This document shows positions 1-64,000 of a DNA stretch of 64,000 nucleotides, piece after piece. The notes beneath the pieces are model-generated. The model ran no database searches. It saw nothing but the letters and a program-made list of their open reading frames with translations, and was not told the DNA's origin. Position 1 is the stretch's first letter. Each line of letters begins with the position of its first letter. The position numbers and the translations under genes were made by a program. This DNA comes from Phreatobacter stygius (GTDB lineage: Bacteria > Pseudomonadota > Alphaproteobacteria > Rhizobiales > Phreatobacteraceae), in contig NZ_CP039690.1 of NCBI RefSeq assembly GCF_005144885.1, forward strand, positions 5,345,001 through 5,409,000, written 5' to 3'.

Positions 1-1
1 G

Positions 2-88
2 GTCAATACCGGCCGCAGCGCCCGCGGCCATACTCCCCAGGGCCCGCTCGTGTGGTGGAAGCCGGACACCGTGCAAGCGGCGGCGTGA
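2..88 (+). CDS. C-terminal fragment of an unidentified protein
   Basis: An open frame enters from the left edge and stops at TGA 86-88, reading ...GPLVWWKPDTVQAAA. An intrinsic terminator follows 45 bp later, which fits a genuine gene end. Only about 28 residues are visible, too few to name a family. The frame choice rests on the protein-like tail and the terminator and could be wrong. Confidence 0.4.
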   Translation, partial: VNTGRSARGHTPQGPLVWWKPDTVQAAA

Positions 89-133
89 GCCGGCGGCGAG
101 CCGCGACTGACGCTGCTCCGGAGTAACCCCGAT

Positions 134-163
134 AACCCTCTCCCGACCGGAGAGGGTTTTTTT
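134..163 (+). terminator. Rho-independent terminator
   Basis: A perfect 10-bp stem (AACCCTCTCC / GGAGAGGGTT) with a 5-base loop is followed by a run of seven T. It closes the gene ending at position 88. Confidence 0.85.
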
Positions 164-322
164 GGCTCTCAGCCCTGCGCCACATCCGACACGCCGTCGG
201 CCCTCTGCCATGCGCGCCCAGAGCAGAAATTGGTCGCAAAGGGGCTGCAGAAGGCGGCGCCTGCGCGACCGCGCTCGGCGCCATTTCGAGCGAAGCGCGG
301 AGGCTTCACATTGGCCGGACTC

Positions 323-1156
323 ATGCACGAAACCGCGCGATCCGATGACGACTTTAATGAAGACCTTCTGCCAGACCTTCCGGCCGGCAGAACCTGGGTT
401 CCGGTCGGCAGCGGCGAATCCGGTGACAAAGTGTATTGCCGCAGTGATGGCGTGGCCTATGCCAAACTCTCGCAGGGGCTGGGCGCGGCTCGCCTCGATG
501 GCGAGCGGCGCCGCACCGAATGGCTCGCTGCCACCGGTCTTGGGTCTCTCACCGTGCTCGACTGGAGGATGTCGGACAGCGGCGCCTGCCTTGTCACCAG
601 GACCGTCCCGGGCGTGTCCGCGAGCGAGCTCTCCGCTTCCGCGTTGAGCGCTGCATGGCCGTCCATTGCCCGGCAGATCAAGGCGCTGCACGACCTTCCG
701 GTCGCCGATTGTCCGTTCGAGCGCGGTCTGTCGACAATGGTCGATCGCGCCGCGGACGTTGTCGGGCGGGGCGCCGTCAACCCCGACTTCCTCGACCCGG
801 ACCAGCGGGCCATTCCTGCCGCTGTCCTTCTCGCGCGCCTGCAGGCGGACATGCCCAGGCGGCTCGCTCAGGAGGCCGGCGACCTTGTTGTCTGCCACGG
901 CGATGCCTGCCTGCCGAATGTCATGGTCGATCCCGATACGTATCGCTGCACCGGTCTGATCGACCTCGGGCGCCTTGGAACGGCCGACCGTTATGTCGAC
1001 CTTGCGCTGCTCCTCGCCAATGCCAGGGAAAGCTGGACCTCGCCGGGGGATGCGCCGGCGGCACGGGCCCGTCTCTTCGACATCCATGCCATCGCGCAGC
1101 CCGACCAGGAACGGCTGGATTTCTACCTTCGCCTGGACCCTCTGACCTGGGGATGA
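323..1156 (+). CDS. strA: APH(3'')-like streptomycin phosphotransferase (StrA homologue)
   Basis: This is an aminoglycoside phosphotransferase-family kinase that would transfer phosphate from ATP to the 3''-OH of streptomycin in the cytoplasm. The protein is 277 residues from ATG 323, close to StrA/APH(3'')-Ib (about 267). Visible features are a nucleotide loop GSGESGDKVY (about residue 29), the catalytic HGDACLPN (about residue 192), the metal-binding IDLGRLGTADRY just after it, and the C-terminal FYLRLDPLTWG, which I recognise from StrA. No strB partner, integron or resistance transposon lies next to it, so it looks like a resident gene. In-frame TTG/GTG starts exist upstream (from about 230), and no strong ribosome site decides between them. 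The family call is firm. Actual streptomycin specificity is inference. Confidence 0.85.
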   Translation: MHETARSDDDFNEDLLPDLPAGRTWVPVGSGESGDKVYCRSDGVAYAKLSQGLGAARLDGERRRTEWLAATGLGSLTVLDWRMSDSGACLVTRTVPGVSASELSASALSAAWPSIARQIKALHDLPVADCPFERGLSTMVDRAADVVGRGAVNPDFLDPDQRAIPAAVLLARLQADMPRRLAQEAGDLVVCHGDACLPNVMVDPDTYRCTGLIDLGRLGTADRYVDLALLLANARESWTSPGDAPAARARLFDIHAIAQPDQERLDFYLRLDPLTWG

Positions 1157-1335
1157 TCGTGGACGAGACGTCACGGCGACCCGGCCCGCAGGGTTTGGTT
1201 GGAGATCTTGTTCCGGCCGGCGAACTCCGGGCCACCGGGCGCAGCGCGCCCGACATTTGCGAATCCCGGCCGCTGAAATACAGTTTTTTGGCTGGTAGGT
1301 CCGTGATCGTGGCCACCTGAGGATCGAGCGCAGCA

Positions 1336-1863
1336 ATGGCTTCGACAGACCGCGCCGTGACCGTGACGCTCACCGAGGACGACTATGCCGCGGCGAACAA
1401 GTTGCATGTGTTGAATGAATATCGCCGCCCCTGGTCTCTGATCGCGATCGCCTGCATTGTCGTCATTTATTGCCTTTTCATCTATGCATCCGTCACGGGC
1501 TTTCGTTCATTTGCCATCCCTGGCCTCTATGTCCATATTATTTTTATCGCACTGCTCGCGTTGCCGGCGGTGAACTACCTGGTGCTGGCGCCCTATACGG
1601 CGCGCAAGACCTTTCGGCAGCAGAAGACGCTGCATCACCCCATCACCTATTCCTGGTCGGAGGCCGGTCTCAAAGCGACAAATGTCAGCGGCGAATGGCT
1701 GGTGCCTTGGACCGACTATCTCAAGTGGAGCGAGGACGACCGCGTCGTGCTGTTCTATCAGGCGCCGCGCCTGTTCCAGATGTTGCCGAAGCGCGCAGTC
1801 ACGGCCGAGCAGCTGGCCGATGTCATGCAATGTGCTGCCCTGTCGAAGGACGTGACGCCATGA
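1336..1863 (+). CDS. YcxB-like membrane protein
   Basis: The protein has 175 residues. A short N-terminal cytoplasmic segment is followed by two hydrophobic helices (about residues 35-55 and 66-86), then a soluble C-terminal domain containing YSWSEAGLKATNVSGEWLVPW. This is the layout of the YcxB family, whose function is unknown. The TGA stop overlaps the ATG of the next gene (ATGA at 1860-1863), so the two genes are probably co-translated. The family assignment is by architecture and the typical YSW...W pattern. Confidence 0.6.
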   Translation: MASTDRAVTVTLTEDDYAAANKLHVLNEYRRPWSLIAIACIVVIYCLFIYASVTGFRSFAIPGLYVHIIFIALLALPAVNYLVLAPYTARKTFRQQKTLHHPITYSWSEAGLKATNVSGEWLVPWTDYLKWSEDDRVVLFYQAPRLFQMLPKRAVTAEQLADVMQCAALSKDVTP

Positions 1864-2243
1864 CGATCGATTTTATCGGCCAGCCGGGACCGGATTCGGC
1901 ACGGCCCTATAGCGCGGCAACCCGCGCGGCGGGCCTGGTCTTCGTCTCCGGCCGCACCGCGCCGCATGACCCGGCGAACGGCATCCATCGCGGCGACACC
2001 GCCGCGGACCAGGTTCGGGCTGCCCTGGCCGTTATCGCCGAGGTCCTGCACGAAGCCGGCAGCAGCTTCGACCGGATCGTCCAGATGACCATGCTGATCA
2101 CCGATCCTTCCGACTACGATGCTTGCAACGCGGAATATGTGAAGCATTTTCCGGGCGGCCTGCCGGCGCGCCACACCGCGCGCTTCGGCGTGCCGACCGA
2201 TGCCAAGGTCGGGTTCGCCTGCATCGCGCTGGCCTTGGCCTGA
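1860..2243 (+). CDS. RidA (YjgF/YER057c/UK114) family protein
   Basis: This 127-residue protein is the usual RidA length. RidA proteins deaminate reactive enamine/imine intermediates released by PLP enzymes. Visible family features are GPDSARPYSAATRAAGLVFVSG at the start, the DQVRAALAVIAEVLHEAGSS helix, and the LPARHTARFGVP segment where canonical RidA carries the catalytic RS...V. Here the position reads ARHTAR, so this may be one of the divergent Rid subfamilies rather than RidA itself. Its start codon overlaps the stop of the YcxB-like gene. Confidence 0.75.
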   Translation: MTIDFIGQPGPDSARPYSAATRAAGLVFVSGRTAPHDPANGIHRGDTAADQVRAALAVIAEVLHEAGSSFDRIVQMTMLITDPSDYDACNAEYVKHFPGGLPARHTARFGVPTDAKVGFACIALALA

Positions 2244-2274
2244 AACGCCGCCCGGCATCGGAGGAGGTCATCGG

Positions 2275-2775
2275 ATGCCGACCGTCTTCGATGGCGAGCT
2301 CTTCGCCGACTATCACCAATTCTATCTGGCGGATGCCGGTGCCGTGGCAACCGCAGAACCGACGCCCTGGACCGACGCCGATGTCGGCCGCAGGCTCCAT
2401 CCGGAGGATCGGTTGGTGGCCATCTCGACCGCCCGCAACATGACCGTGCCGGTTCGTGTCGAGCTGCATGACGCCGCACCGGCACTCGACCTCGCCGAGG
2501 CCGATCATCTGGTCCAGGGGTCGCTGCTGACCGCCGGCGAGGTGGTGATCGCCGGCTGCACCGATTACCTGCCGGATGCTGCGCGCTTCAATGCGCCGCC
2601 CGGCCATCTGCGCGTCCTGGCCGTCTTCTCGGGCCTTGGAACCATCAGCGAAGACGGCCTGGAGGGCGACGATCGTTACGTGCTGCATCTGTGGCCGGGG
2701 CAAGCCGTGGCGGTCACGGTCCATCGCCAGTGGGACGACCCGGCGGAGAGCTTGGCGGCGGGACCCGCGGCATGA
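2275..2775 (+). CDS. Hypothetical protein, 166 aa
   Basis: A soluble protein with no signal peptide or membrane segment, starting MPTVFDGELFADYHQFYLAD. A GGAGG ribosome site lies about 8 bp before ATG 2275. It follows the RidA gene by 31 bp on the same strand, so it is probably the last gene of that operon. I do not recognise the family. The next 294 bp before the convergent MFS gene hold no convincing gene. Confidence 0.6.
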   Translation: MPTVFDGELFADYHQFYLADAGAVATAEPTPWTDADVGRRLHPEDRLVAISTARNMTVPVRVELHDAAPALDLAEADHLVQGSLLTAGEVVIAGCTDYLPDAARFNAPPGHLRVLAVFSGLGTISEDGLEGDDRYVLHLWPGQAVAVTVHRQWDDPAESLAAGPAA

Positions 2776-3069
2776 TCTCGCGCGTCTTGGCGGCAGGCGT
2801 GCTGGTTGCGGCGCACGTCGCGAGGTGGTGCCTGGTCCGGCGGGCCGGGCTGTTCGCTCCGGGCCCTGGCGCCGCGCGATGAGGCCGGTCGACGGCGCCG
2901 ATGCGGCGACTTTCACCGTGCCGGGGCCTGGCGAGCCTCATGCCGTCGGCCATTCGCACGGCAGCGCCGTGACCGATCGTTTCCGCTGCTACGAGCAGCG
3001 CCTCCCCATCGGCCGGCCGGATCGGATCGCTTCGGGTCTGCGCGGCTTCAGCGCGTCCCGTCTCATGGC

Positions 3070-4332
3070 TCATTCGCTTTTCGCCCCGACATGCCGCGTC
3101 GCCGCCCAGAACACCAGCGCGGTGGCGCTGATCGCGGCGCCGAGGATCGAGACCCCGGTCCAGCCGGCCGAGGCATAGGTCAGCGTCGAGGCGATCGAGC
3201 CGAGCGCGCTGCCAATCGAATAGAAGATCATGTAGCCGGCGGTCAGCCGGCTCTGCGCCTCCGGCCGCTCGGCATAGATCATCGCCTGGTTGGTGACATG
3301 CACCGCCTGCAGGCCGAAATCGATGATCACGACGCCGATGATCGGCCCCCAGAGCGACCAGTGCATCAGTCCGATCGGCAGCCAGGCTGCGAGCATCAGC
3401 GCGAGACCGAAGCAGCTGACGCGTTGGGCAAACCCCCGATCGGCCCAGGCGCCGGCGCGCGACGCGCCGAGTGCGCCGGCCGCGCCCGCCAGTCCGAACA
3501 GCCCGATCTGCGTGTGGCTGAGCGAGAAGGGCGGGGCGCTCAAGGGCAGCACCAGCGGGGTCAGCAGGGTGACGATGGCCGCGAAGATCAGCATGGCGAT
3601 GGTGGCGCGGATCCTGAGCACCGGCATCTCGGCGAACAGTGTGAACACCGAGCCGATCAGACGGACATAGGAGGTTGCCGCCGGCGTCCGGGTCTCGGCC
3701 GGCAGCACGCGCGCGAGCACCAGCGCGATGGCCAGCGTCAGTCCGGCCGAAACGACATAGACCGAGCGCCAGCCGGCGAGATCGGCGAGCGTGCCCGAGA
3801 CGGTGCGGGCGAGCAGGATGCCGATGACGATGCCGCTGGTGACCACCCCGACCACCTGGCCGCGCTCGTCGGGCCGGGCGAGGCCGGCGGCGAAAGCGAC
3901 CAGCACCTGGGTCACCACGGCGAGCAGCCCCATGACGGCCAGGGCGGCGAAGAACACCGTGGCGTTCGATGCCGTCGCGACCACCAGCAGCACGGCGGCC
4001 GAGGCGACCGACTGGCCGACGATCAGCCGGCGGCGATCCAGGAGGTCGCCGAGCGGCACGATCAACAGCAGGCCGAGGCCGTAACCGACCTGGGTCATGG
4101 TCATCACCAGGCCGATGGCGCCATGGCTGATGGCGAAATCCTCGGCCATGCGGTCGAGCAGAGGGTGGGCGAAATAGACATTGGCCACCGCGAGCCCCGA
4201 GGCGACCGCGAACAGCAGCGCCACGGTCCGGGACAGAGCGGCGGCTTCGCCGCCGGTTGTCGCAGGCGTGTGCGTCGCCGCGCCGCCGCCAATCCCGCCA
4301 CTGTCGACAGCCGCCTCGGTCTCGATGCGCAT
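3070..4332 (-). CDS. MFS transporter (exporter-like)
   Basis: This 420-residue protein has about 12 hydrophobic helices and the MFS signature GDLLDRRRL between helices 2 and 3. The first helix begins around residue 35 (SRTVALLFAVASGLAVANVYF), similar to the YnfM/AraJ type of drug or sugar exporters. I chose ATG 4332 over the upstream in-frame ATG 4344 because a GGAGG ribosome site (complement of 4338-4342) sits 6 bp before 4332, whereas the upstream start has none. It is divergent from an HxlR regulator and a palindrome lies between them, so it is probably controlled by that regulator. The substrate is unknown. Confidence 0.85.
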   Translation of the reverse strand: MRIETEAAVDSGGIGGGAATHTPATTGGEAAALSRTVALLFAVASGLAVANVYFAHPLLDRMAEDFAISHGAIGLVMTMTQVGYGLGLLLIVPLGDLLDRRRLIVGQSVASAAVLLVVATASNATVFFAALAVMGLLAVVTQVLVAFAAGLARPDERGQVVGVVTSGIVIGILLARTVSGTLADLAGWRSVYVVSAGLTLAIALVLARVLPAETRTPAATSYVRLIGSVFTLFAEMPVLRIRATIAMLIFAAIVTLLTPLVLPLSAPPFSLSHTQIGLFGLAGAAGALGASRAGAWADRGFAQRVSCFGLALMLAAWLPIGLMHWSLWGPIIGVVIIDFGLQAVHVTNQAMIYAERPEAQSRLTAGYMIFYSIGSALGSIASTLTYASAGWTGVSILGAAISATALVFWAATRHVGAKSE

Positions 4333-4344
4333 CAAAGCCTCCAT

Positions 4345-4379
4345 CCAATAAGTAGTTTAAAAATGAAACCACTTGTTGG
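4345..4379. promoter_or_regulatory. Palindromic operator between MFS gene and HxlR regulator
   Basis: The 35-bp site CCAA.AAGTaGTTT (7-bp spacer) AAACcACTT.TTGG is nearly self-complementary and AT-rich in a GC-rich setting. It abuts the MFS leader. Position and symmetry fit an operator for the divergent HxlR-type protein. Confidence 0.65.
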
Positions 4380-4462
4380 ATAGGCCAGACGGTTTTATCT
4401 TGCAACCAGAAAAACACGTGCGGACCGAAAGCCGTCGTTGCGCCGCGCGCCAGGGGGCAGAT

Positions 4463-4903
4463 GTGAAACGCAAGTGTCTCGAAGCCGACCCATGCCCGGT
4501 TGCCCGCTCGCTGGACGCGATCGGCGACTGGTGGTCGCTGATGATCATCCGCGACGCCTTCGACGGGCTGAGCCGTTTCGGCGAATTCCAGAAGAGCCTG
4601 GGGCTGGCCAAGAACATCCTGTCGGCGCGGCTGCGCACGCTCACCGCCCGCGGCATCCTGGCCGTCGAGCCGGCGGCCGAAGGCAGCGCCTATCAGCGCT
4701 ACGTGCTGACCGAGAAAGGCCGCGGCCTGTTCCTGGTCATGGTGGCCCTGCGCCAATGGGGTGAGGCGTCGTTCTACGCCCCCGGCGAGCCGCATTCGAC
4801 CATGCGCGACGCCGAGACCGGCGAAGAGGTTCGCCGCCTGGCGCTCTATTCGGCCGGCGGCCGGCCGCTGCGGACGCAGGACGTGGTCGTGCGGAAGGTG
4901 TGA
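4463..4903 (+). CDS. HxlR-family (winged-helix) transcriptional regulator
   Basis: From GTG 4463 (preceded by GGGGG) the protein has 146 residues. The N-terminus has the HxlR cysteine CPVARSLDAIGDWWS, followed by the recognition region FQKSLGLAKNILSARLRTL and the wing containing YVLTEKG. HxlR proteins often sense redox state or reactive electrophiles through this cysteine. It is divergent from the MFS gene with the palindrome 4345-4379 between them, so it likely controls the MFS gene and itself. An open frame continues upstream to 4373 but lacks family sequence. Confidence 0.85.
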   Translation: MKRKCLEADPCPVARSLDAIGDWWSLMIIRDAFDGLSRFGEFQKSLGLAKNILSARLRTLTARGILAVEPAAEGSAYQRYVLTEKGRGLFLVMVALRQWGEASFYAPGEPHSTMRDAETGEEVRRLALYSAGGRPLRTQDVVVRKV

Positions 4904-4912
4904 GGGGGAAAC

Positions 4913-5031
4913 GGCGAGTGGCGAATGGCGAATGGGGATGATGCGGGAAGCGCGGCGCCTCGTCGCAGGATTGGTCACCGTGCTCCGCGCATCATCCCCA
5001 TTCGCTACTCGCTATTCGCCATTCGCTGTTC
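4913..5031. repeat. CGAATRG-arm palindromic repeat, copy A
   Basis: The left arm is a tandem run of CGAATRG/CGAGTGG units ending in GGGGATGATGCG. The right arm is the complementary run CGCATCATCCCCATTCGC... with a roughly 70-bp loop. It lies between the HxlR gene and the broken hydrolase gene, both rightward. Confidence 0.85.
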
Positions 5032-5501
5032 CCGTGTAACCTCCGGCCGGCTCGCAGGAACCCAATCCATGACGACAAGCTTCAGACTGGCCGACATGAC
5101 CGTTCACCGCATCATCGAGCAGGAGGTGCCGTTCTTTTCGGCGCTCGAGGTGATGCCGGATCTGAACCGCCCCGGGTTTGCCGGAGGCTGTTTCATTTGA
5201 GTCAGGCGGCTCTGGCGTGCTCGGTGGTTTGCGCCCAAAAGCGCGCTTCGGCTTCGGCGGGAGGGATGTTGCCGATTGGTTCAAGAAGCCTTCGATTGTT
5301 GAACCAATCAACCCATTCCAGCGTCGCGATCTCGACGTCTGCCATGCCGCGCCAGGGGCCGCGACGATGGATGAGCTCGGCTTTGTAGAGCCCATTGATG
5401 GTTTCCGCCAAGGCATTGTCGTAGCTGTCGCCGACACTGCCAACCGATGGCTCAACGCCTGCCTCCTTCAGGCGATCGGTATATTTGATGGCAACATATT
5501 G

Positions 5502-6958
5502 GGCGGATTCAAACGGTCGTCGCAACACTCTGAAGTTGGAGGTTGCGATGAGCATCCGAAAGCGGCGATCGGCACGGTCTGGACGAGCGCCATTACCTTC
5601 ACCAGGACGGCCGCCTTTGGCGGGGCGCGATGAACAGATTCGATTCTGGCGGGCGATCGCCGCGGGGCTGAGCAGCGAAGATGCTGCTCTCGAAGCCGGA
5701 GTGTCGCAGCCTGTAGGAACCAGATGGTTCCGAAAGGCGGGCGGTATGCCACCAGCAATGTTCAGATCCTCGGCAAAGCCGCCTGGTCGTTACCTGTCAT
5801 TGGTGGAGCGTGAAGAGGTCGCACTTCTTAGGGTGCAGGGCCATTCCATGCAGGAGATCGGGCGCCGCCTGAGGCGAGCCGCCTCGACAATCTCCCGTGA
5901 ACTGCGGCGCAACGCAGCCACGCGCAGCGGCGGGTTGGAGTATCGGGCGACGACTGCCCAGTGGCATGCGGATCGATCGGCCCGTCGGCCCAAACCGACC
6001 AAGCTTGCGCTCAACACAACCTTGCGCACCTATGTGGAGGAGAGACTTGCCGGCGTCGTCGTGGCTCCGAGCGGCGTTTCCGTTCCAGGTCCTGCCGTTC
6101 CGTGGAAGGGCCGCCGGCATGGCCCGCGAAAGGATCGGCGATGGGCAAGGGCCTGGAGTCCGGAGCAGATTGCCCGGCGCTTGCCGATCGACTTCCCGGA
6201 CGACAAGACGATGCGTATCAGCCACGAAGCCATCTATCAGGCCCTCTTCGTTCAGGGCCGGGGGGTGCTGCGCCGCGAACTGACGGCCTGCTTGCGAACA
6301 GGACGCGTGTTGCGGGTGCCAAGGGCGCGCGTCCGCAGGCGAGGCAAGGGCTTTGTCTCGCCCGAGATCATGATCAGTCAACGCCCCGTCGAAGCAGCCG
6401 ATCGAGCGGTGCCTGGCCACTGGGAGGGAGACCTCATCCTCGGTCTTGGCAGCTCGGCGATCGGCACGCTGGTCGAGCGCACAACGCGCTTCACGATGCT
6501 GCTGCATCTGCCCCGCCTCGCGGGGCACGGCGAAGCTCCTCGCACGAAGAACGGGCCAGCGCTCGCGGGACACGGAGCTGAGGCCGTGCGCGATGCGATC
6601 GCGCGCACCATCATCACCTTGCCCGAAGAACTGCGTCGCTCGCTGACGTGGGATCAGGGAGCCGAAATGGCCCAGCACGATCGTCTCAAAATCGATGCGG
6701 GTGTCCAGGTCTACTTCTGCGATCCGCAAAGCCCATGGCAGCGCGGCACCAACGAGAACACCAATGGGCTGCTGCGTCAGTACTTCCCGAAAGGCACCGA
6801 CCTGAGCATCCACAGCGCCGATGAGATTGCCGCCGTGGCAGCGGTCCTCAATGCCCGACCGAGAAAGACGCTGGGCTGGAAAACGCCGGCAGAGGCGCTT
6901 GACGCGTTACTGCCATGAGTGAACACAATCGGTGTTGCGACGACCGTTTGAATCCGCC
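5502..6958 (+). mobile_element. IS30-family insertion sequence
   Basis: The 1457-bp element has identical inverted ends of about 27 bp starting GGCGGATTCAAACGGTCGTC at both termini. The 3-bp target duplicate TTG is at 5499-5501 and 6959-6961. It carries one transposase gene with its own ribosome site and lies inside orfB of the IS3-family element, so it arrived later. Confidence 0.95.
5548..6918 (+). CDS. IS30-family transposase
   Basis: The 456-residue protein starts at ATG 5548 behind TTGGAGG. An N-terminal helix-turn-helix (REEVALLRVQGHSMQEIGRR, then STISRELRRN) binds the terminal repeats. The C-terminal DDE domain shows HWEGDLILG, LTWDQGAEMAQH and NENTNGLLRQYFPKGTDLS, the three IS30 catalytic blocks. 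The gene appears intact, so this element could still be active. Confidence 0.95.
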   Translation: MSIRKRRSARSGRAPLPSPGRPPLAGRDEQIRFWRAIAAGLSSEDAALEAGVSQPVGTRWFRKAGGMPPAMFRSSAKPPGRYLSLVEREEVALLRVQGHSMQEIGRRLRRAASTISRELRRNAATRSGGLEYRATTAQWHADRSARRPKPTKLALNTTLRTYVEERLAGVVVAPSGVSVPGPAVPWKGRRHGPRKDRRWARAWSPEQIARRLPIDFPDDKTMRISHEAIYQALFVQGRGVLRRELTACLRTGRVLRVPRARVRRRGKGFVSPEIMISQRPVEAADRAVPGHWEGDLILGLGSSAIGTLVERTTRFTMLLHLPRLAGHGEAPRTKNGPALAGHGAEAVRDAIARTIITLPEELRRSLTWDQGAEMAQHDRLKIDAGVQVYFCDPQSPWQRGTNENTNGLLRQYFPKGTDLSIHSADEIAAVAAVLNARPRKTLGWKTPAEALDALLP

Positions 6959-7563
6959 TTGGACCCCTCGATCGGAATGATGGATCAGGCCGCCTTGCTT
7001 GAGCGGTCGACGCGCCTGAAGAGCCTGTTCCAGGGCGTCGAGCACGAAGGCGGTCTGCATGGATCGGGAGACCTTCCAGCCAACAATGAAGCGGGCAAAG
7101 GCGTCGATCACGAAGGCAACATAGACAAAGCCGCCCCCTGTCGAGACATAGGTGAAGTCCGACAACCACAGGGCATTGGGCCGATCCGCCCGGAAGTTGC
7201 GATTGACCTTGTCGCTCGGACAAGGCGCCGTCGGATGGCTGACCGTCGTCTTCACGCTTCTGCCCCGACGAGCCCCTTGCAGGCCCAGCCCCTTCATCAG
7301 GCGGGCGACCGTGCAGCGGGCCACCTCATAGCCCTCCCGCACCAGCTGCAGCCAAACCTTGCGCACGCCGTAAACCGAGAAGTTCTCGGCATAGACCCGC
7401 TTGATCTGAGCGCAAAGCGCTTCGTCCCGGCGCGCTCTTTGCGACCGCCGCTGCGGATCGGCTCGACGCGCTGCGTGCTCCCAATAGGTGGAAGGGGCTA
7501 TCGGCAACACCTTGCAGATCGGCTCGACCCCATATTCCGCGCGATGCTCGTCAATGAACGCCT

Positions 7564-7893
7564 TCATCGCTTGAACAGGCGGTCGAGCTCCGCCTGGGCA
7601 AAATAAGCCGATGCCTTGCGAAGAATCTCGTTCGCCTGGCGCAACTCGCGGTTCTCACGCTCAAGCTCCTTGATCCGGGCCGGATCCGCGCTTGTCGGCT
7701 CGGCATGAACACCTTCATCCTGCTCCGCTCGACGGATCCATCGCCGCAAGGTCTCTGCCGTGCAGCCGATCTTTCCCGAAATCGAGCAGATCGCTGCCCA
7801 TTCCGAGCCATACTCACCTTGATGCTCGCGAACCATTCGGATCGCCCGCTCCCGCACTTCGGATGAGTGCTTCACTTGTCCTTGTTTGCCCAT
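7564..7893 (-). CDS. IS3-family transposase OrfA
   Basis: A 109-residue protein with an N-terminal helix-turn-helix (VRERAIRMVREHQGEYGSEWAAI...TLRRWIRR) and a C-terminal leucine-zipper-like coiled coil (IKELERENRELRQANEILRKASAYFAQ). This is the standard OrfA plan. Its stop overlaps the OrfB start (ATGA at 7564-7567), so OrfB is made by coupling or by a -1 frameshift. Confidence 0.93.
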   Translation of the reverse strand: MGKQGQVKHSSEVRERAIRMVREHQGEYGSEWAAICSISGKIGCTAETLRRWIRRAEQDEGVHAEPTSADPARIKELERENRELRQANEILRKASAYFAQAELDRLFKR

Positions 7894-8724
7894 GGCTCCA
7901 ATCTCTCAAAGTTGGGAGCCTCCGGCAAACCCGGGGCGGTTCAGATCTGACCCCGGCGCGGCTCGAGGAAAATCGCTCCTGGCTCCAGCCCAAGGCGATG
8001 AACGCCGAGGGCGTGCTGATCCTCTGCTTCCAGTCCTACGTCGTGCGCACGCCGCACCACACCATTCTGGTCGACAGCTGCATCGGCAACCACAAGCACC
8101 GGCCGACCCGCCCGGGCTGGCACCAGAAGACCGACGACACCTATCTCAGCGGTCTTGCCGCCGTCGGCCTTCGGGTCGACGACATCGACTTTGTCATGTG
8201 CACCCACCTGCATGCCGACCATGTCGGCTGGAACACCCGGCTGGACAAGGATCGCTGGGTGCCGACCTTTCCGCGGGCGCGTTACCTGTTCAGCGAACAG
8301 GAATATCGCTACTGGACCGAACAGCATGCCAGGACGCCGCTGCCGGCGATCGGCGACAGCGTGCTGCCGGTCATGGAAGCCGGCCGGGCCGAGCTGGTGC
8401 GCGGCGACCATGAGGTCGGCGACCATGTTCGCCTCCTGCCGACGCCGGGCCACACGCCCGGCCATGCCGCGGTCTGTTTCGGCCGCGGCCGCGACGAAGC
8501 GGTCATGACCGGCGACCTGATCCACTCGCCGCTGCAGGCGCGCCATCCGGAACTGTCGATCCGCTTCGACGTCGACCAGGCGGCGGCCGCGGTCACCCGG
8601 CGCAGCTTCCTCGAGCGCTATTGCGATACCGAGACGCTCTGCTGCACCGCCCATTTCCCGTCACCCTCGGTCGGGCGGATCAAGCGCTGGGGCGAGGGGT
8701 TCCGCTGCGAGGAAGTAGGGTAGG

Positions 8725-8988
8725 GCGAATGGGGCAGCGCGAGTAGCGAATGGCGAATAGGGATTGGGGAAGCGCAGCCCGGCGAACAGGGCCGCGCGAA
8801 CCCTCGCCCGCGCCTTCGCGGGAGAGGGTGGCCGCGGAGCGGCCGGGTGAGGGTGGCTGCGTCAATGCGCGCCGTGCGTTCCGGGTCGAAATGATGGGCG
8901 AGGTGTCGTCCCGCAAGCGGGCGAGGGTTTACGCACACTGCGCTCTCGGCATCATGCCCCATTCGCAATTCGCTACTCGCCATTCGCT
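8725..8988. repeat. CGAATRG-arm palindromic repeat, copy B (with nested palindrome)
   Basis: Outer arms are runs of the 7-bp unit (GCGAATGGGG... and ...CCCCATTCGCAATTCGC). The interior (about 8807-8930) contains a second hairpin family with the motifs CCCTCGCCCGCG and GCGGGAGAGGG. It lies between two convergent genes. Confidence 0.85.
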
Positions 8989-9137
8989 CCCTGGAACCTT
9001 CCCGCAGGCTGCGCGTTACATTATCGGGATACCCCCGGCCGCCCCCAGTCGCGTCCATTATCGGCCGCGCGGGCCGGGTCGTCCCACACTCTCCATTGAC
9101 TGCCCCGTCGTCTCTTGCGGCGGGGCCTTTTTGTGCG

Positions 9138-9776
9138 CTACCGGCTGAGCAGGGTCTGGCGCGCGCGGCGCTCCCAGCCGCGGCGTTCGAGCTCCGGCAC
9201 CTCATGCTCGTCCGCCGGGTAGCCGAGGCAGAGATAGCCGATGAACTGCCAGGCATCGGGCACATCGAGGACGGCTGCGACCCGGGCCGGATCGAGGATC
9301 GAGACCCAGCCCATGCCGATGCCTTCGGCGCGAGCCGCGAGCCACAGCGTATGCACCGCCATGACCACCGAATAGGCTAGTGCTTCCGGCATGGTGCGCC
9401 GGCCGAGCCCATGACCCTGGGGCGTCGACGGATCGGCGAAAACGGCGAGATGAACCGGTGCCTGGTCAAGGCCTTCCAGCTTCAACCGGGCATAAAGCGC
9501 CTGACGCTCCCGCGGCTCGGCGGCCAGCGCCTCGGCATTGCAACGGGCAAATTCGGCGCGGATCGCGGCGCGCCGCTCGGGCGCCTCGACGCTGACGAAA
9601 CGCCAGGGCTGGCTCAGGCCGACCGACGGCGCCAGCGCCGCAAGTCCGACCAGCCGGGCAAGTGCCCCCTCGGGCAGCGGTCGCCCGAGGAAGTGGCGGA
9701 CGTCGCGCCGCCAGGTGAGCAGGCGGGTGAGCTCGGACCGGAAGGCGGGGTCGAAAGCATCGGCGTTGTGGACCAA
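9138..9776 (-). CDS. bluB: BluB-like 5,6-dimethylbenzimidazole synthase (nitroreductase fold)
   Basis: BluB converts reduced FMN and O2 to 5,6-dimethylbenzimidazole, the lower ligand of cobalamin. The 212-residue protein shows the FMN-site pattern RRDVRHFLGRPLPEG, APSVGLSQPWRFVSV, LGRRTMPEALAYSVVMAVHTLWLAARAEGIGMGWVSIL and YLCLGYP, all typical of BluB rather than ordinary nitroreductases. The best start is TTG 9776, without a clear ribosome site, so the start is uncertain. IS256 copy 1 begins 115 bp upstream and may cut it off from its native promoter. Confidence 0.8.
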   Translation of the reverse strand: MVHNADAFDPAFRSELTRLLTWRRDVRHFLGRPLPEGALARLVGLAALAPSVGLSQPWRFVSVEAPERRAAIRAEFARCNAEALAAEPRERQALYARLKLEGLDQAPVHLAVFADPSTPQGHGLGRRTMPEALAYSVVMAVHTLWLAARAEGIGMGWVSILDPARVAAVLDVPDAWQFIGYLCLGYPADEHEVPELERRGWERRARQTLLSR

Positions 9777-9891
9777 AGGCTTGGGCTTTCCGTTAGGGGT
9801 GCTACGGCGTCGCCCACGGGCGGTGTAGAGTCAACCGGCCGGCGGGCTGGAGCCTGCCGGTGGCACGCTCAACCTGAATCGGAACCTGCGG

Positions 9892-11256
9892 GGTCATGTC
9901 CCGTAGCGTGGTGTAGCTGGCGCAAGGCCCCACGATCGCCGGCATAGGCCGGGCTGGTCAGGCTGCCACGGCTGGCAGGCCGACACTAGGATCATCGCTC
10001 AGGCCGGCCATGGTTTCCAGGGTCATGTAGCGGGCCCGCTGGACGGCCCATTCATCGTTCTGTTCGAGCAGGATCGCGCCGACGAGCCGGGCGATGGCGG
10101 CCTCGTTGGGGAAGATGCCGACCACCTCGGTCCTGCGCTTGATCTCGCCGTTGACGCGCTCCAGCGGATTGGTGCTGTGGAGCTTCGCCCGATGTTGCGT
10201 CGGGAAGGTCATATAGGCCAGCACGTCGGTCTCGGCGGTATCCATCAGAGCCGCCAGTTTCGGCACCGTTGGCCTGAGCTGGTCGGCGACCCGGCGCCAT
10301 TGCTGGCTGGCGGCCGTTGCATTGTCTTGGGCGAAAGCGGTGGCGATGAAGGCTGAGACAACGCGCCGCCCGCTGCGGCCGGCATGGGCGAGCGCATTCC
10401 TCATGAAGTGCACGCGGCAGCGCTGCCAGGTCGCGGTGAGCACCTTGGAGACCGCCGCCTTGATGCCTTCGTGGCTGTCGGAGACGACGAGTTTTACGCC
10501 GCGCAGGCCGCGTCTGGCCAGTTTGCGCAAGAACGCCGTCCAGAACGTCTCTGCCTCGGAGGGGCCGATATCCATGCCCAGCACCTCGCGCCGACCGTCG
10601 CCGCTTACACCGACCGCCACGATCACCGCCACCGAGACGATCCGGCCGGCCTGGCGGACCTTCACATAGGTCGCGTCGATCCACAGATAGGGCCAGTCGC
10701 CCTCGATCGGCCGGTCGAGGAACGCATGGACGCGCTGGTCGATTTCCTCGCAGAGCCGGCTGACTTGGCTCTTCGAGATGCCGCTCATGCCCATCGCCTT
10801 GACCAGGTCATCGACCGAGCGGGTCGAGATGCCCTGGATGTAAGCCTCCTGGATCACCGCGGTCAGCGCCTTCTCGGCCAGCCGGCGCGGCTCCAGAAAG
10901 CCCGGAAAGTAGGAGCCTTTGCGTAGCCTCGGGATGCGCAGCTCGACCGTGCCGGCGCGGGTCTCCCAATCCCGCTCGCGATAGCCATTGCGCTGGGCCA
11001 GGCGGTCCGGGCTCTTCTCGCCGAAGCCGGCGCCGGCAAGGCCGCTGACCTCAAGCTCCATCAGCCGCCCGGCGGCAAAGCCGATCATCTCGCGCAGCAA
11101 ATCGGCGTCGGGGCTCTTCTCCAGCAGCCCGCGCAGGTTCATCATCTCGTCGGTCATCGGTGGATCTCTCGGTTCGGGGTTGGTCGTCGCAACCCAAACC
11201 TAACCGGCAACCGCCGATGACCACCCGTCAGTTACACCACCAGTCGGGACACGACC
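9892..11256 (-). mobile_element. IS256-family insertion sequence, copy 1
   Basis: The 1365-bp element has imperfect inverted ends (GGTCATGTCCCG... against GGTCGTGTCCCG...) and 8-bp target duplicates ACCTGCGG at 9884-9891 and 11257-11264. It is nearly identical in sequence and identical in length and orientation to 48023-49387. Confidence 0.95.
9958..11157 (-). CDS. IS256-family transposase, copy 1
   Basis: The 399-residue mutator-type transposase has catalytic blocks [10 protein letters not shown] (first Asp), [15 protein letters not shown] (second Asp), the C/H-containing [10 protein letters not shown], and the Glu block [20 protein letters not shown]. It differs from the second copy by only a few residues around position 276 ([10 protein letters not shown] against [10 protein letters not shown]). 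The frame is intact, so it could be functional. Confidence 0.95.
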
Positions 11257-11264
11257 ACCTGCGG

Positions 11265-11543
11265 CCATCGGCCCAACAGCCTGACGCGACTCGTCAATGT
11301 CTCGTGCGGCCGGTCCAACTGGCCGCGGCTTGCGTATCGGCATAAGATGGCTGGAGCTGCGGGGCCGTGGGCCGATGTGCCGGCGAGGCGCAACCTTCGT
11401 TGTGCCAGCGGGTTCACGTCTTGAAGGGCATTCCATGCCCCGGTGCCAAGCCTTCGGTGCCAAGCCTTCGGTGTCGAGCCTTCGGGGCCAGACCTGTCGT
11501 GCCGAGCCCCGGATGCACTGTCGAACCGTGAGAGGAGACAGTC
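11265..11543. repeat. Intergenic region with 14-bp tandem repeat
   Basis: Three tandem copies of a 14-bp unit (GTGCCAAGCCTTCG, the third with two changes) occupy 11443-11484, and a degenerate fourth follows. I see no gene in the remainder, which is the displaced right flank of the IS256 target. Confidence 0.6.
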
Positions 11544-11738
11544 ATGCAACGCCTTCAGGATGTTCCGGCCGCGCGACCTGGGACGCATCTGCCGATGCGC
11601 CGCATGACCGCGGCCGCGACGCCGCCGATCCGGGCGGCCAGGACCGGGCCGGCGATCGCCTTGCCGGACCGCTCCGCCGAGCATGCGGCGGAGCAGGAGG
11701 ATGGCGACGCCAAATGTTTCGAGAAGAGCGTGACCTGA
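11544..11738 (+). CDS. Possible small protein, 64 aa
   Basis: The frame begins MQRLQDVPAARPGTHLPMRR and has an AGAGGAGA ribosome site 8 bp before ATG 11544. The ending GDAKCFEKSV is unlike random GC-rich frames. No signal peptide or family is recognised. It is convergent with the aldo/keto reductase gene. This is a tentative call based on ribosome site and composition only. Confidence 0.35.
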   Translation: MQRLQDVPAARPGTHLPMRRMTAAATPPIRAARTGPAIALPDRSAEHAAEQEDGDAKCFEKSVT

Positions 11739-11749
11739 GCGTCTGACGC

Positions 11750-12598
11750 TCAGATCATCGCCAGCTGACGTTTCGCCTTGGGCGGCGGAAAGGCGCGGTC
11801 GAGATCGGCGAGGTCCTGCTCGGTCAGGACAAGGTCGAGCGCCGCCCGATTTTCGGCGACATGGGCGGGTGTGCCGGCTTGCGGAATGGCGCAGACATGG
11901 TCGTGGCGCAGTACGAAAGCCAGTGCGACCTGTGCGGGCGTGGCACCGGCATGGCGCGTCGCGATGGTCTTCAGCGCCGGATGCATCAGCAGCCGGCCCT
12001 GTTCGATCGGCGAATAGGCCATGACCGGCAAGCCGTGCCGGGCCGACCAGGGCAGCAGGTCGAACTCGATGCCGCGGTCGGCGAGATTGTAGAGCACCTG
12101 GTTGGCGGCGACGCCGTCGCCACCGGCGGCGTCATCGAGCGCTTTCATATCCTCGACGTCGAAATTGCTGACCCCCCAATGCAGGATGCGGCCCGACGCG
12201 GTCAGGTCCTCGAAGCCCTGGATCGTCTCCTCCAGCGCCACGCTGCCGGGCCAATGCAGCAGATAGAGGTCGATCCGGTCGGTGCCGAGCCGTCTGAGGC
12301 TCGCCTCGCAGGCCGCCCGCGTGCCGCGTCGCGTGGCATTGTGCGGCAGCACCTTGCTGACCAGGAACACCTCGTTGCGCCGCCCGGCGATGGCCTCGCC
12401 GACCAGCACCTCGGCGGCGCCGTCGCCATACATCTCCGCGGTGTCGATCAGCGTCATGCCGAGGTCGAGGCCGAGCCTGAGCGCGGCGATCTCGGAACTG
12501 CGGCGGCCGGGCCGATCGCCCATGTGCCAGGTGCCCTGGCCGAGTGCCGGCATGGCGGCGCCCGAGGGCAAGGTCGTGGTGCGGACGGGTTTGGTCAT
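11750..12598 (-). CDS. Aldo/keto reductase
   Basis: This NADPH-dependent carbonyl reductase family protein (282 residues from ATG 12598) has a TIM-barrel with the catalytic tetrad visible: Asp and Tyr in TLIDTAEMYGDG, Lys in VFLVSKVLPHN, and His in DLYLLHWPG. The C-terminal nucleotide-binding region reads AIPQAGTPAHVAENRAA. It resembles the YeaE-type AKRs. The frame extends upstream but lacks family sequence before TKPVRTTTLPSG. The substrate is not predictable. It stands alone between small genes. Confidence 0.9.
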   Translation of the reverse strand: MTKPVRTTTLPSGAAMPALGQGTWHMGDRPGRRSSEIAALRLGLDLGMTLIDTAEMYGDGAAEVLVGEAIAGRRNEVFLVSKVLPHNATRRGTRAACEASLRRLGTDRIDLYLLHWPGSVALEETIQGFEDLTASGRILHWGVSNFDVEDMKALDDAAGGDGVAANQVLYNLADRGIEFDLLPWSARHGLPVMAYSPIEQGRLLMHPALKTIATRHAGATPAQVALAFVLRHDHVCAIPQAGTPAHVAENRAALDLVLTEQDLADLDRAFPPPKAKRQLAMI

Positions 12599-12806
12599 GG
12601 CGGCGCGAACCTCAAGGGCGCGGGGCGGCAGGCGGCGCATCATAGCGCGTTGTCGCCTTGGCTGTGAGACCAACCCTCGCACCCCGTCCCGTCATTTGCG
12701 GAAGGCCCGGGCGAGCCGCCGCCATCGTCAGGGAATGGATCGCAACTCACCTTGCCGCGGCACCTGAATCAGGCCCGGCCTGCTCCTGACCGGATCAGGC
12801 AATCGC

Positions 12807-12995
12807 TCAACGCGGCCACTGGCTCATGATGATGCGGTCCTGCTCTTCGTCGCGGCGTGCGGCTTCGGCGCGGGCCTGGGGGCGAGCCTCGGCACCGCTG
12901 CGCCGCATGGCATGGAAGCCGAGGTTCATCATCGTTTTCATCGACGTCAGGCTGCGTTGCAGCACCATGGTGACCACTCCGGATATCCTGCGCAT
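12807..12995 (-). CDS. Small basic protein, 62 aa, hypothetical
   Basis: The frame begins MRRISGVVTMVLQRSLTSMKTMMNLGFHAMRR and ends in a charged helix AEAARRDEEQDRIIMSQWPR. GGAG lies about 11 bp before the ATG. It follows the flavoprotein gene at 13035 by 39 bp on the same strand and may be its operon partner. The family is not recognised. Confidence 0.45.
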   Translation of the reverse strand: MRRISGVVTMVLQRSLTSMKTMMNLGFHAMRRSGAEARPQARAEAARRDEEQDRIIMSQWPR

Positions 12996-13034
12996 CGATC
13001 GGACACTCCGTTCGAGGAGCGACGGGGGGGCGGG

Positions 13035-13748
13035 TCAGGCCTGGCGTGCCCAGGCGGCGTCGGTGATGGTCTCGCGCAGGTGCAGGTTGGCCAGCGGCGC
13101 GGCCGGCTTGGCGGCGGCGGCGATGAGGCGCTGCTCGAAACTGTCGAGACAGGCCATGCGCGCCTCGGCGCTGATGCGCGGCGCGCCATAGGCCACGAAG
13201 GGCTCTTCGACCTCGTAGCCCATATAGGCCAGCATCAGATGTTCGACGGGATAGAGCACCCGGCCGATTTCGCCATAGCTGCCGCCTTCGGAGAAGCGCT
13301 CCGGCGTGCCGCCCGTGGTGACCGACATGAGCGCCCGCCTGCCGCGGAACAGGCCGTTGTCGAAACGGGCGCCGTCGACATAACCGAAGCCATAGGCCAG
13401 CACCCGTTCGAACCAGCCTTTCAGGATGGCCGGCGGGCTGCCCCACCAGAGCGGGAATTGCAGCACCAGCAGGTCAGCTTCGGCGACACGCGCCTGTTCG
13501 CGGGTGATTTCGGCCGAGAAGGTTCCGGTCTTCGCCGCATGGGCCTGTTCGGTCTGATAATGGAACCGATGGGCGTCGGCGACTTCGGTGAAGTCGTGCC
13601 GGCCGGCCACCGGATCGAAACCCTCGGCATGGAGGTCGGAGACGGTGACGGTATGGCCCGCGCCGGTCAAAGCCTCGACGGCGCGGCGGGTGAGCGCGCC
13701 GTTGAACGAAGCCGGCTCCGGATGGGCATGGACGATGAGCACATGCAT
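13035..13748 (-). CDS. NAD(P)H:quinone oxidoreductase-type flavoprotein (flavodoxin-like fold)
   Basis: The 237-residue protein starts MHVLIVHAHPEPASFNGAL, the FMN/FAD phosphate loop of the NQO1/KefF/MdaB superfamily. It continues with DLLVLQFPLWWGSPPAILKGWFERVLAYGFGY and SVTTGG, the isoalloxazine-binding loops. It would reduce quinones or other acceptors by two electrons in the cytosol. The IS4-family element lies 48 bp upstream of its start and probably separates it from its promoter. The family is firm, the substrate is not. Confidence 0.88.
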   Translation of the reverse strand: MHVLIVHAHPEPASFNGALTRRAVEALTGAGHTVTVSDLHAEGFDPVAGRHDFTEVADAHRFHYQTEQAHAAKTGTFSAEITREQARVAEADLLVLQFPLWWGSPPAILKGWFERVLAYGFGYVDGARFDNGLFRGRRALMSVTTGGTPERFSEGGSYGEIGRVLYPVEHLMLAYMGYEVEEPFVAYGAPRISAEARMACLDSFEQRLIAAAAKPAAPLANLHLRETITDAAWARQA

Positions 13749-13795
13749 GGCGGGGCGTCCTGGGGGCTCTGATGAATCACCCCTCCCCCAATGGG

Positions 13796-15216
13796 CTACT
13801 AGATTCACACATCTTTTGCCTGGGCGAGAGCGTCCCATCCCTGCTTGGCATCGTAGAAGGATAGCCAGCCCTGTAGCATGACCATCGGGCCAGGCTTGCC
13901 GTAATATCCGGTCCAGCCACCGAGCCTTGCGCAAACCCAGGCGGCAAAGGCGAGCGAGCCCTTGGGGTGTGGATTCTTCTGCCGCTGGGTCTTGCCCTCC
14001 AGCTTGGCCGAGAGCGCCTCGAGCAAGGGCTGATCTTCCGGCTGGAAGGCATCGGTGAGCGGCCTGAGCGGGGTCTGAGGCGATGCGCCGTCACGAGCAT
14101 GGACGAGTTGCTGGACGCTGACCGCGGCCACCAGCGCTGCCATGACCAGCTTGAGACGGGGCACATCCTCGGCGATGCGCAGGCCTTCGATGTCGTAGCC
14201 CTGGGTCTTCAGGGTGCGGAACAACTGCTCGATGGCCCAACGACGCCGGTAGAGCTCGGCCACCGCCAGGGCTTCGGTGATGTCGCGGACCGCGCGCGAG
14301 ATCAAGAGCCGCCAGTGAACCGCCGGCTCGCCCGCCGGTGGATCGACTTCGCGGATATCGACCAGCGTCATGCCGACGCTCGCCGGCAGGGCCTCAAGTC
14401 CTGGTGTGCCGGCCTTGGGACGTGCCAATTGCGCCGCCATGAAGCGGACCGCCAGTCGCGCCTGGCGCGCCTTGCGGCCGGGCTTGGCCGGCAGGTCCAG
14501 CAGGGTCCGGCCGGCCTCAGGCAAGGCATCCACGGTGGCAAACAGCAGACCGCCATCGCCGAGGCTGCGATCTTGGGCCGCCCTGACCAGAAGCTCGATG
14601 TCCTTCGGGCGTCGTGCAAAGGCCTCGAAGATATCGCCCTCGCGATCGGCGATCACCGTCACGCTACGAGCCAGCGCCCCGATCCTGGCCGCGTCTTCGC
14701 CCCCTTCCAGCCAGCGCCGGCTCTCTTTCGCCGCCAATGGGCGGGATTTCCGCTCCCCACGCAAGCCTTTGTCGCGGCTCATGAATTGAGCATGCGCCAA
14801 CCCCAGGATGGCGCCGTCCTCGGCATCCACCGCGATCATCGCATGCAACATAAGCCCGCCGCCGCCGCTCGACTTGATGCTGGTGGTGTCCTGGATCGCC
14901 AGCACCGGCCGGCCGATACACCGTTCCGCCGTGCGCTCTTGCGCCGTCGCCGCCATCTCTTCGACCGTCACCGCCGGATTGCGCAGCAAACGGGTCAGGC
15001 GCATCTCGCCTCGCCGGTTGCCGCCCAGCGGCCGAATCCGAATGCCACGACCACCCCACTCGACCAGCCGGCGGTGCAAAAAGACCCCCCTTTTTCCAGC
15101 CGGCGGTCGCCAAACCGCCCCAGCCCATGCTCCTGCATCTGCTTCCTCCCGCTATCTGCGGATCAAGGAATCAGAGCCGCATCCTCCTCGCAACCCACGA
15201 TGTGTGAATGTCGTAG
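13796..15216 (-). mobile_element. IS4-family insertion sequence
   Basis: The 1421-bp element has imperfect terminal repeats of about 18 bp (CTACTAGATTCACACATC left, CTACGACATTCACACATC as the complement of the right end). Exact 11-bp duplicates CCCCCAATGGG flank it at 13785-13795 and 15217-15227. The undisturbed target would read as a small palindrome (CCCTCCCCCAATGGGAGAGGG), a repetitive element found elsewhere in the window. Confidence 0.9.
13805..15138 (-). pseudogene. IS4-family transposase with an apparent N-terminal frameshift
   Basis: The main frame (TTG 15079 to 13805) encodes an IS50-like DDE transposase: the first Asp in VLAIQDTTSIK, the second in TVIADREGDIFEAF, and the YREK-type Glu block YRRRWAIEQLFRTLKTQGYDIEG. 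The family N-terminus (FGDRRLEKGG) is present but in another frame from ATG 15138. The frames fail to join by one base next to a run of five A and six G at about 15080-15096. Either one G was lost, the frame is shifted on purpose, or the sequence is in error. From TTG alone the protein would lack about 20 residues. Confidence 0.75.
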
Positions 15217-15273
15217 CCCCCAATGGGAGAGGGTTGGTTGCGCTTCGCTGGGGAGGGTTGGTTCGTCCGCCCC

Positions 15274-16218
15274 TCAATTCACCGCGATCCCCAACAGCTT
15301 CGCCGCGTTGGTCGAGGTGATCTTGCGGATATCCGCCCGCGAGATCTGGTGGTCGAGCATCTGGTCGACGATCATCCGGTAGCCGTCGACCGGGCGCGGC
15401 GCCTGGGTCAGGCCGAGATCCGAACCGAGAATGGTGCGGTCGACGCCGGCGACCTCGATCAGGTGGGCGAGATCGTCCATGTCGTGCTGCTTGGCGCGGC
15501 TTTCGACGAACATGCAGATCGAGTGCTCCATGGTGGCGCCGAGCGCCACCAGGCCGCGGATGTCCTCGTCGCTGCAGCCGATGACATAGCTCGGGTGGTT
15601 GACCATCAGTCGGCCGACGCCGCGCCTGCGGGCCTCCTCGAACAGCACGAACAATTCGCTGACATGCAGGTGGCCGCCGGCCAGGATGATGTCGCCCTCG
15701 GCGATCAGGTCGAGAATCTGCAAGGTGTCGTCGGTCAGCTTCTTGTTGCCGTCGAGCACGCTGAGCGCGGTCGGGTCGAGCATTTTCTGCGCCGTCTTGG
15801 GGAAGGTCTTGGCCGAATAGGCGTTGATGTGATTGGCCGCCGCGAAAGTCGGCATCCAGACGATCTTGGCCCCGAGCTTGATGGCGTGGTCGACCGCATA
15901 GGGGTTGAGCCCGCCGACCGCATTGTTGAGGGCGACGCCCGAGAACAGCTTCACGCCGGTATCCGGAAACAGGCCCTCCAGGATCTGGGCATGGGCCATG
16001 CCGGGATAGAAGTGATCCTTGTAGAGCACGGCTGCGAATTTCGCCGCGGCCGCGTCCATCAGCGCCTCGTGATGGTTGAGGATGCGCGGCATGGCGGCCG
16101 GGCCGCTGTGGCAATGCAGGTCGACGGCGCCGACCAGCAGTTCGGCGATATCGGCGGCGCGGTCGGGCGTGAAGCTGGGGCAGGGGACGACAGTGGGCAG
16201 GGTGGACGGCTGAGCCAT
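15274..16218 (-). CDS. DUF6282 / amidohydrolase-like metal-dependent hydrolase
   Basis: The 314-residue protein has amidohydrolase-type metal ligands: VDLHCHSG near residue 32, YKDHFYPG, HLHVSELF and ILGSDLG near the end, within a TIM-barrel-like sequence. This matches the uncharacterised DUF6282 family, probably cytoplasmic hydrolases or lyases. Its ATG 16218 has GGAGG 8 bp upstream. It is the last gene of the operon with the HpcH/HpaI aldolase and the TRAP transporter, so it should act on the imported compound or a derivative. The exact reaction is unknown. Confidence 0.75.
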   Translation of the reverse strand: MAQPSTLPTVVPCPSFTPDRAADIAELLVGAVDLHCHSGPAAMPRILNHHEALMDAAAAKFAAVLYKDHFYPGMAHAQILEGLFPDTGVKLFSGVALNNAVGGLNPYAVDHAIKLGAKIVWMPTFAAANHINAYSAKTFPKTAQKMLDPTALSVLDGNKKLTDDTLQILDLIAEGDIILAGGHLHVSELFVLFEEARRRGVGRLMVNHPSYVIGCSDEDIRGLVALGATMEHSICMFVESRAKQHDMDDLAHLIEVAGVDRTILGSDLGLTQAPRPVDGYRMIVDQMLDHQISRADIRKITSTNAAKLLGIAVN

Positions 16219-16252
16219 GGCGGGAACCTCCAGTTGGCTATGAGACGATGGA

Positions 16253-17035
16253 TCAGGCAGGGGCGAGCGCGGCGACCTCGGCGAGCGCCTTGGTGGCAGC
16301 GGTGCGCAGGAAGCCGAGATCGGTCGAGACGATGAAGGCCGAGGCGCCGCGCGCCTGGAACGCGGCGGCTTCCGCTGCGCCGCCGACCATGATGCAGACC
16401 GGCTTTCCGGCCCGCTTGGCGGCGGCGAAGATTTTCGTACAGGCCTCCTGGACCTCGGGGGCGTCGGGGCCGGCGGCACCGAGCGCCACCGTCAGGTCGC
16501 CGCGGCGGATGAACACGCCGTCGAGGCCGTCGACGGCAAGGATGGCGTCGAGCTGATCCAGCGCTTCCGGGTCCTCGATCATGCCGATGACGGTGACCTC
16601 GGCGTCCGCCGCCTCGATGTGTTGCCAGAGCGGTCGGGCGCCATAGCCGCCGGCGCGCGGCGAATTGGAAAAGCCGCGCTTTCCGCCGCGATAGCGGGCC
16701 GAGGCCACGACCTCGCGCGCCCTGTCGGCCGAGGCGACATGTGGCACCAGGATGCCGGTGGCGCCGTCGTCGAGCACCGACAGGATCTTCGCCGGCGTCG
16801 GCTCGGCGACCCTGACCAGGGCTGCGCTGCCGACCGCGCGCGCCGCCAGGATCGCCCCGTCGATGGTCACCCGGTCGAACGGCGCGTGTTCCTCGTCGAT
16901 GACGACGAAGTCGAAGCCGAGCGCGCCGATGATCTCGACCGTGTGGGTCACCGGCGTCTTGATGAAGGTGCCGATGAGGTGATTGCCGGCGGCGAAACGC
17001 CGGCGGAAGGCGGAGGGGTGGGGTCTTTCGGTCAT
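16253..17035 (-). CDS. HpcH/HpaI-family aldolase (class II pyruvate aldolase type)
   Basis: The 260-residue protein belongs to the family that cleaves 4-hydroxy-2-oxo acids to pyruvate plus an aldehyde using a divalent metal. Family landmarks are GFDFVVIDEEHAPFD (substrate-binding), ALVRVAEPTPAKILSVLDDGATGILVPHV, the metal-binding VIGMIEDPEAL and VDGLDGVFIRRGDLTVALG. It lies 34 bp upstream of the DUF6282 gene and 27 bp after the TRAP large permease, in one operon. It probably splits the carbon skeleton of the TRAP substrate. Confidence 0.88.
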   Translation of the reverse strand: MTERPHPSAFRRRFAAGNHLIGTFIKTPVTHTVEIIGALGFDFVVIDEEHAPFDRVTIDGAILAARAVGSAALVRVAEPTPAKILSVLDDGATGILVPHVASADRAREVVASARYRGGKRGFSNSPRAGGYGARPLWQHIEAADAEVTVIGMIEDPEALDQLDAILAVDGLDGVFIRRGDLTVALGAAGPDAPEVQEACTKIFAAAKRAGKPVCIMVGGAAEAAAFQARGASAFIVSTDLGFLRTAATKALAEVAALAPA

Positions 17036-17062
17036 GACGGGTCTCCTCTCCGGCGCCGCCGC

Positions 17063-18343
17063 TCAGCGCGCGCCGAGCATGAGGTGGGGAAGCGCCAGCG
17101 TGACGGCGGGAATGGTGGCGACCACCGCCAGCAGCACGAGGCAAATGAAGAACATCGGCAGGACTTCGCGGCTGACCTCGATCACCGATTTGCCGGCGAT
17201 GGCGCAGACCACGAAGAGGCAGACGCCGACCGGCGGGGTGACCATGCCGATGACCACGTTGAGGGTGACCATCACGCCGAACTGCACCGGGTCCATGCCG
17301 ATCATCGTGCAGACCTTCATCAGGATCGGCATGGTGACGATCATCACCGAGATCGGCTCGAGGAACTTGCCGAGCAGCAGGAGCATGATGTTGAGCATGA
17401 GCAGCACGACGAGCTTGTTGTCGCTGATGCTGAGCAGGCTCTCGGCGAAGCGTGTCGGCACTTCCTCCACGGTCAGGGCGAAGGCGACGATGCTCGCCAT
17501 GGCCAGGATGAACAGGAGGCCCGAGGTGGTGATGGCGGTGGTGCACAGCGCCTCCCACAGCCGCTTCATCGTCAGCTCGCGATGCAGCGCGCCGACGATG
17601 AAGGCATAACCGACCGCGACAGCCGCCGATTCCGTCATGGTGAAGATGCCGCTCTTGACGCCGCCGACGATGATGACCGGCAGCATCAGGGCCGGAATGG
17701 CCGCGACTAGCGAGCGGCCGCGCTCGCCCCAGTCGGCGCGCGGCATGGACGGGAAATTGTATTTCCAGGCCTTCCAATAGGCATAACCAAGCAGCGACAG
17801 GCCGAGCAGCAGGCCGGGAATGATGCCGGCGATGAACATTTGCCCGATGGAGGCGCCGGACAGCACGCCATAGATGATCATGGTGATGCTCGGCGGGATC
17901 AGCGGGTCGATCACCGCGCTCATCGCCACCAGCGCCGCGCCATAGGCCGCCGGAATGCCCTGGCGCGCCATTGCCGGGATCATCAGCGAGCCGATGGCCG
18001 AGGACTGCGCGATGGCGCTGCCGGAAATGCCGGCGAACATGATGCTGGCGAGCACGGTCACCAGCGACAGGCCGCCCTTCATATGGCCGACCAGGGCATT
18101 GGCGAACTTGATCATGCGATCGCTCAGGCCCCCGAGATTCATCAGGTTGCCGGCAAGCAGGAACAAGGGGATGGTCAGGAGCACGAACTGGTCGACACCG
18201 GCCAGCATGCGCTGCGGCAGCGCGCCGACCAGCGACCAGTTGTCGGTGAAGGCGAGATAGAGCATGCCGCCGACGCCGAGCGCCAGCGAGATCGGCACGC
18301 CCAGCAGCAGGAAGGTCATGAACAGACCGAGAAAGCTGAACAT
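17063..18343 (-). CDS. dctM: TRAP transporter large permease, DctM type
   Basis: This is the transport subunit of a tripartite ATP-independent periplasmic transporter, energised by an ion gradient. The 426 residues are almost wholly hydrophobic with about 12 helices. It has the family starts MFSFLGLFMTFLLLGVPISLALGVG and VLLTIPLFLLAGNLMNLGGLSDRMIKFA, and GISGSAIAQSSAIGSLMIPAM (the substrate/ion region). It lies 9 bp after the small permease gene. Confidence 0.95.
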   Translation of the reverse strand: MFSFLGLFMTFLLLGVPISLALGVGGMLYLAFTDNWSLVGALPQRMLAGVDQFVLLTIPLFLLAGNLMNLGGLSDRMIKFANALVGHMKGGLSLVTVLASIMFAGISGSAIAQSSAIGSLMIPAMARQGIPAAYGAALVAMSAVIDPLIPPSITMIIYGVLSGASIGQMFIAGIIPGLLLGLSLLGYAYWKAWKYNFPSMPRADWGERGRSLVAAIPALMLPVIIVGGVKSGIFTMTESAAVAVGYAFIVGALHRELTMKRLWEALCTTAITTSGLLFILAMASIVAFALTVEEVPTRFAESLLSISDNKLVVLLMLNIMLLLLGKFLEPISVMIVTMPILMKVCTMIGMDPVQFGVMVTLNVVIGMVTPPVGVCLFVVCAIAGKSVIEVSREVLPMFFICLVLLAVVATIPAVTLALPHLMLGAR

Positions 18344-18352
18344 CGCTTGAGC

Positions 18353-18931
18353 CTAGGCGTTTGAGGACGGGGGCTGGGCGGCGCCGGTGCCACCCCGAGC
18401 CAAGGCGATGACCTCGTCGACAAGGCCGACCACGATATGGGCGAGCAAGATCACGGAGCCGACCGGCACGGAGACATAGATCCACCAGACCGGCAGCCCG
18501 GCGGGCCGGCCGGTGAGCGAGCCCCAGATGAAGTCGATCGCCGGAATGGTCTGGGATTTGAACCGGTCGGCATGGACGAGGCCGGTCTCGATCAGCAGAT
18601 AGAGGAAATAGCAGACCGGCAGCGACACGATCAGCCGGATCAGGAAGCGCCAGGGCCCCGCGATGCGCGTGCCGATCAGGTCGAGCGCCACCAGTTCGCC
18701 TTGGCTATAGGCGATGCCGATCAGCAGGAAGGTCTGCCAGATCAGGATGTAGCGGCAGAGCTCCTCGGCCCAGATCAGCGAGGCGCCGAACAGGTAACGT
18801 GCGACGACCTGGACCAGCATGATGCCGACGATCGCCGCCATGGAGAGGCCGGCAAAGGCCCAGAGGACCCGGGTATAGAGCTGCACGAAGCCATTCCGCG
18901 GCGGCGCGGCCGATGTGTCTGGCGGTGTCAT
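18353..18931 (-). CDS. dctQ: TRAP transporter small permease, DctQ type
   Basis: The 192-residue membrane protein has four predicted helices (about residues 24-45, 60-80, 98-118 and 146-167) and the DctQ feature IWAEELCRYILIWQTFLLIGIAYSQGELVALDLI. It forms the membrane complex with DctM. The substrate-binding protein gene lies upstream, separated by 251 bp that contain a long inverted repeat. Confidence 0.92.
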   Translation of the reverse strand: MTPPDTSAAPPRNGFVQLYTRVLWAFAGLSMAAIVGIMLVQVVARYLFGASLIWAEELCRYILIWQTFLLIGIAYSQGELVALDLIGTRIAGPWRFLIRLIVSLPVCYFLYLLIETGLVHADRFKSQTIPAIDFIWGSLTGRPAGLPVWWIYVSVPVGSVILLAHIVVGLVDEVIALARGGTGAAQPPSSNA

Positions 18932-19020
18932 GGTCGGTTTTTCCGCGAGGTCGTGGGCGTCTAGGGCGGCAAGCGTGGTCTTTGATCGATAGGGCCGGAT
19001 GGCCTCGCACTCAGGTCGGT

Positions 19021-19152
19021 CGTCCTTCGAGGCTCAGGCGTGAACCACCTCCCTTCACCTCCCCCCGGCGGGGGAGGTCGGCGGGCAGTGGTTCACGCTG
19101 CCCGTCGGGGAGAGGTAGAGGCTGGTGGTTCACGCCTGAGCCTCGAAGGACG
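19021..19152. repeat. Long inverted repeat inside the TRAP operon
   Basis: Perfect 29-bp arms (19021-19049 and 19124-19152, beginning CGTCCTTCGAGGCTCAGGCG) enclose a smaller palindrome CCTCCCCCCGGCGGGGGAGG. It separates the binding-protein gene from the two permease genes and could act as an mRNA processing or attenuation hairpin that keeps dctP transcript in excess. That role is inference. Confidence 0.9.
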
Positions 19153-19182
19153 ACACCTCGACGTGCAAGGCGTCGGTCGATC

Positions 19183-20178
19183 TCACGCCGCGGCTTGCGC
19201 CTTCTCGACGAATTCGGCGATCAGCGGCGACTGCGCGGCATATTGGGCGATCAGCGGCCGCATCTTCTCGCGCATGGCGGTGAGATCCTCGAGCTCGGTG
19301 ATCTGCACGCCCTTGGCCTTCAGGAGGTCGCGGGCCGAGAGGTCCTGGTCGCGGGCATAGTCGAGCGCTGCCTGCGTCGAACTGCGCCCGGCTTCCCGCA
19401 TGGCGGCTTGAATCTCGGCCGGCTGCCTGTCGAAGAAGGTCTTGTTGGCGGCGATGACGGCGTGCCAGGGATAGTGGCCCGTCAGCGTCAGGTTCTTGCC
19501 GACCTCCCACAGGTTCTCGCCGAGGATCGACGAGACGTTGATCTCGACCGCGTCGATGACCTTGGTCTCCAGCGCGCCATAGACCTCGCCATAGGGCAGG
19601 CCGACGGGCGATGTGCCCGCTGCCTCCCAGATCGACTTGTGCAGCGGCACCGGCACGATGCGGGTCTTCAGGCCGGTGAAATCGGCGACCTTCTTCACCT
19701 GGCGGGTGGCCGAGAGGAAGTGGCGCTGGCCGATATCGGTGACTTCGAGGCCGACGAGGCCGGCGGGCGCGAGGTCGTCGAGGATCTTCTGGCCGATGTC
19801 GCTCACCGCCATCTTGCCGAAATGGGCATAGTCCTTCAGCAGGAACGGCAGCTGAAAGGCGTTGAGCGCGGAGCGCCCGGTGACCAGCGGGAACAGCACG
19901 CCGCTCGCCAGGCACAATTGCGTCGTGCCGGCGATGGCCGATTCGAGGTTCTGCTTGTCGTCGCCGAGCTGGCGGTTGCCGAAGATCTGGACGTTGACCC
20001 GGCCCGGGACGAGCTTTTCCAGCGCTTCCTTGAATTTCACCGCCGCGACATGGCCGGGATGGATCTCGGCGGTGGCGTGGGCCAGGCGCATGCGGATCGG
20101 GCTCTGGCCGCGGACAACGAAGGGGCTCGTGAGCGCCGCCGCGGCGACCCCGACGGAGACGATGCGTCTGGTCAGCAT
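19183..20178 (-). CDS. dctP: TRAP transporter periplasmic substrate-binding protein, DctP type
   Basis: The 331-residue protein begins with a signal sequence (MLTRRIVSVGVAAAALTSPFVVRGQ). The DctP fold follows: IRMRLAHATAEIHPGHVAAVKFKEALEKLVPGRVNVQIFGNRQLGDD, a central substrate-carboxylate arginine region (GLKTRIVPVPLHKSIWEAAGTSPVGLPYGEVYGALETKVIDAVEIN), and a helical C-terminus. It captures a carboxylate-type solute in the periplasm for DctQM. It is the first gene of the leftward operon. Confidence 0.93.
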   Translation of the reverse strand: MLTRRIVSVGVAAAALTSPFVVRGQSPIRMRLAHATAEIHPGHVAAVKFKEALEKLVPGRVNVQIFGNRQLGDDKQNLESAIAGTTQLCLASGVLFPLVTGRSALNAFQLPFLLKDYAHFGKMAVSDIGQKILDDLAPAGLVGLEVTDIGQRHFLSATRQVKKVADFTGLKTRIVPVPLHKSIWEAAGTSPVGLPYGEVYGALETKVIDAVEINVSSILGENLWEVGKNLTLTGHYPWHAVIAANKTFFDRQPAEIQAAMREAGRSSTQAALDYARDQDLSARDLLKAKGVQITELEDLTAMREKMRPLIAQYAAQSPLIAEFVEKAQAAA

Positions 20179-20200
20179 GGTGTTTCCTCGTGTGTGTTCT

Positions 20201-20238
20201 TGTAGACGAAACGATGTTCTGTGAATCGATTATCTACA
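20201..20238. promoter_or_regulatory. Possible operator/promoter of the TRAP operon
   Basis: A locally AT-rich stretch 23-60 bp upstream of dctP is bounded by TGTAGA and its complement TCTACA. Its symmetry suggests a regulator site. No regulator gene is directly attached, so the partner is unknown. Confidence 0.3.
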
Positions 20239-20394
20239 GTCGCTTCGAGGCGTCAAGACCCATTCGATGGCTGTGCAATCGGCCGGACGGCGGATCACCG
20301 GCGGATCACCGGCGGATCGGCGCGCCGGCGCGCCATGAGGCGCGCAAATGTGCAAGGAATTGCGTGCGCGGGTGCAAGCCGGGCGACAGGCGGC

Positions 20395-20991
20395 CTAAGC
20401 GGGCACCGAGCCGGAGCGAAGGACGCGCAGATAGCCTCCGATCACCCTGCGGAAGGCGGTTTCGACATCGTCCTTGCCTTCCAGCAGGCAGAGGAGGCCG
20501 GTTCCCTCAACCAGGCCAAGGCACTGATCGGCAATGATGTCTGGCGGCAGGGCGAGGGTGAGCCGCCCTCTGTCCTGCTCGCGGCGGGCGGCGGCCGCGA
20601 CCTGCGCGCGGGCCTCGCCGATCCGCGCCGCGATGACGGGTTTCACCTTGGGCAGGATCGAGAACAGAAACCGGTGATAGGCCCCGATATCAGGCACCAC
20701 AGCGGAAATGGCTTCGAGCAGGCGCGCATAGCCCGACCAGATATCCTGCACGACCGCGTCAAGGGTGGCCTCGGCCCCGCCGGCGGTTCCGTCCCCCGGC
20801 TCGAAGAAGCGCAGAATGAAATACTGGATCGTCGCGTCGTGCAGCGCGTCCTTGTCCGCGAAGTGGTGATAGACGGCGCCCTTCGACAGGCCGCTGGCCT
20901 GCACCAGATCCGCCATGCTGGCGCCCTCGTATCCGCGCTCCAGGAAAAGGCGGAACGCGCATGCGATGATCCGGGTCCGGGTGTCGGTCAT
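20395..20991 (-). CDS. TetR/AcrR-family transcriptional regulator
   Basis: The 198-residue protein has a typical N-terminal helix-turn-helix (RIIACAFRLFLERGYEGASMADLVQASGLSKGAVYHHFADKDALHDA) and a C-terminal all-helical ligand domain. It follows, on the same strand, a small membrane protein gene (21088-21657) that has an 18-bp perfect palindrome of TetR type at its promoter. The regulator probably controls both genes from there. Confidence 0.92.
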   Translation of the reverse strand: MTDTRTRIIACAFRLFLERGYEGASMADLVQASGLSKGAVYHHFADKDALHDATIQYFILRFFEPGDGTAGGAEATLDAVVQDIWSGYARLLEAISAVVPDIGAYHRFLFSILPKVKPVIAARIGEARAQVAAAARREQDRGRLTLALPPDIIADQCLGLVEGTGLLCLLEGKDDVETAFRRVIGGYLRVLRSGSVPA

Positions 20992-21087
20992 GGCGTCCTT
21001 GGCCTGCGAAAAACCATGCCGCCCGCTGCGGGGCCCATGGCTCGGTTGGTGCCCGACGTCCGTCGGGCTGGAATGACGCTGGCGCCG

Positions 21088-21657
21088 TCAGGGCCGCCGA
21101 GCTTCGATCGGGGCCGCAGAGCGGTAGTGGTCGACGGCGAAGCTGAAGACCACCTTCAGCATGAACAGGATCGCGACGACTTGCATGAACGGCGACAGGC
21201 CGGGCCACACGGGGATCGCGCCAAGGCCGAGGGCGAGCAGCAGCCCGGCGACAAAGGTCTGCAGGCGGCTGGCGTTCAAGGCATTGACGAGCGCCGCCGC
21301 GGCGATCGTGTAGAGCCACACTGCCACCGCCGCCTGGAGGTCGGCGCCGACGAGCAGCGCGACGACGACGACATGCCCATGCACGGCGATGAAGATCCAG
21401 CGGTTGCGTGGGCGGGTGGCGTAGAAGTCGTTGGTCGCGCGCGTGAAATTGGCGGCGCATCCGGCCGCGATGTCGAGGACGAGAGCCAGGGCCGGCAAGC
21501 TGCGCCAGAGCGGCAGGCCTTGCATCGCCTCGGGACAGGCGAGTGCCAGGGCGACCGTCGCGCCGACGCCGAAGGCCAAGATGGCGACGAGTTCGAAGAC
21601 GGTCTGGGACTCTCCGAGGACATCGTGCAGGTGGCGCGGGATCGCAACGGCTTTCAT
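21088..21657 (-). CDS. Integral membrane protein, 189 aa, hypothetical
   Basis: About five or six hydrophobic helices are visible (for example VFELVAILAFGVGATVALALA, WIFIAVHGHVVVVALLVGA, FVAGLLLALGLGAIPVWPG and MQVVAILFMLKVVFSFAV). I do not recognise the family. The gene has a TetR-type palindrome 18-35 bp upstream of its ATG and is followed by a TetR gene, so it is probably the regulated target. A transport or stress role is possible but unproven. Confidence 0.7.
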   Translation of the reverse strand: MKAVAIPRHLHDVLGESQTVFELVAILAFGVGATVALALACPEAMQGLPLWRSLPALALVLDIAAGCAANFTRATNDFYATRPRNRWIFIAVHGHVVVVALLVGADLQAAVAVWLYTIAAAALVNALNASRLQTFVAGLLLALGLGAIPVWPGLSPFMQVVAILFMLKVVFSFAVDHYRSAAPIEARRP

Positions 21658-21674
21658 CTCGGCTCCAGGGAGTC

Positions 21675-21692
21675 AGACCGACCGGTCGGTCT
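21675..21692. promoter_or_regulatory. Perfect 18-bp TetR-type operator
   Basis: AGACCGACCGGTCGGTCT is fully self-complementary. The core ACCGACCGGTCGGT resembles operators of many TetR/AcrR proteins. It lies directly upstream of the leftward membrane-protein/TetR pair. Confidence 0.8.
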
Positions 21693-21953
21693 TTTTCTAG
21701 GCCAATGCGATCGGTCAGGTCAATCCGGGGTCGTCGGCCGTGCCGCTCGATGCGCCGGCGGCTGACATTGAATCAGAACCTTGACCAGGCGGGGCAAGAC
21801 GTTGGCCGGACACGTCAATCGGCGCCGAGCGGCGTGGCCGCGGAAGCCTGGCGGCATCGCCGCCTGGGGCGCGGCGACCGGCTCGCCACGTAGCTGATGG
21901 CCGGCCCCGCCTCCAGCGAATGCCAGACATGCCAATTAGGTCAGCATTATTGA

Positions 21954-21966
21954 CATAATATGTCGC
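21954..21966. promoter_or_regulatory. Palindrome upstream of the aminotransferase gene
   Basis: GACATA-A-TATGTC is a perfect odd-centred palindrome in an AT-rich stretch (21936-21966), 40 bp before the ATG of the aminotransferase gene. It may overlap that gene's promoter. The regulator is unknown. Confidence 0.4.
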
Positions 21967-22005
21967 AGGGATCATGGTGCGCGCAACAAACCTCAAGAGG
22001 ACGCC

Positions 22006-23217
22006 ATGGGCTGGGACGCCTTGTTTGCAAGCCGCGCGCAGAGAATGCGCGCATCCGAGATCCGCGAGCTGCTGAAGCTCCTGGAACAGCCGGACATCAT
22101 TTCATTCGCCGGCGGCATCCCCGATCCCGCGCTGTTCCCGGACGAGGCTTTTCGCCTTGCCTATCAGGCGGTGCTGGCCGAGGCCGGCGCCGGCGTGGCC
22201 TTGCAATATTCGGTCAGCGAGGGCTTTCCGCCGTTGCGCCAATGGCTGGTCGGGCAAATGGCCGGCATCGGCATCCCCTGCGGCATCGACAATGTGATGA
22301 TCACCTCGGGCTCGCAGCAGGCGCTGGACTATCTCGGCAAGCTCTTGCTGTCGCCCAATGACACCGCCCTGGTGACCTGGCCGACCTATCTCGGCGCAGT
22401 GCAGGCGTTCAACGCCTACGAACCGCGTTACGACCGCCTGACGCCCGGCCTCGGCAATGTGACGCCCGCGGCCTATGCCGACGGTGCAAGGCAAGCCGGC
22501 GGGCGGGTGAAACTTGCTTATCTGACGCCGGATTTTGCCAATCCGACCGGCGAGACCATGGACCGCGCCGCGCGCGAGCGGATGCTTGATCTCGCCGACG
22601 AGCTCGATATCGCGGTCATCGAGGATTCGGCCTATCAGGCACTGCGTTACGACGGCGAGGCGGTGCCCTCGATCCTGGCGCTCGACATCGCCAGGCATGG
22701 CGACATCGAGAAGACCCGCACGATCTATTGCGGCAGCTTCTCGAAGACCCTGGCGCCGGGCCTGCGGGTCGGCTGGATCTGCGCCGCCAAGCCGGTCATC
22801 GCCAAGCTGGTGCTGATGAAACAGGCGGCCGATCTGCACAGCCCGAGCATCAACCAGATGGCCATGCATCACGTGGCCGAAAACGCCTTCGCCGCCCAGG
22901 TCGTGAAGATCCGCGCCGCCTATCGCCACCGGCGCGACCGCATGCTCGCCGAACTCGAGCGCCACATGCCGGAAGGCGTCACCTGGTCCAGGCCCGAGGG
23001 CGGCATGTTCATCTGGCTGACCTTGCCCGAAGGCATGGATGGGGCGGCATTGCTGGCACGCTCGATCGAGACCGCACGGGTCGCCTTCGTGCCGGGCCGG
23101 GCTTTTCACGCCGACGGCTCCGGCGGCAATACCATTCGCCTGAGCTTCTCGCTCGCCGGCGACGAGGCGATCAGCGCGGGCATTGGCCGGTTGGGGCGGC
23201 TGATCGCAGCGAGATAG
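22006..23217 (+). CDS. PLP-dependent aminotransferase, class I/II (2-aminoadipate/LysN-like)
   Basis: The 403-residue fold-type I enzyme shows ISFAGGIPDPALFPDEAF near the start, QYSVSEGFPPLRQWL, the PLP-contacting ITSGSQQALDYLGKLLL, TPDFANPTGETM, the Asp/Tyr region IAVIEDSAYQALRYDG, and the Schiff-base lysine in GSFSKTLAPGLRVGW. These are features of the 2-aminoadipate/aromatic aminotransferase group. It has no helix-turn-helix domain, so it is an enzyme rather than an MocR regulator. The TAG stop lies in the first unit of the neighbouring palindromic repeat. The amino acid substrate is not certain. Confidence 0.9.
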   Translation: MGWDALFASRAQRMRASEIRELLKLLEQPDIISFAGGIPDPALFPDEAFRLAYQAVLAEAGAGVALQYSVSEGFPPLRQWLVGQMAGIGIPCGIDNVMITSGSQQALDYLGKLLLSPNDTALVTWPTYLGAVQAFNAYEPRYDRLTPGLGNVTPAAYADGARQAGGRVKLAYLTPDFANPTGETMDRAARERMLDLADELDIAVIEDSAYQALRYDGEAVPSILALDIARHGDIEKTRTIYCGSFSKTLAPGLRVGWICAAKPVIAKLVLMKQAADLHSPSINQMAMHHVAENAFAAQVVKIRAAYRHRRDRMLAELERHMPEGVTWSRPEGGMFIWLTLPEGMDGAALLARSIETARVAFVPGRAFHADGSGGNTIRLSFSLAGDEAISAGIGRLGRLIAAR

Positions 23218-23498
23218 CGAATGGCGAATAGCGAATAGGGCATGATGCGACGCGCGCGTGAACCCTCGCCCGCGTCTTCGCGGGAGAGGGTGGCCGCGTC
23301 AGCGGCCGGGTGAGGGTGGTTGCGTCAAAGCGCGACGTACATTTTTGCGTCGAATTGATTGGCGAAGCAGATTTGGGGCCCTCACCCGCCGGCTACGCCG
23401 GCACCCTCTCCCACGAAGACGCGGGAGAGGGTTTGCGCGCTCGTCGCATCATGCCCTATTCCCCACTCCCCACTCGCCACTCGCCACTCGCCATTCGC
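23215..23498. repeat. CGAATRG-arm palindromic repeat, copy C (with nested palindrome)
   Basis: The left arm is TAGCGAATGGCGAATAGCG... and the right arm is a complementary run of CACTCGC/CATTCGC units. The core 23262-23440 holds two complementary blocks (CCCTCGCCCGCGTCTTCGCG and its partner ACGAAGACGCGGGAGAGGG). It sits between convergent aminotransferase and IclR genes. Confidence 0.88.
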
Positions 23499-23503
23499 CC
23501 GTC

Positions 23504-24322
23504 TCACATCCCCTTGCGCTGCGGCAGGGCTTTGCCGCGGCCTTCCCGATACCCGAGATCGGCGGAGATGCGGGCCGCGGCTTCGACCACGCTGTCGATC
23601 TGCTCCGCCGTCGGCTCGGCACCGATATGCTGGATCGAATCGACAATGGCGAGCGAGCCGGCAAAGGCGCCGAGCGCGTCGAAGACCGGGGCGGCGAGCG
23701 CGTTCAGCCCGATCAGCGCTTCGTTGGGCGCCACCGCCCAGCCGCGCGCCAGCGTCCGTTCGATCTCGGCCTTGAGCGCCTGCGGATCGGTCATGGTATC
23801 CGGTGTCGACTGTGCGAGCTTCGAGCGCAGCACCCGCTGGCAGGTGACGTCGTCGCCATAGGCCAGCGCGAGCTTGCCCTGGGCGCTGGAATGAAACTCC
23901 AGCATCGAACCGGGTTTGACGCCGATCTCGATATTGGACCGGCCCGGGATGAGCGAGAGGATGCGCACGCCGTCCGGTTCCGGCAGGCTGAGGACCACGG
24001 GATGGCCGAGCTTGTCGCGCAGCGTGCGCATCATGGTGCGCGCGGCCCCGGCCAGCTCGTATCCCTCGCTGACCGCCTGGCCGAGCGCCATCAGCCGGGC
24101 GCTGACGCGATAACGCTCGGTCTCGGTCTCCTGGATCAGATAGCCGGCGGAGACCAGCGTCTGCAGGTGCCGGTAGATCCGGCTCTTGGTCGTGCCGAAG
24201 GCGCGCGTCAGTTCGGTAACGCCGACGGCGCGCTGAGCTTGGGCAATGAATTCGAGCGTCTGGAGCGCGAGCAGCACCGCCTGCACGCCGTTCCCGCTCG
24301 ATTCTCCTGAAATACGGGGCAT
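23504..24322 (-). CDS. IclR-family transcriptional regulator
   Basis: The 272-residue protein has an N-terminal winged helix (VGVTELTRAFGTTKSRIYRHLQTLVSAGYLIQ) and a C-terminal effector domain (MLEFHSSAQGKLALAYG, GWAVAPNEALIGLNALAAPVFDALGAFAGSLAIVDS). It is read leftward from a promoter region carrying GAATGACGTCATTC-type palindromes. The cupin-like gene upstream is on the same strand, so the two may be regulated together or read through. Confidence 0.92.
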   Translation of the reverse strand: MPRISGESSGNGVQAVLLALQTLEFIAQAQRAVGVTELTRAFGTTKSRIYRHLQTLVSAGYLIQETETERYRVSARLMALGQAVSEGYELAGAARTMMRTLRDKLGHPVVLSLPEPDGVRILSLIPGRSNIEIGVKPGSMLEFHSSAQGKLALAYGDDVTCQRVLRSKLAQSTPDTMTDPQALKAEIERTLARGWAVAPNEALIGLNALAAPVFDALGAFAGSLAIVDSIQHIGAEPTAEQIDSVVEAAARISADLGYREGRGKALPQRKGM

Positions 24323-24397
24323 GGAAAGACCCTAAGCGGTTGCAGGCGTTTCGGAAAGCCGTCCGGAAGGGCGGATCATGCGGTCAGCGGGGAGCGC

Positions 24398-24458
24398 GAA
24401 TGACGTCATTCAGCCCGACGCATGCCGTCATGCGTCCAGCGTGAATGAAGTCATTCAC
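24398..24458. promoter_or_regulatory. Three clustered palindromes upstream of the IclR gene
   Basis: GAATGACGTCATTC (24398-24411) is perfect. GCATGCCGTCATGC (24420-24433) and GTGAATGAAGTCATTCAC (24441-24458) are near-perfect. The last overlaps the stop codon of the cupin-like gene. Spacing of about two helical turns between centres suggests cooperative operator sites, probably autoregulatory for the IclR protein. Confidence 0.6.
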
Positions 24459-25359
24459 TGGGAATGTCGGGATAGTCAGCGGCATTCAACACCCAGCCGT
24501 CCTGGCGTGAGAAGTCTGTCCGTGGCGGCGAGAAGATGTCGACGAGCTGGTTGGTGCCCGGTTCCAGGCCGCGCGAGGTGTGGATCGCCGGAGGCGGAAT
24601 GACGAGCGCCGAGGGTGAGGCGAAATGGGCATGGTCGTCGTTGCGCCAGGCATTCAGGTCGGTGGTCCAAGGCCAGCGCAGGTGATGGACGAAGGCGCCT
24701 TCCAGCGCCAGCGAGCATTGCTCGAAATCGTCGTGGTGGTGGGGCGACAACTTGGTGATGTCGCGTGGGCCGACCTGCGGGTCGAGGATGTTCACCATGA
24801 AGGTGGTGCAGCGGAAGATCCGGCCGAAGCGGCCGGGCTTGGGCGGCACGTCAATGGAATAGGCGCGGATGCGATAGCCTTCGGGAGGAGCCGGCCAGGG
24901 CTGGAACTTCGGGATATTGCCGCGGTGCTCGGCATAGGAGGCGCGGTTGGGGCAGAGCGCCACCAGGTCCTCGGCCTCGGCCGTGACCAGGCGGACGATG
25001 CGGCCGGCCGAGAGCGCGGTCACCTGGCTCGGGCCGGGCGGCACCACCACCAGCGCCGGGCCGGTGATCCGTTTCACCTCCTCGCCAGCGCGGATTTCGA
25101 CCTCATGACCGCGCTGCGGCACCAGCACGACATATTCGTCGGCCTGGACGGCGCGCGCCAAGCTGGCGCCGGGGCTTGCTTCGGTCAGCGCAAGCACGAA
25201 ATTCTGCCCGCGGATGAACCAGGACCGACCAGTGGCGTCGTCGATCTGCGGCGCATCGTCATAGAAGCGGCCATATTCGCCGCCGGCGAAGGTGGCGGGC
25301 AGGGCGGCCGCCGGCGTGGCGGTGGCCAGCTGGGCGCGCGGGTCGTTGCGGTCGTACAT
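24451..25359 (-). CDS. Cupin-like protein, 302 aa, function unknown
   Basis: The protein has two beta-rich halves. The C-terminal one contains LSPHHHDDFEQCSLALEGAFVHHLRWPW and AIHTSRGLEPGTNQLVDIF, a plausible cupin metal site (HHHDDFEQ...H). ATG 25359 has GGAGAGG upstream. Palindromic motifs TGTTTCGAACA-like lie 20-60 bp further upstream, and an IclR gene follows on the same strand. Related proteins occur in sugar-acid or polyol catabolic loci, but I do not assign a reaction. Confidence 0.6.
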   Translation of the reverse strand: MYDRNDPRAQLATATPAAALPATFAGGEYGRFYDDAPQIDDATGRSWFIRGQNFVLALTEASPGASLARAVQADEYVVLVPQRGHEVEIRAGEEVKRITGPALVVVPPGPSQVTALSAGRIVRLVTAEAEDLVALCPNRASYAEHRGNIPKFQPWPAPPEGYRIRAYSIDVPPKPGRFGRIFRCTTFMVNILDPQVGPRDITKLSPHHHDDFEQCSLALEGAFVHHLRWPWTTDLNAWRNDDHAHFASPSALVIPPPAIHTSRGLEPGTNQLVDIFSPPRTDFSRQDGWVLNAADYPDIPSE

Positions 25360-25381
25360 GCATCCTCTCCCGAGACGTTTT

Positions 25382-25416
25382 GTTGTTCGAAACATAAAAG
25401 CGGTTGTCGAAACAAC
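25382..25416. promoter_or_regulatory. Pair of operator-like repeats upstream of the cupin gene
   Basis: Two related sites read GTTGTTCGAAACAT (25382-25395) and GTTGTCGAAACAAC (25403-25416), 21 bp apart, in an AT-rich pocket. The second has inverted arms GTTGT/ACAAC. Their shape and spacing fit an IclR- or GntR-type regulator at the promoter of this gene. Confidence 0.5.
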
Positions 25417-25876
25417 GAAACATGACGGGCGGCCGTCTTGTCAAGGCAGCGGATGCGGGGAGGGGACGGACCGGGAGGACCCGGGCGACTGGCGAGCCGC
25501 GCGCGGCCGACAGGGCACGATGCGAAAGGTTTCGTGCAAACCCTTTCGCTCGGGAGCTAGGTGTGAGGTCCCAATAGGTTATCCACTCGGTCCGGACCGA
25601 GGAAGCCTTGCACGATGAGCGCCGTGAGATCGAGGCTGGCGCCGGAGCGAGGTCAGATGGGCGGTTCCGGCACGAGTCTCGAAGGACGCAAGGCCCGCCA
25701 GCTTTCACCGCCGATCGTTAGATGTGTGAATCCGCTGGCTCCCTTGGGAGAGGGCCGCGGGCGCCCATGCTGAATCGGGATCTTCGCCGGTCGGCGCAAG
25801 GCTCTGACCCGACTCAGGTTTTGCCAGTACAATGCGAAGGCCTGTCACGCCGGCGCCAGCGGCAGGCCCGCGGCTC
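25417..25876. other. Gene-free region with hairpins
   Basis: I see no convincing gene in this 460-bp stretch. It contains a near-perfect hairpin GCGAAAGG...CCTTTCGC (25519-25546), the perfect palindrome CTCGGTCCGGACCGAG (25586-25601), and GTGTGAAT...CTCCCTTGGGAGAGGG (25724-25754), a relative of the palindromes at 13781 and 49810. Confidence 0.6.
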
Positions 25877-26605
25877 TCAGATCAGTGTCACCTTGCCGGT
25901 CGACAAGTCGTAGACGCCACCGACCACCTGAAGCCTCTTGCCCGCGACACGCGCCGACAGGATCGGCGCGGCGACCTTCAGCTTCTCGACGTTCAGCCGG
26001 ACATTGGCGATGGTTGCGGCCGCCATCAGGTCGGCCGGATTGTCCGTTTTCGCCGCATCCACCGCCGGGCGGATGGCATTGATCAGCGCCGGCAGGTGAC
26101 CGGGCAAAGTGGTGTTGTTCCGGACGACGTCGATGGTCGCACTGACCGCGCCGCAGCCGCTGTGGCCGAGCACCAGGATGACCGGCGCGCCCAGCACCTC
26201 CGAACCGAACTCCAGGCTCGCCAATCCGTCCTCATTGACGAAATTGCCGGCCACCCGCACCACGAACAGGTCGCCCGGGCCCTGGTCGAAGGCAAGCTCC
26301 GGGGCGATGCGCGAGTCGGCGCAACTGACGATCGAGGCGATCGGGTGCTGCGACTGGGCCAGTGCGGCGCGCCGGGCGGAGAAATCGCGCTCGTTCGGAG
26401 TATTGGCGGCGTAGCGGGCATTGCCCTCCATGATGCGCTTGAGCGCAGCCTCGGCCGAGATGGCATTCTGTGGCGGGCTTTGCGCCGATGCCGGGGCGAG
26501 GCCGGTAACGGCCATGCCGCCGGCAAGCGCGAGGCCGCAGGAGGCCTTCAAAAGGGAGCGCCGGGAGAACCGGCCGAAAGCGGGAGATCCGCATGACTCG
26601 CACAT
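25877..26605 (-). CDS. Beta-class carbonic anhydrase with Tat signal
   Basis: This zinc enzyme interconverts CO2 and bicarbonate. The zinc ligands are visible in SIVSCADSRIAPE (Cys, Asp-Arg dyad) and LGHSGCGAV (His, Cys). The N-terminus contains a twin-arginine signal FSRRSLLKASCGLALAGGMAVTGLAPASA, so it is exported folded to the periplasm. ATG 26605 has GGAGGG 8 bp upstream and gives 242 residues; an earlier in-frame TTG lacks a ribosome site. An N-terminal CESCG precedes the Tat motif. The gene stands alone. Confidence 0.92.
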   Translation of the reverse strand: MCESCGSPAFGRFSRRSLLKASCGLALAGGMAVTGLAPASAQSPPQNAISAEAALKRIMEGNARYAANTPNERDFSARRAALAQSQHPIASIVSCADSRIAPELAFDQGPGDLFVVRVAGNFVNEDGLASLEFGSEVLGAPVILVLGHSGCGAVSATIDVVRNNTTLPGHLPALINAIRPAVDAAKTDNPADLMAAATIANVRLNVEKLKVAAPILSARVAGKRLQVVGGVYDLSTGKVTLI

Positions 26606-26864
26606 GAGCTGTCCCTCCAAGGTCTGTCCGGCGCGTCATTGCGCCCGGGCCGAGGCCCATGCGCCATTTGCAGCTGGCGGAAGGGGTGCCTGGAAGCCCA
26701 AATATTGCAGCTATCGGTTCAGGGTTTCCGTGGCGTTAAGCCGCTGGAGACAATGCAATCTATGGGAGCGCCCGTGCGGATGGCGCGCGAGGGCGAACGC
26801 GTTCCCGCGGTCGCGACGAGCCGCGCCCTATCTCCTGACGACCTCGCGTGCTAGCTTCACCAGC

Positions 26865-27209
26865 GTGTCAGCACAAAACCCCAGCACCACGCCAGCGACC
26901 GAGGCCGTGCGCCTCGGCCTCCGATTGCACCCGGATATCGTGGCGGCGCTCGACCGGTTCATCACCGAGGAAAAGCCCGGCGCCAGCCGGCCTGAGGCAT
27001 TGATCGCCGCCTTTGTGGAATGGGCCAACGGGCGGGGTTATCTCGTCGGCGGCCCGTCGGTGCGATCGCCTGCCCAGCGCAAGGTGTCGGAAGAACGGGT
27101 GCGCACCCATGCCGCGGCCAAGGTCGACGTCATGTTGGCCAATGTGCCGGCCAGCGCCGACGACAAGGCGAAGCGCCGGGGCAAGCTGACCGACAAGCAG
27201 AAGCCCTGA
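26865..27209 (+). CDS. Hypothetical protein, 114 aa, possible ribbon-helix-helix N-terminus
   Basis: From GTG 26865 the protein reads VSAQNPSTTPATEAVRLGLRLHPDIVAALDRFITEEKPGASRPEALIAAFVEW. The VRLGLRLHPDIVAALDRF...SRPEALI part resembles an RHH DNA-binding or CopG-like module. The C-terminus is lysine/arginine-rich (ADDKAKRRGKLTDKQKP). The frame is open further upstream, but the better protein-like sequence starts here. No partner toxin is visible next to it. Confidence 0.55.
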   Translation: MSAQNPSTTPATEAVRLGLRLHPDIVAALDRFITEEKPGASRPEALIAAFVEWANGRGYLVGGPSVRSPAQRKVSEERVRTHAAAKVDVMLANVPASADDKAKRRGKLTDKQKP

Positions 27210-27225
27210 AGGCCGGCGTCCGGCT

Positions 27226-27321
27226 TCAGAAGATGGCCGGCAGCATCGAGCCGATGGCCACGGCCATGATGAAGCCGATCACCATGAGGGTCGAAACATA
27301 GGCCAGATCCAGACTGCGCAT
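27226..27321 (-). CDS. 31-aa single-span membrane protein
   Basis: A very short frame encodes MRSLDLAYVSTLMVIGFIMAVAIGSMLPAIF. A strong ribosome site AGGAGG lies 6 bp before ATG 27321. One transmembrane helix spans residues 8-29. It is convergent with the 114-aa gene, whose stop lies 17 bp away. No family is recognised. The ribosome site and clean hydrophobic helix are the support. Confidence 0.6.
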   Translation of the reverse strand: MRSLDLAYVSTLMVIGFIMAVAIGSMLPAIF

Positions 27322-27413
27322 CTCGACCTCCTATTGACTGTTTCGCCGCAGGTGCCCGCGGTGGCTGCCTCGATGTCCCCTGATCGCCGCCATATGGCGG
27401 TTCGCCCCGCGGA

Positions 27414-27665
27414 TCAGGCCGCCATCGCGGCCTTGCGCCGTCCGGCGGCGAGCCCGGCCGAGAGCAGCGGCTGGACCGAACGCAAGCCGGCATTGCCGGT
27501 CTCGACGATCGCCGTGGCAATGGTCGCCCGCGCCATGACATCGTTCGGGGCGACGCGGAGCTGGTCGCAGCAGCGGCAGAAGACCGCTTCCATCAGCCGC
27601 AGTTCCTGAGGTGAATAGGAACCGATCGGACGCGGCTCGCGGGTCACTTTCGGCATGCTGGTCAT
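27414..27665 (-). CDS. Small conserved-looking protein, about 83 aa
   Basis: The protein reads MPKVTREPRPIGSYSPQELRLMEAVFCRCCDQLRVAPNDVMARATIATAIVETGN after a possible three-residue extension (start 27665 or 27654; GAAGGG is near both). A CRCC cysteine cluster is present and there is no signal peptide. It lies upstream of the 31-aa membrane protein on the same strand (gap 92 bp). The function is not recognised. Confidence 0.6.
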   Translation of the reverse strand: MTSMPKVTREPRPIGSYSPQELRLMEAVFCRCCDQLRVAPNDVMARATIATAIVETGNAGLRSVQPLLSAGLAAGRRKAAMAA

Positions 27666-27995
27666 CCCTTCGCTGAAAGGGCCGGGAGCATGGCTCGTCA
27701 TGCAGTCGCCGGCGCCGAGGTTGTCCTGGCCAGCGATCCCTGATCATAGCACGGCCCAGGGCGGGATGACGGAAAATCGGGCCGGCCGCGCGGCTACCGG
27801 CCCGGCGAGATCCGCCTGATGCGGCCGGGTGGCGCCGACGCCGCTCGCTCCCCATTTTGTGCATGGCTCCGGATCGGGCGAGATGCCGGATGTTTCGCCG
27901 GTGGCCGAACCGCTCGCGGGACGCTACACCCCAGCCTTGCCGGGTCGGGCATCCGGCGCCGGGCAGGCGCGCGGGCAAGTGGGATCGAGGGTTGA

Positions 27996-28463
27996 ATGGA
28001 CGCGCTTCGCTTCGCCGGTAATGTCCTGTGGTTCCTGCTCGGCGGTCTGATTGCCGGCCTGATGTGGTATCTCGCCGGGCTGATCGCGGCGGTCACCATT
28101 GTTGGCCTGCCCTGGGCTTTCGCCTGTTTCCGGCTGGGCAATTACACCTTCTTTCCTTTCGGTCGCGAGGTCATTTCCAAGCGCGAACTGTCAGGCGAGG
28201 GCCAGGGCGCCATGGCGCCGCTGCGTCTGATCGGCAATATCATCTGGTTCGTGCCGATCGGCTTTTCGCTGATGGTGGTGCATATCCTGGCTGCGATCGC
28301 CTGCTTCATCACGATTATCGGCATTCCCTTCGGTTATGCCCATCTGAAGCTCGCCCAGGCCTCGGTTTTCCCGCTCGGCAAGCGGATCGTCGCAACGGAT
28401 GTCGCCAACCTCGCCCGCGAACGCAATGCCGCCAGCGTCTTGGCCGCGCTGCGCTGGCGGTAG
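27996..28463 (+). CDS. yccF: YccF-domain membrane protein
   Basis: The 155-residue protein contains two repeats of the YccF (DUF307) unit. Each has a hydrophobic pair: NVLWFLLGGLIAGLMWYLAGLIAAVTIVGLPWAFACFRLGNYTFFPFG, and IGNIIWFVPIGFSLMVVHILAAIACFITIIGIPFGYAHLKLAQASVFPLGK. The repeated GLPWAFACFRL / GIPFGYAHLKL and FPFG / FPLG are characteristic. It is an inner-membrane protein of unknown role. Confidence 0.9.
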   Translation: MDALRFAGNVLWFLLGGLIAGLMWYLAGLIAAVTIVGLPWAFACFRLGNYTFFPFGREVISKRELSGEGQGAMAPLRLIGNIIWFVPIGFSLMVVHILAAIACFITIIGIPFGYAHLKLAQASVFPLGKRIVATDVANLARERNAASVLAALRWR

Positions 28464-28472
28464 GGGATAGAA

Positions 28473-28607
28473 CGCGAATAGCGAATGGCGAATGGGGCAT
28501 GATGTGAGACGCTTTGCGCATGGCCCTTGCCGCCGGAGGCAAGCGATGCGCTCCCCCTTCATCCCCATTCGCTATTCGCTATTCGCCACTCGCTATTCGC
28601 CACTCGC
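28473..28607. repeat. CGAATRG-arm palindromic repeat, copy D
   Basis: Left arm CGCGAATAGCGAATGGCGAA and right arm a run of ATTCGCT/CACTCGC units flank a small internal palindrome (CCTTGCCGCCGGAGGCAAG). It separates the convergent yccF and ECF41 sigma genes. The right arm encodes the last residues and the TAG of the sigma factor. Confidence 0.88.
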
Positions 28608-29468
28608 CCCCACCATCGCCCCGATACGCTGCAGCTTGTCCGGATTGCGGGTCACATAGATCGCCACGATCCGGCCGTCCTCGATCGCGAAGGCGGTGGT
28701 TTGCAGCACGCCGTTCTGCAGTGAGACGATGCCGGGCAGGCCATCGATCAGGCCGCGCGCCAGGATCTGCGGCGGCAGATAGCCGGGCCGTTTGGAAAGG
28801 TCTGCGAAGAACTGCGCCACGGCCTGGCCGCCGATGATTGGCGCCGGGGCCGCCGGGCGCTTGCCGCCGCCATCGGCCTGGGCCACGACATCGGCGGCGA
28901 GCAGGCTCCTGAGCGCCGTCACGTCGCCCGAGCGCGTCGCCGCCATGAAGGCATCGGCAATTTCGAGACCGCGGTCGCGCGAGACCGGAAAGCGTGGTCG
29001 CGCCGCCCGCACATGATCGCGGGCGCGCGCCGCCAATTGCCGGCAGGCGGCGGGTTCGCGGCCGATGGCCTCGGCCACCGTGTCGAAGTCCTGGCCGAAC
29101 ACGTCATGCAGCAGGAAAGCCGCGCGCTCGAGCGGCGACAGCCGTTCGAGCGCCATCATCAGGGTCAGCGTCAGGTCGTCGGCATCGCCGGCTTCGGGCT
29201 CGGCTTCGAATATCGGCTCGGGCAGCCACGGACCGATATAGGTCTCGCGCCGGGCCCGGGCCGATTTCAACTGGTCGAGGCAGAGCCGGGTGACGGTGCG
29301 GGTCAAGAACGCTTCCGCGTTGGCCACCGCCACACGGTCGGTCTTGTGCCAGCGGACATAGGCGTCCTGCACGACATCCTCGGCCTCGGCGAGCGAGCCG
29401 AGCATGCGATAGGCGATGCGAATGAGCCGCGGCCGCATCCGGTCAAAGGCCAATCCGTCCTCACCCAT
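28593..29468 (-). CDS. ECF41-type RNA polymerase sigma factor
   Basis: Sigma region 2 (FDRMRPRLIRIAYRMLGSLAEAEDVVQDAYVRW) and region 4 (LTLMMALERLSPLERAAFLLHDVFGQDFDTVAEAIG...CRQLAARARDHVR) are followed by a SnoaL-like C-terminal domain. Hallmarks of ECF41 are present: WLPEP in the linker, DGGGK in the extension, and NPDKL near the end. In this group the C-terminal domain controls activity in place of an anti-sigma factor. The gene is read after a carboxymuconolactone decarboxylase-like gene, the usual ECF41 partner and target. ATG 29468 has AGGAG 9 bp upstream. The final ASGE and stop come from repeat D. Confidence 0.93.
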   Translation of the reverse strand: MGEDGLAFDRMRPRLIRIAYRMLGSLAEAEDVVQDAYVRWHKTDRVAVANAEAFLTRTVTRLCLDQLKSARARRETYIGPWLPEPIFEAEPEAGDADDLTLTLMMALERLSPLERAAFLLHDVFGQDFDTVAEAIGREPAACRQLAARARDHVRAARPRFPVSRDRGLEIADAFMAATRSGDVTALRSLLAADVVAQADGGGKRPAAPAPIIGGQAVAQFFADLSKRPGYLPPQILARGLIDGLPGIVSLQNGVLQTTAFAIEDGRIVAIYVTRNPDKLQRIGAMVGASGE

Positions 29469-29511
29469 TGTCGTCATGCTCCTGCGCGTCATGTCTTGGT
29501 TGTCATGCCTT

Positions 29512-29553
29512 GGTCGTTACGCCGTGGTCGTTACGCCGTGGTCGTTACGCCGC
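29512..29553. repeat. 14-bp tandem repeat between ECF41 sigma gene and its partner
   Basis: Three head-to-tail copies of GGTCGTTACGCCGT (last base changed in the third) overlap the stop codon of the decarboxylase-like gene and lie in the leader of the sigma gene. Slippage here would change spacing in the sigma gene's leader. Confidence 0.85.
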
Positions 29554-30009
29554 TTGGCCGACCGGCTGGTCGACCGGGTGCACGAAGCGGAAACCGATGG
29601 CGAAGCGGTTCCAGGCATTGATCGTGATGATCATCAAGGTGAGCTTGACCTGCTCTTCCGGCGAAAATTCGGCCTGCAGAGCCTGGTAATCTTCGTCCGA
29701 TCCATGGGTTTCGGCGACCCGGGTGAGCGCTTCGGTCCAGGCCAGCGCCGCCCGTTCGCGCGCCGTATAGAGCGGCGATTCGCGGAACGCGTCGAGCAGC
29801 AGCAGCCGCTCCGCCGTCTCGCCGGCCTTCATCGCCTCCTTGCCGTGCATGTGGATGCAGTTGGCGCAGCCATTGATCTGCGAGGCCCGCATCTTGACCA
29901 GTTCCAGGAGGTTCTTTTCCAGGCCGCTCTCGGTGGCCTTGGCGCCAAGGTCGAGCAAGGCCTGCATCGTGGCGGGGGCGGCGGCAAAGGGGTTCAAGCG
30001 CGGTTTCAT
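29545..30009 (-). CDS. Carboxymuconolactone decarboxylase/AhpD-family protein, ECF41 partner
   Basis: The 154-residue protein has the AhpD-like redox motif KMRASQINGCANCIHMHGKEA (CxxC plus His) and EQVKLTLMIITINAWNRFAIGF. Members act as alkylhydroperoxidases or as carboxymuconolactone decarboxylases; the CANC motif favours the redox type. It lies directly upstream of the ECF41 sigma gene, and such partners are usually transcribed by that sigma factor. ATG 30009 is preceded by GGAGA. Confidence 0.9.
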   Translation of the reverse strand: MKPRLNPFAAAPATMQALLDLGAKATESGLEKNLLELVKMRASQINGCANCIHMHGKEAMKAGETAERLLLLDAFRESPLYTARERAALAWTEALTRVAETHGSDEDYQALQAEFSPEEQVKLTLMIITINAWNRFAIGFRFVHPVDQPVGQAA

Positions 30010-30167
30010 CTGTCGTCTCCTGTCGAAGGCGCTTCTGGAGCGTCCGACGCCAAGACGAGGAGGCATTGTCCGGTGTGACATGCCCTGCGAAGATTTTTGT
30101 CCGCGCGGTTCCAAGTAATTGTTTTAGAAGGCTAAAAATTTTGTGTCGGCACGCCGCCGCGACCTGC

Positions 30168-30395
30168 TCAGTCGCTGCGCCAGCGGCGCATGGAGCGATA
30201 GCCGTCGTCACGTTGGCGATAGACCCGCCGCTCGTAGACGCGTCGGCCGCGGCCATTGTCGGTGATGATGGTGTCGACCCGGGTGTGAACGCCATTGGAG
30301 GAGTTCGAACTCGAGTTCGACGAGGTATTGCCGGCTTGACCTGGTGTCGCGAGGGCAAGGGTCGCCAGCACCGAGGCGATGAGCAGATGTTTCAT
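30168..30395 (-). CDS. Small secreted protein, 75 aa
   Basis: A signal peptide (MKHLLIASVLATLALATPGQAG) precedes a serine/asparagine stretch (NTSSNSSSNSSNG) and a very basic, arginine-rich tail. ATG 30395 has CAGGAGA upstream. Its mature form would be short and positively charged in the periplasm. No family is recognised, and it lies between the two sigma-factor loci. Confidence 0.65.
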   Translation of the reverse strand: MKHLLIASVLATLALATPGQAGNTSSNSSSNSSNGVHTRVDTIITDNGRGRRVYERRVYRQRDDGYRSMRRWRSD

Positions 30396-30610
30396 CGCGG
30401 ATCTCCTGTTTCCGAGCGGAGTGCGAGCAAGCCTGATCCGGCTTGAACGGGCGATGAACCGGCCGGTCACGTGTCGCGCCGGCGTGGTGTCCAGGTCGCT
30501 CGGGGCCATGCCTAGTCGTACCGGCCGGTTCGATCCTGCGGTGCGTCAATGTCGACAGGGCGTGTCGCATGTCGCGGCCCTCCGGGGTGACCGGCTGACG
30601 CTGGTCGAGC

Positions 30611-31597
30611 TCAAGCGCCTGACGGCGGCCGAATTGGCGCCCGGGCCGGCGCCAAGCCGCCCATGACATCGCGCATGACGCCGTCCATGACATAGCGGGC
30701 GTAGCGGAAGTCGCGGATGCGGACGATCCGGTCGCCGGCCCAACCGAGCAGCACCGGGTAAAGTGGTGTGGCGGTGGCATCGGCGGGATCGCTGACCAGC
30801 AGACAAGGCTGCCCGTCGACGAAGCCGGCCGATACCAGCCAGGCATCGATCCGCGCGTAATTGGAAAAATAGCCGGCGACGTCGGACCGGCCGTTCAGCC
30901 GCTTGCGATTGACCAGGTCGAGTTCGACCTCGTCGGCGAGCCGATCGCGGATCGCATCGAAATCGCGGGCATTGAAGCGCTCGACGTAGAAGGCGAGCAG
31001 CCGGCGCTGATCCCCTGAGAGTACCGGCGAAACCAGGTCTTCCGGTTCGTCGGCGAGCCGGCGCAGCCGCGCCCGGCCGCGCGCCAGCACCGCCTTTACG
31101 GCGGTTGGGCTCGTCTCCAGGACCGCCGCGGTTTCCTTCAGCGAATAGCCGAGGACGTCGGCCAGGATGACACTGCCGCGCTGGGCGACCGACAGCCGCA
31201 TGAAGGCGGCGAGGCTGGCGGCGACCACCGCGCGATCGCCGGTCCGGTCGGCCGGATCGGCCAGCGCTTCGGCGTCGGCTTCGTCGGGAAAAGCGACGTG
31301 CAGTGCCGCGCTCCTGGCCCGCCGGCGCAGGAAATCGAGCGCGGCATTATGCGCGATGCGGAACAGCCAGGCCTCGGGCACCGCAATCGTCCCGACCCGC
31401 CGCCGCGCCTCCATGGCTTTGACCAGCGTCTCCTGCACCACGTCCTCGCCGTCGATCACCGAACCGGTCATGCGCGCGCAGTAGCGGTGCAGTTTCGGTC
31501 GGAGCGCCGCGAAGACCCGGTCGAGATCGGCCTCGGTGCTTGCGGCGCGGACGACAGGCGCTCCCGCGGTACCGAGGACAATTCCCTGAAATCCCAT
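30611..31597 (-). CDS. ECF RNA polymerase sigma factor with SnoaL-like C-terminal domain
   Basis: Region 2 reads LHRYCARMTGSVIDGEDVVQETLVKAMEA with AWLFRIAHNAALDFLRRRAR. Region 4 reads AQRGSVILADVLGYSLKETAAVLETSPTAVKAVLARGRARLRRL. A C-terminal part of about 150 residues (LLAFYVERFNARDFDAIRDRLADEVELDLVNRKRLNGRSDVAGYF) is SnoaL/NTF2-like. It resembles SigJ-like sigma factors and lacks the ECF41 motifs seen in the neighbouring sigma gene. No anti-sigma gene is adjacent, so the C-terminal domain probably acts in regulation. ATG 31597 has GAGG 8 bp upstream. Confidence 0.9.
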   Translation of the reverse strand: MGFQGIVLGTAGAPVVRAASTEADLDRVFAALRPKLHRYCARMTGSVIDGEDVVQETLVKAMEARRRVGTIAVPEAWLFRIAHNAALDFLRRRARSAALHVAFPDEADAEALADPADRTGDRAVVAASLAAFMRLSVAQRGSVILADVLGYSLKETAAVLETSPTAVKAVLARGRARLRRLADEPEDLVSPVLSGDQRRLLAFYVERFNARDFDAIRDRLADEVELDLVNRKRLNGRSDVAGYFSNYARIDAWLVSAGFVDGQPCLLVSDPADATATPLYPVLLGWAGDRIVRIRDFRYARYVMDGVMRDVMGGLAPARAPIRPPSGA

Positions 31598-32079
31598 GGC
31601 CAAACCTCATGCAGGCGCGCGTCGCCTCTTGCCCAAGGACGTTCGGCACCGGTCGAAAGAGACGGCCGCGGGAAATATTTTTGCAGCCGCATCCTTTTCG
31701 AGCCGCAACACGTCTTCAGCCGCGCGACGAAAAGCTTTTCCGAACCCAGCCCCTCCGGAGCGAGGGCGGTTCACCCGCGCCATACAGGGCGCCGGCGCCG
31801 CCCTGGTCATGCCGCCGGCGGCGGCAACCCGTTGACCGACTTGCCCGCCTTCAAGGCCTTTGCCGCCGACGTCCGCGGCCGCTGCGAGGCGCCGCCGGTT
31901 GCGGTGGCGCTGACGGAGATCGGCAGTTATCGGATGTTCGGTGCACAAGGCAGCTGAAACAAAGCGGATGCCCCGGCACGGAAACCGCCCTATAGTCGCG
32001 CATCGTTCGACCTCGCCGGGGCGCCGGATCGTCTGTTTGCGCCTTGTCAATTGGATGCCTCGTATCGGGACGGGGCCGG
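31598..32079. other. Intergenic region without a firm gene
   Basis: This stretch between divergent sigma and histidine kinase genes probably contains both promoters. A short rightward frame near 31831-31957 (ending ALTEIGSYRMFGAQGS) looks protein-like and might be a remnant or a small gene, but it has no clear start or ribosome site. Confidence 0.4.
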
Positions 32080-34074
32080 ATGTTTGCGGAGAATCGCACC
32101 CTGGTTCCAGCCGACGTGTTGATCACCGAAGAACTGCGCAGGCGCCCGTTCAAGCCGGCCAATCTCCAGGCCGAGGCTGAGGCTTTCCGCGAGCTCTCGA
32201 GCCTGATCGCGCGCAATCCGAACCGGGCGATCAATCGTTTCATGGAGCTTGCGGTCAGGTTGTGCCGGGCCGGTTCGGCCGGACTGAGCCTGATCGACGA
32301 GAACGAGGCGGGCGCGGAGGAATTTGTCTGGGAGGCGATATCGGGTGCGCTGAAAGGCCATGTCGGCGGCACCATGCCGCGCCATTTCAGCCCCTGCAGC
32401 CTCTGCCTCGACGCCGGACGCACCGTCCTGGTCCGTCAGCCGTCGCTGACTTTCAGTGCGTTCGAGGCGCTCGCGCAACCGGTGACCGAAGAACTGGTGG
32501 TGCCGCTCTTCGACACCGGCGGCCTGGCGCTCGGTGCGCTCTGGGTGGTCCATCACGAGGCCGACAAACGTTTCGATGCCGAGGACGCGCGCGTCATGGA
32601 GCATCTGGCGGTCCAGCTGGTGCTGGCGCTCAAGCTGCGCGACCGGATGGAGAAGAAGGTCAGCGCCCATCGCAGCAACGTGGCGCTGCGCGAGACCAAT
32701 ATCGAGCTCGCCGAGACCTCGGCCTTCCTCCAGAGCATTCTCGATTCCAGCACCGACTGCATCAAGGTGCTGAGCCTGGACGGCACGCTGGAACTGATGA
32801 ATTCCGGCGGCCTCGGCGTCATGGAAATCGACGACTTTGCCGATGTCGCCGGCTGTTCATGGCCGACCATGTGGAGCCCTGGAACCGGTGACGGCGACGA
32901 CAACGACGCCCGGCGGGCCATTCGCATCGCCGCCGCCGGTGGCATCAGCCGCTTCCAGGGGTTCAGCCCGACCGCCAAGGGCACGCGGAAATGGTGGGAT
33001 GTGGCGGTCACTCCGATCATCGGCGAAGACGGCCGGCCGCAGAAACTGCTCGCCGTGTCGCGCGACATCAGCGGCGTCAAGGCGGCCGAGGAGCGCCTGG
33101 CGGCGAGCGAGCGGCGGCTGCGGGTCGCCCAGAATTTCGCCGAGGTCGGCACCTTCGAATGGGATATCGGCAGCAATATCGTCTACCCGTCCGAGGAGTT
33201 TTGCCGGCTTTGGGGTATCGAGCCGCAGGCGGCGCTGCCCGGCGACATCTTTTCGACCCATGTCCATCCCGATGACCGGCATCTGCTGCTCGCCCGCCGT
33301 GACGGGCCCATCGAAAATGCCGGAGACTATGTCGAATATCGCGTCATGCAAGGCGAGGAGGTGCACTGGCTGGCCCGCCGTGGCGATGTGCTGCGTGATG
33401 CCGAGGGACGGCCAACCAGCGTGCTCGGCGCCTGTTTCGACGTCACCGACCGGCGCAAGGCCGAGGAGCAGCAGCGCCTGCTGATGCAGGAACTGACCCA
33501 CCGGGTGAAGAACACCATGGCGATGGTGCAGGCGATCGGCTCGCAGACCCTGCGCAGTGCCCATTCGGTGGAAGAGGCCGGCATCGCTTTTGCCGCCCGC
33601 ATGCAGGCGCTGTCGGCGGCCCACGACGTGCTGATTCATTCGAACTGGTCGAGCACCAGCCTCAGGCCGCTGATCGAACGGGCGGTCCGGTTGCACGACG
33701 ATACCGGCAGCCGTTTCAGCCTGGACGGACCCGAGCTGGTTCTGGGGCCGCGGGCGGCGCTGACCCTGGCGCTGACCTTGCATGAACTTGGCACCAACGC
33801 GCTGAAATATGGCGCCCTGTCCAACGACCAGGGCCGGGTCGCGCTGAAATGGACGGTCGATGACACCGGCGCCGGGCGACGGGTGGTGATGAGCTGGCGT
33901 GAGACGGGCGGGCCCAAAGTTGCCCCGCCCTCCGCCAAGGGCTTCGGCTCGCGGCTGATCCGGCTCGGCTTCGGCGTGCCGTCCGGCGTGGTCGACCTCG
34001 ATTTCGCCGACGGCGGCGTGACCTGGACGGCCAGCGCCGCACTGGCCGAAATCCAATTCTCCTCGGGAGACTGA
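32080..34074 (+). CDS. HWE-family sensor histidine kinase (GAF-PAS-PAS)
   Basis: The 664-residue soluble kinase has no membrane helix. Domains in order are GAF (about 30-200, with CSLCLDAG and VTEELVVPLFDTGGLALGALWVVHHE), a PAS domain (about 225-340), a second PAS/PAC (about 350-465, FEWDIGSNIVYPSEEFCRLWGI), then an HWE kinase core. That core has the phosphorylated His in MQELTHRVKNTMAMVQAIGSQTL, N-box LHELGTNALKYGALS, the WxE of VVMSWRETGGP and the G-box GFGSRLIRLGF. HWE kinases are common in alphaproteobacteria and often sense light or general stress. No response regulator is adjacent. A terminator follows. Confidence 0.92.
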   Translation: MFAENRTLVPADVLITEELRRRPFKPANLQAEAEAFRELSSLIARNPNRAINRFMELAVRLCRAGSAGLSLIDENEAGAEEFVWEAISGALKGHVGGTMPRHFSPCSLCLDAGRTVLVRQPSLTFSAFEALAQPVTEELVVPLFDTGGLALGALWVVHHEADKRFDAEDARVMEHLAVQLVLALKLRDRMEKKVSAHRSNVALRETNIELAETSAFLQSILDSSTDCIKVLSLDGTLELMNSGGLGVMEIDDFADVAGCSWPTMWSPGTGDGDDNDARRAIRIAAAGGISRFQGFSPTAKGTRKWWDVAVTPIIGEDGRPQKLLAVSRDISGVKAAEERLAASERRLRVAQNFAEVGTFEWDIGSNIVYPSEEFCRLWGIEPQAALPGDIFSTHVHPDDRHLLLARRDGPIENAGDYVEYRVMQGEEVHWLARRGDVLRDAEGRPTSVLGACFDVTDRRKAEEQQRLLMQELTHRVKNTMAMVQAIGSQTLRSAHSVEEAGIAFAARMQALSAAHDVLIHSNWSSTSLRPLIERAVRLHDDTGSRFSLDGPELVLGPRAALTLALTLHELGTNALKYGALSNDQGRVALKWTVDDTGAGRRVVMSWRETGGPKVAPPSAKGFGSRLIRLGFGVPSGVVDLDFADGGVTWTASAALAEIQFSSGD

Positions 34075-34100
34075 GCGGCGGCCGGATCGGGCAAAAAAAG

Positions 34101-34129
34101 AGCCCGTTCCAGGCACGGAACGGGCTTTT
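34101..34129 (+). terminator. Rho-independent terminator of the histidine kinase gene
   Basis: Stem AGCCCGTTCC / GGAACGGGCT with a 6-base loop ends in TTTT. A run of seven A just before it (34093-34099) would also serve transcription from the right. Confidence 0.85.
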
Positions 34130-34343
34130 GGAGTCTACAGGCGCGAAGGGCGGGAAGCCGCTTCGATCATCCAACCGCGCCGGGGCCGGAAAGTTCCATG
34201 AGGCTCGTTTGACCGCTGCGGATCAAATGCCAAGACCCGTCGAAGCAGCCGGCTCATGCGCTCGGGTGGAGGCGGCCTGTCACGAATCTATGGTAGGATC
34301 ACGTCGCCTTGGACCCTGTTGGCCTGGATCGCGTCGAACCCTC

Positions 34344-34676
34344 ATGCGCCTGTCGATCATTCCCGTTCTGTTGCTCACCTTCGTTCTTGCCGGCTGCTCC
34401 ACCGCCATGGCTCCACCCATCGTGGTCAATTCGGCCCGCGCGATGGAAGAGGAGGCGGCCTGCATTGGCACTCTGTTCAGGACGCGCCTGGAGCTGGTCA
34501 GGGTGGCCAACCTCCGTGACGGCGTCGAGATCGTGTCGGTCGACCAGGTCGGGCTGATCGTCGCACGTGCCGAGATCCGACGGGTCGGACGCGGCAGCCG
34601 GGTGGCGCTCGAAGTGCGCGACTTCGCCCGCTATTTCTACGAGGACATGGTGCATCGCTGCGCCGGGACGCGTTGA
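34344..34676 (+). CDS. Small lipoprotein, 110 aa
   Basis: The protein begins with a lipoprotein signal MRLSIIPVLLLTFVLAGCSTA, with lipobox LAGC and the acylated cysteine at residue 18. The mature part has about 90 residues (ARAMEEEAACIGTLFRTRLELVRVANLRDGVEIVSVDQVG), with two further cysteines that could pair. It is probably anchored in the outer or inner membrane. The family is not recognised and it stands alone. Confidence 0.75.
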   Translation: MRLSIIPVLLLTFVLAGCSTAMAPPIVVNSARAMEEEAACIGTLFRTRLELVRVANLRDGVEIVSVDQVGLIVARAEIRRVGRGSRVALEVRDFARYFYEDMVHRCAGTR

Positions 34677-34733
34677 CGAGCGCATTGGCCGGCAAACGCG
34701 GCGGCCGGCGCCGTCGTCTCGAAGGGGCCGGGC

Positions 34734-35189
34734 TCAGCCGGCGTTACCCGCGAGCGGCATTCCGGGCGGGGCGCCGCGCACCAGGCTTTTCAGCTTGTTG
34801 AAGCCGCGCAGGGCAAAGCCCAGCGGTTGCGGCAAGGCGTGGCGGCAGAAGGCCAGCTTCCTGACATAACGCGGTACGTGCCAGCGCGCCGTGGTGCCGG
34901 AGCGGAACAGCGCGACGTCGCCGGCTTTCAGCATCCGCGGCGCGAGGCCTTCCGTGCTGACCTCGACCTCGCCCTCCAGGATATGGACGGTCTCGTCGAC
35001 GCCGAAATGCCAGTTGAACGTGCCGGCCGTACAATCCCAGACCAGGCTGACCGCCGTGCCGTCGGTGGAACGCGACAGTTCGGTGGCGCGCGCCACCGGG
35101 GCGCCCGCGACGATCCAGGCCGGCGTGATCGGCGCGGGTTGCAGCACGACACTGTCAATGGCGCTGCTGACGATGGGGGGCTGGCTCAT
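34734..35189 (-). CDS. Cupin-domain protein
   Basis: The 151-residue single-cupin protein shows metal-binding motifs reduced to FNWHFGVDETVHILEGEVEV (motif 1) and MLKAGDVALFRSGTTARWHVPRYVRKLAF (motif 2), typical of the DUF861/EutQ-like cupins. ATG 35189 has AAGGAGA upstream. The frame extends upstream without family sequence. No catalytic role can be given. Confidence 0.8.
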   Translation of the reverse strand: MSQPPIVSSAIDSVVLQPAPITPAWIVAGAPVARATELSRSTDGTAVSLVWDCTAGTFNWHFGVDETVHILEGEVEVSTEGLAPRMLKAGDVALFRSGTTARWHVPRYVRKLAFCRHALPQPLGFALRGFNKLKSLVRGAPPGMPLAGNAG

Positions 35190-35286
35190 CACGGTCTCCT
35201 TGCCGCCATCAGACGGCGGAAAGGTTAGCCCAGCCTTAGGATGATCGCTCCGAACGGCGGCATTTCCCGGGTTTGGTAAATGGTCA

Positions 35287-35420
35287 GTGGCCAATAGCGA
35301 ATGGCGAATGGGACATGAGGCGGCGACGGCATTGAATGACCCCGCCGGAATTCTCTCCGGAGAGAAGGGCTGATCGATGCGCGTTTCGCATCATGCCCCA
35401 TTCGCCATTCGCCACTCGCC
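35287..35420. repeat. CGAATRG-arm palindromic repeat, copy E
   Basis: Left arm CCAATAGCGAATGGCGAATG and right arm ATTCGCCATTCGCCACTCGC enclose an internal palindrome (GGAATTCTCTCCGGAGAGAA). This copy lies between divergent cupin and hydrolase genes, unlike most copies. Confidence 0.85.
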
Positions 35421-35479
35421 CCGACAATTTCCTTTGCGCTAACCGGCCTCTGCCATCATCGCCTGCCTGGAGGCGAATG

Positions 35480-37204
35480 ATGATCCCTGTGGCATCGGAC
35501 GATTGCGCGGCCTGGCTGCACCCGGCCGCCGGACCGGCAGCGCGGGACCGGGGCGTCGTTCTGGTGCCGGCGCTCGGCTTCGAGGAGCTGTGCACGCGCC
35601 GGACTTTGCGCATCCTGGCCGACCGGCTCGCTGCGGCCGGCTTGCCGACCCTGCGCTTCGACCTGCACGGCACGGCGGATTCGCTCGGCGATGACACCGC
35701 GCCGGACCGGCTCGCCCGCTGGACCGCCGATATCAATCGCGCGGTCGACCGGCTGCGGGGCCTGACCGGTGTGACCGAAGTCGTGCTGATCGGGCTTCGC
35801 TTCGGCGCGCTGGTGGCCGCCCATGCCGCCGCCGGGCGGGACGATATCGCCATGCTGGGACTGCTCGCGCCGCCCGCCTCCGGCAAGGCCTATGCCCGTG
35901 AAACGGCGGCGCTGGCGCGGATCATCGCGGCGCAGCCGGCCAATGGCGCAGGCGGCATCACGGTCGCCGGCTTCCATGTGACCGAGGCAACGGTTCAGGC
36001 GCTGAAAGGCCTGGGCTGGCCGGCGGCGCCTTGCCGGCGCCTGCTGGTCGCCGCGCCAGGCCAGGCCGCGGCAGGCAAAGGGGCAAAAGGTCTCGCCGAT
36101 CGGTTCGTCGCGCCTGATGTCACCCTGCAGAGGCTCGCCTTCACCGGCTATGAAAGGATGATCTGCGACCCGACCGCCTCGGAGGCGCCCTTCGCCGTCA
36201 TCGACGAGGTCGTCGCCTGGGCCGGCGACGGCGCGTCAGCCGCTCTTGCTCCGGTCTCTGCGCCGGCGCCGGGCCTGCTGAAAGCCGATGCCTTTACCGA
36301 AGAAGCGGTGACCTTCGGGCCGGACAACCGGCTCGCCGGTATTCTCTGCCGTCCGGTCAGGCAAGCGGCCCATACGATCATCCTGACCAATTCCGGCGGC
36401 ACGCCGCATATCGGCTGGGCGCGCATGACGGTGACCTTCGCCCGCGCCCTGGCGGCTGAAGGCATTGCCTCGCTGCGCCTGGACTTCCAGGGCCTGGGCG
36501 ACAGTCGGGCCGAAACGGACGAGCCGACGCCTTTCTATTACGATACGGCGACACCGGCCGATATCATTGCAGCGGTCGACCTCTTGGCCGCGCGAGGTCT
36601 GAGCGACGTGACCGTGTCGGGCAATTGCAGCGGTGCCCACCACGCTTTCCATGCGGCGCTGGCCGACCGGCGCATCCGCGGGCTCGTGCTCACCAACCTG
36701 CAATGTTTCATCTGGGGGCCGCGCTACAAGCTGCCGCTCGGTGCCTGGATGGCGGCGCTGCCGGTCAGCATCGACCTGAAGAAGCGCCAGGAGGACGAGG
36801 AACTGAGCGAGGCGGCGCGCCAGGTGGCCCGCTGGAAGGAGCGCACCGTCGCGCTCGCCCGGCGCTACGCCAAGCCGGCGGTCCAGGCGCTGCAGCAACT
36901 GGCGGGCCGGCTCAGCCGGCATGAGGCCACCGGCGACGCCGAAAATCCGGTGGCCGCCGGTTTCGACGAACTCTCGCGCCGCGGCACGCGCATCCTGCTG
37001 GCCTATAGCGAGGGAGACCCCGGGCTCGACGAGCTGGCGCTCTACATGGGTCCTGACGGTATCGAGGCGACCCGGCTCGCGGGCGTCGCGAAGCGGATCA
37101 TCGCCGGCGCCGACCATCCGATGACGCAAAGCCATGCGCGAACTGCTCTGCTGGCGCTGATGATTGGCTTCTTGGCCGGGCGCGACGAAGCCAGGGCGGC
37201 ATGA
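35480..37204 (+). CDS. Fusion of two alpha/beta-hydrolase domains
   Basis: The 574-residue protein has two alpha/beta-hydrolase modules in tandem. The first (about 1-240) has VLVPALGFEELCTRRTLRILADRL and FDLHGTADS, but its nucleophile elbow reads IGLRFGALVA, with Arg at the serine position. The second (about 270-560) has TNSGGTPHIGWARMTVTFARALAAEGIASLRLDFQGLGDS and elbow SGNCSGAHH, a Cys-type elbow, with GADHPMTQSH for the His. The family resembles serine aminopeptidase S33-like hydrolases such as those near exopolysaccharide loci. ATG 35480 is preferred because GGAGG lies 6 bp upstream. The domain layout is clear, the activity is unknown. Confidence 0.8.
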   Translation: MIPVASDDCAAWLHPAAGPAARDRGVVLVPALGFEELCTRRTLRILADRLAAAGLPTLRFDLHGTADSLGDDTAPDRLARWTADINRAVDRLRGLTGVTEVVLIGLRFGALVAAHAAAGRDDIAMLGLLAPPASGKAYARETAALARIIAAQPANGAGGITVAGFHVTEATVQALKGLGWPAAPCRRLLVAAPGQAAAGKGAKGLADRFVAPDVTLQRLAFTGYERMICDPTASEAPFAVIDEVVAWAGDGASAALAPVSAPAPGLLKADAFTEEAVTFGPDNRLAGILCRPVRQAAHTIILTNSGGTPHIGWARMTVTFARALAAEGIASLRLDFQGLGDSRAETDEPTPFYYDTATPADIIAAVDLLAARGLSDVTVSGNCSGAHHAFHAALADRRIRGLVLTNLQCFIWGPRYKLPLGAWMAALPVSIDLKKRQEDEELSEAARQVARWKERTVALARRYAKPAVQALQQLAGRLSRHEATGDAENPVAAGFDELSRRGTRILLAYSEGDPGLDELALYMGPDGIEATRLAGVAKRIIAGADHPMTQSHARTALLALMIGFLAGRDEARAA

Positions 37205-37243
37205 GGCCGGCGGACCGGCGTTGCCGAAGATGCTGAAAGTGGT

Positions 37244-37278
37244 CTTGGCGAGCACCACATACTGGTGCTGTCGCCAAG
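37244..37278 (+). terminator. Hairpin after the double-hydrolase gene
   Basis: Arms CTTGGCG.AGCACCA and TGGTGCT..CGCCAAG form a strong stem over a short loop. There is no T-run, so it may be a processing or factor-dependent end rather than a classic terminator. Confidence 0.55.
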
Positions 37279-37325
37279 GCCAATAATTGCCTAAGGACCG
37301 GCGCTCCGCATGAAGGAAACCGTCC

Positions 37326-37892
37326 ATGGCCGGCTCGGTCGAAGCCCCCGATTGGTCCACCATTCCCGCGCCGCCGGATGACGGCGCGGCGCGCCATCTC
37401 GTGGGCAGCCTGGTTCCGCCGGTTCCGCTTGCGGCGACCGACGGCGCCCGCGTCGACCTCGCGGCCCTGAAAGGCCTGACGGTCGTCTATGCCTATCCAC
37501 GCACCGGCAGGCCCGGCACCGACAATCCCGAGGGCTGGGACATGATCCCCGGCGCGCGCGGCTGCACGCCGCAATCCTGCGCCTTCCGCGACCATTTCGC
37601 CGAGCTGAAGGGCCTCGGCGTCGCCAATCTTTATGGCCTCTCGACCCAGGATCCAGCCTATCAGCGCGAGGCGGCGGCAAGGCTGCATCTGCCCTTCGCC
37701 ATCCTGTCGGACGAAGACCTGGCGCTGAGCACCGCCATGGCGCTGCCGACCTTCGTGACGGCGGGCATGACGCTGATGAAACGCGTCACCCTGGTCATCC
37801 GCGACGGCCGTGTCGAGCACGTCTTCTATCCCGTCTTTCCGCCTGACCGGAACGCCGCCGACGTCATCGCCTGGCTGAAGCGCCAGGCATGA
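37326..37892 (+). CDS. Peroxiredoxin-like (AhpC/TSA) protein
   Basis: The 188-residue protein has a thioredoxin fold with VPLAATDGARVDLAALKGLTVVYAYPRTGRPGT and an active-site pair in GCTPQSCAFRDHFAELKGLGV, placing Cys at the peroxidatic position with a second Cys four residues later. It reduces peroxides with thiols in the cytosol. A GAAGGA site precedes ATG 37326. A DapA-family gene follows 46 bp downstream on the same strand, possibly the same transcript. Confidence 0.88.
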   Translation: MAGSVEAPDWSTIPAPPDDGAARHLVGSLVPPVPLAATDGARVDLAALKGLTVVYAYPRTGRPGTDNPEGWDMIPGARGCTPQSCAFRDHFAELKGLGVANLYGLSTQDPAYQREAAARLHLPFAILSDEDLALSTAMALPTFVTAGMTLMKRVTLVIRDGRVEHVFYPVFPPDRNAADVIAWLKRQA

Positions 37893-37938
37893 CGGCTCCG
37901 GCGCACCGAAATCCGCTTTCTGGACAAGGACTTTTCCT

Positions 37939-38835
37939 GTGAATGCGATGTTCCGCGGCCTGTCCGCTTTCCCGATCACGCCTGCGGATGCCGACGGGCG
38001 GGTCGATGTCGAAGCCCTGCAGCGGCTGGTCAAGCGCCTGGTCGACGCCAAGGTCGATTCCATTGGCCTGCTCGGCAGCACCGGCAGCTATCCCTATCTG
38101 AGCCGTGCCGAACGGCGCCGGGCGATCGAGGCTGCGGCGGCGATCGCCAAGGGCAAGTCGCCGATCCTGGTCGGCTCAGGCGCCATGCGCACCGACGAGG
38201 CGGTGGCCTTGGCGCGTGATGCCGAGGAGGCCGGGGCCGATGCGCTGTTGCTGGCGCCCGTCTCCTATACCCCGCTCACCGACCGCGAAGTCTTTACCCA
38301 TTTCGAGACGGTGGCAGCCGCGGTGAAACTGCCGGTCTGCATCTACAACAACCCCGGCACCACCCATTTCACCTTCTCGGCCGGGCTGGTCGCGCGGCTG
38401 AGCCGGATCGCCAATATCGTCGCGGTGAAGAACCCGGCGCCCGATGCCGGCCATGTCTTCGCCCAGCTGGAGGATCTCCGCGCGCGTGTCGGCCGGGATT
38501 TCTCGCTTGGATTTTCGGGCGACTGGAAGGTGACCGAGACGCTGATCGCCGGCGCCGACGCCTGGTACAGCGTCGTCGGCGGCCTGTTCCCCGAGCCCTG
38601 CATGGCGATCGTCCGGGCGGTGCGCGAAGGCAAGCCGGCCGACGCGCGCAAGCTCAATGCCGACCTGCAGCCGCTCTGGGACCTGTTCATCGCCCATTCC
38701 AGCCTGCGTGTGGTCTACGCCGCCGCCAATGCGCTCGGTATCGTCAAGGCTGCCCCGCCGCGCCCGATCCTGCCCCTGGAGCCGGATGCCGAGCGCCAGG
38801 TGCGTGAGGTGGTCGAGCGGTTGCGGTTGAGATAG
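37939..38835 (+). CDS. DapA/NAL-family (dihydrodipicolinate synthase-like) lyase
   Basis: The 298-residue class I TIM-barrel lyase forms a Schiff base through Lys. It shows GLLGSTGSYPYLSRAERRRAIEA, VCIYNNPGTTHF (catalytic Tyr region) and IVAVKNPAPD (catalytic Lys). Most family members cleave or make 2-keto acids from pyruvate, such as dihydrodipicolinate or keto-deoxy sugars. The start is GTG 37939 (AAGGAC upstream) or ATG 37948. The gene lies between a peroxiredoxin and repeat F and is not in an amino-acid operon, so true DapA is less likely. Confidence 0.85.
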   Translation: MNAMFRGLSAFPITPADADGRVDVEALQRLVKRLVDAKVDSIGLLGSTGSYPYLSRAERRRAIEAAAAIAKGKSPILVGSGAMRTDEAVALARDAEEAGADALLLAPVSYTPLTDREVFTHFETVAAAVKLPVCIYNNPGTTHFTFSAGLVARLSRIANIVAVKNPAPDAGHVFAQLEDLRARVGRDFSLGFSGDWKVTETLIAGADAWYSVVGGLFPEPCMAIVRAVREGKPADARKLNADLQPLWDLFIAHSSLRVVYAAANALGIVKAAPPRPILPLEPDAERQVREVVERLRLR

Positions 38836-38974
38836 GGGTGAATGGCGGCCGGTGCCGCGCAATCCCTCTCCCACGAAGACGCGGGAGAGGTTTCACGCGC
38901 TCGCCGCATCATGCCCCATTCGCTACTCCCCATTCGCCATTCGCCATTCGCCATTCGCTATTCGCTACTCGCCC
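38832..38974. repeat. CGAATRG-arm palindromic repeat, copy F
   Basis: The left arm is short (GGTGAATGGCGG) and followed by part of the nested block (CCCACGAAGACGCGGGAGAG). The right arm is long: seven ATTCGC/ACTCGC-type units. It lies between the convergent DapA-like and metallophosphoesterase genes and encodes the end of the latter. Confidence 0.85.
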
Positions 38975-40769
38975 CTTTCACCACCACCCGTTCCGGCCGG
39001 CGCAATTGCAGCCTGCCGCCCTCGGATGCAACCAGCGTGTGGACGTAGAAATAGGTCTCGCAGGTATCGCTCGCCTCCATCACCGGCGAGGGCGCCGAGA
39101 CGATGGTGAGGCCGGCGCATTCGCCGATCCAGTCGAGATGCCGGTGGCCGTGCATCACCACGATCCGGTCGGCGAGACTGCTGAGCCGCCGGACGAACCA
39201 GCTGCCATTGATCAGCGCGGTGCCGATACGCTCCGACAAGGCGCGGGCCGGCATGGGATATTCGACCAGGTGGTGGTGCAGCGCCACGATCCAGCGCGCC
39301 CGAGGATAATGCGCCAGCGCGATTTCGACCGCCTTGACGTCCTCGGCCGAGACCAGGCCGAGCGCGTTGGTGAAGGAAAAATGCGTGTCGGCATTGGAGT
39401 TGAGCAGGATGATGCCGAGGCCGTCCTCGGTTTCCGGCGGCAATACCTGCGGGAACACATCGAGCCAGACGGCGCTCAATCGCCCGGCCTGGCGCCAGGA
39501 GCCGGTGTCGGCAAACTGCGTCAGGCTGGCGAGATGGGGTTTTAGCGCCGCAGCCAGCGTCGCGCCGAGCTCGCCTTTGACGCGGTCGACGACGCGCACG
39601 CCGGCGCCTTGGATCGCCGCCATGGCGGAGAGCACGCGCAACTGGCGCAGCCGCTTGTTCGGGCTCATCGGCAGGTCGAGCCGCGCCGGATTGGCGCGGT
39701 CGACGACGTTGAGGTCGTGATTGCCGGGCAGCACCAGCATGCGCTCGGCAAGACGCGGGTGCAGCTTCAGCGCGTCGAAAAAAGCGGCCCATTCGGCTGA
39801 GCGGCCGGCGTCGGTGGTGTCTCCGGTGACCAGGATCCGGTCGAGCGGCTCGGCCGCGTGGACCAGTTCCAGCCGCTCCAGCAGTGCCTTGATCCGGCCG
39901 TTGCCGCAGGGTCCGCTGCGTCCGCTCTCGATGCGCAGGCCATAGGGCTCGCCGACCGCATGGAGGTCCGACAGATGGGCAACCCGCCAGGACCGTGCGG
40001 GCGAGGCGCTCGATGAAGCGGCGGGGGAGCCGGCGGCGGCGAAATCACGCAGCGCGCGAGGCTGCGGCATGGCGGCGTCGGCCAGTGACCAGACCAGCGC
40101 GGCCGCGGTGAGATAGGCGCCGATCAGCACCACCGAATTGGCCAGCGCCGTCATGGCGAGCCGGTGCGGCGAGGCGAGATCGGCGATGTCGCCGACCCAG
40201 GCGGAACTGGGCCAGGCGTGCAGGACCGCGGCAAGCGACAGGCAGCAGAGCACCACGCCGGCGGCCGCCGAGGTTGCCGAGCGCAGCGTCGCGCGCCCGG
40301 CTTCCGTTGCATCGGCCGGCAGCAGCTTCTCGGCGAGATGGCGCAGCGCTTCGCGGCAGATGACATAGAAGGGCTGCACGGCGAGCGAATTGAGCTGCCA
40401 GAAATTGCTCTCCGCCGCGCGGAACAGCGGCCGCCCGCCGAACCAGCCGATCGCCACCACCACCAGGAACAGCAGAAGCGCGCCGAGCCCGGCATAGGGC
40501 GCGGTGATCTTGGCCTGCAAGGTCGACGCCCAGCCGAGCGCCACCTGCGGCGCCAGCCCCAGGATCAGGCCAGGGCCGATGATCAGGATGAACCAGGCGG
40601 CGATCAGCTTCGGCAGGCTGATCTCGGCGACCAGCGTGCCGGCGAGCGCGAACAGCGAGCGCCGTTTGGTCGACAGCGCATCGTCCTCGATATCGCCGCG
40701 GCGCGGATCGATGATCGGCTTCATGACCGGCGGCCTGTGGACCGGCGGTCGCATGGTTTTTGTTGTCAT
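38958..40769 (-). CDS. Membrane-anchored metallophosphoesterase
   Basis: The 603-residue protein has about four N-terminal helices (roughly 25-185: LPKLIAAWFILIIGPGLILGL, GLGALLLFLVVVAIGWF, AAAGVVLCCLSLAAVL and VVLIGAYLTAAALVW). A calcineurin-like domain follows with its metal ligands in WRVAHLSDLHA, ILVTGDTTDAG, LVLPGNHDLN, LHHHLVEYP and MHGHRHLD. Such proteins hydrolyse phosphodiesters such as lipid-linked or cyclic nucleotides; the substrate is unknown. ATG 40769 has GGAGG 7 bp upstream, while the open frame extends to 41015 without family sequence. Its last residues GASSE and stop are encoded by repeat F. Confidence 0.85.
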   Translation of the reverse strand: MTTKTMRPPVHRPPVMKPIIDPRRGDIEDDALSTKRRSLFALAGTLVAEISLPKLIAAWFILIIGPGLILGLAPQVALGWASTLQAKITAPYAGLGALLLFLVVVAIGWFGGRPLFRAAESNFWQLNSLAVQPFYVICREALRHLAEKLLPADATEAGRATLRSATSAAAGVVLCCLSLAAVLHAWPSSAWVGDIADLASPHRLAMTALANSVVLIGAYLTAAALVWSLADAAMPQPRALRDFAAAGSPAASSSASPARSWRVAHLSDLHAVGEPYGLRIESGRSGPCGNGRIKALLERLELVHAAEPLDRILVTGDTTDAGRSAEWAAFFDALKLHPRLAERMLVLPGNHDLNVVDRANPARLDLPMSPNKRLRQLRVLSAMAAIQGAGVRVVDRVKGELGATLAAALKPHLASLTQFADTGSWRQAGRLSAVWLDVFPQVLPPETEDGLGIILLNSNADTHFSFTNALGLVSAEDVKAVEIALAHYPRARWIVALHHHLVEYPMPARALSERIGTALINGSWFVRRLSSLADRIVVMHGHRHLDWIGECAGLTIVSAPSPVMEASDTCETYFYVHTLVASEGGRLQLRRPERVVVKGASSE

Positions 40770-41096
40770 GCCTGGCCCTCCAGGCTCGTCGGCGGGACGA
40801 GGTCCAGGCTCCAGCGTCGTCATCGGCTGGCCGGACTGCGGCGATGGGGAAGATGCAGCAAAGCCATGATCCGGCGATTTGACCCTATCGCGACGCGCCA
40901 GCGCAAGGACGATCTCGGCGAGCCGGACACGATGCCCGGCGCCGCCGCCGGGCATGACCGATCTCAGGGTCCTGACGACGTCGAGGATCGTCGTGGCTGG
41001 CGGCATGGCTCGCACGGTGCTCCGGCAGCGCCTGAGAGGATCCGTCGCGGTGCCGGGCCGGAGCGTCGCGGCCGCGCATTACGCCAACATGATATG

Positions 41097-41223
41097 GGGC
41101 GAGTGGCGAATAGCGAGTGGCGAATGGGGCATGCAGCGAAATGCCGCTGGCATCATTCGCCCTGGGGCAGGGGAGTTCACTGCGTCGGTCGGATCATCCC
41201 CATTCGCTATTCGCCATTCGCTC
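41097..41223. repeat. CGAATRG-arm palindromic repeat, copy G
   Basis: Left arm GCGAGTGGCGAATAGCGAGT and right arm ATTCGCTATTCGCCATTCGC flank a loop of about 60 bp. It fills most of the gap 40770-41193. I saw no gene in the rest of that gap. Confidence 0.85.
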
Positions 41224-41619
41224 CTCGGGCAACCATTCCTCGAGGGTCACCTCGAAGGTCATGCAGATCGGGTTGGCTCCGGCAACGAAAGGCCCACCAT
41301 GGATGGCTCCATCGGTGCCGGCGACCACGCCGGAGAGCACCGCGCGCACCGATCCGTCGGGCTTCTCGCGCACTTCGCCGGCGAGGCTGACGATCTCCAC
41401 CGCCGGTCCCTTGACCGCGACGAAGCCGCCGTCGCGGGTGGCCAGGCAGGCATCGACCAGGCTGCCCAGCGCGCCCCGCACGAAGGCGTTGCGGAAGCCC
41501 TCGGCGAGGCAAAGCTTCTCGACGCCTTGCACCAGGTCCTCGTTCGGCGCGATGCGGGCATAGGCGACGCGGCCCATCCGGCCGGTCTCGACGACGGCTG
41601 CTGCGACGAGGTCAGCCAT
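41194..41619 (-). CDS. PPC/DUF296-domain protein, first of two
   Basis: The 141-residue protein has a PPC (DUF296) fold: RIAPNEDLVQGVEKLCLAEGFRNAFVRGALGSLVDACLA, then IVSLAGEV and AIHGGPFVAGANPICMTFEVTLEEWL. The histidine-rich metal motif found in many PPC proteins is weak here (only IHGG). The start overlaps the end of the second PPC gene by 8 bp. The C-terminal RMANSEWG and stop are encoded by repeat G, so the native protein probably ended near EERM or earlier. The function is unknown. Confidence 0.78.
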   Translation of the reverse strand: MADLVAAAVVETGRMGRVAYARIAPNEDLVQGVEKLCLAEGFRNAFVRGALGSLVDACLATRDGGFVAVKGPAVEIVSLAGEVREKPDGSVRAVLSGVVAGTDGAIHGGPFVAGANPICMTFEVTLEEWLPEERMANSEWG

Positions 41620-42160
41620 GGGCGCGCATCTCATGGGGCTGGAGCAGGGGAATATTGGTTTCCGGGTCATAGGCCTGGCGCAGCTCGAAATCGTCGAGCG
41701 AGGTGACCAGCACCGGGATCGGCTCGGGCCCGACGATGCAGCTTTCGGTCAGGATATGGCCGCCCATCATGACGCCGGCCTCGGTGCGGATGGCGGCATG
41801 GCAATGGACCAGCGGCGCACCTTGCAGGCTTTTGCCGATGGTCGCGTTGCCGAACACCATGAAGGCCCGGCCGGCCTGGATCGGCCGGGTATAGGCGATC
41901 ACCGCCTTGCCGGTCGGGTCGGGCGGCGCGACGCAATAGCTGAGGTCGTCGAAAAAGCCGCCGAGAAGGGTGGTCGAGGCCGAGGTGATGCCGATCGTCG
42001 CGAGCGGACCGACCAGCGCGTCGTAGAGGCTCAGGCCCGGCTGCAGCGCCAGGCGGACATGCCGGGCGCCGGCGGAGGCGAGGCTCTGGATCCGGACCGG
42101 GTTGAACCGCCCGGGATGGATCAGCGTGCGCGGCCGCGGGAACGGTGTCGGCACAGTCAC
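41612..42160 (-). CDS. PPC/DUF296-domain protein, second of two
   Basis: The 182-residue protein has PPC sequence: VRLALQPGLSLYDALVGPLATIGITSASTTLLGGFFDDLSYCV, then APLVHCHAAIRTEAGVMMGGHILTESCIVGPEPIPVLV, where HCHAAI...GGHIL is the canonical three-histidine metal site. Bacterial members are free-standing metal-binding proteins of unknown activity. The gene overlaps both neighbours (8 bp with the first PPC gene, 4 bp with the ACT-like gene), which implies a tightly coupled operon. Confidence 0.82.
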   Translation of the reverse strand: MTVPTPFPRPRTLIHPGRFNPVRIQSLASAGARHVRLALQPGLSLYDALVGPLATIGITSASTTLLGGFFDDLSYCVAPPDPTGKAVIAYTRPIQAGRAFMVFGNATIGKSLQGAPLVHCHAAIRTEAGVMMGGHILTESCIVGPEPIPVLVTSLDDFELRQAYDPETNIPLLQPHEMRAHG

Positions 42161-42447
42161 GCAAAGACGCTTTCGCGAAGGCTGGCGTCGTTCTGCCGGG
42201 CCGGCGCGGCGACGGCAGGTGCGACATGTCGGGCATCGACGACACCGGGCAGCCGCTGGACCAGCGCGGCGAAAGTCTCGACCGACAAGAGGCCATTCGG
42301 GCTGAAGGAGATCGAGATCCGGGCCGGACCCTCGTCATCGGCGGTCATGGCGACGGCGCGCAGCCGGTAGTTCAGCTTGCGCAGGATGTCGAGCGCGCGC
42401 GGCAGGTCATCGAGCGGCGTGTCGGTGCGAAAATCGATCCTGTGCAT
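42157..42447 (-). CDS. Small ACT/IlvM-like regulatory-domain protein, 96 aa
   Basis: The protein reads MHRIDFRTDTPLDDLPRALDILRKLNYRLRAVAMTADDEGPARISISFSPNGLLSVETFAALVQRLPGVVDARHV. The alternating pattern beta-alpha-beta-beta-alpha-beta matches an ACT/IlvM-like domain, as in the small subunits of acetolactate synthase. It lacks catalytic sequence. As the first gene of the three-gene operon it may sense an amino acid or form a heteromer with the PPC proteins. Both roles are inference. Confidence 0.6.
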   Translation of the reverse strand: MHRIDFRTDTPLDDLPRALDILRKLNYRLRAVAMTADDEGPARISISFSPNGLLSVETFAALVQRLPGVVDARHVAPAVAAPARQNDASLRESVFA

Positions 42448-42600
42448 GGCGGTCTCCCCGGAGCGCCGGCAATGCTATGTCAGGCGGCACGGCAAGACTT
42501 GCTGAATTTGCGGCTTCTGGGAGATATCTCGGAATGATCATTTGGCAAGAGTAGATATTGTCGGTAAGATCAACTGCAATGTTGGATTACGGCAGGGTCG

Positions 42601-42793
42601 GCCGTCCTTCGAGGGTCGCTTCGCTCCCACCTCAGGATGAGGATTGTTGAGAATTGCAGCCATGGCGGTGCCGAATGCGCGGCGGACGTCGAGCTTCACC
42701 AACAACTCTGATGCAGTCCCTCACGTTCCTCATCCCTACGCAAAAGCTCCTTTTGCGGGGAGGTGCGAGCTCTTGCGAGCCTCGAAGGACGAC
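42601..42793. repeat. Imperfect inverted repeat of the GTCCTTCGAGG family
   Basis: The arms GTCCTTCGAGGGTCGCTTCG... and the complement of ...GCGAGCCTCGAAGGAC are related, with CTCAGGATGAGG and CCTCATCC as inner segments and a small hairpin GCAAAAGC...TTTTGC near the right arm. It fills the gap between the ACT/PPC operon and the Lrp regulator. Similar repeats are well known in Hyphomicrobiales genomes. Confidence 0.75.
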
Positions 42794-42825
42794 TGACCTT
42801 GGTGCCAGGCCCAAGGAGTTCAGCC

Positions 42826-43296
42826 TTGTCCAGACCGCTCGATGCCATCGACCGCAAGATCCTGAAGGAACTGCTCGCCGACGGCCGCCTGTCGATGAGC
42901 GAGCTTGCCGGCCGGGTCGGGCTTTCCACCAGCCCGTGCTGGCAAAGGGTCAGGCGGCTGGAGGAGGACGGCACGATCCAGAGCTACGCCGCGATCCTCG
43001 ACCAGTCGCGCCTGGGCCTGACCGAGACCGTCATCATCGAGGTGACGCTGGAGCGCCATGACGACGAGGTGCTGGAACGCTTCGGCGCGGCCATGGCGGC
43101 GCTGCCGGAAGTGCTGGAGGCTTATCTGACCACCGGCGAATATGACTATTTCATCAAGGTCGCGGTCAGCGGCACCGCCGGCTACGAGGAGTTTCTGAGG
43201 AAGAAGCTCTACAAGATCCCGGGCGTGCGTCATTCGCGCTCCTGTTTCGCGCTGAAATGCCTGAAGCGGAGCCTGTCGGTGGTGCCGGAGGGATGA
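42826..43296 (+). CDS. Lrp/AsnC-family transcriptional regulator
   Basis: A 156-residue one-component regulator with an N-terminal helix-turn-helix (LDAIDRKILKELLADGRLSMSELAGRVGLSTSPCWQRVRRLEEDGTI) and a C-terminal RAM ligand domain (VLEAYLTTGEYDYFIKVAVSGTAGYEEFLRKKLYKIPGVRHSRSCFALK). The start is TTG 42826 with AAGGAG 8 bp upstream, or further upstream at 42763. It is divergent from the ACT/PPC operon across the inverted repeat, so it may regulate that operon. It likely senses an amino acid. Confidence 0.9.
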   Translation: MSRPLDAIDRKILKELLADGRLSMSELAGRVGLSTSPCWQRVRRLEEDGTIQSYAAILDQSRLGLTETVIIEVTLERHDDEVLERFGAAMAALPEVLEAYLTTGEYDYFIKVAVSGTAGYEEFLRKKLYKIPGVRHSRSCFALKCLKRSLSVVPEG

Positions 43297-43325
43297 GGGG
43301 CTGCGAAACGAGCAGCTCGGTCATC

Positions 43326-44345
43326 TCAGAGTGCTTCACCCGATTGTCGTAGCCGCGATTGCTCACGAAACTGACGCGGTGGAACGCCGGAAATTCGGCG
43401 GAAGGCGCGGCTGAAATGCGCTGGATCCGTGTAGCCGGAAGACAACGCGACCTCGATAATCTTGGTGTTGGTGTCGCGCAAAAGCCGGCTCGCGTGCTCG
43501 TACCTGACCGTGTCGAGTATATCTGAATAGGCAAGGCCGACACGAGAGAGCTTGCGTTGAAAGGTGCGCGTGCTGACGCCGGCCATCTCCGCGACGTCGG
43601 CAAGAGCTGGTGCTCCCTCATCCAGATAGGCCGGCAACATCAGTTTGAGGAGGTCGACAATGTCATAGCCGGAAGGGCCCTCCTCGTGATCGTGCGGCAG
43701 AGGAAATAGTCCGGTCGAGCGGTTGGGGAGACTCAGGTGCGAGATCGGCAAGCTGATCCAGGCAGCCGGCTGGCCTGACAGGAACCGCACATTCGGCCAG
43801 GAGGATTGCGTCGCCTGGCTCGGTGCATAATGAGATTCAAAGGCAATTTCCGTCGGCATCCAGTCGGGCCCGGCAAATTGCCGCACGGTGTATATCGAGA
43901 AGATGTTCTGAATCCATTGCACGTATTTCAGGTGCAGAGCCCCGTGTGTTCCGGCGAGCCTGCTGCAAATCCGCGCCTGGTCGTGGTGCTGTTCGATCCA
44001 CATCGTCAGAATGGTGTCTTCTCGCGATGCCCAATGGCAGGAATGCCGCAGCGCCACGAGCAGTGTCGGGGAATGGGCGATCAGGGCCCGGGTCTTTCCA
44101 CTGAGATGGGTAAAATGCAGCCGCCGAGCGGCCAGGAAGCCAAAATCCTGGATGCCCTGACCTCTCTGGGCGGCGTCGACGAAATGAAGTGCCGGCAGGA
44201 GCGGCACGTAGAGATCGTTCTTTTCCTCCAAAGTGGACGGAAGCCGGAACTTTTCCAGGAGCGCGTTTGTCGGCGCGCCCATTTCGTCGAGAATTCCGAC
44301 GAAAGGAAGAAGGAGCTGGGAGCGCGTCAAAGGAATGCTAGGCAT
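43326..44345 (-). CDS. AraC-family regulator with arabinose-binding-type N-terminus
   Basis: The 339-residue protein has an N-terminal ligand region (LLLPFVGILDEMGAPTNALLEKFRLPSTL...ALHFVDAAQRGQGIQDFGFLAARRL) typical of the OruR/ArgR-like AraC group, and a C-terminal double helix-turn-helix (ALADVAEMAGVSTRTFQRKLSRVGLAYSDILDTVRYEHASRLLRDTNTKIIEVALSSGYTDPAHFSRAFRRISGVPPRQFRE). It is divergent from the outer-membrane-type and DUF1254 genes, and its upstream region holds the palindrome TGCCAAATGGCA, whose core recurs upstream of both. It is the best candidate regulator of that locus. Confidence 0.9.
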   Translation of the reverse strand: MPSIPLTRSQLLLPFVGILDEMGAPTNALLEKFRLPSTLEEKNDLYVPLLPALHFVDAAQRGQGIQDFGFLAARRLHFTHLSGKTRALIAHSPTLLVALRHSCHWASREDTILTMWIEQHHDQARICSRLAGTHGALHLKYVQWIQNIFSIYTVRQFAGPDWMPTEIAFESHYAPSQATQSSWPNVRFLSGQPAAWISLPISHLSLPNRSTGLFPLPHDHEEGPSGYDIVDLLKLMLPAYLDEGAPALADVAEMAGVSTRTFQRKLSRVGLAYSDILDTVRYEHASRLLRDTNTKIIEVALSSGYTDPAHFSRAFRRISGVPPRQFREQSRLRQSGEAL

Positions 44346-44783
44346 TGGGTCTCGCGGCGATCACGGAGTCGATGCTGGTGCTTCCGTGGGATTGGTTATC
44401 GGAAGATCGTGAATAGCCGGTAGCGATGCGTGCCAAATGGCAAGGCCGCCGATCTGCCATGCACGGAAAGATCTGGGCGGAGTGTGTCCCGCCCGGCGAT
44501 CGGTGGAAAGGAGGCCTCGGCTTCCGCGAACGGTCCTCCTCACGAAGGGTCAGCAATCGCGCCGCGCCGCCGGCCATTGAAGCGAGCGGATGACCGCCCC
44601 CGCATGTGATCGACACACACACAGCAGCTCCCGGAGAGCGGCGCAATGCATCACCGACATGGCCTCCGCCGTCCGTCCCGGGAAAACGGCGAGCCAGCCC
44701 CAGGCGGGCAGAGTTTGCGGCTCGATTGGCGGGAGATTCGCCGTCTTTCCGAGGTTTTGGGCCGTGGCGGCGAGGAATTCGTC
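44346..44783. promoter_or_regulatory. Upstream region of the AraC gene
   Basis: No gene is evident in this stretch. It contains TGCCAAATGGCA (44431-44442), a perfect 12-bp palindrome about 85 bp upstream of the AraC start. The segment AAATGGCAAG (44435-44444) is repeated in both copies of the 140-bp upstream repeat. Confidence 0.45.
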
Positions 44784-44923
44784 GCGGGCGCCGCATGGAA
44801 GAAATGCGCTCGTCGGATAGAAATTGGCGCAAAATGGCAAGACTGGTGATCGGCCTATGCTCGAAATGATCCGAACAACGTTCGTCTGCCGATCAGACGG
44901 TGATCGGTCAGACGGCATTTGAG
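44784..44923. promoter_or_regulatory. Duplicated 140-bp upstream region, copy 1
   Basis: This stretch aligns without gaps to 45847-45986 along its whole length. Shared parts include AAATGGCAAGAC, CCTATGCTCGAAATGA, the palindrome CGAAC-AAC-GTTCG, TTCGTCTGCCGATC and GGTGATCGG. It ends 63 bp before the outer-membrane-type gene. Confidence 0.85.
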
Positions 44924-44986
44924 CGTTCTTGATCTGCTCCGCATACCGCGAAATCGGGGTTGCGAGCGACCATCGGATGAAAAGCT

Positions 44987-45787
44987 ATGCATAGTCGGGT
45001 GCTTATTTCCGCTGTGGCCGCATGTAGCCTCGCCGCCACCTCGTTCGCCCGCGCCGGGGAGGCGGGAGGCGAAGATCTTGCGAGGGCGGCGCAAAATCCC
45101 CTTTCCACCATGATCAGCCTGCCGATTCAGAACAACCTGAACTTCGGCGTCGGCCCCTATTCCGGCGCCCAGAACGTCATGAATGTTCAGCCGGTCATCC
45201 CGATCTCGTTGAACGACGACTGGAATCTGATCACGCGCTGGATTGCACCCATCATCTCGCAGCCGGCGCTCTCGATCGGAGGGGAGCGCGAATTTGGCCT
45301 GGGCAATGTGAACCCGAGCTTTTTCTTTTCACCCAAGCAGCCGACAGCCGGCATCATCTGGGGTGTCGGACCGACGTTCCAGCTTCCGACTTCGACCGAC
45401 AGGGCTCTCGGGAGGGCCGCTTGGGGGGCCGGCGCCGGAGCGGTTGCGTTGACGATCTCGGGCCCCTGGGTGATCGGCGCACTGGTCAATCACATGTGGT
45501 CCTTCGATGACAGCCACACGGTCAACCAGACGACGATTCAGCCCTTCGTGAACTACAACCTTCATGACGGCTGGTATCTGACCACGTCTCCGGTGATCAC
45601 CGCGAACTGGCAAGCGAAGTCGAGCGAGCGCTGGACCTTGCCGGTCGGCGGCGGCTTCGGCCGTGCCTTCAAGATCGGCGAGCAGGCCGTGAACATGCAG
45701 CTTGCCGCTTACTACAATGCCGTCACGCCGACTGGCGGTTCGTCCTGGCAGATCCGGACACAAGTCCAGTTCCTGTTTCCGAAATAG
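44987..45787 (+). CDS. Secreted beta-barrel-type outer membrane protein, function unknown
   Basis: The 266-residue protein begins with a signal peptide (MHSRVLISAVAACSLAATSFARAG) and continues in alternating short strands with aromatic ends (ISLPIQNNLNFGVGPYSGAQNVMNVQPVIPISLNDDWNLITRWIAPII...GVGPTFQLPTST...WQIRTQVQFLFPK). It ends in Lys after a Phe-rich strand. This resembles the neuromedin-U/phenol-MetA-like outer membrane family often encoded with DUF1254 proteins. It shares its upstream region with the next gene, so the two are likely co-regulated. Confidence 0.75.
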   Translation: MHSRVLISAVAACSLAATSFARAGEAGGEDLARAAQNPLSTMISLPIQNNLNFGVGPYSGAQNVMNVQPVIPISLNDDWNLITRWIAPIISQPALSIGGEREFGLGNVNPSFFFSPKQPTAGIIWGVGPTFQLPTSTDRALGRAAWGAGAGAVALTISGPWVIGALVNHMWSFDDSHTVNQTTIQPFVNYNLHDGWYLTTSPVITANWQAKSSERWTLPVGGGFGRAFKIGEQAVNMQLAAYYNAVTPTGGSSWQIRTQVQFLFPK

Positions 45788-45846
45788 GTCGTCCGAGGGG
45801 CCGACATGCATCCTGCGGAAGGACTGCTCAGGCTCGGCCAGTCATT

Positions 45847-45986
45847 GCGGGCGGCGCATGGGAGAAATCCGGTCGCCTGACGGCGATTGGCGCGAAATGG
45901 CAAGACGGGTGACCCGCCTATGCTCGAAATGAGCCGAACAAAGTTCGTCTGCCGATCGGAGGGTGATCGGTTCGACGGCATCTGAG
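45847..45986. promoter_or_regulatory. Duplicated 140-bp upstream region, copy 2
   Basis: This copy ends 72 bp before the DUF1254 gene start. Compared with copy 1, the conserved palindrome reads CGAAC-AAA-GTTCG, so the spacer changed but the arms did not. The pair CCGATC...GATCGG is also kept. Confidence 0.85.
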
Positions 45987-46058
45987 TTGGCCCATGCCGC
46001 GCCTTGTCGAATGCCCCACGGCGTTCGTCAGCGCGGCCTTGAACGAAGAGGTATGTTG

Positions 46059-47093
46059 ATGTTGCGCTTGGTTGGGATCGGTCTCGCAATTGCTTCGGTT
46101 GCACTGGCCAGTGGAGCGTTTGCCCAGGCGCCCAGCGGCAGAATGCTGGTCACCACTGACAATTTCAATCGCGCGGAGACCGACCATTACCTCGCGATGA
46201 ATGCCAAGGTCATCGGCGGACTGGGCCGGTTCCAGCACTCCCGGGAACCCGCGTCGATCGACAATCAAACGGTCATTCGCATGAACCGGGACACGCTTTA
46301 TTCGTTCGCGGTGTTTGATCTCGCCGGCGGGCCGGTGACGCTCGCGCTGCCCGACGCGGGCAGGCGCTACATGTCGATGATGGTGGTTGACCAGGACCAC
46401 TACCTGCCGGTCGTCGCCTACGGGCCGGAGCCGGTCACGCTGACGCAGCAATCGGTGGGCACCCGATATGCCTTCGTCGCCGTCCGGACGCTGGTTGATC
46501 CGAACGATCGCAAGGATCTCGACGAGGTCCACAGGCTTCAGGACGCGATCAAGGTCAGCCAGAACCAGACAGGGCGGCTCGAGCTTCCAAACTGGGATGA
46601 AGCCAGTCTCACGGATATCCGCAATGCGCTGCTCGCATTGGCGAAACATCAGCCGTCTTTTCGGGGCGCCTTCGGAGCGCGTGGCCAGGTCGATCCGATC
46701 CAGCACCTGATCGGCACGGCCGCCGGATGGGGCGGTATTCCGGACAGGGACGCCATCTATGTGAGCATCACGCCCGCGAAAAACGATGGCCGGACAGTCC
46801 ACACCCTCGTCGTGCCGACGAATGTGCCGGTGAAGGAGTTCTGGTCGATCAGCGTCTACAACCCAAGGGGCTTCTTCGAGAAAAACGCCTACAACGCCTA
46901 TTCGATCAACAGCATTACCGCGAAGAAGAATGCGGACGGCTCGGTGACGATCCAGTTCGGCGGCTGTGACGGCAAGATCCCGAACTGCCTGCCGATCGTT
47001 GAGGGGTGGAACTACACCGCGCGGCTTTATCGTCCGGAGCAACCCATTCTCAGCGGGAACTGGAGGTTTCCGGAGGCAAATCCCTTGAACTGA
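46059..47093 (+). CDS. DUF1254/DUF1214-domain secreted protein
   Basis: The 344-residue protein has a signal peptide (MLRLVGIGLAIASVALASGAFAQ), an N-terminal DUF1254 region (FNRAETDHYLAMNAKVIGGLGRFQHSREPASIDNQTVIRMNRDTLYSFAVFDLAGGPVTLALPDAGRRYMSMMVVDQDHY) and a C-terminal DUF1214 region (EFWSISVYNPRGFFEKNAYNAYSINSITAKKNADGSVTIQFGG...LPIVEGWNYTARLYRPEQPIL). Such proteins occur in the periplasm with outer membrane partners; the activity is unknown. ATG 46059 is preferred because GAGG lies 8 bp upstream. Confidence 0.9.
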   Translation: MLRLVGIGLAIASVALASGAFAQAPSGRMLVTTDNFNRAETDHYLAMNAKVIGGLGRFQHSREPASIDNQTVIRMNRDTLYSFAVFDLAGGPVTLALPDAGRRYMSMMVVDQDHYLPVVAYGPEPVTLTQQSVGTRYAFVAVRTLVDPNDRKDLDEVHRLQDAIKVSQNQTGRLELPNWDEASLTDIRNALLALAKHQPSFRGAFGARGQVDPIQHLIGTAAGWGGIPDRDAIYVSITPAKNDGRTVHTLVVPTNVPVKEFWSISVYNPRGFFEKNAYNAYSINSITAKKNADGSVTIQFGGCDGKIPNCLPIVEGWNYTARLYRPEQPILSGNWRFPEANPLN

Positions 47094-47116
47094 GCCTCGG
47101 GGGATCGTTCGGCGGG

Positions 47117-47402
47117 CACAGTGGTTGTGGCTCTTGGGCTGGATAGGCGCTGCGCTGATAATAGACAGCGGAGCAATGGTAACTCGGCACCACGTCCTCA
47201 TGCTCGCACCACGTCGTCTTGCCCGGGCTTGTCCCGGGCACCCACGCATTCATCCGCTCACGGCAATCAATTCGTGGGTGGCCGGGACTAGCCCGGCCAA
47301 GACGAGAACTGTCCTTGGGCGCGCGGGCGTTGGATCGACCGGGCGCAGGAGCCGGCCAAGCATTCATCTGTTCGCGGCAATCAGCCCGTCACAACCACTG
47401 TG
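47117..47402. repeat. MITE-like element bounded by 13-bp inverted repeats
   Basis: Perfect inverted ends CACAGTGGTTGTG (47117-47129 and complement at 47390-47402) enclose 260 bp without a gene. Inside are a long hairpin (47215-47304, arms starting CGTCTTGCCCGGGC) and a direct repeat GCATTCATCYGYTCRCGGCA (47246-47266 and 47360-47380 approximately). I could not identify a clear target duplication. Confidence 0.5.
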
Positions 47403-48022
47403 CAGCGGTGCCCGATGCCCTGCGATCGACGCATTCCCCCGACCTGCGATCCATGACCCAGAGCAGAGCTGGACATACCCATTGGCTTATGTAGCGAGCA
47501 CGATGAAGCAGAATCTCCTCTCCGTGATCCTGACATCCCTCATGATCACCTTGGCGGGGCCGGTTGGTGCGCAGACGGATCATGGCGGCCGCTCCAATGC
47601 GCCGGCCGATCCGCATTTCAACCTTTTGCCTGGCTATCTGCAGCAGGCCGACTTGCCCGACAGCCTGCTGCTTCTTCCGGCCTCGCCGGCAGACGGTTCG
47701 GCTGCGCTCGCCCGCGACGAGGAGGCGCGAACCGAAGCCGCGCGCCAGGGAGGATCGGCGCGCTGGCAGCAGGCGGTCCGCGACGCCGAATTGAATTTCC
47801 CGCAGCCCGCCGAGAACTTCTCCTGCGCCATGGGCATCGCCATCGACGAGAAGAATACGCCGCGTCTCTACAACCTGATGCGGAAGATGCTGACCGACGT
47901 CGGCCTGTCCACCTATGGCGTCAAGAACAAGGTCCAGCGGACGCGTCCTTTCGTCAGGCACGCCGAGGGCACCTGCACGCCCGGCGACGAGGCGATCCTT
48001 CGGACCGACGGGTCTTATCCGT

Positions 48023-49387
48023 GGTCATGTCCCGTAGCGTGGTGTAGCTGGCGCAAGGCCCCACGATCGCCGGCATAGGCCGGGCTGGTCAGGCTGCGAC
48101 GGCTGGCAGGCCGACACTAGGATCATCGCTCAGGCCGGCCATGGTTTCCAGGGTCATGTAGCGGGCCCGCTGGACGGCCCATTCATCGTTCTGTTCGAGC
48201 AGGATCGCGCCGACGAGCCGGGCGATGGCGGCCTCGTTGGGGAAGATGCCGACCACCTCGGTCCTGCGCTTGATCTCGCCGTTGACGCGCTCCAGCGGAT
48301 TGGTGCTGTGGAGCTTCGCCCGATGTTGCGTCGGGAAGGTCATATAGGCCAGCACGTCGGTCTCGGCGGTATCCATCAGAGCCGCCAGTTTCGGCACCGT
48401 TGGCCTGAGCTGGTCGGCGACCCGGCGCCATTGCTGGCTGGCGGCGGCGGCATCGTTCTGGGCGAAGGCGGTGGCGATGAAGGCTGAGACAACGCGCCGC
48501 CCGCTGCGGCCGGCATGGGCGAGCGCATTCCTCATGAAGTGCACGCGGCAGCGCTGCCAGGTCGCGGTGAGCACCTTGGAGACCGCCGCCTTGATGCCTT
48601 CGTGGCTGTCGGAGACGACGAGTTTTACGCCGCGCAGGCCGCGTCTGGCCAGTTTGCGCAAGAACGCCGTCCAGAACGTCTCTGCCTCGGAGGGGCCGAT
48701 ATCCATGCCCAGCACCTCGCGCCGACCGTCGCCGCTTACACCGACCGCCACGATCACCGCCACCGAGACAATCCGGCCGGCCTGGCGGACCTTCACATAG
48801 GTCGCGTCGATCCACAGATAGGGCCAGTCGCCCTCGATCGGCCGGTCGAGGAACGCATGGACGCGCTGGTCGATTTCCTCGCAGAGCCGGCTGACTTGGC
48901 TCTTCGAGATGCCGCTCATGCCCATCGCCTTGACCAGGTCATCGACCGAGCGGGTCGAGATGCCCTGGATGTAAGCCTCCTGGATCACCGCGGTCAGCGC
49001 CTTCTCGGCCAGCCGGCGCGGCTCCAGAAAGCCCGGAAAGTAGGAGCCTTTGCGTAGCCTCGGGATGCGCAGCTCGACCGTGCCGGCGCGGGTCTCCCAA
49101 TCCCGCTCGCGATAGCCATTGCGCTGGGCCAGGCGGTCCGGGCTCTTCTCGCCGAAGCCGGCGCCGGCAAGGCCGCTGACCTCAAGCTCCATCAGCCGCC
49201 CGGCGGCAAAGCCGATCATCTCGCGCAGCAAATCGGCGTCGGGGCTCTTCTCCAGCAGCCCGCGCAGGTTCATCATCTCGTCGGTCATCGGTGGATCTCT
49301 CGGTTCGGGGTTGGTCGTCGCAACCCAAACCTAACCGGCAACCGCCGATGACCACCCGTCAGTTACACCACCAGTCGGGACACGACC
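48023..49387 (-). mobile_element. IS256-family insertion sequence, copy 2
   Basis: The 1365-bp element has the same terminal repeats as copy 1 and 8-bp duplicates TTATCCGT at 48015-48022 and 49388-49395. It is in the same orientation as copy 1 and 38.1 kb away from it. The target lies in the acid phosphatase gene. Confidence 0.95.
48089..49288 (-). CDS. IS256-family transposase, copy 2
   Basis: The 399 residues are nearly identical to the copy at 9958-11157. The only protein change I saw is QNDAAAA instead of QDNATAA, caused by a cluster of base changes at about 48443-48473. Two other differences are silent. All three catalytic acidic blocks ([19 protein letters not shown] and [10 protein letters not shown]) are present. 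The intact frame and matching target duplicates suggest recent and possibly continuing activity. Confidence 0.95.
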
Positions 49388-49703
49388 TTATCCGTCCGGG
49401 CACTCCGCGGTTGGTTGGGGCTGGGCTCTGGCATTGGCCGAGATCAATCCGGAGCGTTCGAATGAGATCTTGGCGCGCGGATTGGCCTTCGGACAAAGCC
49501 GGGTCATCTGCAATGCGCACTGGCAGAGCGATGTCGAAGCGGGCCGGATCATGGCTGCCGCCACGCTGTCGCGCCTGCATTCCGACGCTGCCTTTCTCGC
49601 CGATCTTCAGGCCGCACGCGAAGAGCTGACGCGCGCGCGCCAGGCGAATCTTGAGCCGCGGACCAGTTGCGTCGACGAAGCGGCGGCCTTGGCCGTTCGA
49701 TGA

Positions 49704-50007
49704 GGCGACCGAAGCATGCGCATGCCCACCGCTACGGCGGCCGTCTGAAGCGAACCACGGTCCTGTCGGTGGTGCCGGAGGGCTGAGGGGCGGGCGGGAC
49801 GCTGATGAATCAAGCCTCTCCCTCTGGGAGAGGGTTCGTCGGCGCCTTTCGTTCTCGCGCCGCGGCGCCCTCGCGCAACCACTCCCCAACAAAATCCGCG
49901 CAATCCGGATTCTTCCCCGCGCAATCCGGATTGCGCTTGTCGCCCATTCGCGCTCTCGTTGCGTCATCATCGGCCGTGCGAGGCGGCTTCATCCTGGGGA
50001 GGATCGG
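49704..50007. repeat. Intergenic region with CCTCTCCC palindrome
   Basis: No gene is seen. The site GATGAATCAAGCCTCTCCCT...GGGAGAGGGTTCG (about 49802-49835) is a palindrome of the same family as the target of the IS4-family element (13771-13795 plus 15228 onward). A direct repeat GCGCAATCCGGATT occurs twice at 49898-49932. Confidence 0.6.
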
Positions 50008-50457
50008 ATGGCGGAACTTGAAAAAGGCATCACGCAGGAAGGCACCGGCTACGCCGGCAAGACCTGGAACATCCTGGGCCAGGTCTATTTCCCGAAAGCC
50101 GTCTGCGACTCCACCTTCGCTTTCGAGACCAATAGCGCGCCCGGTCAGTTCGTGCCGGTGCACATCCACCCGACCCAGGAGGAGTTCATCCTGGTCCAGG
50201 AGGGCGTGCTCGACCTGAAACTCGATGGCCAGTGGGTGAAGGCCAAGGCCGGCGATCTGGTGCGCCTGCCGCGCGGCATTCCGCACGGCTATTTCAACAA
50301 GTCGGACAAGCCGGCGCGCGCGCTGTTCTGGGTCTCGCCGGCGCGCATGCTGGAGGAACTGTTCAACAACCTCCACAACGTCGCCGACCCGGAAGAGGTG
50401 GTGAAGATCTCGGCGCGCCACGAGGTCAACTTCCTGCCGCCCGAGGCCAATGCCTGA
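50008..50457 (+). CDS. Cupin-domain protein
   Basis: The 149-residue cupin has a complete metal-binding motif: PVHIHPTQEEFILVQEGVLDLKL (two His and Glu) and KAKAGDLVRLPRGIPHGYFNKSDKPARALFW (final His). ATG 50008 has GGGGAGG upstream. The C-terminal helix MLEELFNNLHNVADPEEVVKISARHEVNFLPPE is typical of quercetin-dioxygenase-like cupins. It precedes the flavin monooxygenase gene by 383 bp of repeat-rich DNA, so an operon is uncertain. Confidence 0.88.
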   Translation: MAELEKGITQEGTGYAGKTWNILGQVYFPKAVCDSTFAFETNSAPGQFVPVHIHPTQEEFILVQEGVLDLKLDGQWVKAKAGDLVRLPRGIPHGYFNKSDKPARALFWVSPARMLEELFNNLHNVADPEEVVKISARHEVNFLPPEANA

Positions 50458-50552
50458 GCCGGGCCCGGAGGTTGGCTGCTTCAGGCGGAAGATCCCGTCG
50501 GCCTGGTCGCCGATCGCTGATCTCCGGAGGTTCGCACTTGAACCTCCAACTC

Positions 50553-50714
50553 ACCTCTCCCCGGCGGGGAGAGGTCGGCGAAAGCCGGGAGAGGGGGCGA
50601 GGCGCTTGTCGGCCAGGCGCCATGCGAAACCTCCAAAGTCTTGTTCGGAAAAGCCCAATTCTCCCTCTCCCGACCTTCGTTCCTCAGGTCGACCTCTCCC
50701 CGCCGGGGAGAGGT
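50553..50714. repeat. Two ACCTCTCCCCGCCGGGGAGAGGT palindromes
   Basis: Nearly perfect 23-bp palindromes lie at 50553-50575 and 50692-50714 in the gap between the cupin and monooxygenase genes, with a third at 55721-55745. They resemble bacterial REP elements. The rest of the gap (50458-50840) shows no gene. Confidence 0.85.
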
Positions 50715-50840
50715 GAAAGGTGGTGGTTCTGGTGCACGCCGCATGTCTCGCTCAAGGCGAGGTGAGGCGCTGCGCCTCCGCGCCGGCTTCCCCCGGATTG
50801 CAGTGCCTTCTCACAAAACCGCTCGAGCGAGGGCCGGATC

Positions 50841-52337
50841 ATGGTTGCCCAGAAGACTGTTTGCATCATCGGCGCCGGCATTTCCGGCCTGGTCGCGGCC
50901 AAGGTGTTCAAGCAGCACGGCCACAAGATCACCGTCGTGGAACGCGCCGCCGATATCGGCGGCGTCTGGGAGCCGAGCCGCTCCTATCCCGATGTCCAGA
51001 CCCAGAGCCCGAAGGACCTCTATCGCTACACCAGCAAGGCCATGCCGGCGTCCTATCCGGAATGGCCGAAGGGCCCGCAGGTTCATCAATATCTGACCGA
51101 GTTCGCCCGCGATCACGACCTCGGGCCCTATCTCAGGCTGAACAGCAAGGTTGTCGCGATGAGGCGGCAGCCGGCCGATCGCCCGGGCTGGACGCTGGAC
51201 ATCCAAACCGGCGACGGTCCGGCGACATCGGAAGAGTTCGACTTCGTCGCCGTCTGCACCGGCCAGTTCTCCGACAAAAATGTCGTCGACCATCCCGGCG
51301 CGCAGGATTTCACGGCGGCCGGCGGCGCCATCATGCACTCCTCCGACTATACCGATCCGGCCACGCTCAAGGGCAAGCGCGTCATCGTGCTCGGCGGCTC
51401 GAAATCGGCCACCGACATTGCGGTCAATGCGGTCAAGGTGGGCGCCGCCTCGGTCACCAATGTCATGCGCGAGCCGTTGTGGCGCATACCCTATTTTCTC
51501 GGCGGGCTGATCAACTTCAAGCGCATCGTCTATGCCCGCGCCCAGGAGGAGATGTTCGGCGGCTGGGGCCAGACCCGCCGGGCGCGTTTCGGCCATGCCA
51601 TCGCCAAGCCCTTCGTCTGGGCCAATTGGCGGGCGCTGGAGAGCCTGCTCAAGACCCAGCTGAAACTCAAGAAGTGCGGCATGGTGCCCTCGACGCCGAT
51701 CGAGACGGTGATCAATTGCGCGCTTCCCATCGCCACGCCGGATTATCATCCGATGGCGGCGGACGGGCGCATCCACATCGTGCTGGGAACCATCGCGCGT
51801 TATGACGGCCGCACCGTGGTGCTCAGCACCGGCGAAAGGCTCGATACCGACATCGTCGTCCAGGCGACCGGCTGGAAGCTCGGCGTGCCCTTCCTGCCCG
51901 AGGACTACCGCGCCAAGCTGGTCGAGCCCGACGGCCAGTACCGGCTCTACCGCCTTGTCGCCAATCCCGACCTGCCCGACATGGGCTTCGTCGGGTTCAA
52001 TTCGTCCTTCGCCACCGTGCTCTGCGCGGAAATGGCGGCCAACTGGCTGGTCCGCTACGCCGATAGCCAGCTCGCCCGCCAGCCGACCGCAGCCGAAATG
52101 CGCGACAATATCGAGATGATGCTGCGCTGGAAGCGCGACGAGCGGCCGGCGGCGAGTGTCTATGGCGGGCTCTGCGTCGCGCCCTTCCACTTCAAACATC
52201 TCGACGAATTGCTCGAGGATATTGGCGCGACGACACGCAAGCGCAGCCCGCTGGTGGAGAAATTCTCGCCGCCCGACGCCGATGCCTTTGGGCGCTATCT
52301 GGCCTCGGCGCCGGACTACCGGGCGAGTGGCGAATAG
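50841..52337 (+). CDS. Flavin-containing monooxygenase (FAD/NADPH)
   Basis: The 498-residue protein has an N-terminal FAD-binding Rossmann motif (VCIIGAGISGLVAAKVFKQHGHKITVVERAADIGGVW), a second dinucleotide motif for NADPH (KRVIVLGGSKSATDIAVNAV) and the region FVAVCTGQFSDKNVVDHPGAQDF, typical of class B flavoprotein monooxygenases. VQATGWKL matches the conserved ATG motif. These enzymes insert oxygen into N, S or ketone substrates; the substrate is unknown. The C-terminal RASGE and stop lie in repeat H. Confidence 0.9.
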   Translation: MVAQKTVCIIGAGISGLVAAKVFKQHGHKITVVERAADIGGVWEPSRSYPDVQTQSPKDLYRYTSKAMPASYPEWPKGPQVHQYLTEFARDHDLGPYLRLNSKVVAMRRQPADRPGWTLDIQTGDGPATSEEFDFVAVCTGQFSDKNVVDHPGAQDFTAAGGAIMHSSDYTDPATLKGKRVIVLGGSKSATDIAVNAVKVGAASVTNVMREPLWRIPYFLGGLINFKRIVYARAQEEMFGGWGQTRRARFGHAIAKPFVWANWRALESLLKTQLKLKKCGMVPSTPIETVINCALPIATPDYHPMAADGRIHIVLGTIARYDGRTVVLSTGERLDTDIVVQATGWKLGVPFLPEDYRAKLVEPDGQYRLYRLVANPDLPDMGFVGFNSSFATVLCAEMAANWLVRYADSQLARQPTAAEMRDNIEMMLRWKRDERPAASVYGGLCVAPFHFKHLDELLEDIGATTRKRSPLVEKFSPPDADAFGRYLASAPDYRASGE

Positions 52338-52641
52338 CGAGAAGCGGATGGGGCATGATGCGAGAGGCTTCGCGCAAACCCTCTCTCCCTCGGTATTGTG
52401 TCCCGGGCGAGGCGCATGAACCCTCGCCCGCGTCTTCGCGGGAGAGGGTGGCCGCGGAGCGGCCGGGTGAGGGTGGTTGCGTCAATGCAGGGGGTGCCTT
52501 CCGCATCCAAATGATTGGCGGGTGTAGGATTTAGACCCTCACCCGCCGGCTGACGCCGGCACCCTCTCTCGCAGGCGGGAGAGGGTTCGCCGCGCGTTTG
52601 GCTTCATGCCCCACTCGCTATTCGCTACTCACCATTCGCTA
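52321..52641. repeat. CGAATRG-arm palindromic repeat, copy H (with nested palindrome)
   Basis: Left arm GGGCGAGTGGCGAATAGCGA, right arm ACTCGCTATTCGCTACTCAC. The interior carries the same nested block as copies B and C (CCCTCGCCCGCGTCTTCGCG at about 52425, CCCTCACCCGCCGGCTGACG at about 52538). It lies between convergent monooxygenase and AraC genes and supplies stop codons to both. Confidence 0.9.
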
Positions 52642-53628
52642 CCTCACCCTCCGCCGCGTCTCCGACGGCGCTTCGCCGTAGCGCGCGGCATAGGCTGCGG
52701 CGGCGCGGCCGGCATGGCCAAGGCCTGCACGGAACATCATTTCGGTGACGCTGGCCTCGTTGGTGCCATCGGTCAGCGCCGCGCGCAGGCGCTCGAGCCG
52801 GATCGTCTGCAGCCGCTCGCTCAGCGTTTCCTGGCGATGGTGGCGGAACGCTTCCTGCAGCGAGCGCAGATTGGCGCCGGCGGCGCGCGCGACATCGGCC
52901 ATGGCGATCGGCCGGTCGGCATGGGCGGCGAGATAGGCCTCGGCGCGCCGCAGCACCGCCGGGCCGGGCAGGGGCTCGGGCCGCGCCAGCAGATCCGCCC
53001 GGTCATGCCGGAGGCAGGTGAGCATCAGCGTCGCCAGGCCGTCGCGCAACAGCACCTGATAGGCTTCGGGCACCGGTGCCGGTCCGTCGGCGGCGTCGAG
53101 CATGATCCGGACATGGCGCGCGAGCGCCTGGCCGACCGGGTCGGTCAGGTCGACGCCGGTGTCGAATTCGACGCGCTCGCACCGCCGGTCGATCATCGCG
53201 CCGGCCAGCCGCTCGACCTCCTGGCGGCGGATCAGCACGATGATTTTCTCGCAGCCGTCGTGCCAGGTCATGCGGGTCGGCAGCGTCGGCGACAGGATCG
53301 AGGCGGAGCGGCCGGCCGCCGCTTCGGTCAGCACGCTGCCGCAGCGCACCCGCGCCGCGCCCCTCACCGGCACCTGCAGCAGGAAGAAGCCGGAGAGCTC
53401 GCCCGGATCGATCTCCACCTCGGCGCCATAAGCGACGAAGTTCATCGAATAGCCGGCCTGGGCGGCGCTGTGGTGGCGCGCGTGGAAATGGCTTGGGTTG
53501 GCTGCTGTGGGGATCAGAAAATGCGGGCAGAAGATCCGGCCGATCTCGTCCCGGGCCTGGTCGGGAGAGCGCGTGTCGACCGCCGCGAAGCGCGCCAGCG
53601 GGGCATGAACGGGGACATTGGCCTGCAT
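52639..53628 (-). CDS. AraC-family transcriptional regulator
   Basis: The 329-residue protein has an AraC_binding_2-like N-terminus (IFCPHFLIPTAANPSHFHARHHSAAQAGYSMNFVAYGAEVEIDPGELSGFFLLQVPVRG) and a C-terminal AraC DNA-binding pair (AMADVARAAGANLRSLQEAFRHHRQETLSERLQTIRLERLRAALTDGTNEASVTEMMFRAGLGHAGRAAAAYAARYGEAPSETRRR). ATG 53628 has AGGAGA 9 bp upstream. It is convergent with the monooxygenase gene and may regulate it. The stop codon TAG lies within repeat H. Confidence 0.9.
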   Translation of the reverse strand: MQANVPVHAPLARFAAVDTRSPDQARDEIGRIFCPHFLIPTAANPSHFHARHHSAAQAGYSMNFVAYGAEVEIDPGELSGFFLLQVPVRGAARVRCGSVLTEAAAGRSASILSPTLPTRMTWHDGCEKIIVLIRRQEVERLAGAMIDRRCERVEFDTGVDLTDPVGQALARHVRIMLDAADGPAPVPEAYQVLLRDGLATLMLTCLRHDRADLLARPEPLPGPAVLRRAEAYLAAHADRPIAMADVARAAGANLRSLQEAFRHHRQETLSERLQTIRLERLRAALTDGTNEASVTEMMFRAGLGHAGRAAAAYAARYGEAPSETRRRVR

Positions 53629-53725
53629 GGCTTCACATCTCCTCGTGCCGGTGAGCCTGGGCATGGGGCGGAACTATGCGGTGAAATGCCGGCGGGCGGA
53701 AGCGGGTGCCGTCGCCCGGGAAAGC

Positions 53726-54601
53726 TCAGCCCGCCGCCGCGCTGGTCTTTCTCCCCGGTGCTTCCACCTCCGGCGTCCAGCCGAGTGCGCGCGAAATGGT
53801 CTCGGCGGTCTCGGCGACCAGCGGGCCCAGCACCGGCACGCGGGCATCGGTGATGCGCTCGCGCGGGCCGGAGACGCTGATGGAGGCGAAGACCGAGCCG
53901 CCGGCGTCGCGGATCGGCGCGCCGACACATTGCAGGTTCGGCTGGTGCTCGCTGCGGTCGATCGAATAGCCGCGCGCCCGGGTCTCCGCGAGGTCGCGGC
54001 GCAGTGCCTCCGGGTCGGTGATGGTTGATGGCGTGTAGCGCTTGAGGCCGGCCGCCACCACCTGGTCGAAGGTTGCGAGGTCACGAAAGGCCAGGATCGC
54101 CTTGCCGACGCCGGTGCAATAGCAGGGCGCGCCCTCGATCGTCATGATCAGCGAGCTCGGTCCGGATTCAAGCTCCTTGCGGTCGACATAGACGGCGTGC
54201 AGGCCGTCGAACAGGCAGAGATGCACCACCTCGCCCGACAGCTTGGCCAGCCCGTCGACATAGGGCTGGGCCTCGCGGTGTAGGTCGAGATTGGCCAGGA
54301 ACATGCTGCCGAGCTCGAACAGCTTCAGGCCGAGCCGGTAGCGGTCGCGGCCGCGCGCCTGCTCGATGAAGCCGATCTCCTTCATGCTGGCGAGCAGCCG
54401 GTGGGTGGTCGCCTTGGGAAAGCCGGTACGGGCGTGAATGTCGGCAAGTCCCAGCGTGCGGTTCTGCACGGTGAAACATTGCAGGATGCGCGCCATCTTG
54501 GTGAGCGACTGCACCTGGTCCTTGGCCGAAGATCCGCCCGCCGTTCCGCCGCTCACTTTTGCCCTCTCGGCAGCCTCCGCACGGTTCCGGTCGCCGGCCA
54601 T
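53726..54601 (-). CDS. IclR-family regulator of the adjacent catabolic cluster
   Basis: The 291-residue protein contains a helix-turn-helix (LGLADIHARTGFPKATTHRLLASMKEIGFIEQ) and an IclR effector domain (CYCTGVGKAILAF, GYSIDRSEHQPNLQCVGAPIRDAGGSVFASISVSG). It is divergent from the DapA-like gene that starts the cluster, 138 bp away, so it most likely controls that operon, as IclR proteins often do for sugar or aromatic acid pathways. Confidence 0.92.
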   Translation of the reverse strand: MAGDRNRAEAAERAKVSGGTAGGSSAKDQVQSLTKMARILQCFTVQNRTLGLADIHARTGFPKATTHRLLASMKEIGFIEQARGRDRYRLGLKLFELGSMFLANLDLHREAQPYVDGLAKLSGEVVHLCLFDGLHAVYVDRKELESGPSSLIMTIEGAPCYCTGVGKAILAFRDLATFDQVVAAGLKRYTPSTITDPEALRRDLAETRARGYSIDRSEHQPNLQCVGAPIRDAGGSVFASISVSGPRERITDARVPVLGPLVAETAETISRALGWTPEVEAPGRKTSAAAG

Positions 54602-54739
54602 GCACGGCTTTCATAGCCGATATTGCGAAGAAGGAAAATCGGAATTGGCCCCTTGACCAATGGCCATTTCGGCTGTTGAGTTCTGCTATCCGGAATAAGA
54701 AGTCCAGTCGGACATGTGGAAACCTAGGGAATTCCTCCA
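54602..54739. promoter_or_regulatory. Divergent promoter region IclR / DapA-like operon
   Basis: The 138-bp gap is AT-richer than its surroundings. It contains ATTGG...CCAAT inverted arms around 54644-54662 and a TCGGAATTGG/CCATTTCGG pattern. No single operator is decisive. Both genes must be driven from here. Confidence 0.5.
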
Positions 54740-55657
54740 ATGACTTCGAAACTCTATGGCGTCATTCCGCCCATGACCACGCCCTTCCGGGCCGATGGAG
54801 AGATGGTGCTGAGCGCGGTCAAGGCGCAGGTCGACTTCCTGGTCGAGGCCGGTTCCCACGGCCTGGCCGCCGGCGGCTCGACCGGCGAGGGCCATACCCT
54901 CGACCACGAGGAATATCGCGACCTGATGGCCGAAACGGTCACCGCCACCGCCGGCCGCATTCCCGTCATCGCCGGCATTATCGTCGATTCCACCCGCGAC
55001 GCGGTGAGGCGTGGCAAGGCGGTGCGCGATCTCGGCGTCGCGGCGCTGCAGGTCACCCCGGTGCATTACCTGTTCAAGCCCGACGACGACGCGATGGTCC
55101 GTCATTTCCGCACCATGGCGGACGAGACCGGCATGCCGATCATCATCTACAACGTGGTGCCCTGGAGCTATCTGTCGCCGGCGCTCCTGATCCGCATCAT
55201 GACCGAGGTGCCGCTGGTCATCGGCGTCAAGCAGAGCGCCGGCGACCTCAAGCTGTTCGCCGACCTGATGCTCAACGCGCCCAAGGACAAGCTGATCTTC
55301 TCGGCCGTCGATGCGCTGATGTATTCGTCCTACACACTGGGCGCGGCCGGCTCGATCGCCGCCATCCTGTCGGCGGCGCCCAAGGCCTCCGTCGATCTCT
55401 GGGATGCGGTGAAAGCCGGCGATCATGGGAAGGCACACGACCTGCACCGCAAGCTCCTGGTGCTGTGGAACGCCATGATCGCCGACAACCTGCCGGCCTG
55501 CACCAAATTCGCGCAAGGCTTGCAGGGCGTGCCGGCCATGCTGCCGCGCCAACCCATGCCGGTGGCCTCGCCCGCGCAGCAGGTGGCGGTGACCAAGGCG
55601 TTGCAGGGGTTGGGCATTCAGGATTTGCGGACGGACGCGTTGAAAGGCGCGGCCTGA
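54740..55657 (+). CDS. DapA-family lyase of the TTT/PfkB/LacD cluster
   Basis: The 305-residue class I TIM-barrel lyase has GLAAGGSTGEGHTLDHEEYRDLM (substrate phosphate/carboxylate loop), PIIIYNVVPWSYLSP (Tyr region) and LVIGVKQSAGD (Schiff-base Lys). It is the first gene of the cluster with TctCBA, a sugar-type kinase and a LacD-type aldolase, so it probably cleaves or dehydrates a keto acid in the same pathway rather than making lysine. A GAATTCCTCC leader precedes the ATG without an ideal ribosome site. Confidence 0.88.
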   Translation: MTSKLYGVIPPMTTPFRADGEMVLSAVKAQVDFLVEAGSHGLAAGGSTGEGHTLDHEEYRDLMAETVTATAGRIPVIAGIIVDSTRDAVRRGKAVRDLGVAALQVTPVHYLFKPDDDAMVRHFRTMADETGMPIIIYNVVPWSYLSPALLIRIMTEVPLVIGVKQSAGDLKLFADLMLNAPKDKLIFSAVDALMYSSYTLGAAGSIAAILSAAPKASVDLWDAVKAGDHGKAHDLHRKLLVLWNAMIADNLPACTKFAQGLQGVPAMLPRQPMPVASPAQQVAVTKALQGLGIQDLRTDALKGAA

Positions 55658-55720
55658 GTCGGGACTGGGGCAATGCGGCTCGACTGAAATCCCGGCTGCG
55701 GCATTGAAGGGCTCTCCCAT

Positions 55721-55745
55721 CACCTCTCCCCGCCGGGGAGAGGTG
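55721..55745. repeat. REP-like palindrome
   Basis: CACCTCTCCCCGCCGGGGAGAGGTG is a perfect 25-bp palindrome in the gap between the DapA-like and tctC genes. It matches the two sites at 50553 and 50692. Confidence 0.9.
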
Positions 55746-55904
55746 AAGGTGGAGCCTTCGAGGCCAGTGAGTGCATCTGGAAGGACGTCTGATCTGAGTG
55801 CAACGCCGGATGGCCAGTCCGCCCTCCGGTACATCTTCAAGACAATGAAAAAATGCCTCTGAAAACAGGGGCTTCGGGCAAGAAACGGAATCAGGGAGGG
55901 AGCG

Positions 55905-56867
55905 ATGACGCTCACGAGACGCACATTCACGGCCGGTGCCGCGCTGGCAGGCCTTGCCGGCCCGGCGCTCAGCCAGGGCTTTCAGCGCGACATCACCATG
56001 GTGGTGCCCTGGGCGGCCGGTGGCGGCACCGATACGCTCGCCCGCACGCTGGTCAAAAACGCCAAGCAGCATATAGGCGTCAACGTCAATGTGGTGAATC
56101 GGACCGGCGGTACCGGCGCGGTCGGCATGCAGTCGGTCTCGGCCGCCAGGCCCGACGGCTACACGGTCGGCCTGGTCACCTTCCACCTTTCGGCCTACCG
56201 GCTGATGGGGCTGAGCCAGCTCTCCTATCGCGACTTCCAGCCGCTGGCGCTGTTGAACCGCACGCCGGCCGCCTTCAGCGTGAAAGCCGATTCACCGTTC
56301 AAGACGCTGAAGGACCTGGTCGACTATGCCAAGGCCAATCCCGGCGTGGTGACGGTGGCCAATAGCGGCGCCGGCGCCAACACCCACCTGTCGGCGGCGG
56401 TGCTGGCCAAGAACACCGGCATCAAATTGAGCTTCGTGCCCTTCGACGGCGGTGCGCCGGCACGCACCGCCATGGTCGGCGGCCACGTCTCGGCCCTGGT
56501 CTCCGGGCCCGACGAGGTGCTGCAATATGTCAAGACCGGCCAGGTGCGCTTCCTCGCCATGGTGGGCGAGCAGCGCCACCCGAGCTTCCCCGACGTGCCG
56601 ACCGTGGCCGAAGCCGGCTTCCCGATCCAGAACATCATCTATGACTGGCGCGGCATTGCCGGTCCGAAGAACTTGCCGGCCGACATCGCCAAGGCGCTGA
56701 ACGAGGGGTTCGCCAAGATGGCCAGCGACCCCGACTTCATCACCCTGATGGATCAGGTCGCTCTGCCGCGCGTCTATATGAACGGCGCCGATTTCGGCAC
56801 GTTTCTCGCCGGCATGGAAACCTCGCTCCAGCCGGCACTGGCGGAAGTCGGGCTGCTCAAGATATGA
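55905..56867 (+). CDS. tctC: TctC-type (Bug family) periplasmic solute-binding protein
   Basis: The 320-residue protein has a twin-arginine-like signal (MTLTRRTFTAGAALAGLAGPALSQ), then ITMVVPWAAGGGTDTLARTLVKNAKQHIGVNVNVVNRTGGTGAVGMQSVSAARPDGYTVGL, the classic Bug/TctC motif. It binds a carboxylate-type ligand in the periplasm for the TctAB permease. ATG 55905 has GGAGGGAG upstream. Its stop overlaps the tctB start (ATGA at 56864-56867). Confidence 0.95.
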   Translation: MTLTRRTFTAGAALAGLAGPALSQGFQRDITMVVPWAAGGGTDTLARTLVKNAKQHIGVNVNVVNRTGGTGAVGMQSVSAARPDGYTVGLVTFHLSAYRLMGLSQLSYRDFQPLALLNRTPAAFSVKADSPFKTLKDLVDYAKANPGVVTVANSGAGANTHLSAAVLAKNTGIKLSFVPFDGGAPARTAMVGGHVSALVSGPDEVLQYVKTGQVRFLAMVGEQRHPSFPDVPTVAEAGFPIQNIIYDWRGIAGPKNLPADIAKALNEGFAKMASDPDFITLMDQVALPRVYMNGADFGTFLAGMETSLQPALAEVGLLKI

Positions 56868-57337
56868 GCGGCGCCGCGCTGAAACGGATGACCGTTCCCG
56901 ATCTCGTCGCCGCGGGCCTCGCCTTTGCCGCGGCGACCTGGGCGGTGATCGAATCCGGCCGTTGGCCGGCGCCGGAATTCATTGGCGGCCCGGCGGTGGT
57001 GCCGCGCGTCATTGCGGTCATCCTGTTCTCGGCGGCCGCGGCGCTCGCCTGGAATGCCCTGAAGGGGCAGTCCCAGGTGATCGAGGAACCGCTCGACTGG
57101 GTCAAGAAGCAGCGGCTCGGCATCATGCTGGCGGTAACCGCCCTCTATGCCACCGCGCTCGAGCCGCTGGGCTTCCTGCCGGCGACCATCGCCTATCTCG
57201 CGATCTTCGCGCTGGTCCTGGGACTGCGTCACTGGCCGTTGATCGCTGGCTATGCGGTGGGCTTGCCGGCAGGCTTCCATCTCGTCTTCAGCACGGTGCT
57301 GAAAGTGCCGTTGCCACCGGCGGCCTGGCCGTTCTGA
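56864..57337 (+). CDS. tctB: TctB-type small permease
   Basis: The 157-residue membrane protein has four helices (about 12-32, 42-60, 82-104 and 110-150), with the RVIAVILFSAAAALAWNA and PLGFLPATIAYLAIFALVLGLRHW segments common in TctB. It overlaps tctC and ends with TGAGGAGGTGA, where the stop codon flows into a strong ribosome site. Confidence 0.92.
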   Translation: MSGAALKRMTVPDLVAAGLAFAAATWAVIESGRWPAPEFIGGPAVVPRVIAVILFSAAAALAWNALKGQSQVIEEPLDWVKKQRLGIMLAVTALYATALEPLGFLPATIAYLAIFALVLGLRHWPLIAGYAVGLPAGFHLVFSTVLKVPLPPAAWPF

Positions 57338-57348
57338 GGAGGTGAAGG

Positions 57349-57480
57349 ATGGCGAGACAGGCACTGCGCAGTGAATCACGCCCCGGCGCGCAGAAGCGGC
57401 TGCGCGACCACCCCCTCCCTCTGAGAGAGGGTTCGTTCCTCGGCGCAATGCAGCCCTCGCGCGGATCGTCCCATGCTTGA
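57349..57480 (+). CDS. Possible 43-aa leader reading through a REP element, coupled to tctA
   Basis: ATG 57349 lies 5 bp after the strong AGGAGGTGA site at the end of tctB. The frame (MARQALRSESRPGAQKRLRD...) runs through a CCCTCCCTCTGAGAGAGGG palindrome and stops at TGA 57478-57480, overlapping the tctA ATG (57473). The tctA start has no ribosome site of its own, so translation of this leader could deliver ribosomes to tctA. Confidence 0.5.
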   Translation: MARQALRSESRPGAQKRLRDHPLPLREGSFLGAMQPSRGSSHA

Positions 57481-58984
57481 CTTGAACCTGCTCTTCCAGG
57501 GCTTCGCGACCGTCCTGTCCGGGCCGAATCTCCTTGCCATAGTGCTCGGTACCATCGGCGGCATCATCGTCGGTGCATTGCCGGGCCTGACCGCCACCAT
57601 GGCGATCGCGCTGCTCATCCCCTTCACCTTCTCGATGGGCCCGACCACCGGCATCTGCATGCTGCTGGCGGTCTATACCGCTGGCATCTATGGCGGCGGC
57701 ATCGCCTCGATCCTGATCCGCACGCCCGGCACGCCGGCGGCGGTGGTCACCGTGCTCGACGGCTATCCGATGGCGCAGAAGGGGCTTGCCGGCCAGGCGC
57801 TGGGTCTCGCCACCGTCGGTTCCGGTCTTGGCGGCCTGTTCTCGGCCATTTGCCTGGCTCTGTTCGCGCCGATCCTGGCGGCCTTCGCGCTGCGCTTCAG
57901 CGCGCCGGAATATTGCGCGCTTGCGATCCTCGGCCTGGCCGTGACCGTCACCATGACCGGCCGCTCACCGCTGAAAGGCGCGGTCTCGGCCACCGCCGGC
58001 CTGCTCATCGCCATGGTCGGGCTCGATCCGATCGGTGGTTTCCCACGCTTCACCTTCGGTTCCACTGAACTCGTCGGCGGCATCAGTTTCGTGCCCATGC
58101 TGATCGGCCTGTTCTCGCTGTCGGAAGCCTTCCGCCAGGTCGAGATCATCGAGAAGGCCGAGCAGGTCACCGCCAAGATCGGCCGCGTGGTGCCGCGGCT
58201 CGCCGAGATCGTCGTGCACAAATGGGTGGTGCTGCGCGCCTGCCTGATCGGCATCACGGTCGGCGTCATGCCCTCCATGGGGCCGGAGACCGCAGCCTTC
58301 ATGTCTTATTCCGAGACCAAGCGCACCGCCGAGAACCCGGAAGACTTCGGCAAGGGCGAGCCGGCTGGCGTGGTCGCGGCGCAGACCGCCGAGAACGCCT
58401 CGACCGGCGGCGACGTGCTGCCGATGATCACGCTCGGCGTGCCCGGCGACGCCGCCACCGCCGTGCTGATGGGCGCGCTGACCATCCATAGCCTGGAGCC
58501 GGGGCCGCTGCTGTTTCGCGACCATCCCGACGTGGTGCATCAGATCTTCGCCGGCATGATCGTGGCGAACCTGTCCTTCCTGTTCATTGGCCTGCTCGGC
58601 GCCCGCTATTTCGCCAAGGTCCTGAATGTCGACCGGCGGCTCCTGGTGCCGGCGATCTTCCTGTTCAGCCTGATCGGCGCCTACGCGCTGAACAACAATC
58701 CGTCGGATGTCTGGGTCTGCCTGATCTTCGGCTTCATCGGCTATCTCATGCAGCGTTACGACTTCCCGGTTTCGCCCATGGTGCTGGCGCAGATCCTCGG
58801 CGCCATGGCGGAATCGAATTTTCGCCGCTCGCTCGCCATGAGCCAGGGCGACCTGATGATCTTCATCACCCGGCCGATCGCCGCCTGTATCCTGATCCTG
58901 GCCGTGCTCGCCGCGGTCAGCGCGATCCGCCGGTCGCTGGCGCTGTCGCGTCAGATCGCGGCAGCCGAGGCGGCGGCGAAATGA
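57473..58984 (+). CDS. tctA: TctA-type large permease
   Basis: The 503-residue, about 12-helix transporter shows TctA signatures: GTIGGIIVGALPGLTATMAIALLIPFTFSMGPTTGICMLLAVYTAGIYGGGIASILIRTPGTPAA near the start and its inverted counterpart (GVMPSMGPETAAFMSYSETKRT, ENASTGGDVLPMITLGVPGDAATAVLMGAL) in the second half. With TctB it uses an ion gradient to import the TctC ligand. Its stop overlaps the kinase gene start (58981). Confidence 0.95.
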   Translation: MLDLNLLFQGFATVLSGPNLLAIVLGTIGGIIVGALPGLTATMAIALLIPFTFSMGPTTGICMLLAVYTAGIYGGGIASILIRTPGTPAAVVTVLDGYPMAQKGLAGQALGLATVGSGLGGLFSAICLALFAPILAAFALRFSAPEYCALAILGLAVTVTMTGRSPLKGAVSATAGLLIAMVGLDPIGGFPRFTFGSTELVGGISFVPMLIGLFSLSEAFRQVEIIEKAEQVTAKIGRVVPRLAEIVVHKWVVLRACLIGITVGVMPSMGPETAAFMSYSETKRTAENPEDFGKGEPAGVVAAQTAENASTGGDVLPMITLGVPGDAATAVLMGALTIHSLEPGPLLFRDHPDVVHQIFAGMIVANLSFLFIGLLGARYFAKVLNVDRRLLVPAIFLFSLIGAYALNNNPSDVWVCLIFGFIGYLMQRYDFPVSPMVLAQILGAMAESNFRRSLAMSQGDLMIFITRPIAACILILAVLAAVSAIRRSLALSRQIAAAEAAAK

Positions 58985-59904
58985 CCGGCATGGACAGAAG
59001 CGGCAAGCGTGTCATTGCCGTCGGCATTGCCGTGATGGACAAGATCTTCGGGATCGACGAGATGCCAAGCGAGGCAACCAAGGTCTTCGCGCGCTCCTAT
59101 CACGAGATCGGCGGCGGCCCGGCCGCCACCGGCGCGGTCACCGCTGCGCGGCTCGGGGCCAAGGTCGAGCTCTGGGCACGGGTCGGCGACGATCCGGTCG
59201 GCCGGCGCATCGTCGAGGAGATCGGCGAATGGGGCGTCGAGCCGGTCATCCGCCATGCCCGGGAAGGTCGTTCCGGCGTCTCCGCGATCGCGATCGACGG
59301 CAAGGGCGAAAGGCTGATCTTTGCTTTCGCCGATCCGAAGCTCGACAGCGATCCGTCCTGGCTGCCGCTGGAGCGCCTGGGCGAGGCCGATGCCGTGCTC
59401 TCCGACCTGCGCTGGCCGCGCGCCGCCGAACTGGTGCTGCGAGAGGCCAGGCGCCTCGGCGTGCCGAGCGTGCTCGATGCCGACCTGACCACCGACGACA
59501 TTGCCCGCAGCCTGGTGCCGCTTGCCGATTACGCGGTGTTCTCGGCGCCGGCCCTCAGCCGGCTGACAGGCGAAGCCGAACCGCTCGCCGGGTTGAAGGC
59601 GGCGCAGCTGCTTTGTCCCGGCCATGTCGGGGTGACGGTCGGCGCCGGTGGCTATCGCTGGCTCGAAGCCGGTGTCATCAGGCACGAGCCGGGTTTTTCT
59701 GTCGAGGCGATCGACACGCTCGGCGCCGGCGACGTGTTCCATGGCGCCTTCGCGCTGGCCATTGCCGAGGGCCGCGACGTCGCCGGGGCCGCGCGCTTCG
59801 CCAATGCGGCCTCCGCCCTCAAATGCACCCGCAGCGGCGGCCGGGCGGGCATTCCGACCCGCGCCGAGGTCGACCGGCTGCTTCTCCAGACCGAGGTCCT
59901 CTGA
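58981..59904 (+). CDS. PfkB/ribokinase-family sugar kinase
   Basis: The 307-residue kinase has the two PfkB signatures: YHEIGGGPAATGAVTAARLGAKVELWARVGDDPVGRRIV near the start and the ATP/catalytic block IDTLGAGDVFHGAFALAIAEGRDVAGAARFANAASALKC (catalytic Asp in GAGD) near the end. Its pattern is closest to the sulfofructose kinase/YihV-like and ketose kinase group, in my judgement. It overlaps tctA and the aldolase gene, so it should phosphorylate an intermediate of the imported compound before aldol cleavage. Confidence 0.88.
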   Translation: MTGMDRSGKRVIAVGIAVMDKIFGIDEMPSEATKVFARSYHEIGGGPAATGAVTAARLGAKVELWARVGDDPVGRRIVEEIGEWGVEPVIRHAREGRSGVSAIAIDGKGERLIFAFADPKLDSDPSWLPLERLGEADAVLSDLRWPRAAELVLREARRLGVPSVLDADLTTDDIARSLVPLADYAVFSAPALSRLTGEAEPLAGLKAAQLLCPGHVGVTVGAGGYRWLEAGVIRHEPGFSVEAIDTLGAGDVFHGAFALAIAEGRDVAGAARFANAASALKCTRSGGRAGIPTRAEVDRLLLQTEVL

Positions 59905-60950
59905 TGTTCATTTCCGCCGGCAAGCTGCGTGGCCTGAAGCGCCTTTGTGATGCTCAGGGGCGGTTCAAGATGGTCGCCGTCGACCAGCGTCCGCCGCTGA
60001 TCAAGGGCATTGGCGAGAAGCGCGGCCGGCCGGCGGCCTATGAGGAACTGGCGGATGTCAAGGCGCTGCTCACCCGCCGCCTGCTCGCCGACGGCTCCGC
60101 CGTGCTGATCGATCCGGATTATGGCTTCTCCACCGCCGAGCCCGACATCCGGCCGGACCGGGGCTTGCTGATCACGCTGGAGGATTTCCGCTTCGAAGAG
60201 ACATCTGATGGACGCAAGACGCGGATCATGGAGGGCTGGTCGGTCGACCAGATCAAGCGGCTCGGCGCCGACGGCGTGAAGCTCCTGCTCTGGTACCGTC
60301 CGGATGCCGGCGCGGACGTGATCCGGCATCAGCAGGACCTGGTGCGCCGGGTCGGCGCCGACTGCGCGCGCTGCGATATTCCGCTTCTCCTGGAGCTGCT
60401 GGTCTATCCCTTCGCCGGCGCGGCCAATCACACGACCGACTATATCGAGGACCGCGACAAGCGTCCGGAACTGGTGCTGCAGAGCGCGCGCGACTTTGCC
60501 GATGCCTCGTTCGGTGTCGACATCTACAAGCTCGAGAGCCCGCTGACCGCCGCGAGCCTGCCGGACCCGGAGGCCGACATGGCGGAGACGCGGGTGGCGC
60601 AGGTCTGGTTCGACAAGCTCGGCGCCATCATCGACCGGCCCTGGGTGATGCTCTCGGCCGGCGCCGGCATGGAAGAATTCCGCCGGGTGCTGGGCTTTGC
60701 CTATCGCGCCGGCGCCAATGGCTACCTTGCCGGCCGCGCCATCTGGTGGAAGGCCTTCGGCGCCTATCCGGACCTCGCCGCCATGGATGCGAGCCTTGCC
60801 GGGGAGGCCAGGGGCTATATGGCGGAAATCAACTGGCTGACCGACAAGCTGGCACGGCCCTGGCAGGACGCACCGGCGATCGGCGGGCGGGCCATGCTGG
60901 CGGTAGCAGGGCATGATTTTCCCGCGCGATATGCGGGGTTTTGCCGGTAG
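59904..60950 (+). CDS. LacD/YihT-type class I aldolase
   Basis: The 348-residue TIM-barrel protein belongs to the DeoC/LacD superfamily. It shows GRFKMVAVDQRPPLIKGIG, AVLIDPDYGF, DQIKRLGADGVKLLLWYRPDA (Schiff-base Lys candidate in VKLLL), IYKLESPL, PWVMLSAGAGMEEFRRVL and GANGYLAGRAIWWKAF. These match tagatose-1,6-bisphosphate aldolase and sulfofructose-phosphate aldolase rather than fructose-1,6-bisphosphate aldolase. The TGATG overlap with the kinase gene indicates coupled translation. It probably cleaves the phosphorylated product of that kinase into two smaller units. Confidence 0.85.
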   Translation: MFISAGKLRGLKRLCDAQGRFKMVAVDQRPPLIKGIGEKRGRPAAYEELADVKALLTRRLLADGSAVLIDPDYGFSTAEPDIRPDRGLLITLEDFRFEETSDGRKTRIMEGWSVDQIKRLGADGVKLLLWYRPDAGADVIRHQQDLVRRVGADCARCDIPLLLELLVYPFAGAANHTTDYIEDRDKRPELVLQSARDFADASFGVDIYKLESPLTAASLPDPEADMAETRVAQVWFDKLGAIIDRPWVMLSAGAGMEEFRRVLGFAYRAGANGYLAGRAIWWKAFGAYPDLAAMDASLAGEARGYMAEINWLTDKLARPWQDAPAIGGRAMLAVAGHDFPARYAGFCR

Positions 60951-61275
60951 GGGCAGGCAGCACAAATCATCCCTCCTCGCGGCGGCGGCCGGCTGCTTTC
61001 GGCGCCTGACCGCCCGGCGACCGGGGAATGCGAAAGGCGGCGCGGAAAAAACCCGGGGCGAGGCTTGGAAGGCGCCGATTTCGCGCACGATATCAAAATC
61101 TTAAGGCCTGCAGCCTTACGTTACGGGAACGCGAATTTCGCTTAAGGCCGATCGCCCGTACCTTGTCCGGGCTCAGGTGACTTCAAGACGACACGAGCGA
61201 AACCGGGGCCGGCGCGGATGACCATTCGCGCTGGTCTCTCCCGAGATTTGCGGCAGACCAAGGTCGAAGGCATCC
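60951..61275. other. Intergenic region after the catabolic cluster
   Basis: No gene is visible in these 325 bp. A local AT-rich patch (61084-61145) contains CTTAAGGCCTGCAGCC and GCTTAAGGCC, a direct repeat of CTTAAGGC 41 bp apart, and may be the promoter of the MipA/OmpV gene. Confidence 0.45.
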
Positions 61276-62115
61276 ATGCTCCGTTCCATTTCGCTTGCGC
61301 TGGCCGGCGCACTGGTGTCGGCCGCCGCCGCTGCCGCCGAGCCCGCATTCACATTGCCGCCGCCGCCTTTCACCTTGCCGTTCCTGCCGTCGCCCTTGGG
61401 GGACTGGACCGTGACGATCGGCGTCGGCGGCGAGGCGCGGCCGAGTTTCGAAGGCTCCAAGAACTTCCTGCTCAGTCCGGTGCCGATCTTTTCCATCCGG
61501 CGTGCCGGCACGGCCGAGCGGTTCCGCAGCCCGCGCGACGGCATCAGTTTCGGGCTGATCGAATTCGGCGGCTTTCGCGCCGGCCCGGTCGGCAAGTTCG
61601 TGCGCGAGCGCAATGCCGACAGCTACGCCGCGTTGCACGGCCTGGGCGACGTCAAGTTCGCGGTCGAGATCGGCGGCTTCGCCGAATATTTCCCGGTCGA
61701 ATGGTTCCGCACCCGCATCGAGGTCCGCCGCGGCTTTGGTGGCCACGAGGGCATCGTCGCGGATTTCTCGGCCGATCTGATCGCGCCGTCCTGGCATGGC
61801 TTCACGCTGTCGGGCGGCCCGCGCTTCTCGCTGGGCGACACCCGCTCGGTTCAGCCCTATTACAGCATCAATGCCGCGCAGGCGCTGGCCTCCGGCCTGC
61901 CGAGCTTCGACGCCAAGGGCGGCGCCCGTTCGGTCGGTGCCGGTGCGTTGCTGCGCTACCGGATCAATCCGCAATGGACGGTGCATTCTTATGTCGAATA
62001 CAGCCGCCTGCTGGGCAGCGCGGCGTCGAGCCCGCTGGTGCGGCTGCGCGGCTCGACCGACCAGGTGACCTTCGGTTTCGGCGCGTCCTATTCCTTCGAC
62101 GTCAGGGTGCGCTAG
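61276..62115 (+). CDS. MipA/OmpV-family outer membrane protein
   Basis: The 279-residue protein starts with a signal peptide (MLRSISLALAGALVSAAAAAAEP) and has the MipA/OmpV plan: WTVTIGVGGEARPSFEGSKNFLLSPVPIFSIRRAG near the start and strands such as GFTLSGGPRFSLGD, LLRYRINPQWTVHSYVEYSRLLGSAASSPLV and QVTFGFGASYSFDVRVR at the end. It probably forms a beta-barrel in the outer membrane; members act as scaffold or solute proteins. It is convergent with the TetR gene. Confidence 0.88.
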   Translation: MLRSISLALAGALVSAAAAAAEPAFTLPPPPFTLPFLPSPLGDWTVTIGVGGEARPSFEGSKNFLLSPVPIFSIRRAGTAERFRSPRDGISFGLIEFGGFRAGPVGKFVRERNADSYAALHGLGDVKFAVEIGGFAEYFPVEWFRTRIEVRRGFGGHEGIVADFSADLIAPSWHGFTLSGGPRFSLGDTRSVQPYYSINAAQALASGLPSFDAKGGARSVGAGALLRYRINPQWTVHSYVEYSRLLGSAASSPLVRLRGSTDQVTFGFGASYSFDVRVR

Positions 62116-62185
62116 CGGAATTGGGCTGCGTCCCGACGCTTGCCGTCCGCCCGGGGGGCGCTGATCGCTCTCAGCGCCCGGCAAC

Positions 62186-62782
62186 CTAATAATACATCAT
62201 CTCGGTCAGTTCCCGTTCCAGTTCGCCGCTGGCGAAGGCGGTCGGCCGGGCGAGGGCGGTCGCGGTGATGGTCGCGCCGATGACATTGGGCATCAGGAAG
62301 GCGGCGGCCTCGCGGTCGAAGCCGGGGCGCAATTCGTCGCGGTGCCGTTCGAGCGCCTGCCGGGTCACCGTATAGCGGTGCGCATCGGCATTGGCGGCCC
62401 CATCCATGGCGCTGAACCGCGGCGCCTCCTGCGCCAGAACCTGATGCAGCGCCAGGTTGCTGCCATGGGCCCTGATCAGCGTCTGCAGGCCGCGCGTCAG
62501 AACCACGCGCAGGCCTTGGCCGCATGTCTCGGCCAGGGTTTGCCGGATGTCCGCATGCAGCGCCAGATCGCGCCGGTGCTCCACGGCTCGGACCAGGGCT
62601 TCGCGGTTCGGGAAATATTGGTAGAGCGAGCCGATGCTGACCCCGGCGCGCTCGGCGACGCGGGTCGTGGTGGTCCTCGCGAAGCCTTCGGCAACCAGCA
62701 GCAACGCGGTGGCATCGAGGATCACATCGACGGTCGACTGCGAGCGCGCCTGGCGCGGCAGTTTGCGAGGGGCGTTCACCAT
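62186..62782 (-). CDS. TetR/AcrR-family transcriptional regulator
   Basis: The 198-residue protein has an N-terminal helix-turn-helix (VDVILDATALLLVAEGFARTTTTRVAERAGVSIGSLYQYFPNREALVRAV) and a helical ligand-binding domain of the TetR_C type. ATG 62782 is one choice. An in-frame GTG lies nine bases upstream, and neither has a strong ribosome site. It lies between a GGDEF-EAL gene on the same strand upstream and the convergent MipA/OmpV gene. The target is not evident. Confidence 0.9.
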   Translation of the reverse strand: MVNAPRKLPRQARSQSTVDVILDATALLLVAEGFARTTTTRVAERAGVSIGSLYQYFPNREALVRAVEHRRDLALHADIRQTLAETCGQGLRVVLTRGLQTLIRAHGSNLALHQVLAQEAPRFSAMDGAANADAHRYTVTRQALERHRDELRPGFDREAAAFLMPNVIGATITATALARPTAFASGELERELTEMMYY

Positions 62783-62876
62783 GGAGGGCACCGTCGCGAC
62801 ATGTGGTTCTCACCTAAGGGAAATCCATCATGGCGTTGGCAAGGCGGGCAATTTGATGGCGGCCTGCGGGCGGCGT

Positions 62877-64000
62877 TCAGCTGCAATGGGCTTTCGGCAA
62901 GGGCTTGTCCGCAGCCGAGGCGGCCCCGGCGCCGGGACGCTTCGGTTGCCGTCGCAATATCGCCATGGCCTCGGCGGCATCGACCGGCCTGCCGATGAGG
63001 TAGCCCTGCGCTTCGCCGCAGGCATGGGCGCGCAGGAAGCCGAGTTGTTCGGCCGTCTCGACGCCTTCGGCGGTGGTGTCGATGCCGAGATCGGTTGCCA
63101 GCCCGATCACCGATTTGACGATCGCCGCGCTTTGAAGGTCGGTTTTCAGGTCCTGCACGAAGGAGCGGTCGATCTTGATCCGGTGCAGCGGCAGCTTCCG
63201 CAGGTAGCTCAGCGACGAGTAGCCGGTGCCGAAATCGTCGAGGGCAACGCGGATCCCCCCGGCCGACAGCGTCCGGAGGATTTCAAGCGCGGTCTCGTCG
63301 TCCGACAGCAGCACGGTTTCGGTGACCTCGATTTCGAACCGCTCGGGCGCAAGGCCGCTCGCCGCGATCGCCGCCATGATCTGCGCCGCGATCGCCGGTT
63401 CGCGGAACTGCACCGCCGAGACGTTCACCGATATCCGGCTCGGCTGCGGCCAGGCGGCGGCCGTGCGGCAGGCCTCCTCGATCACCCATTCGCCGATCGA
63501 GCGGATCAATCCGGTGGATTCGGCGACCGGAATGAACGCGGTGGGCGGCACGCTGCCGCGGGTCGGATGCTGCCAGCGGAGCAGGGCTTCGAAACCGACG
63601 ATGCGATTGTCGCTGAGTGCGAGGATCGGCTGGTAGACCAGACGAAACTCGCCGCGGTGCAGGGCGTTGCCGAGGTCATGCTGGAGCGCGCGGCGCTCGC
63701 GTGCCAGGGCGTGGTCGCTGACGTCGAAGAAGCGGAACGATCCGCCGCGCGCGCTCTTGGCGTGATAGAGTGCGATATCGGCGCTGCGCAGCAGGTGCGG
63801 CGGCTCGCTGCCGTCGCCGGGCGCGATCGCCACGCCGATGCTGGCGGTGCTGAGCACCTCCTGGCCATCGACATGGAAGGGCTTGGCGAAGGCCTCGACC
63901 ACGCGGCGGGCGACGGCGGCTCCCGCATCCAGGCCTCCAATGCCGGCTGCGATGACGGCGAATTCGTCGCCGCCAAGGCGTGCCAGCGCATCCCGGGGGC
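62877..64000 (-). CDS. GGDEF-EAL protein, C-terminal part (cyclic-di-GMP turnover), runs off the window
   Basis: The visible part starts in a GGDEF domain (RLGGDEFAVIAAG at the right edge, VLSTASIGVAIAPGDG) and continues into a complete EAL domain. The EAL motifs are EALLRWQHP, NVSAVQF, ETVLLSD, ALDDFGTGYSSLSYLRKLPLHRIKIDRSFV and TAEGVET. The full set of metal-binding residues suggests active cyclic-di-GMP phosphodiesterase, and the intact GGDEF motif suggests possible synthase or regulatory function. N-terminal sensory domains are beyond position 64000. Confidence 0.92.
   Translation of the reverse strand, partial: PRDALARLGGDEFAVIAAGIGGLDAGAAVARRVVEAFAKPFHVDGQEVLSTASIGVAIAPGDGSEPPHLLRSADIALYHAKSARGGSFRFFDVSDHALARERRALQHDLGNALHRGEFRLVYQPILALSDNRIVGFEALLRWQHPTRGSVPPTAFIPVAESTGLIRSIGEWVIEEACRTAAAWPQPSRISVNVSAVQFREPAIAAQIMAAIAASGLAPERFEIEVTETVLLSDDETALEILRTLSAGGIRVALDDFGTGYSSLSYLRKLPLHRIKIDRSFVQDLKTDLQSAAIVKSVIGLATDLGIDTTAEGVETAEQLGFLRAHACGEAQGYLIGRPVDAAEAMAILRRQPKRPGAGAASAADKPLPKAHCS

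Follow-up and report, generated by a model that had tools for sequence, protein, structure and literature searches.

What are the inverted arrays of a seven-base unit that recur beside genes in this DNA: a mobile element, a by-product of polymerase slippage, or structures that act at gene ends? We call the whole stretch analysed, 64,000 nucleotides of Phreatobacter stygius, the window. It holds eight copies, all lying where the initial annotation had placed them, and their window coordinates, strand, anatomy and gene context are as follows.

4915..5025, unstranded: copy 1, three left units (4915-4935), a 62-nt core and four right units (4998-5025), between tandem genes; the stop codon of a plus-strand HxlR gene lies 11 nt before the copy, and the right-hand plus-strand gene is putative, as no Pfam match exists for its 29-residue 5' fragment, which precedes an IS
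8740..8986, unstranded: copy 2, three left units (8740-8760), a 198-nt REP-like core and four right units (8959-8986), with an additional unit at 8726; its neighbours are the 3' part of a plus-strand MBL-fold gene (stop codon 8721-8723) and a minus-strand nitroreductase gene
23218..23497, unstranded: copy 3, three left units (23218-23238), a 217-nt REP-like core and six right units (23456-23497); between convergent aminotransferase and IclR genes
28475..28606, unstranded: copy 4, three left units (28475-28495), a 69-nt core and six right units (28565-28606); flanked by converging YccF and sigma-factor (ECF-like) genes, with a heptad providing the stop codon of the sigma-factor gene
35298..35418, unstranded: copy 5, two left units (35298-35311), an 86-nt core and three right units (35398-35418); between divergent cupin and alpha/beta-hydrolase genes
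38838..38971, unstranded: copy 6, a degenerate left array (one GTGAATGG), a hairpin core at about 38864-38892 and eight right units (38916-38971); it separates a DHDPS gene from a convergent metallophosphoesterase gene, whose stop codon a heptad provides
41100..41220, unstranded: copy 7, four left units (41100-41127), a 72-nt core and three right units (41200-41220); between tandem genes, with a minus-strand PCC-domain gene crossing the right array and ending in the inner box
52324..52638, unstranded: copy 8, two left units (52324-52337), a 273-nt REP-like core and four right units (52611-52638); its converging neighbours are an FMO-like gene, whose stop codon comes from the second left unit, and an AraC gene

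Copies 2, 3, 4, 6 and 8 thus separate convergent genes, five of the eight as annotated, while copies 1 and 7 lie between tandem genes and copy 5 between divergent ones. Automatic gene calls had misplaced the context at copies 1, 2 and 8, which was set right using Pfam and reading frames; gene contexts elsewhere rest on such calls, wrong at three of these eight copies, and others may be wrong. A left arm of two to four units had been claimed for every copy, and this holds for seven, because copy 6 has no clean left array. All eight copies fold better than shuffles, copy 6 weakly so: RNA folding on both strands (40 dinucleotide shuffles) gave z-scores of -4.4 to -17.9 for seven copies, with -17.9/-12.2 for copy 3, and of -2.4 and -2.6 for copy 6.

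The family extends far beyond the window. A two-unit pattern, CGARTRGCGARTRGSG, has 83 + 104 = 187 matches in the 7.35-Mb genome and its reversed control has none; within the genus, one congener (G003) has 106 matches and ten other members searched have 0-3. The annotation had held local noise open in case few copies were found, but both this genome and its relatives contain many, which rules noise out. The matches in this genome form at least 57 arm groups, 26 of them with one recognised arm only, some being IS-split halves. This census is a lower bound, in which split halves are counted separately (82.7/84.2 kb, 372.5/373.9 kb and perhaps 4.686/4.688 Mb) and at least two more copies, at 6.64 and 6.92 Mb (L246, L247), stand outside the 57 groups. 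Past 6.009 Mb, copies were located by TAG-only and ATGATGCG patterns, so arrays with neither were missed.

Two separate modules make up the element, and its description as a dispersed composite family rather than a classical REP was borne out. The outer module is a pair of inverted heptad arrays, (CGARTRG)n ... (CYAYTCG)n, in which neighbouring arms point inward in 31 of 32 pairs here and 12 of 12 in G003, and outward in none. The first base is C in 303 of this genome's 324 units, and unit number differs among copies and between arms, as had been noted (left 2-7, right 2-8). Inside the pair there is often a REP-like multi-hairpin core, which also occurs alone and is often unlike between species at one common site. 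The inner box described at the end of the left arm is conserved in part: CGARTRGSG, 0-3 bases and then ATGATGCG has 15 exact matches genome-wide.

Among the 88 arms of this genome, 56 face a stop codon, 22 a start codon and 10 nothing within 400 bp, the background at intergenic spaces of at least 80 bp being 320 stops and 388 starts. Fifty-two of the 56 stop-facing arms begin no deeper than 27 bases inside the gene and no farther than 18 bases outside it (-27 to +18; median 4), a count that leaves out ends more than 29 inside an array, and only 2/22 start-facing arms fall in that range. Heptad hairpins also occur in other families of the order; in families f35 (Bradyrhizobium-like) and f23, 26 arms look towards a stop codon, 24 of them at 18 bases or less, another 17 towards a start codon, 7 of them equally close, and 13 towards neither, which makes stop adjacency a looser rule in these families. 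Within a 704-kb portion of this genome, the median folding z is -8.4 for convergent intergenic regions with heptads (n=6), -1.3 for those without (45 tested of 51) and -1.4 for divergent regions with heptads (n=3). The element is absent from 51 of the 57 convergent regions called in that part of the genome (50-350 bp), so it is generally dispensable.

Several sites are shared between species. On the syntenic contigs C46 and C71 of G003, compared by eye and omitting heptad site 5335253, seven of eight sites keep a recognisable heptad element, two of them degenerate; a bias attaches to the nine sites compared elsewhere, since the presence of heptads was what led to the choice of their G003 stretches. 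The congener has no arrays at four sites (5338199, 6084992, 6133213 and 6099020), where flanks are too diverged to read a target duplication; a single CGAATGG is left at 5338199. In f35 the element consists of arms of mostly four units around a short loop, and its common sites are accB-accC (four species) and tuf-S10, rpoA-L17 and S13-S11 (two species each). All four lie between same-strand neighbours of well-known operons, which argues against a plain terminator. Because related hairpins occupy common sites across species, the family has the look of gene-end structures preserved over a long time, of a type already known though poorly understood, and not of noise.

The likeliest reading is of REP-like intercistronic and 3'-end RNA hairpins that have long been kept in place. 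We give an even chance to its specific form, a family of stop-codon-adjacent palindromes that act on RNA at gene ends as REPs do. When a copy is transcribed, the upstream gene's message would carry a hairpin starting a few bases past the stop codon. This hairpin probably impedes 3'-5' decay of that message, as REPs do, and probably slows the terminating ribosome; according to a passage of PMC5082802 that cites Liang et al. 2015, REPs located no more than 15 nt from a stop codon stall ribosomes. Slower decay and a slowed ribosome would together, we propose, set the balance between neighbouring operon genes, and between convergent genes the hairpin would shield both 3' ends. We infer that the hairpin acts at the RNA level and that selection, not ongoing copying, holds the units uniform.

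A non-autonomous MITE- or REPIN-like mobile element, with heptad arrays as its ends and a transposase supplied in trans, would account for dispersed copies with inverted ends, for the uneven congener numbers (187 and 106 against 0-3 in ten others) and for the REP-like core standing alone. REPIN/RAYT systems likewise consist of paired inverted repeats in extragenic DNA, and REP/RAYT units are 20-40 nt long with a conserved 5' tetranucleotide. Y1 transposase (PF01797) occurs in 7/11 selected heptad-rich genomes (at least 8 matches) and 3/27 heptad-poor ones (0-3), raw counts that ignore genome size and kinship. However, arrays of two to eight units give no fixed end, and MITE-type fixed terminal inverted repeats were not found, the element's outer limit shifting with the number of units. 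No target duplication is readable at 5338199, some sites are common to several species, and no Y1 gene is present in heptad-rich G003 and G310. The check suggested for a RAYT-like gene returned one Y1_Tnp gene in this genome, its single PF01797 match, which carries inverted repeats of its own on either side and has no heptad element in its 3.3-kb surroundings. A RAYT as present mover is thus unsupported, even though Y1 is commoner in heptad-rich genomes, and we consider the mobile element unlikely. Neutral slippage repeats, able to survive at gene ends since they do little harm to anything else in such places, are in our judgement improbable too. Unit numbers do vary, a few long uniform runs exist (nine units at G003:C8:52776-52840, ten CTATTCG in L262), and G003 has an excess of identical adjacent units (43/100 against 0.312; 6/1000 shuffles as high). 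In this genome, on the other hand, neighbours barely exceed random likeness (75/216, 0.347 against 0.307 shuffled; 102/1000 shuffles as high); the annotation had suggested slippage, and recent slippage as the chief source of variation lacks clear support. Exactly four units in 41/60 f35/f23 arms, at loci chosen by a match of at least three units, also speak against slippage, although this genome shows no such preference (15/62 arms of two-armed copies). Differences between orthologues, moreover, sit on purines: at f35 shared sites the pairwise differences are 24 of 65 for each of the two purines, 12 of 65 for position 1, and 0, 3, 1 and 3 of 65 for positions 2, 3, 5 and 7, whose low variation is partly built in because the locus-finding pattern fixes them in at least one array. 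For this count the arms were lined up visually; every locus had been picked out with the heptad pattern, and the six accB-accC pairs depend on one another.

A further point against slippage is that repair between arms is not visible in two of three sets. Arms of one copy match no better than shuffled pairs in this genome (78/154, 0.506 against 0.569) or in 30 hairpins of other families (109/196, 0.556 against 0.566), and G003 leans upward without being clear (46/74, 0.622 against 0.554; 210/2000 shuffles as high); hairpin-templated correction is accordingly not visible in this genome or in f35/f23. As to arm-by-arm change, also proposed in the annotation, left and right arm lengths are uncorrelated in this genome (-0.01, 31 two-armed copies), and in G003 they do correlate (0.67, 13 copies). 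As a separate observation, likeness between the arms of one copy in this genome falls below that of shuffles, and the shortfall is clearest with arms aligned from their outer ends (63/148, 0.426 against 0.553; 2000/2000 shuffles at or above the observed value). Among the units here are GAATGG (133), GAGTGG (71), GAATAG (70) and GAGTAG (30), so that positions 4 and 6 resemble independent purine draws, and pairing at these purines is not favoured in this genome or in f35/f23, which is odd if the RNA stem alone matters. Free purines whose pairing is not kept, together with the four-unit preference of f35/f23, would suit a DNA- or RNA-binding protein that recognises the 7-nt period whatever the two purines are, the hairpin being secondary; there is no candidate protein, though, and the inverted arrangement and fold strength are left unexplained, making this very unlikely. 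G-quadruplex elements have been proposed in print for the heptamers (GGGANTN)n / GGGGA(C/T)T of Xanthomonas and Nostoc (Rehm et al. 2015, PMC4692102), which share period, place, inverted pairing and a near-identical consensus with ours. Yet four or more GGG tracts occur in 0/88 arms here, 1/45 in G003 and 0/60 in f35/f23, counting arms only and excluding the inner-box GGGG; with 1/193 arms, a three-tetrad quadruplex is refuted for the heptad arms, and quadruplex elements in general are extremely unlikely here.

Returning to gene-end hairpins, stop position and inverted pairing (and, in one family, four units) persist without G-tracts, which sets them apart from quadruplex formation. A wider idea, which we regard as a long shot, is that the GSGANTN arrays of alphaproteobacteria, xanthomonads and cyanobacteria form one gene-end class, whose unit is read or written by a factor with a seven-base register, purine-blind at two positions and counting four, the quadruplex being incidental. 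In its boldest form, a unit-writing factor would copy a template with wobble at two positions. The unit frame with its two free purines is a testable signature of whatever maintains the units, and operon sites such as accB-accC and S13-S11 are convenient places for such tests.

Heptanucleotides are described in part of PMC4679880, after Mrazek et al. 2007, as the most abundant long simple-repeat class in most repeat-rich genomes, and the literature covered establishes no function for them; 14-nt heptad strings of our element had no match in the one open-access library searched, and to that extent the element seems undescribed. As far as the relevant passages go, dispersed heptanucleotide arrays are also found in Geobacter metallireducens (four GGACCGG; PMC2700814) and Beggiatoaceae (two to six TAACTGA; PMC4679880), but both units differ from ours, the former element also lies inside genes, and the latter repeats mostly precede start codons, with one indirect repeat. 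Like REP/BIME sequences, including Br-REP1 and Br-REP2 of Bradyrhizobium in the parts of PMC5082802 concerned, our element is an extragenic palindrome at gene 3' ends (3'-UTRs), also between convergent genes, with a stable predicted hairpin, a mosaic of hairpins and a role as IS target; unlike the Br-REP1/Br-REP2 consensus given there, it has heptad arrays and arms of variable length. The closest known system is the (GGGANTN)n heptads of Xanthomonas and Nostoc, in a text (PMC4692102) that mentions Bradyrhizobium and Rhizobiales zero times. As in those heptads, two arrays converge as an inverted repeat (31/32; 12/12 in G003). Unlike them, most units here have C as second base, so there are no G-tracts and no three-tetrad quadruplex, and in this genus the arms enclose a large REP-like core.

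All eight CGAATRG palindromes of the initial annotation lie where it placed them, and seven have the clean two-armed build it described; copy 6, with eight units on the right, lacks a clean left array. The family is not local noise, being genome-wide and present in relatives: in the source genome (G000; 7.35 Mb, single contig, with the window at 5345001-5409000) a search with CGARTRGCGARTRGSG gave 187 matches vs none for the reversed control, and 57 arm groups were recovered, 31 of them two-armed. This census is a lower bound for arms, and an IS accounts for a few of the single arms, each being half of a split copy. With the exact pattern, 17 groups cluster at 5.311-5.398 Mb, followed by 319 kb with none and then three at 5.717-5.739 Mb. 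The dense block is syntenic in the congener G003, and a 19.9-kb part of it aligned to the other ten genus members as scattered single stretches, among the matches listed.

Each copy runs from (CGARTRG)n through an inner box near GGGG(C)ATGATGCG and a core to the mirror image, and 31/32 neighbouring arm pairs in G000 point inward, with none outward. The core spans 28-95 nt in 16 of the 31 two-armed copies and 125-273 nt in 15, and many of the longer cores form, by eye, a REP-like double hairpin. Because the long core also occurs without surrounding heptads (L244, L245, L252 and L253, in G000 and G003), it is a separate module; a related heptad-free form is found in congeners where heptads are few or absent (L249-L251). 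Folded as RNA, seven window copies score z from -4.4 to -17.9 on both strands against dinucleotide shuffles, and copy 6 is weak (-2.4 and -2.6). Some cores (L183, L030, G003 contigs C10 and C71) carry a nested palindrome of CTCATAGCATCGAGCGAACGCGAGATGCGTTCGC type in place of a hairpin loop, i.e., a palindrome within a palindrome.

Two heptad copies hold an IS110-family element in their core. The one at L003 matches ISMno29 at 81% across 87% of the query length; its ends, CATCTGTG/CACAGATG, fall at the same motif, and the same end recurs in a third copy at 6.099 Mb. The window's IS3-family insertion interrupts an MBL-fold gene and is absent from the corresponding place in G003.

Insertions and other repeats
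L003:1596-2714 (G000 ~82.8-83.9 kb) and G000 372.5-373.9 kb: IS110-family element in the REP-like core of two heptad copies
Window 5159-7947: insertion of the IS3 family, with rve and HTH_21 domains and ALIL pseudoknot RF01497 at 7493-7609
Window 9889-10188 and 48020-48319: Mutator-type (Transposase_mut) transposon, two near-identical copies 38 kb apart
Window 9958-11157 and 48089-49288: Transposase_mut genes of these copies
Window 44779-44923 and 45842-45986: direct repeat, 145 nt, 84% identity, 1 kb apart

The elements adjoin gene ends. Among 88 G000 arms, the outer neighbour is a stop codon for 56, a start for 22 and neither within 400 bp for 10; 52/56 stop-facing arms start at most 27 bases inside or 18 bases outside the stop, and start-facing arms mostly sit at 50-151 bases (15/22; 2/22 within 18). 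Convergent genes flank 23/48 classified groups vs 57/354 intergenic spaces of at least 80 bp, a count which excludes six groups inside a called gene and three at a locus edge and rests on gene calls that were wrong at 3/8 window copies (those three since corrected). In the window, heptads supply the stop codons of three genes (ECF-like sigma factor, metallophosphoesterase and FMO-like protein), each with a C-terminal tail of the same kind (ASGE or ASSE), and the reading frame of a PCC-domain gene runs through its array, so heptad arrays extend into coding ends.

Many sites are shared with G003, whose aligned stretches are mostly 79-92% identical to G000. Of eight G000 copies compared with the syntenic contigs C46 and C71, seven have a recognisable heptad element at the same place, degenerate in G003 at 5373475 and 5383923, and two more copies fall at contig ends. 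At 5338199 a single unit is left. At a shared site the core is often of a different kind (86 vs 269 nt at 5341002; 92 vs 289 nt at 6409062). Identity over the longer length is 0.82, 0.73, 0.66 and 0.66 for four orthologous long cores; for 12 non-orthologous pairs, also a small number, it averages 0.66 with a maximum of 0.77. At G000 sites 6084992 and 6133213, G003 instead has an unrelated large inverted repeat.

Large inverted repeats in G003
C8:42400-42830 and C8:89560-89990: GGACCCCCTTCCCCTCGC type, at stop-adjacent places occupied by heptad elements in G000

Across a phylum sample, three GSGANTN units were matched in 24/249 genomes, with the reversed control matching in 10 (up to 22 matches in one); this pattern leaves positions 4 and 6 free, and purines still prevail there among the matches listed. 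Three GSGARTR units were matched in 16/61 sampled genomes of f35, a family of the same order that we read as Bradyrhizobium-like. Its element consists of heptads alone around a 3-42-nt loop; two loci of another family, f23, have loops of 30 and 64 nt. Selecting f35/f23 loci by matches of at least three units gave 30 hairpins from 29/30 loci (L300 is one-armed), and 41/60 arms have exactly four units. In a set of 28 f35/f23 hairpins, the outer neighbour is a stop for 26 arms (24 within 18 bases), a start for 17 (seven within 18) and neither for 13. With neighbours identified by Pfam, the accB-accC site is common to four f35 species and the tuf-S10, rpoA-L17 and S13-S11 sites to two each, all four between same-strand operon neighbours. 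In 65 aligned unit pairs there are 24 differences at each purine position, 12 at position 1 and 0, 3, 1 and 3 at the remaining four, a contrast partly built in because the locus-finding pattern fixes positions 2, 3, 5 and 7 in at least one array.

No hairpin-templated copying can be seen in G000 or f35/f23, since the arms of one copy are no more alike than chance; G003 leans the other way without a clear excess. At positions 4 and 6 each purine seems to be drawn independently. Across two-armed G000 copies, the two arms of a copy match less than shuffled arms when aligned from the outside (0.426 vs 0.553), perhaps through loss of perfect palindromes. The initial annotation proposed a search for a RAYT-like transposase gene: the single Y1 transposase gene of G000 is not flanked by a heptad element and possibly forms, with its GGTGACACGTACCTA repeats, a small element of its own. 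A three-tetrad quadruplex is impossible in 192/193 arms, and plain termination is weakened by the identification of the f35 neighbours as same-strand operon genes.

G000:6071804-6072127 (L195): Y1 transposase gene, between GGTGACACGTACCTA inverted repeats

With the position, predicted fold and common sites observed here, heptad elements are most likely an old family of gene-end palindromes. We infer that they may act at the RNA level, like REPs adjoining stop codons, and would do so between operon neighbours and convergent genes alike, the heptad stem being maintained and the core carried along as a passenger that can be exchanged. The weak points of this REP-like role are that pairing at the purines is not favoured, that some f35 arms lie near starts and that most convergent spaces do without an element.

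Heptad repeats are known elsewhere. Rehm et al. 2015 (PMC4692102) describe GGGAATC arrays of Xanthomonas and, for Nostoc, arrays of GGGGA(C/T)T. They report inverted pairs of arrays (many in the former, few in the latter), stop-codon proximity, site conservation and a preference for four units, and they lean towards G-quadruplexes. The present units lack the defining G tract and therefore fall outside that family. They nevertheless have the same seven-base period and the same unit frame, with C replacing one G of the tract.
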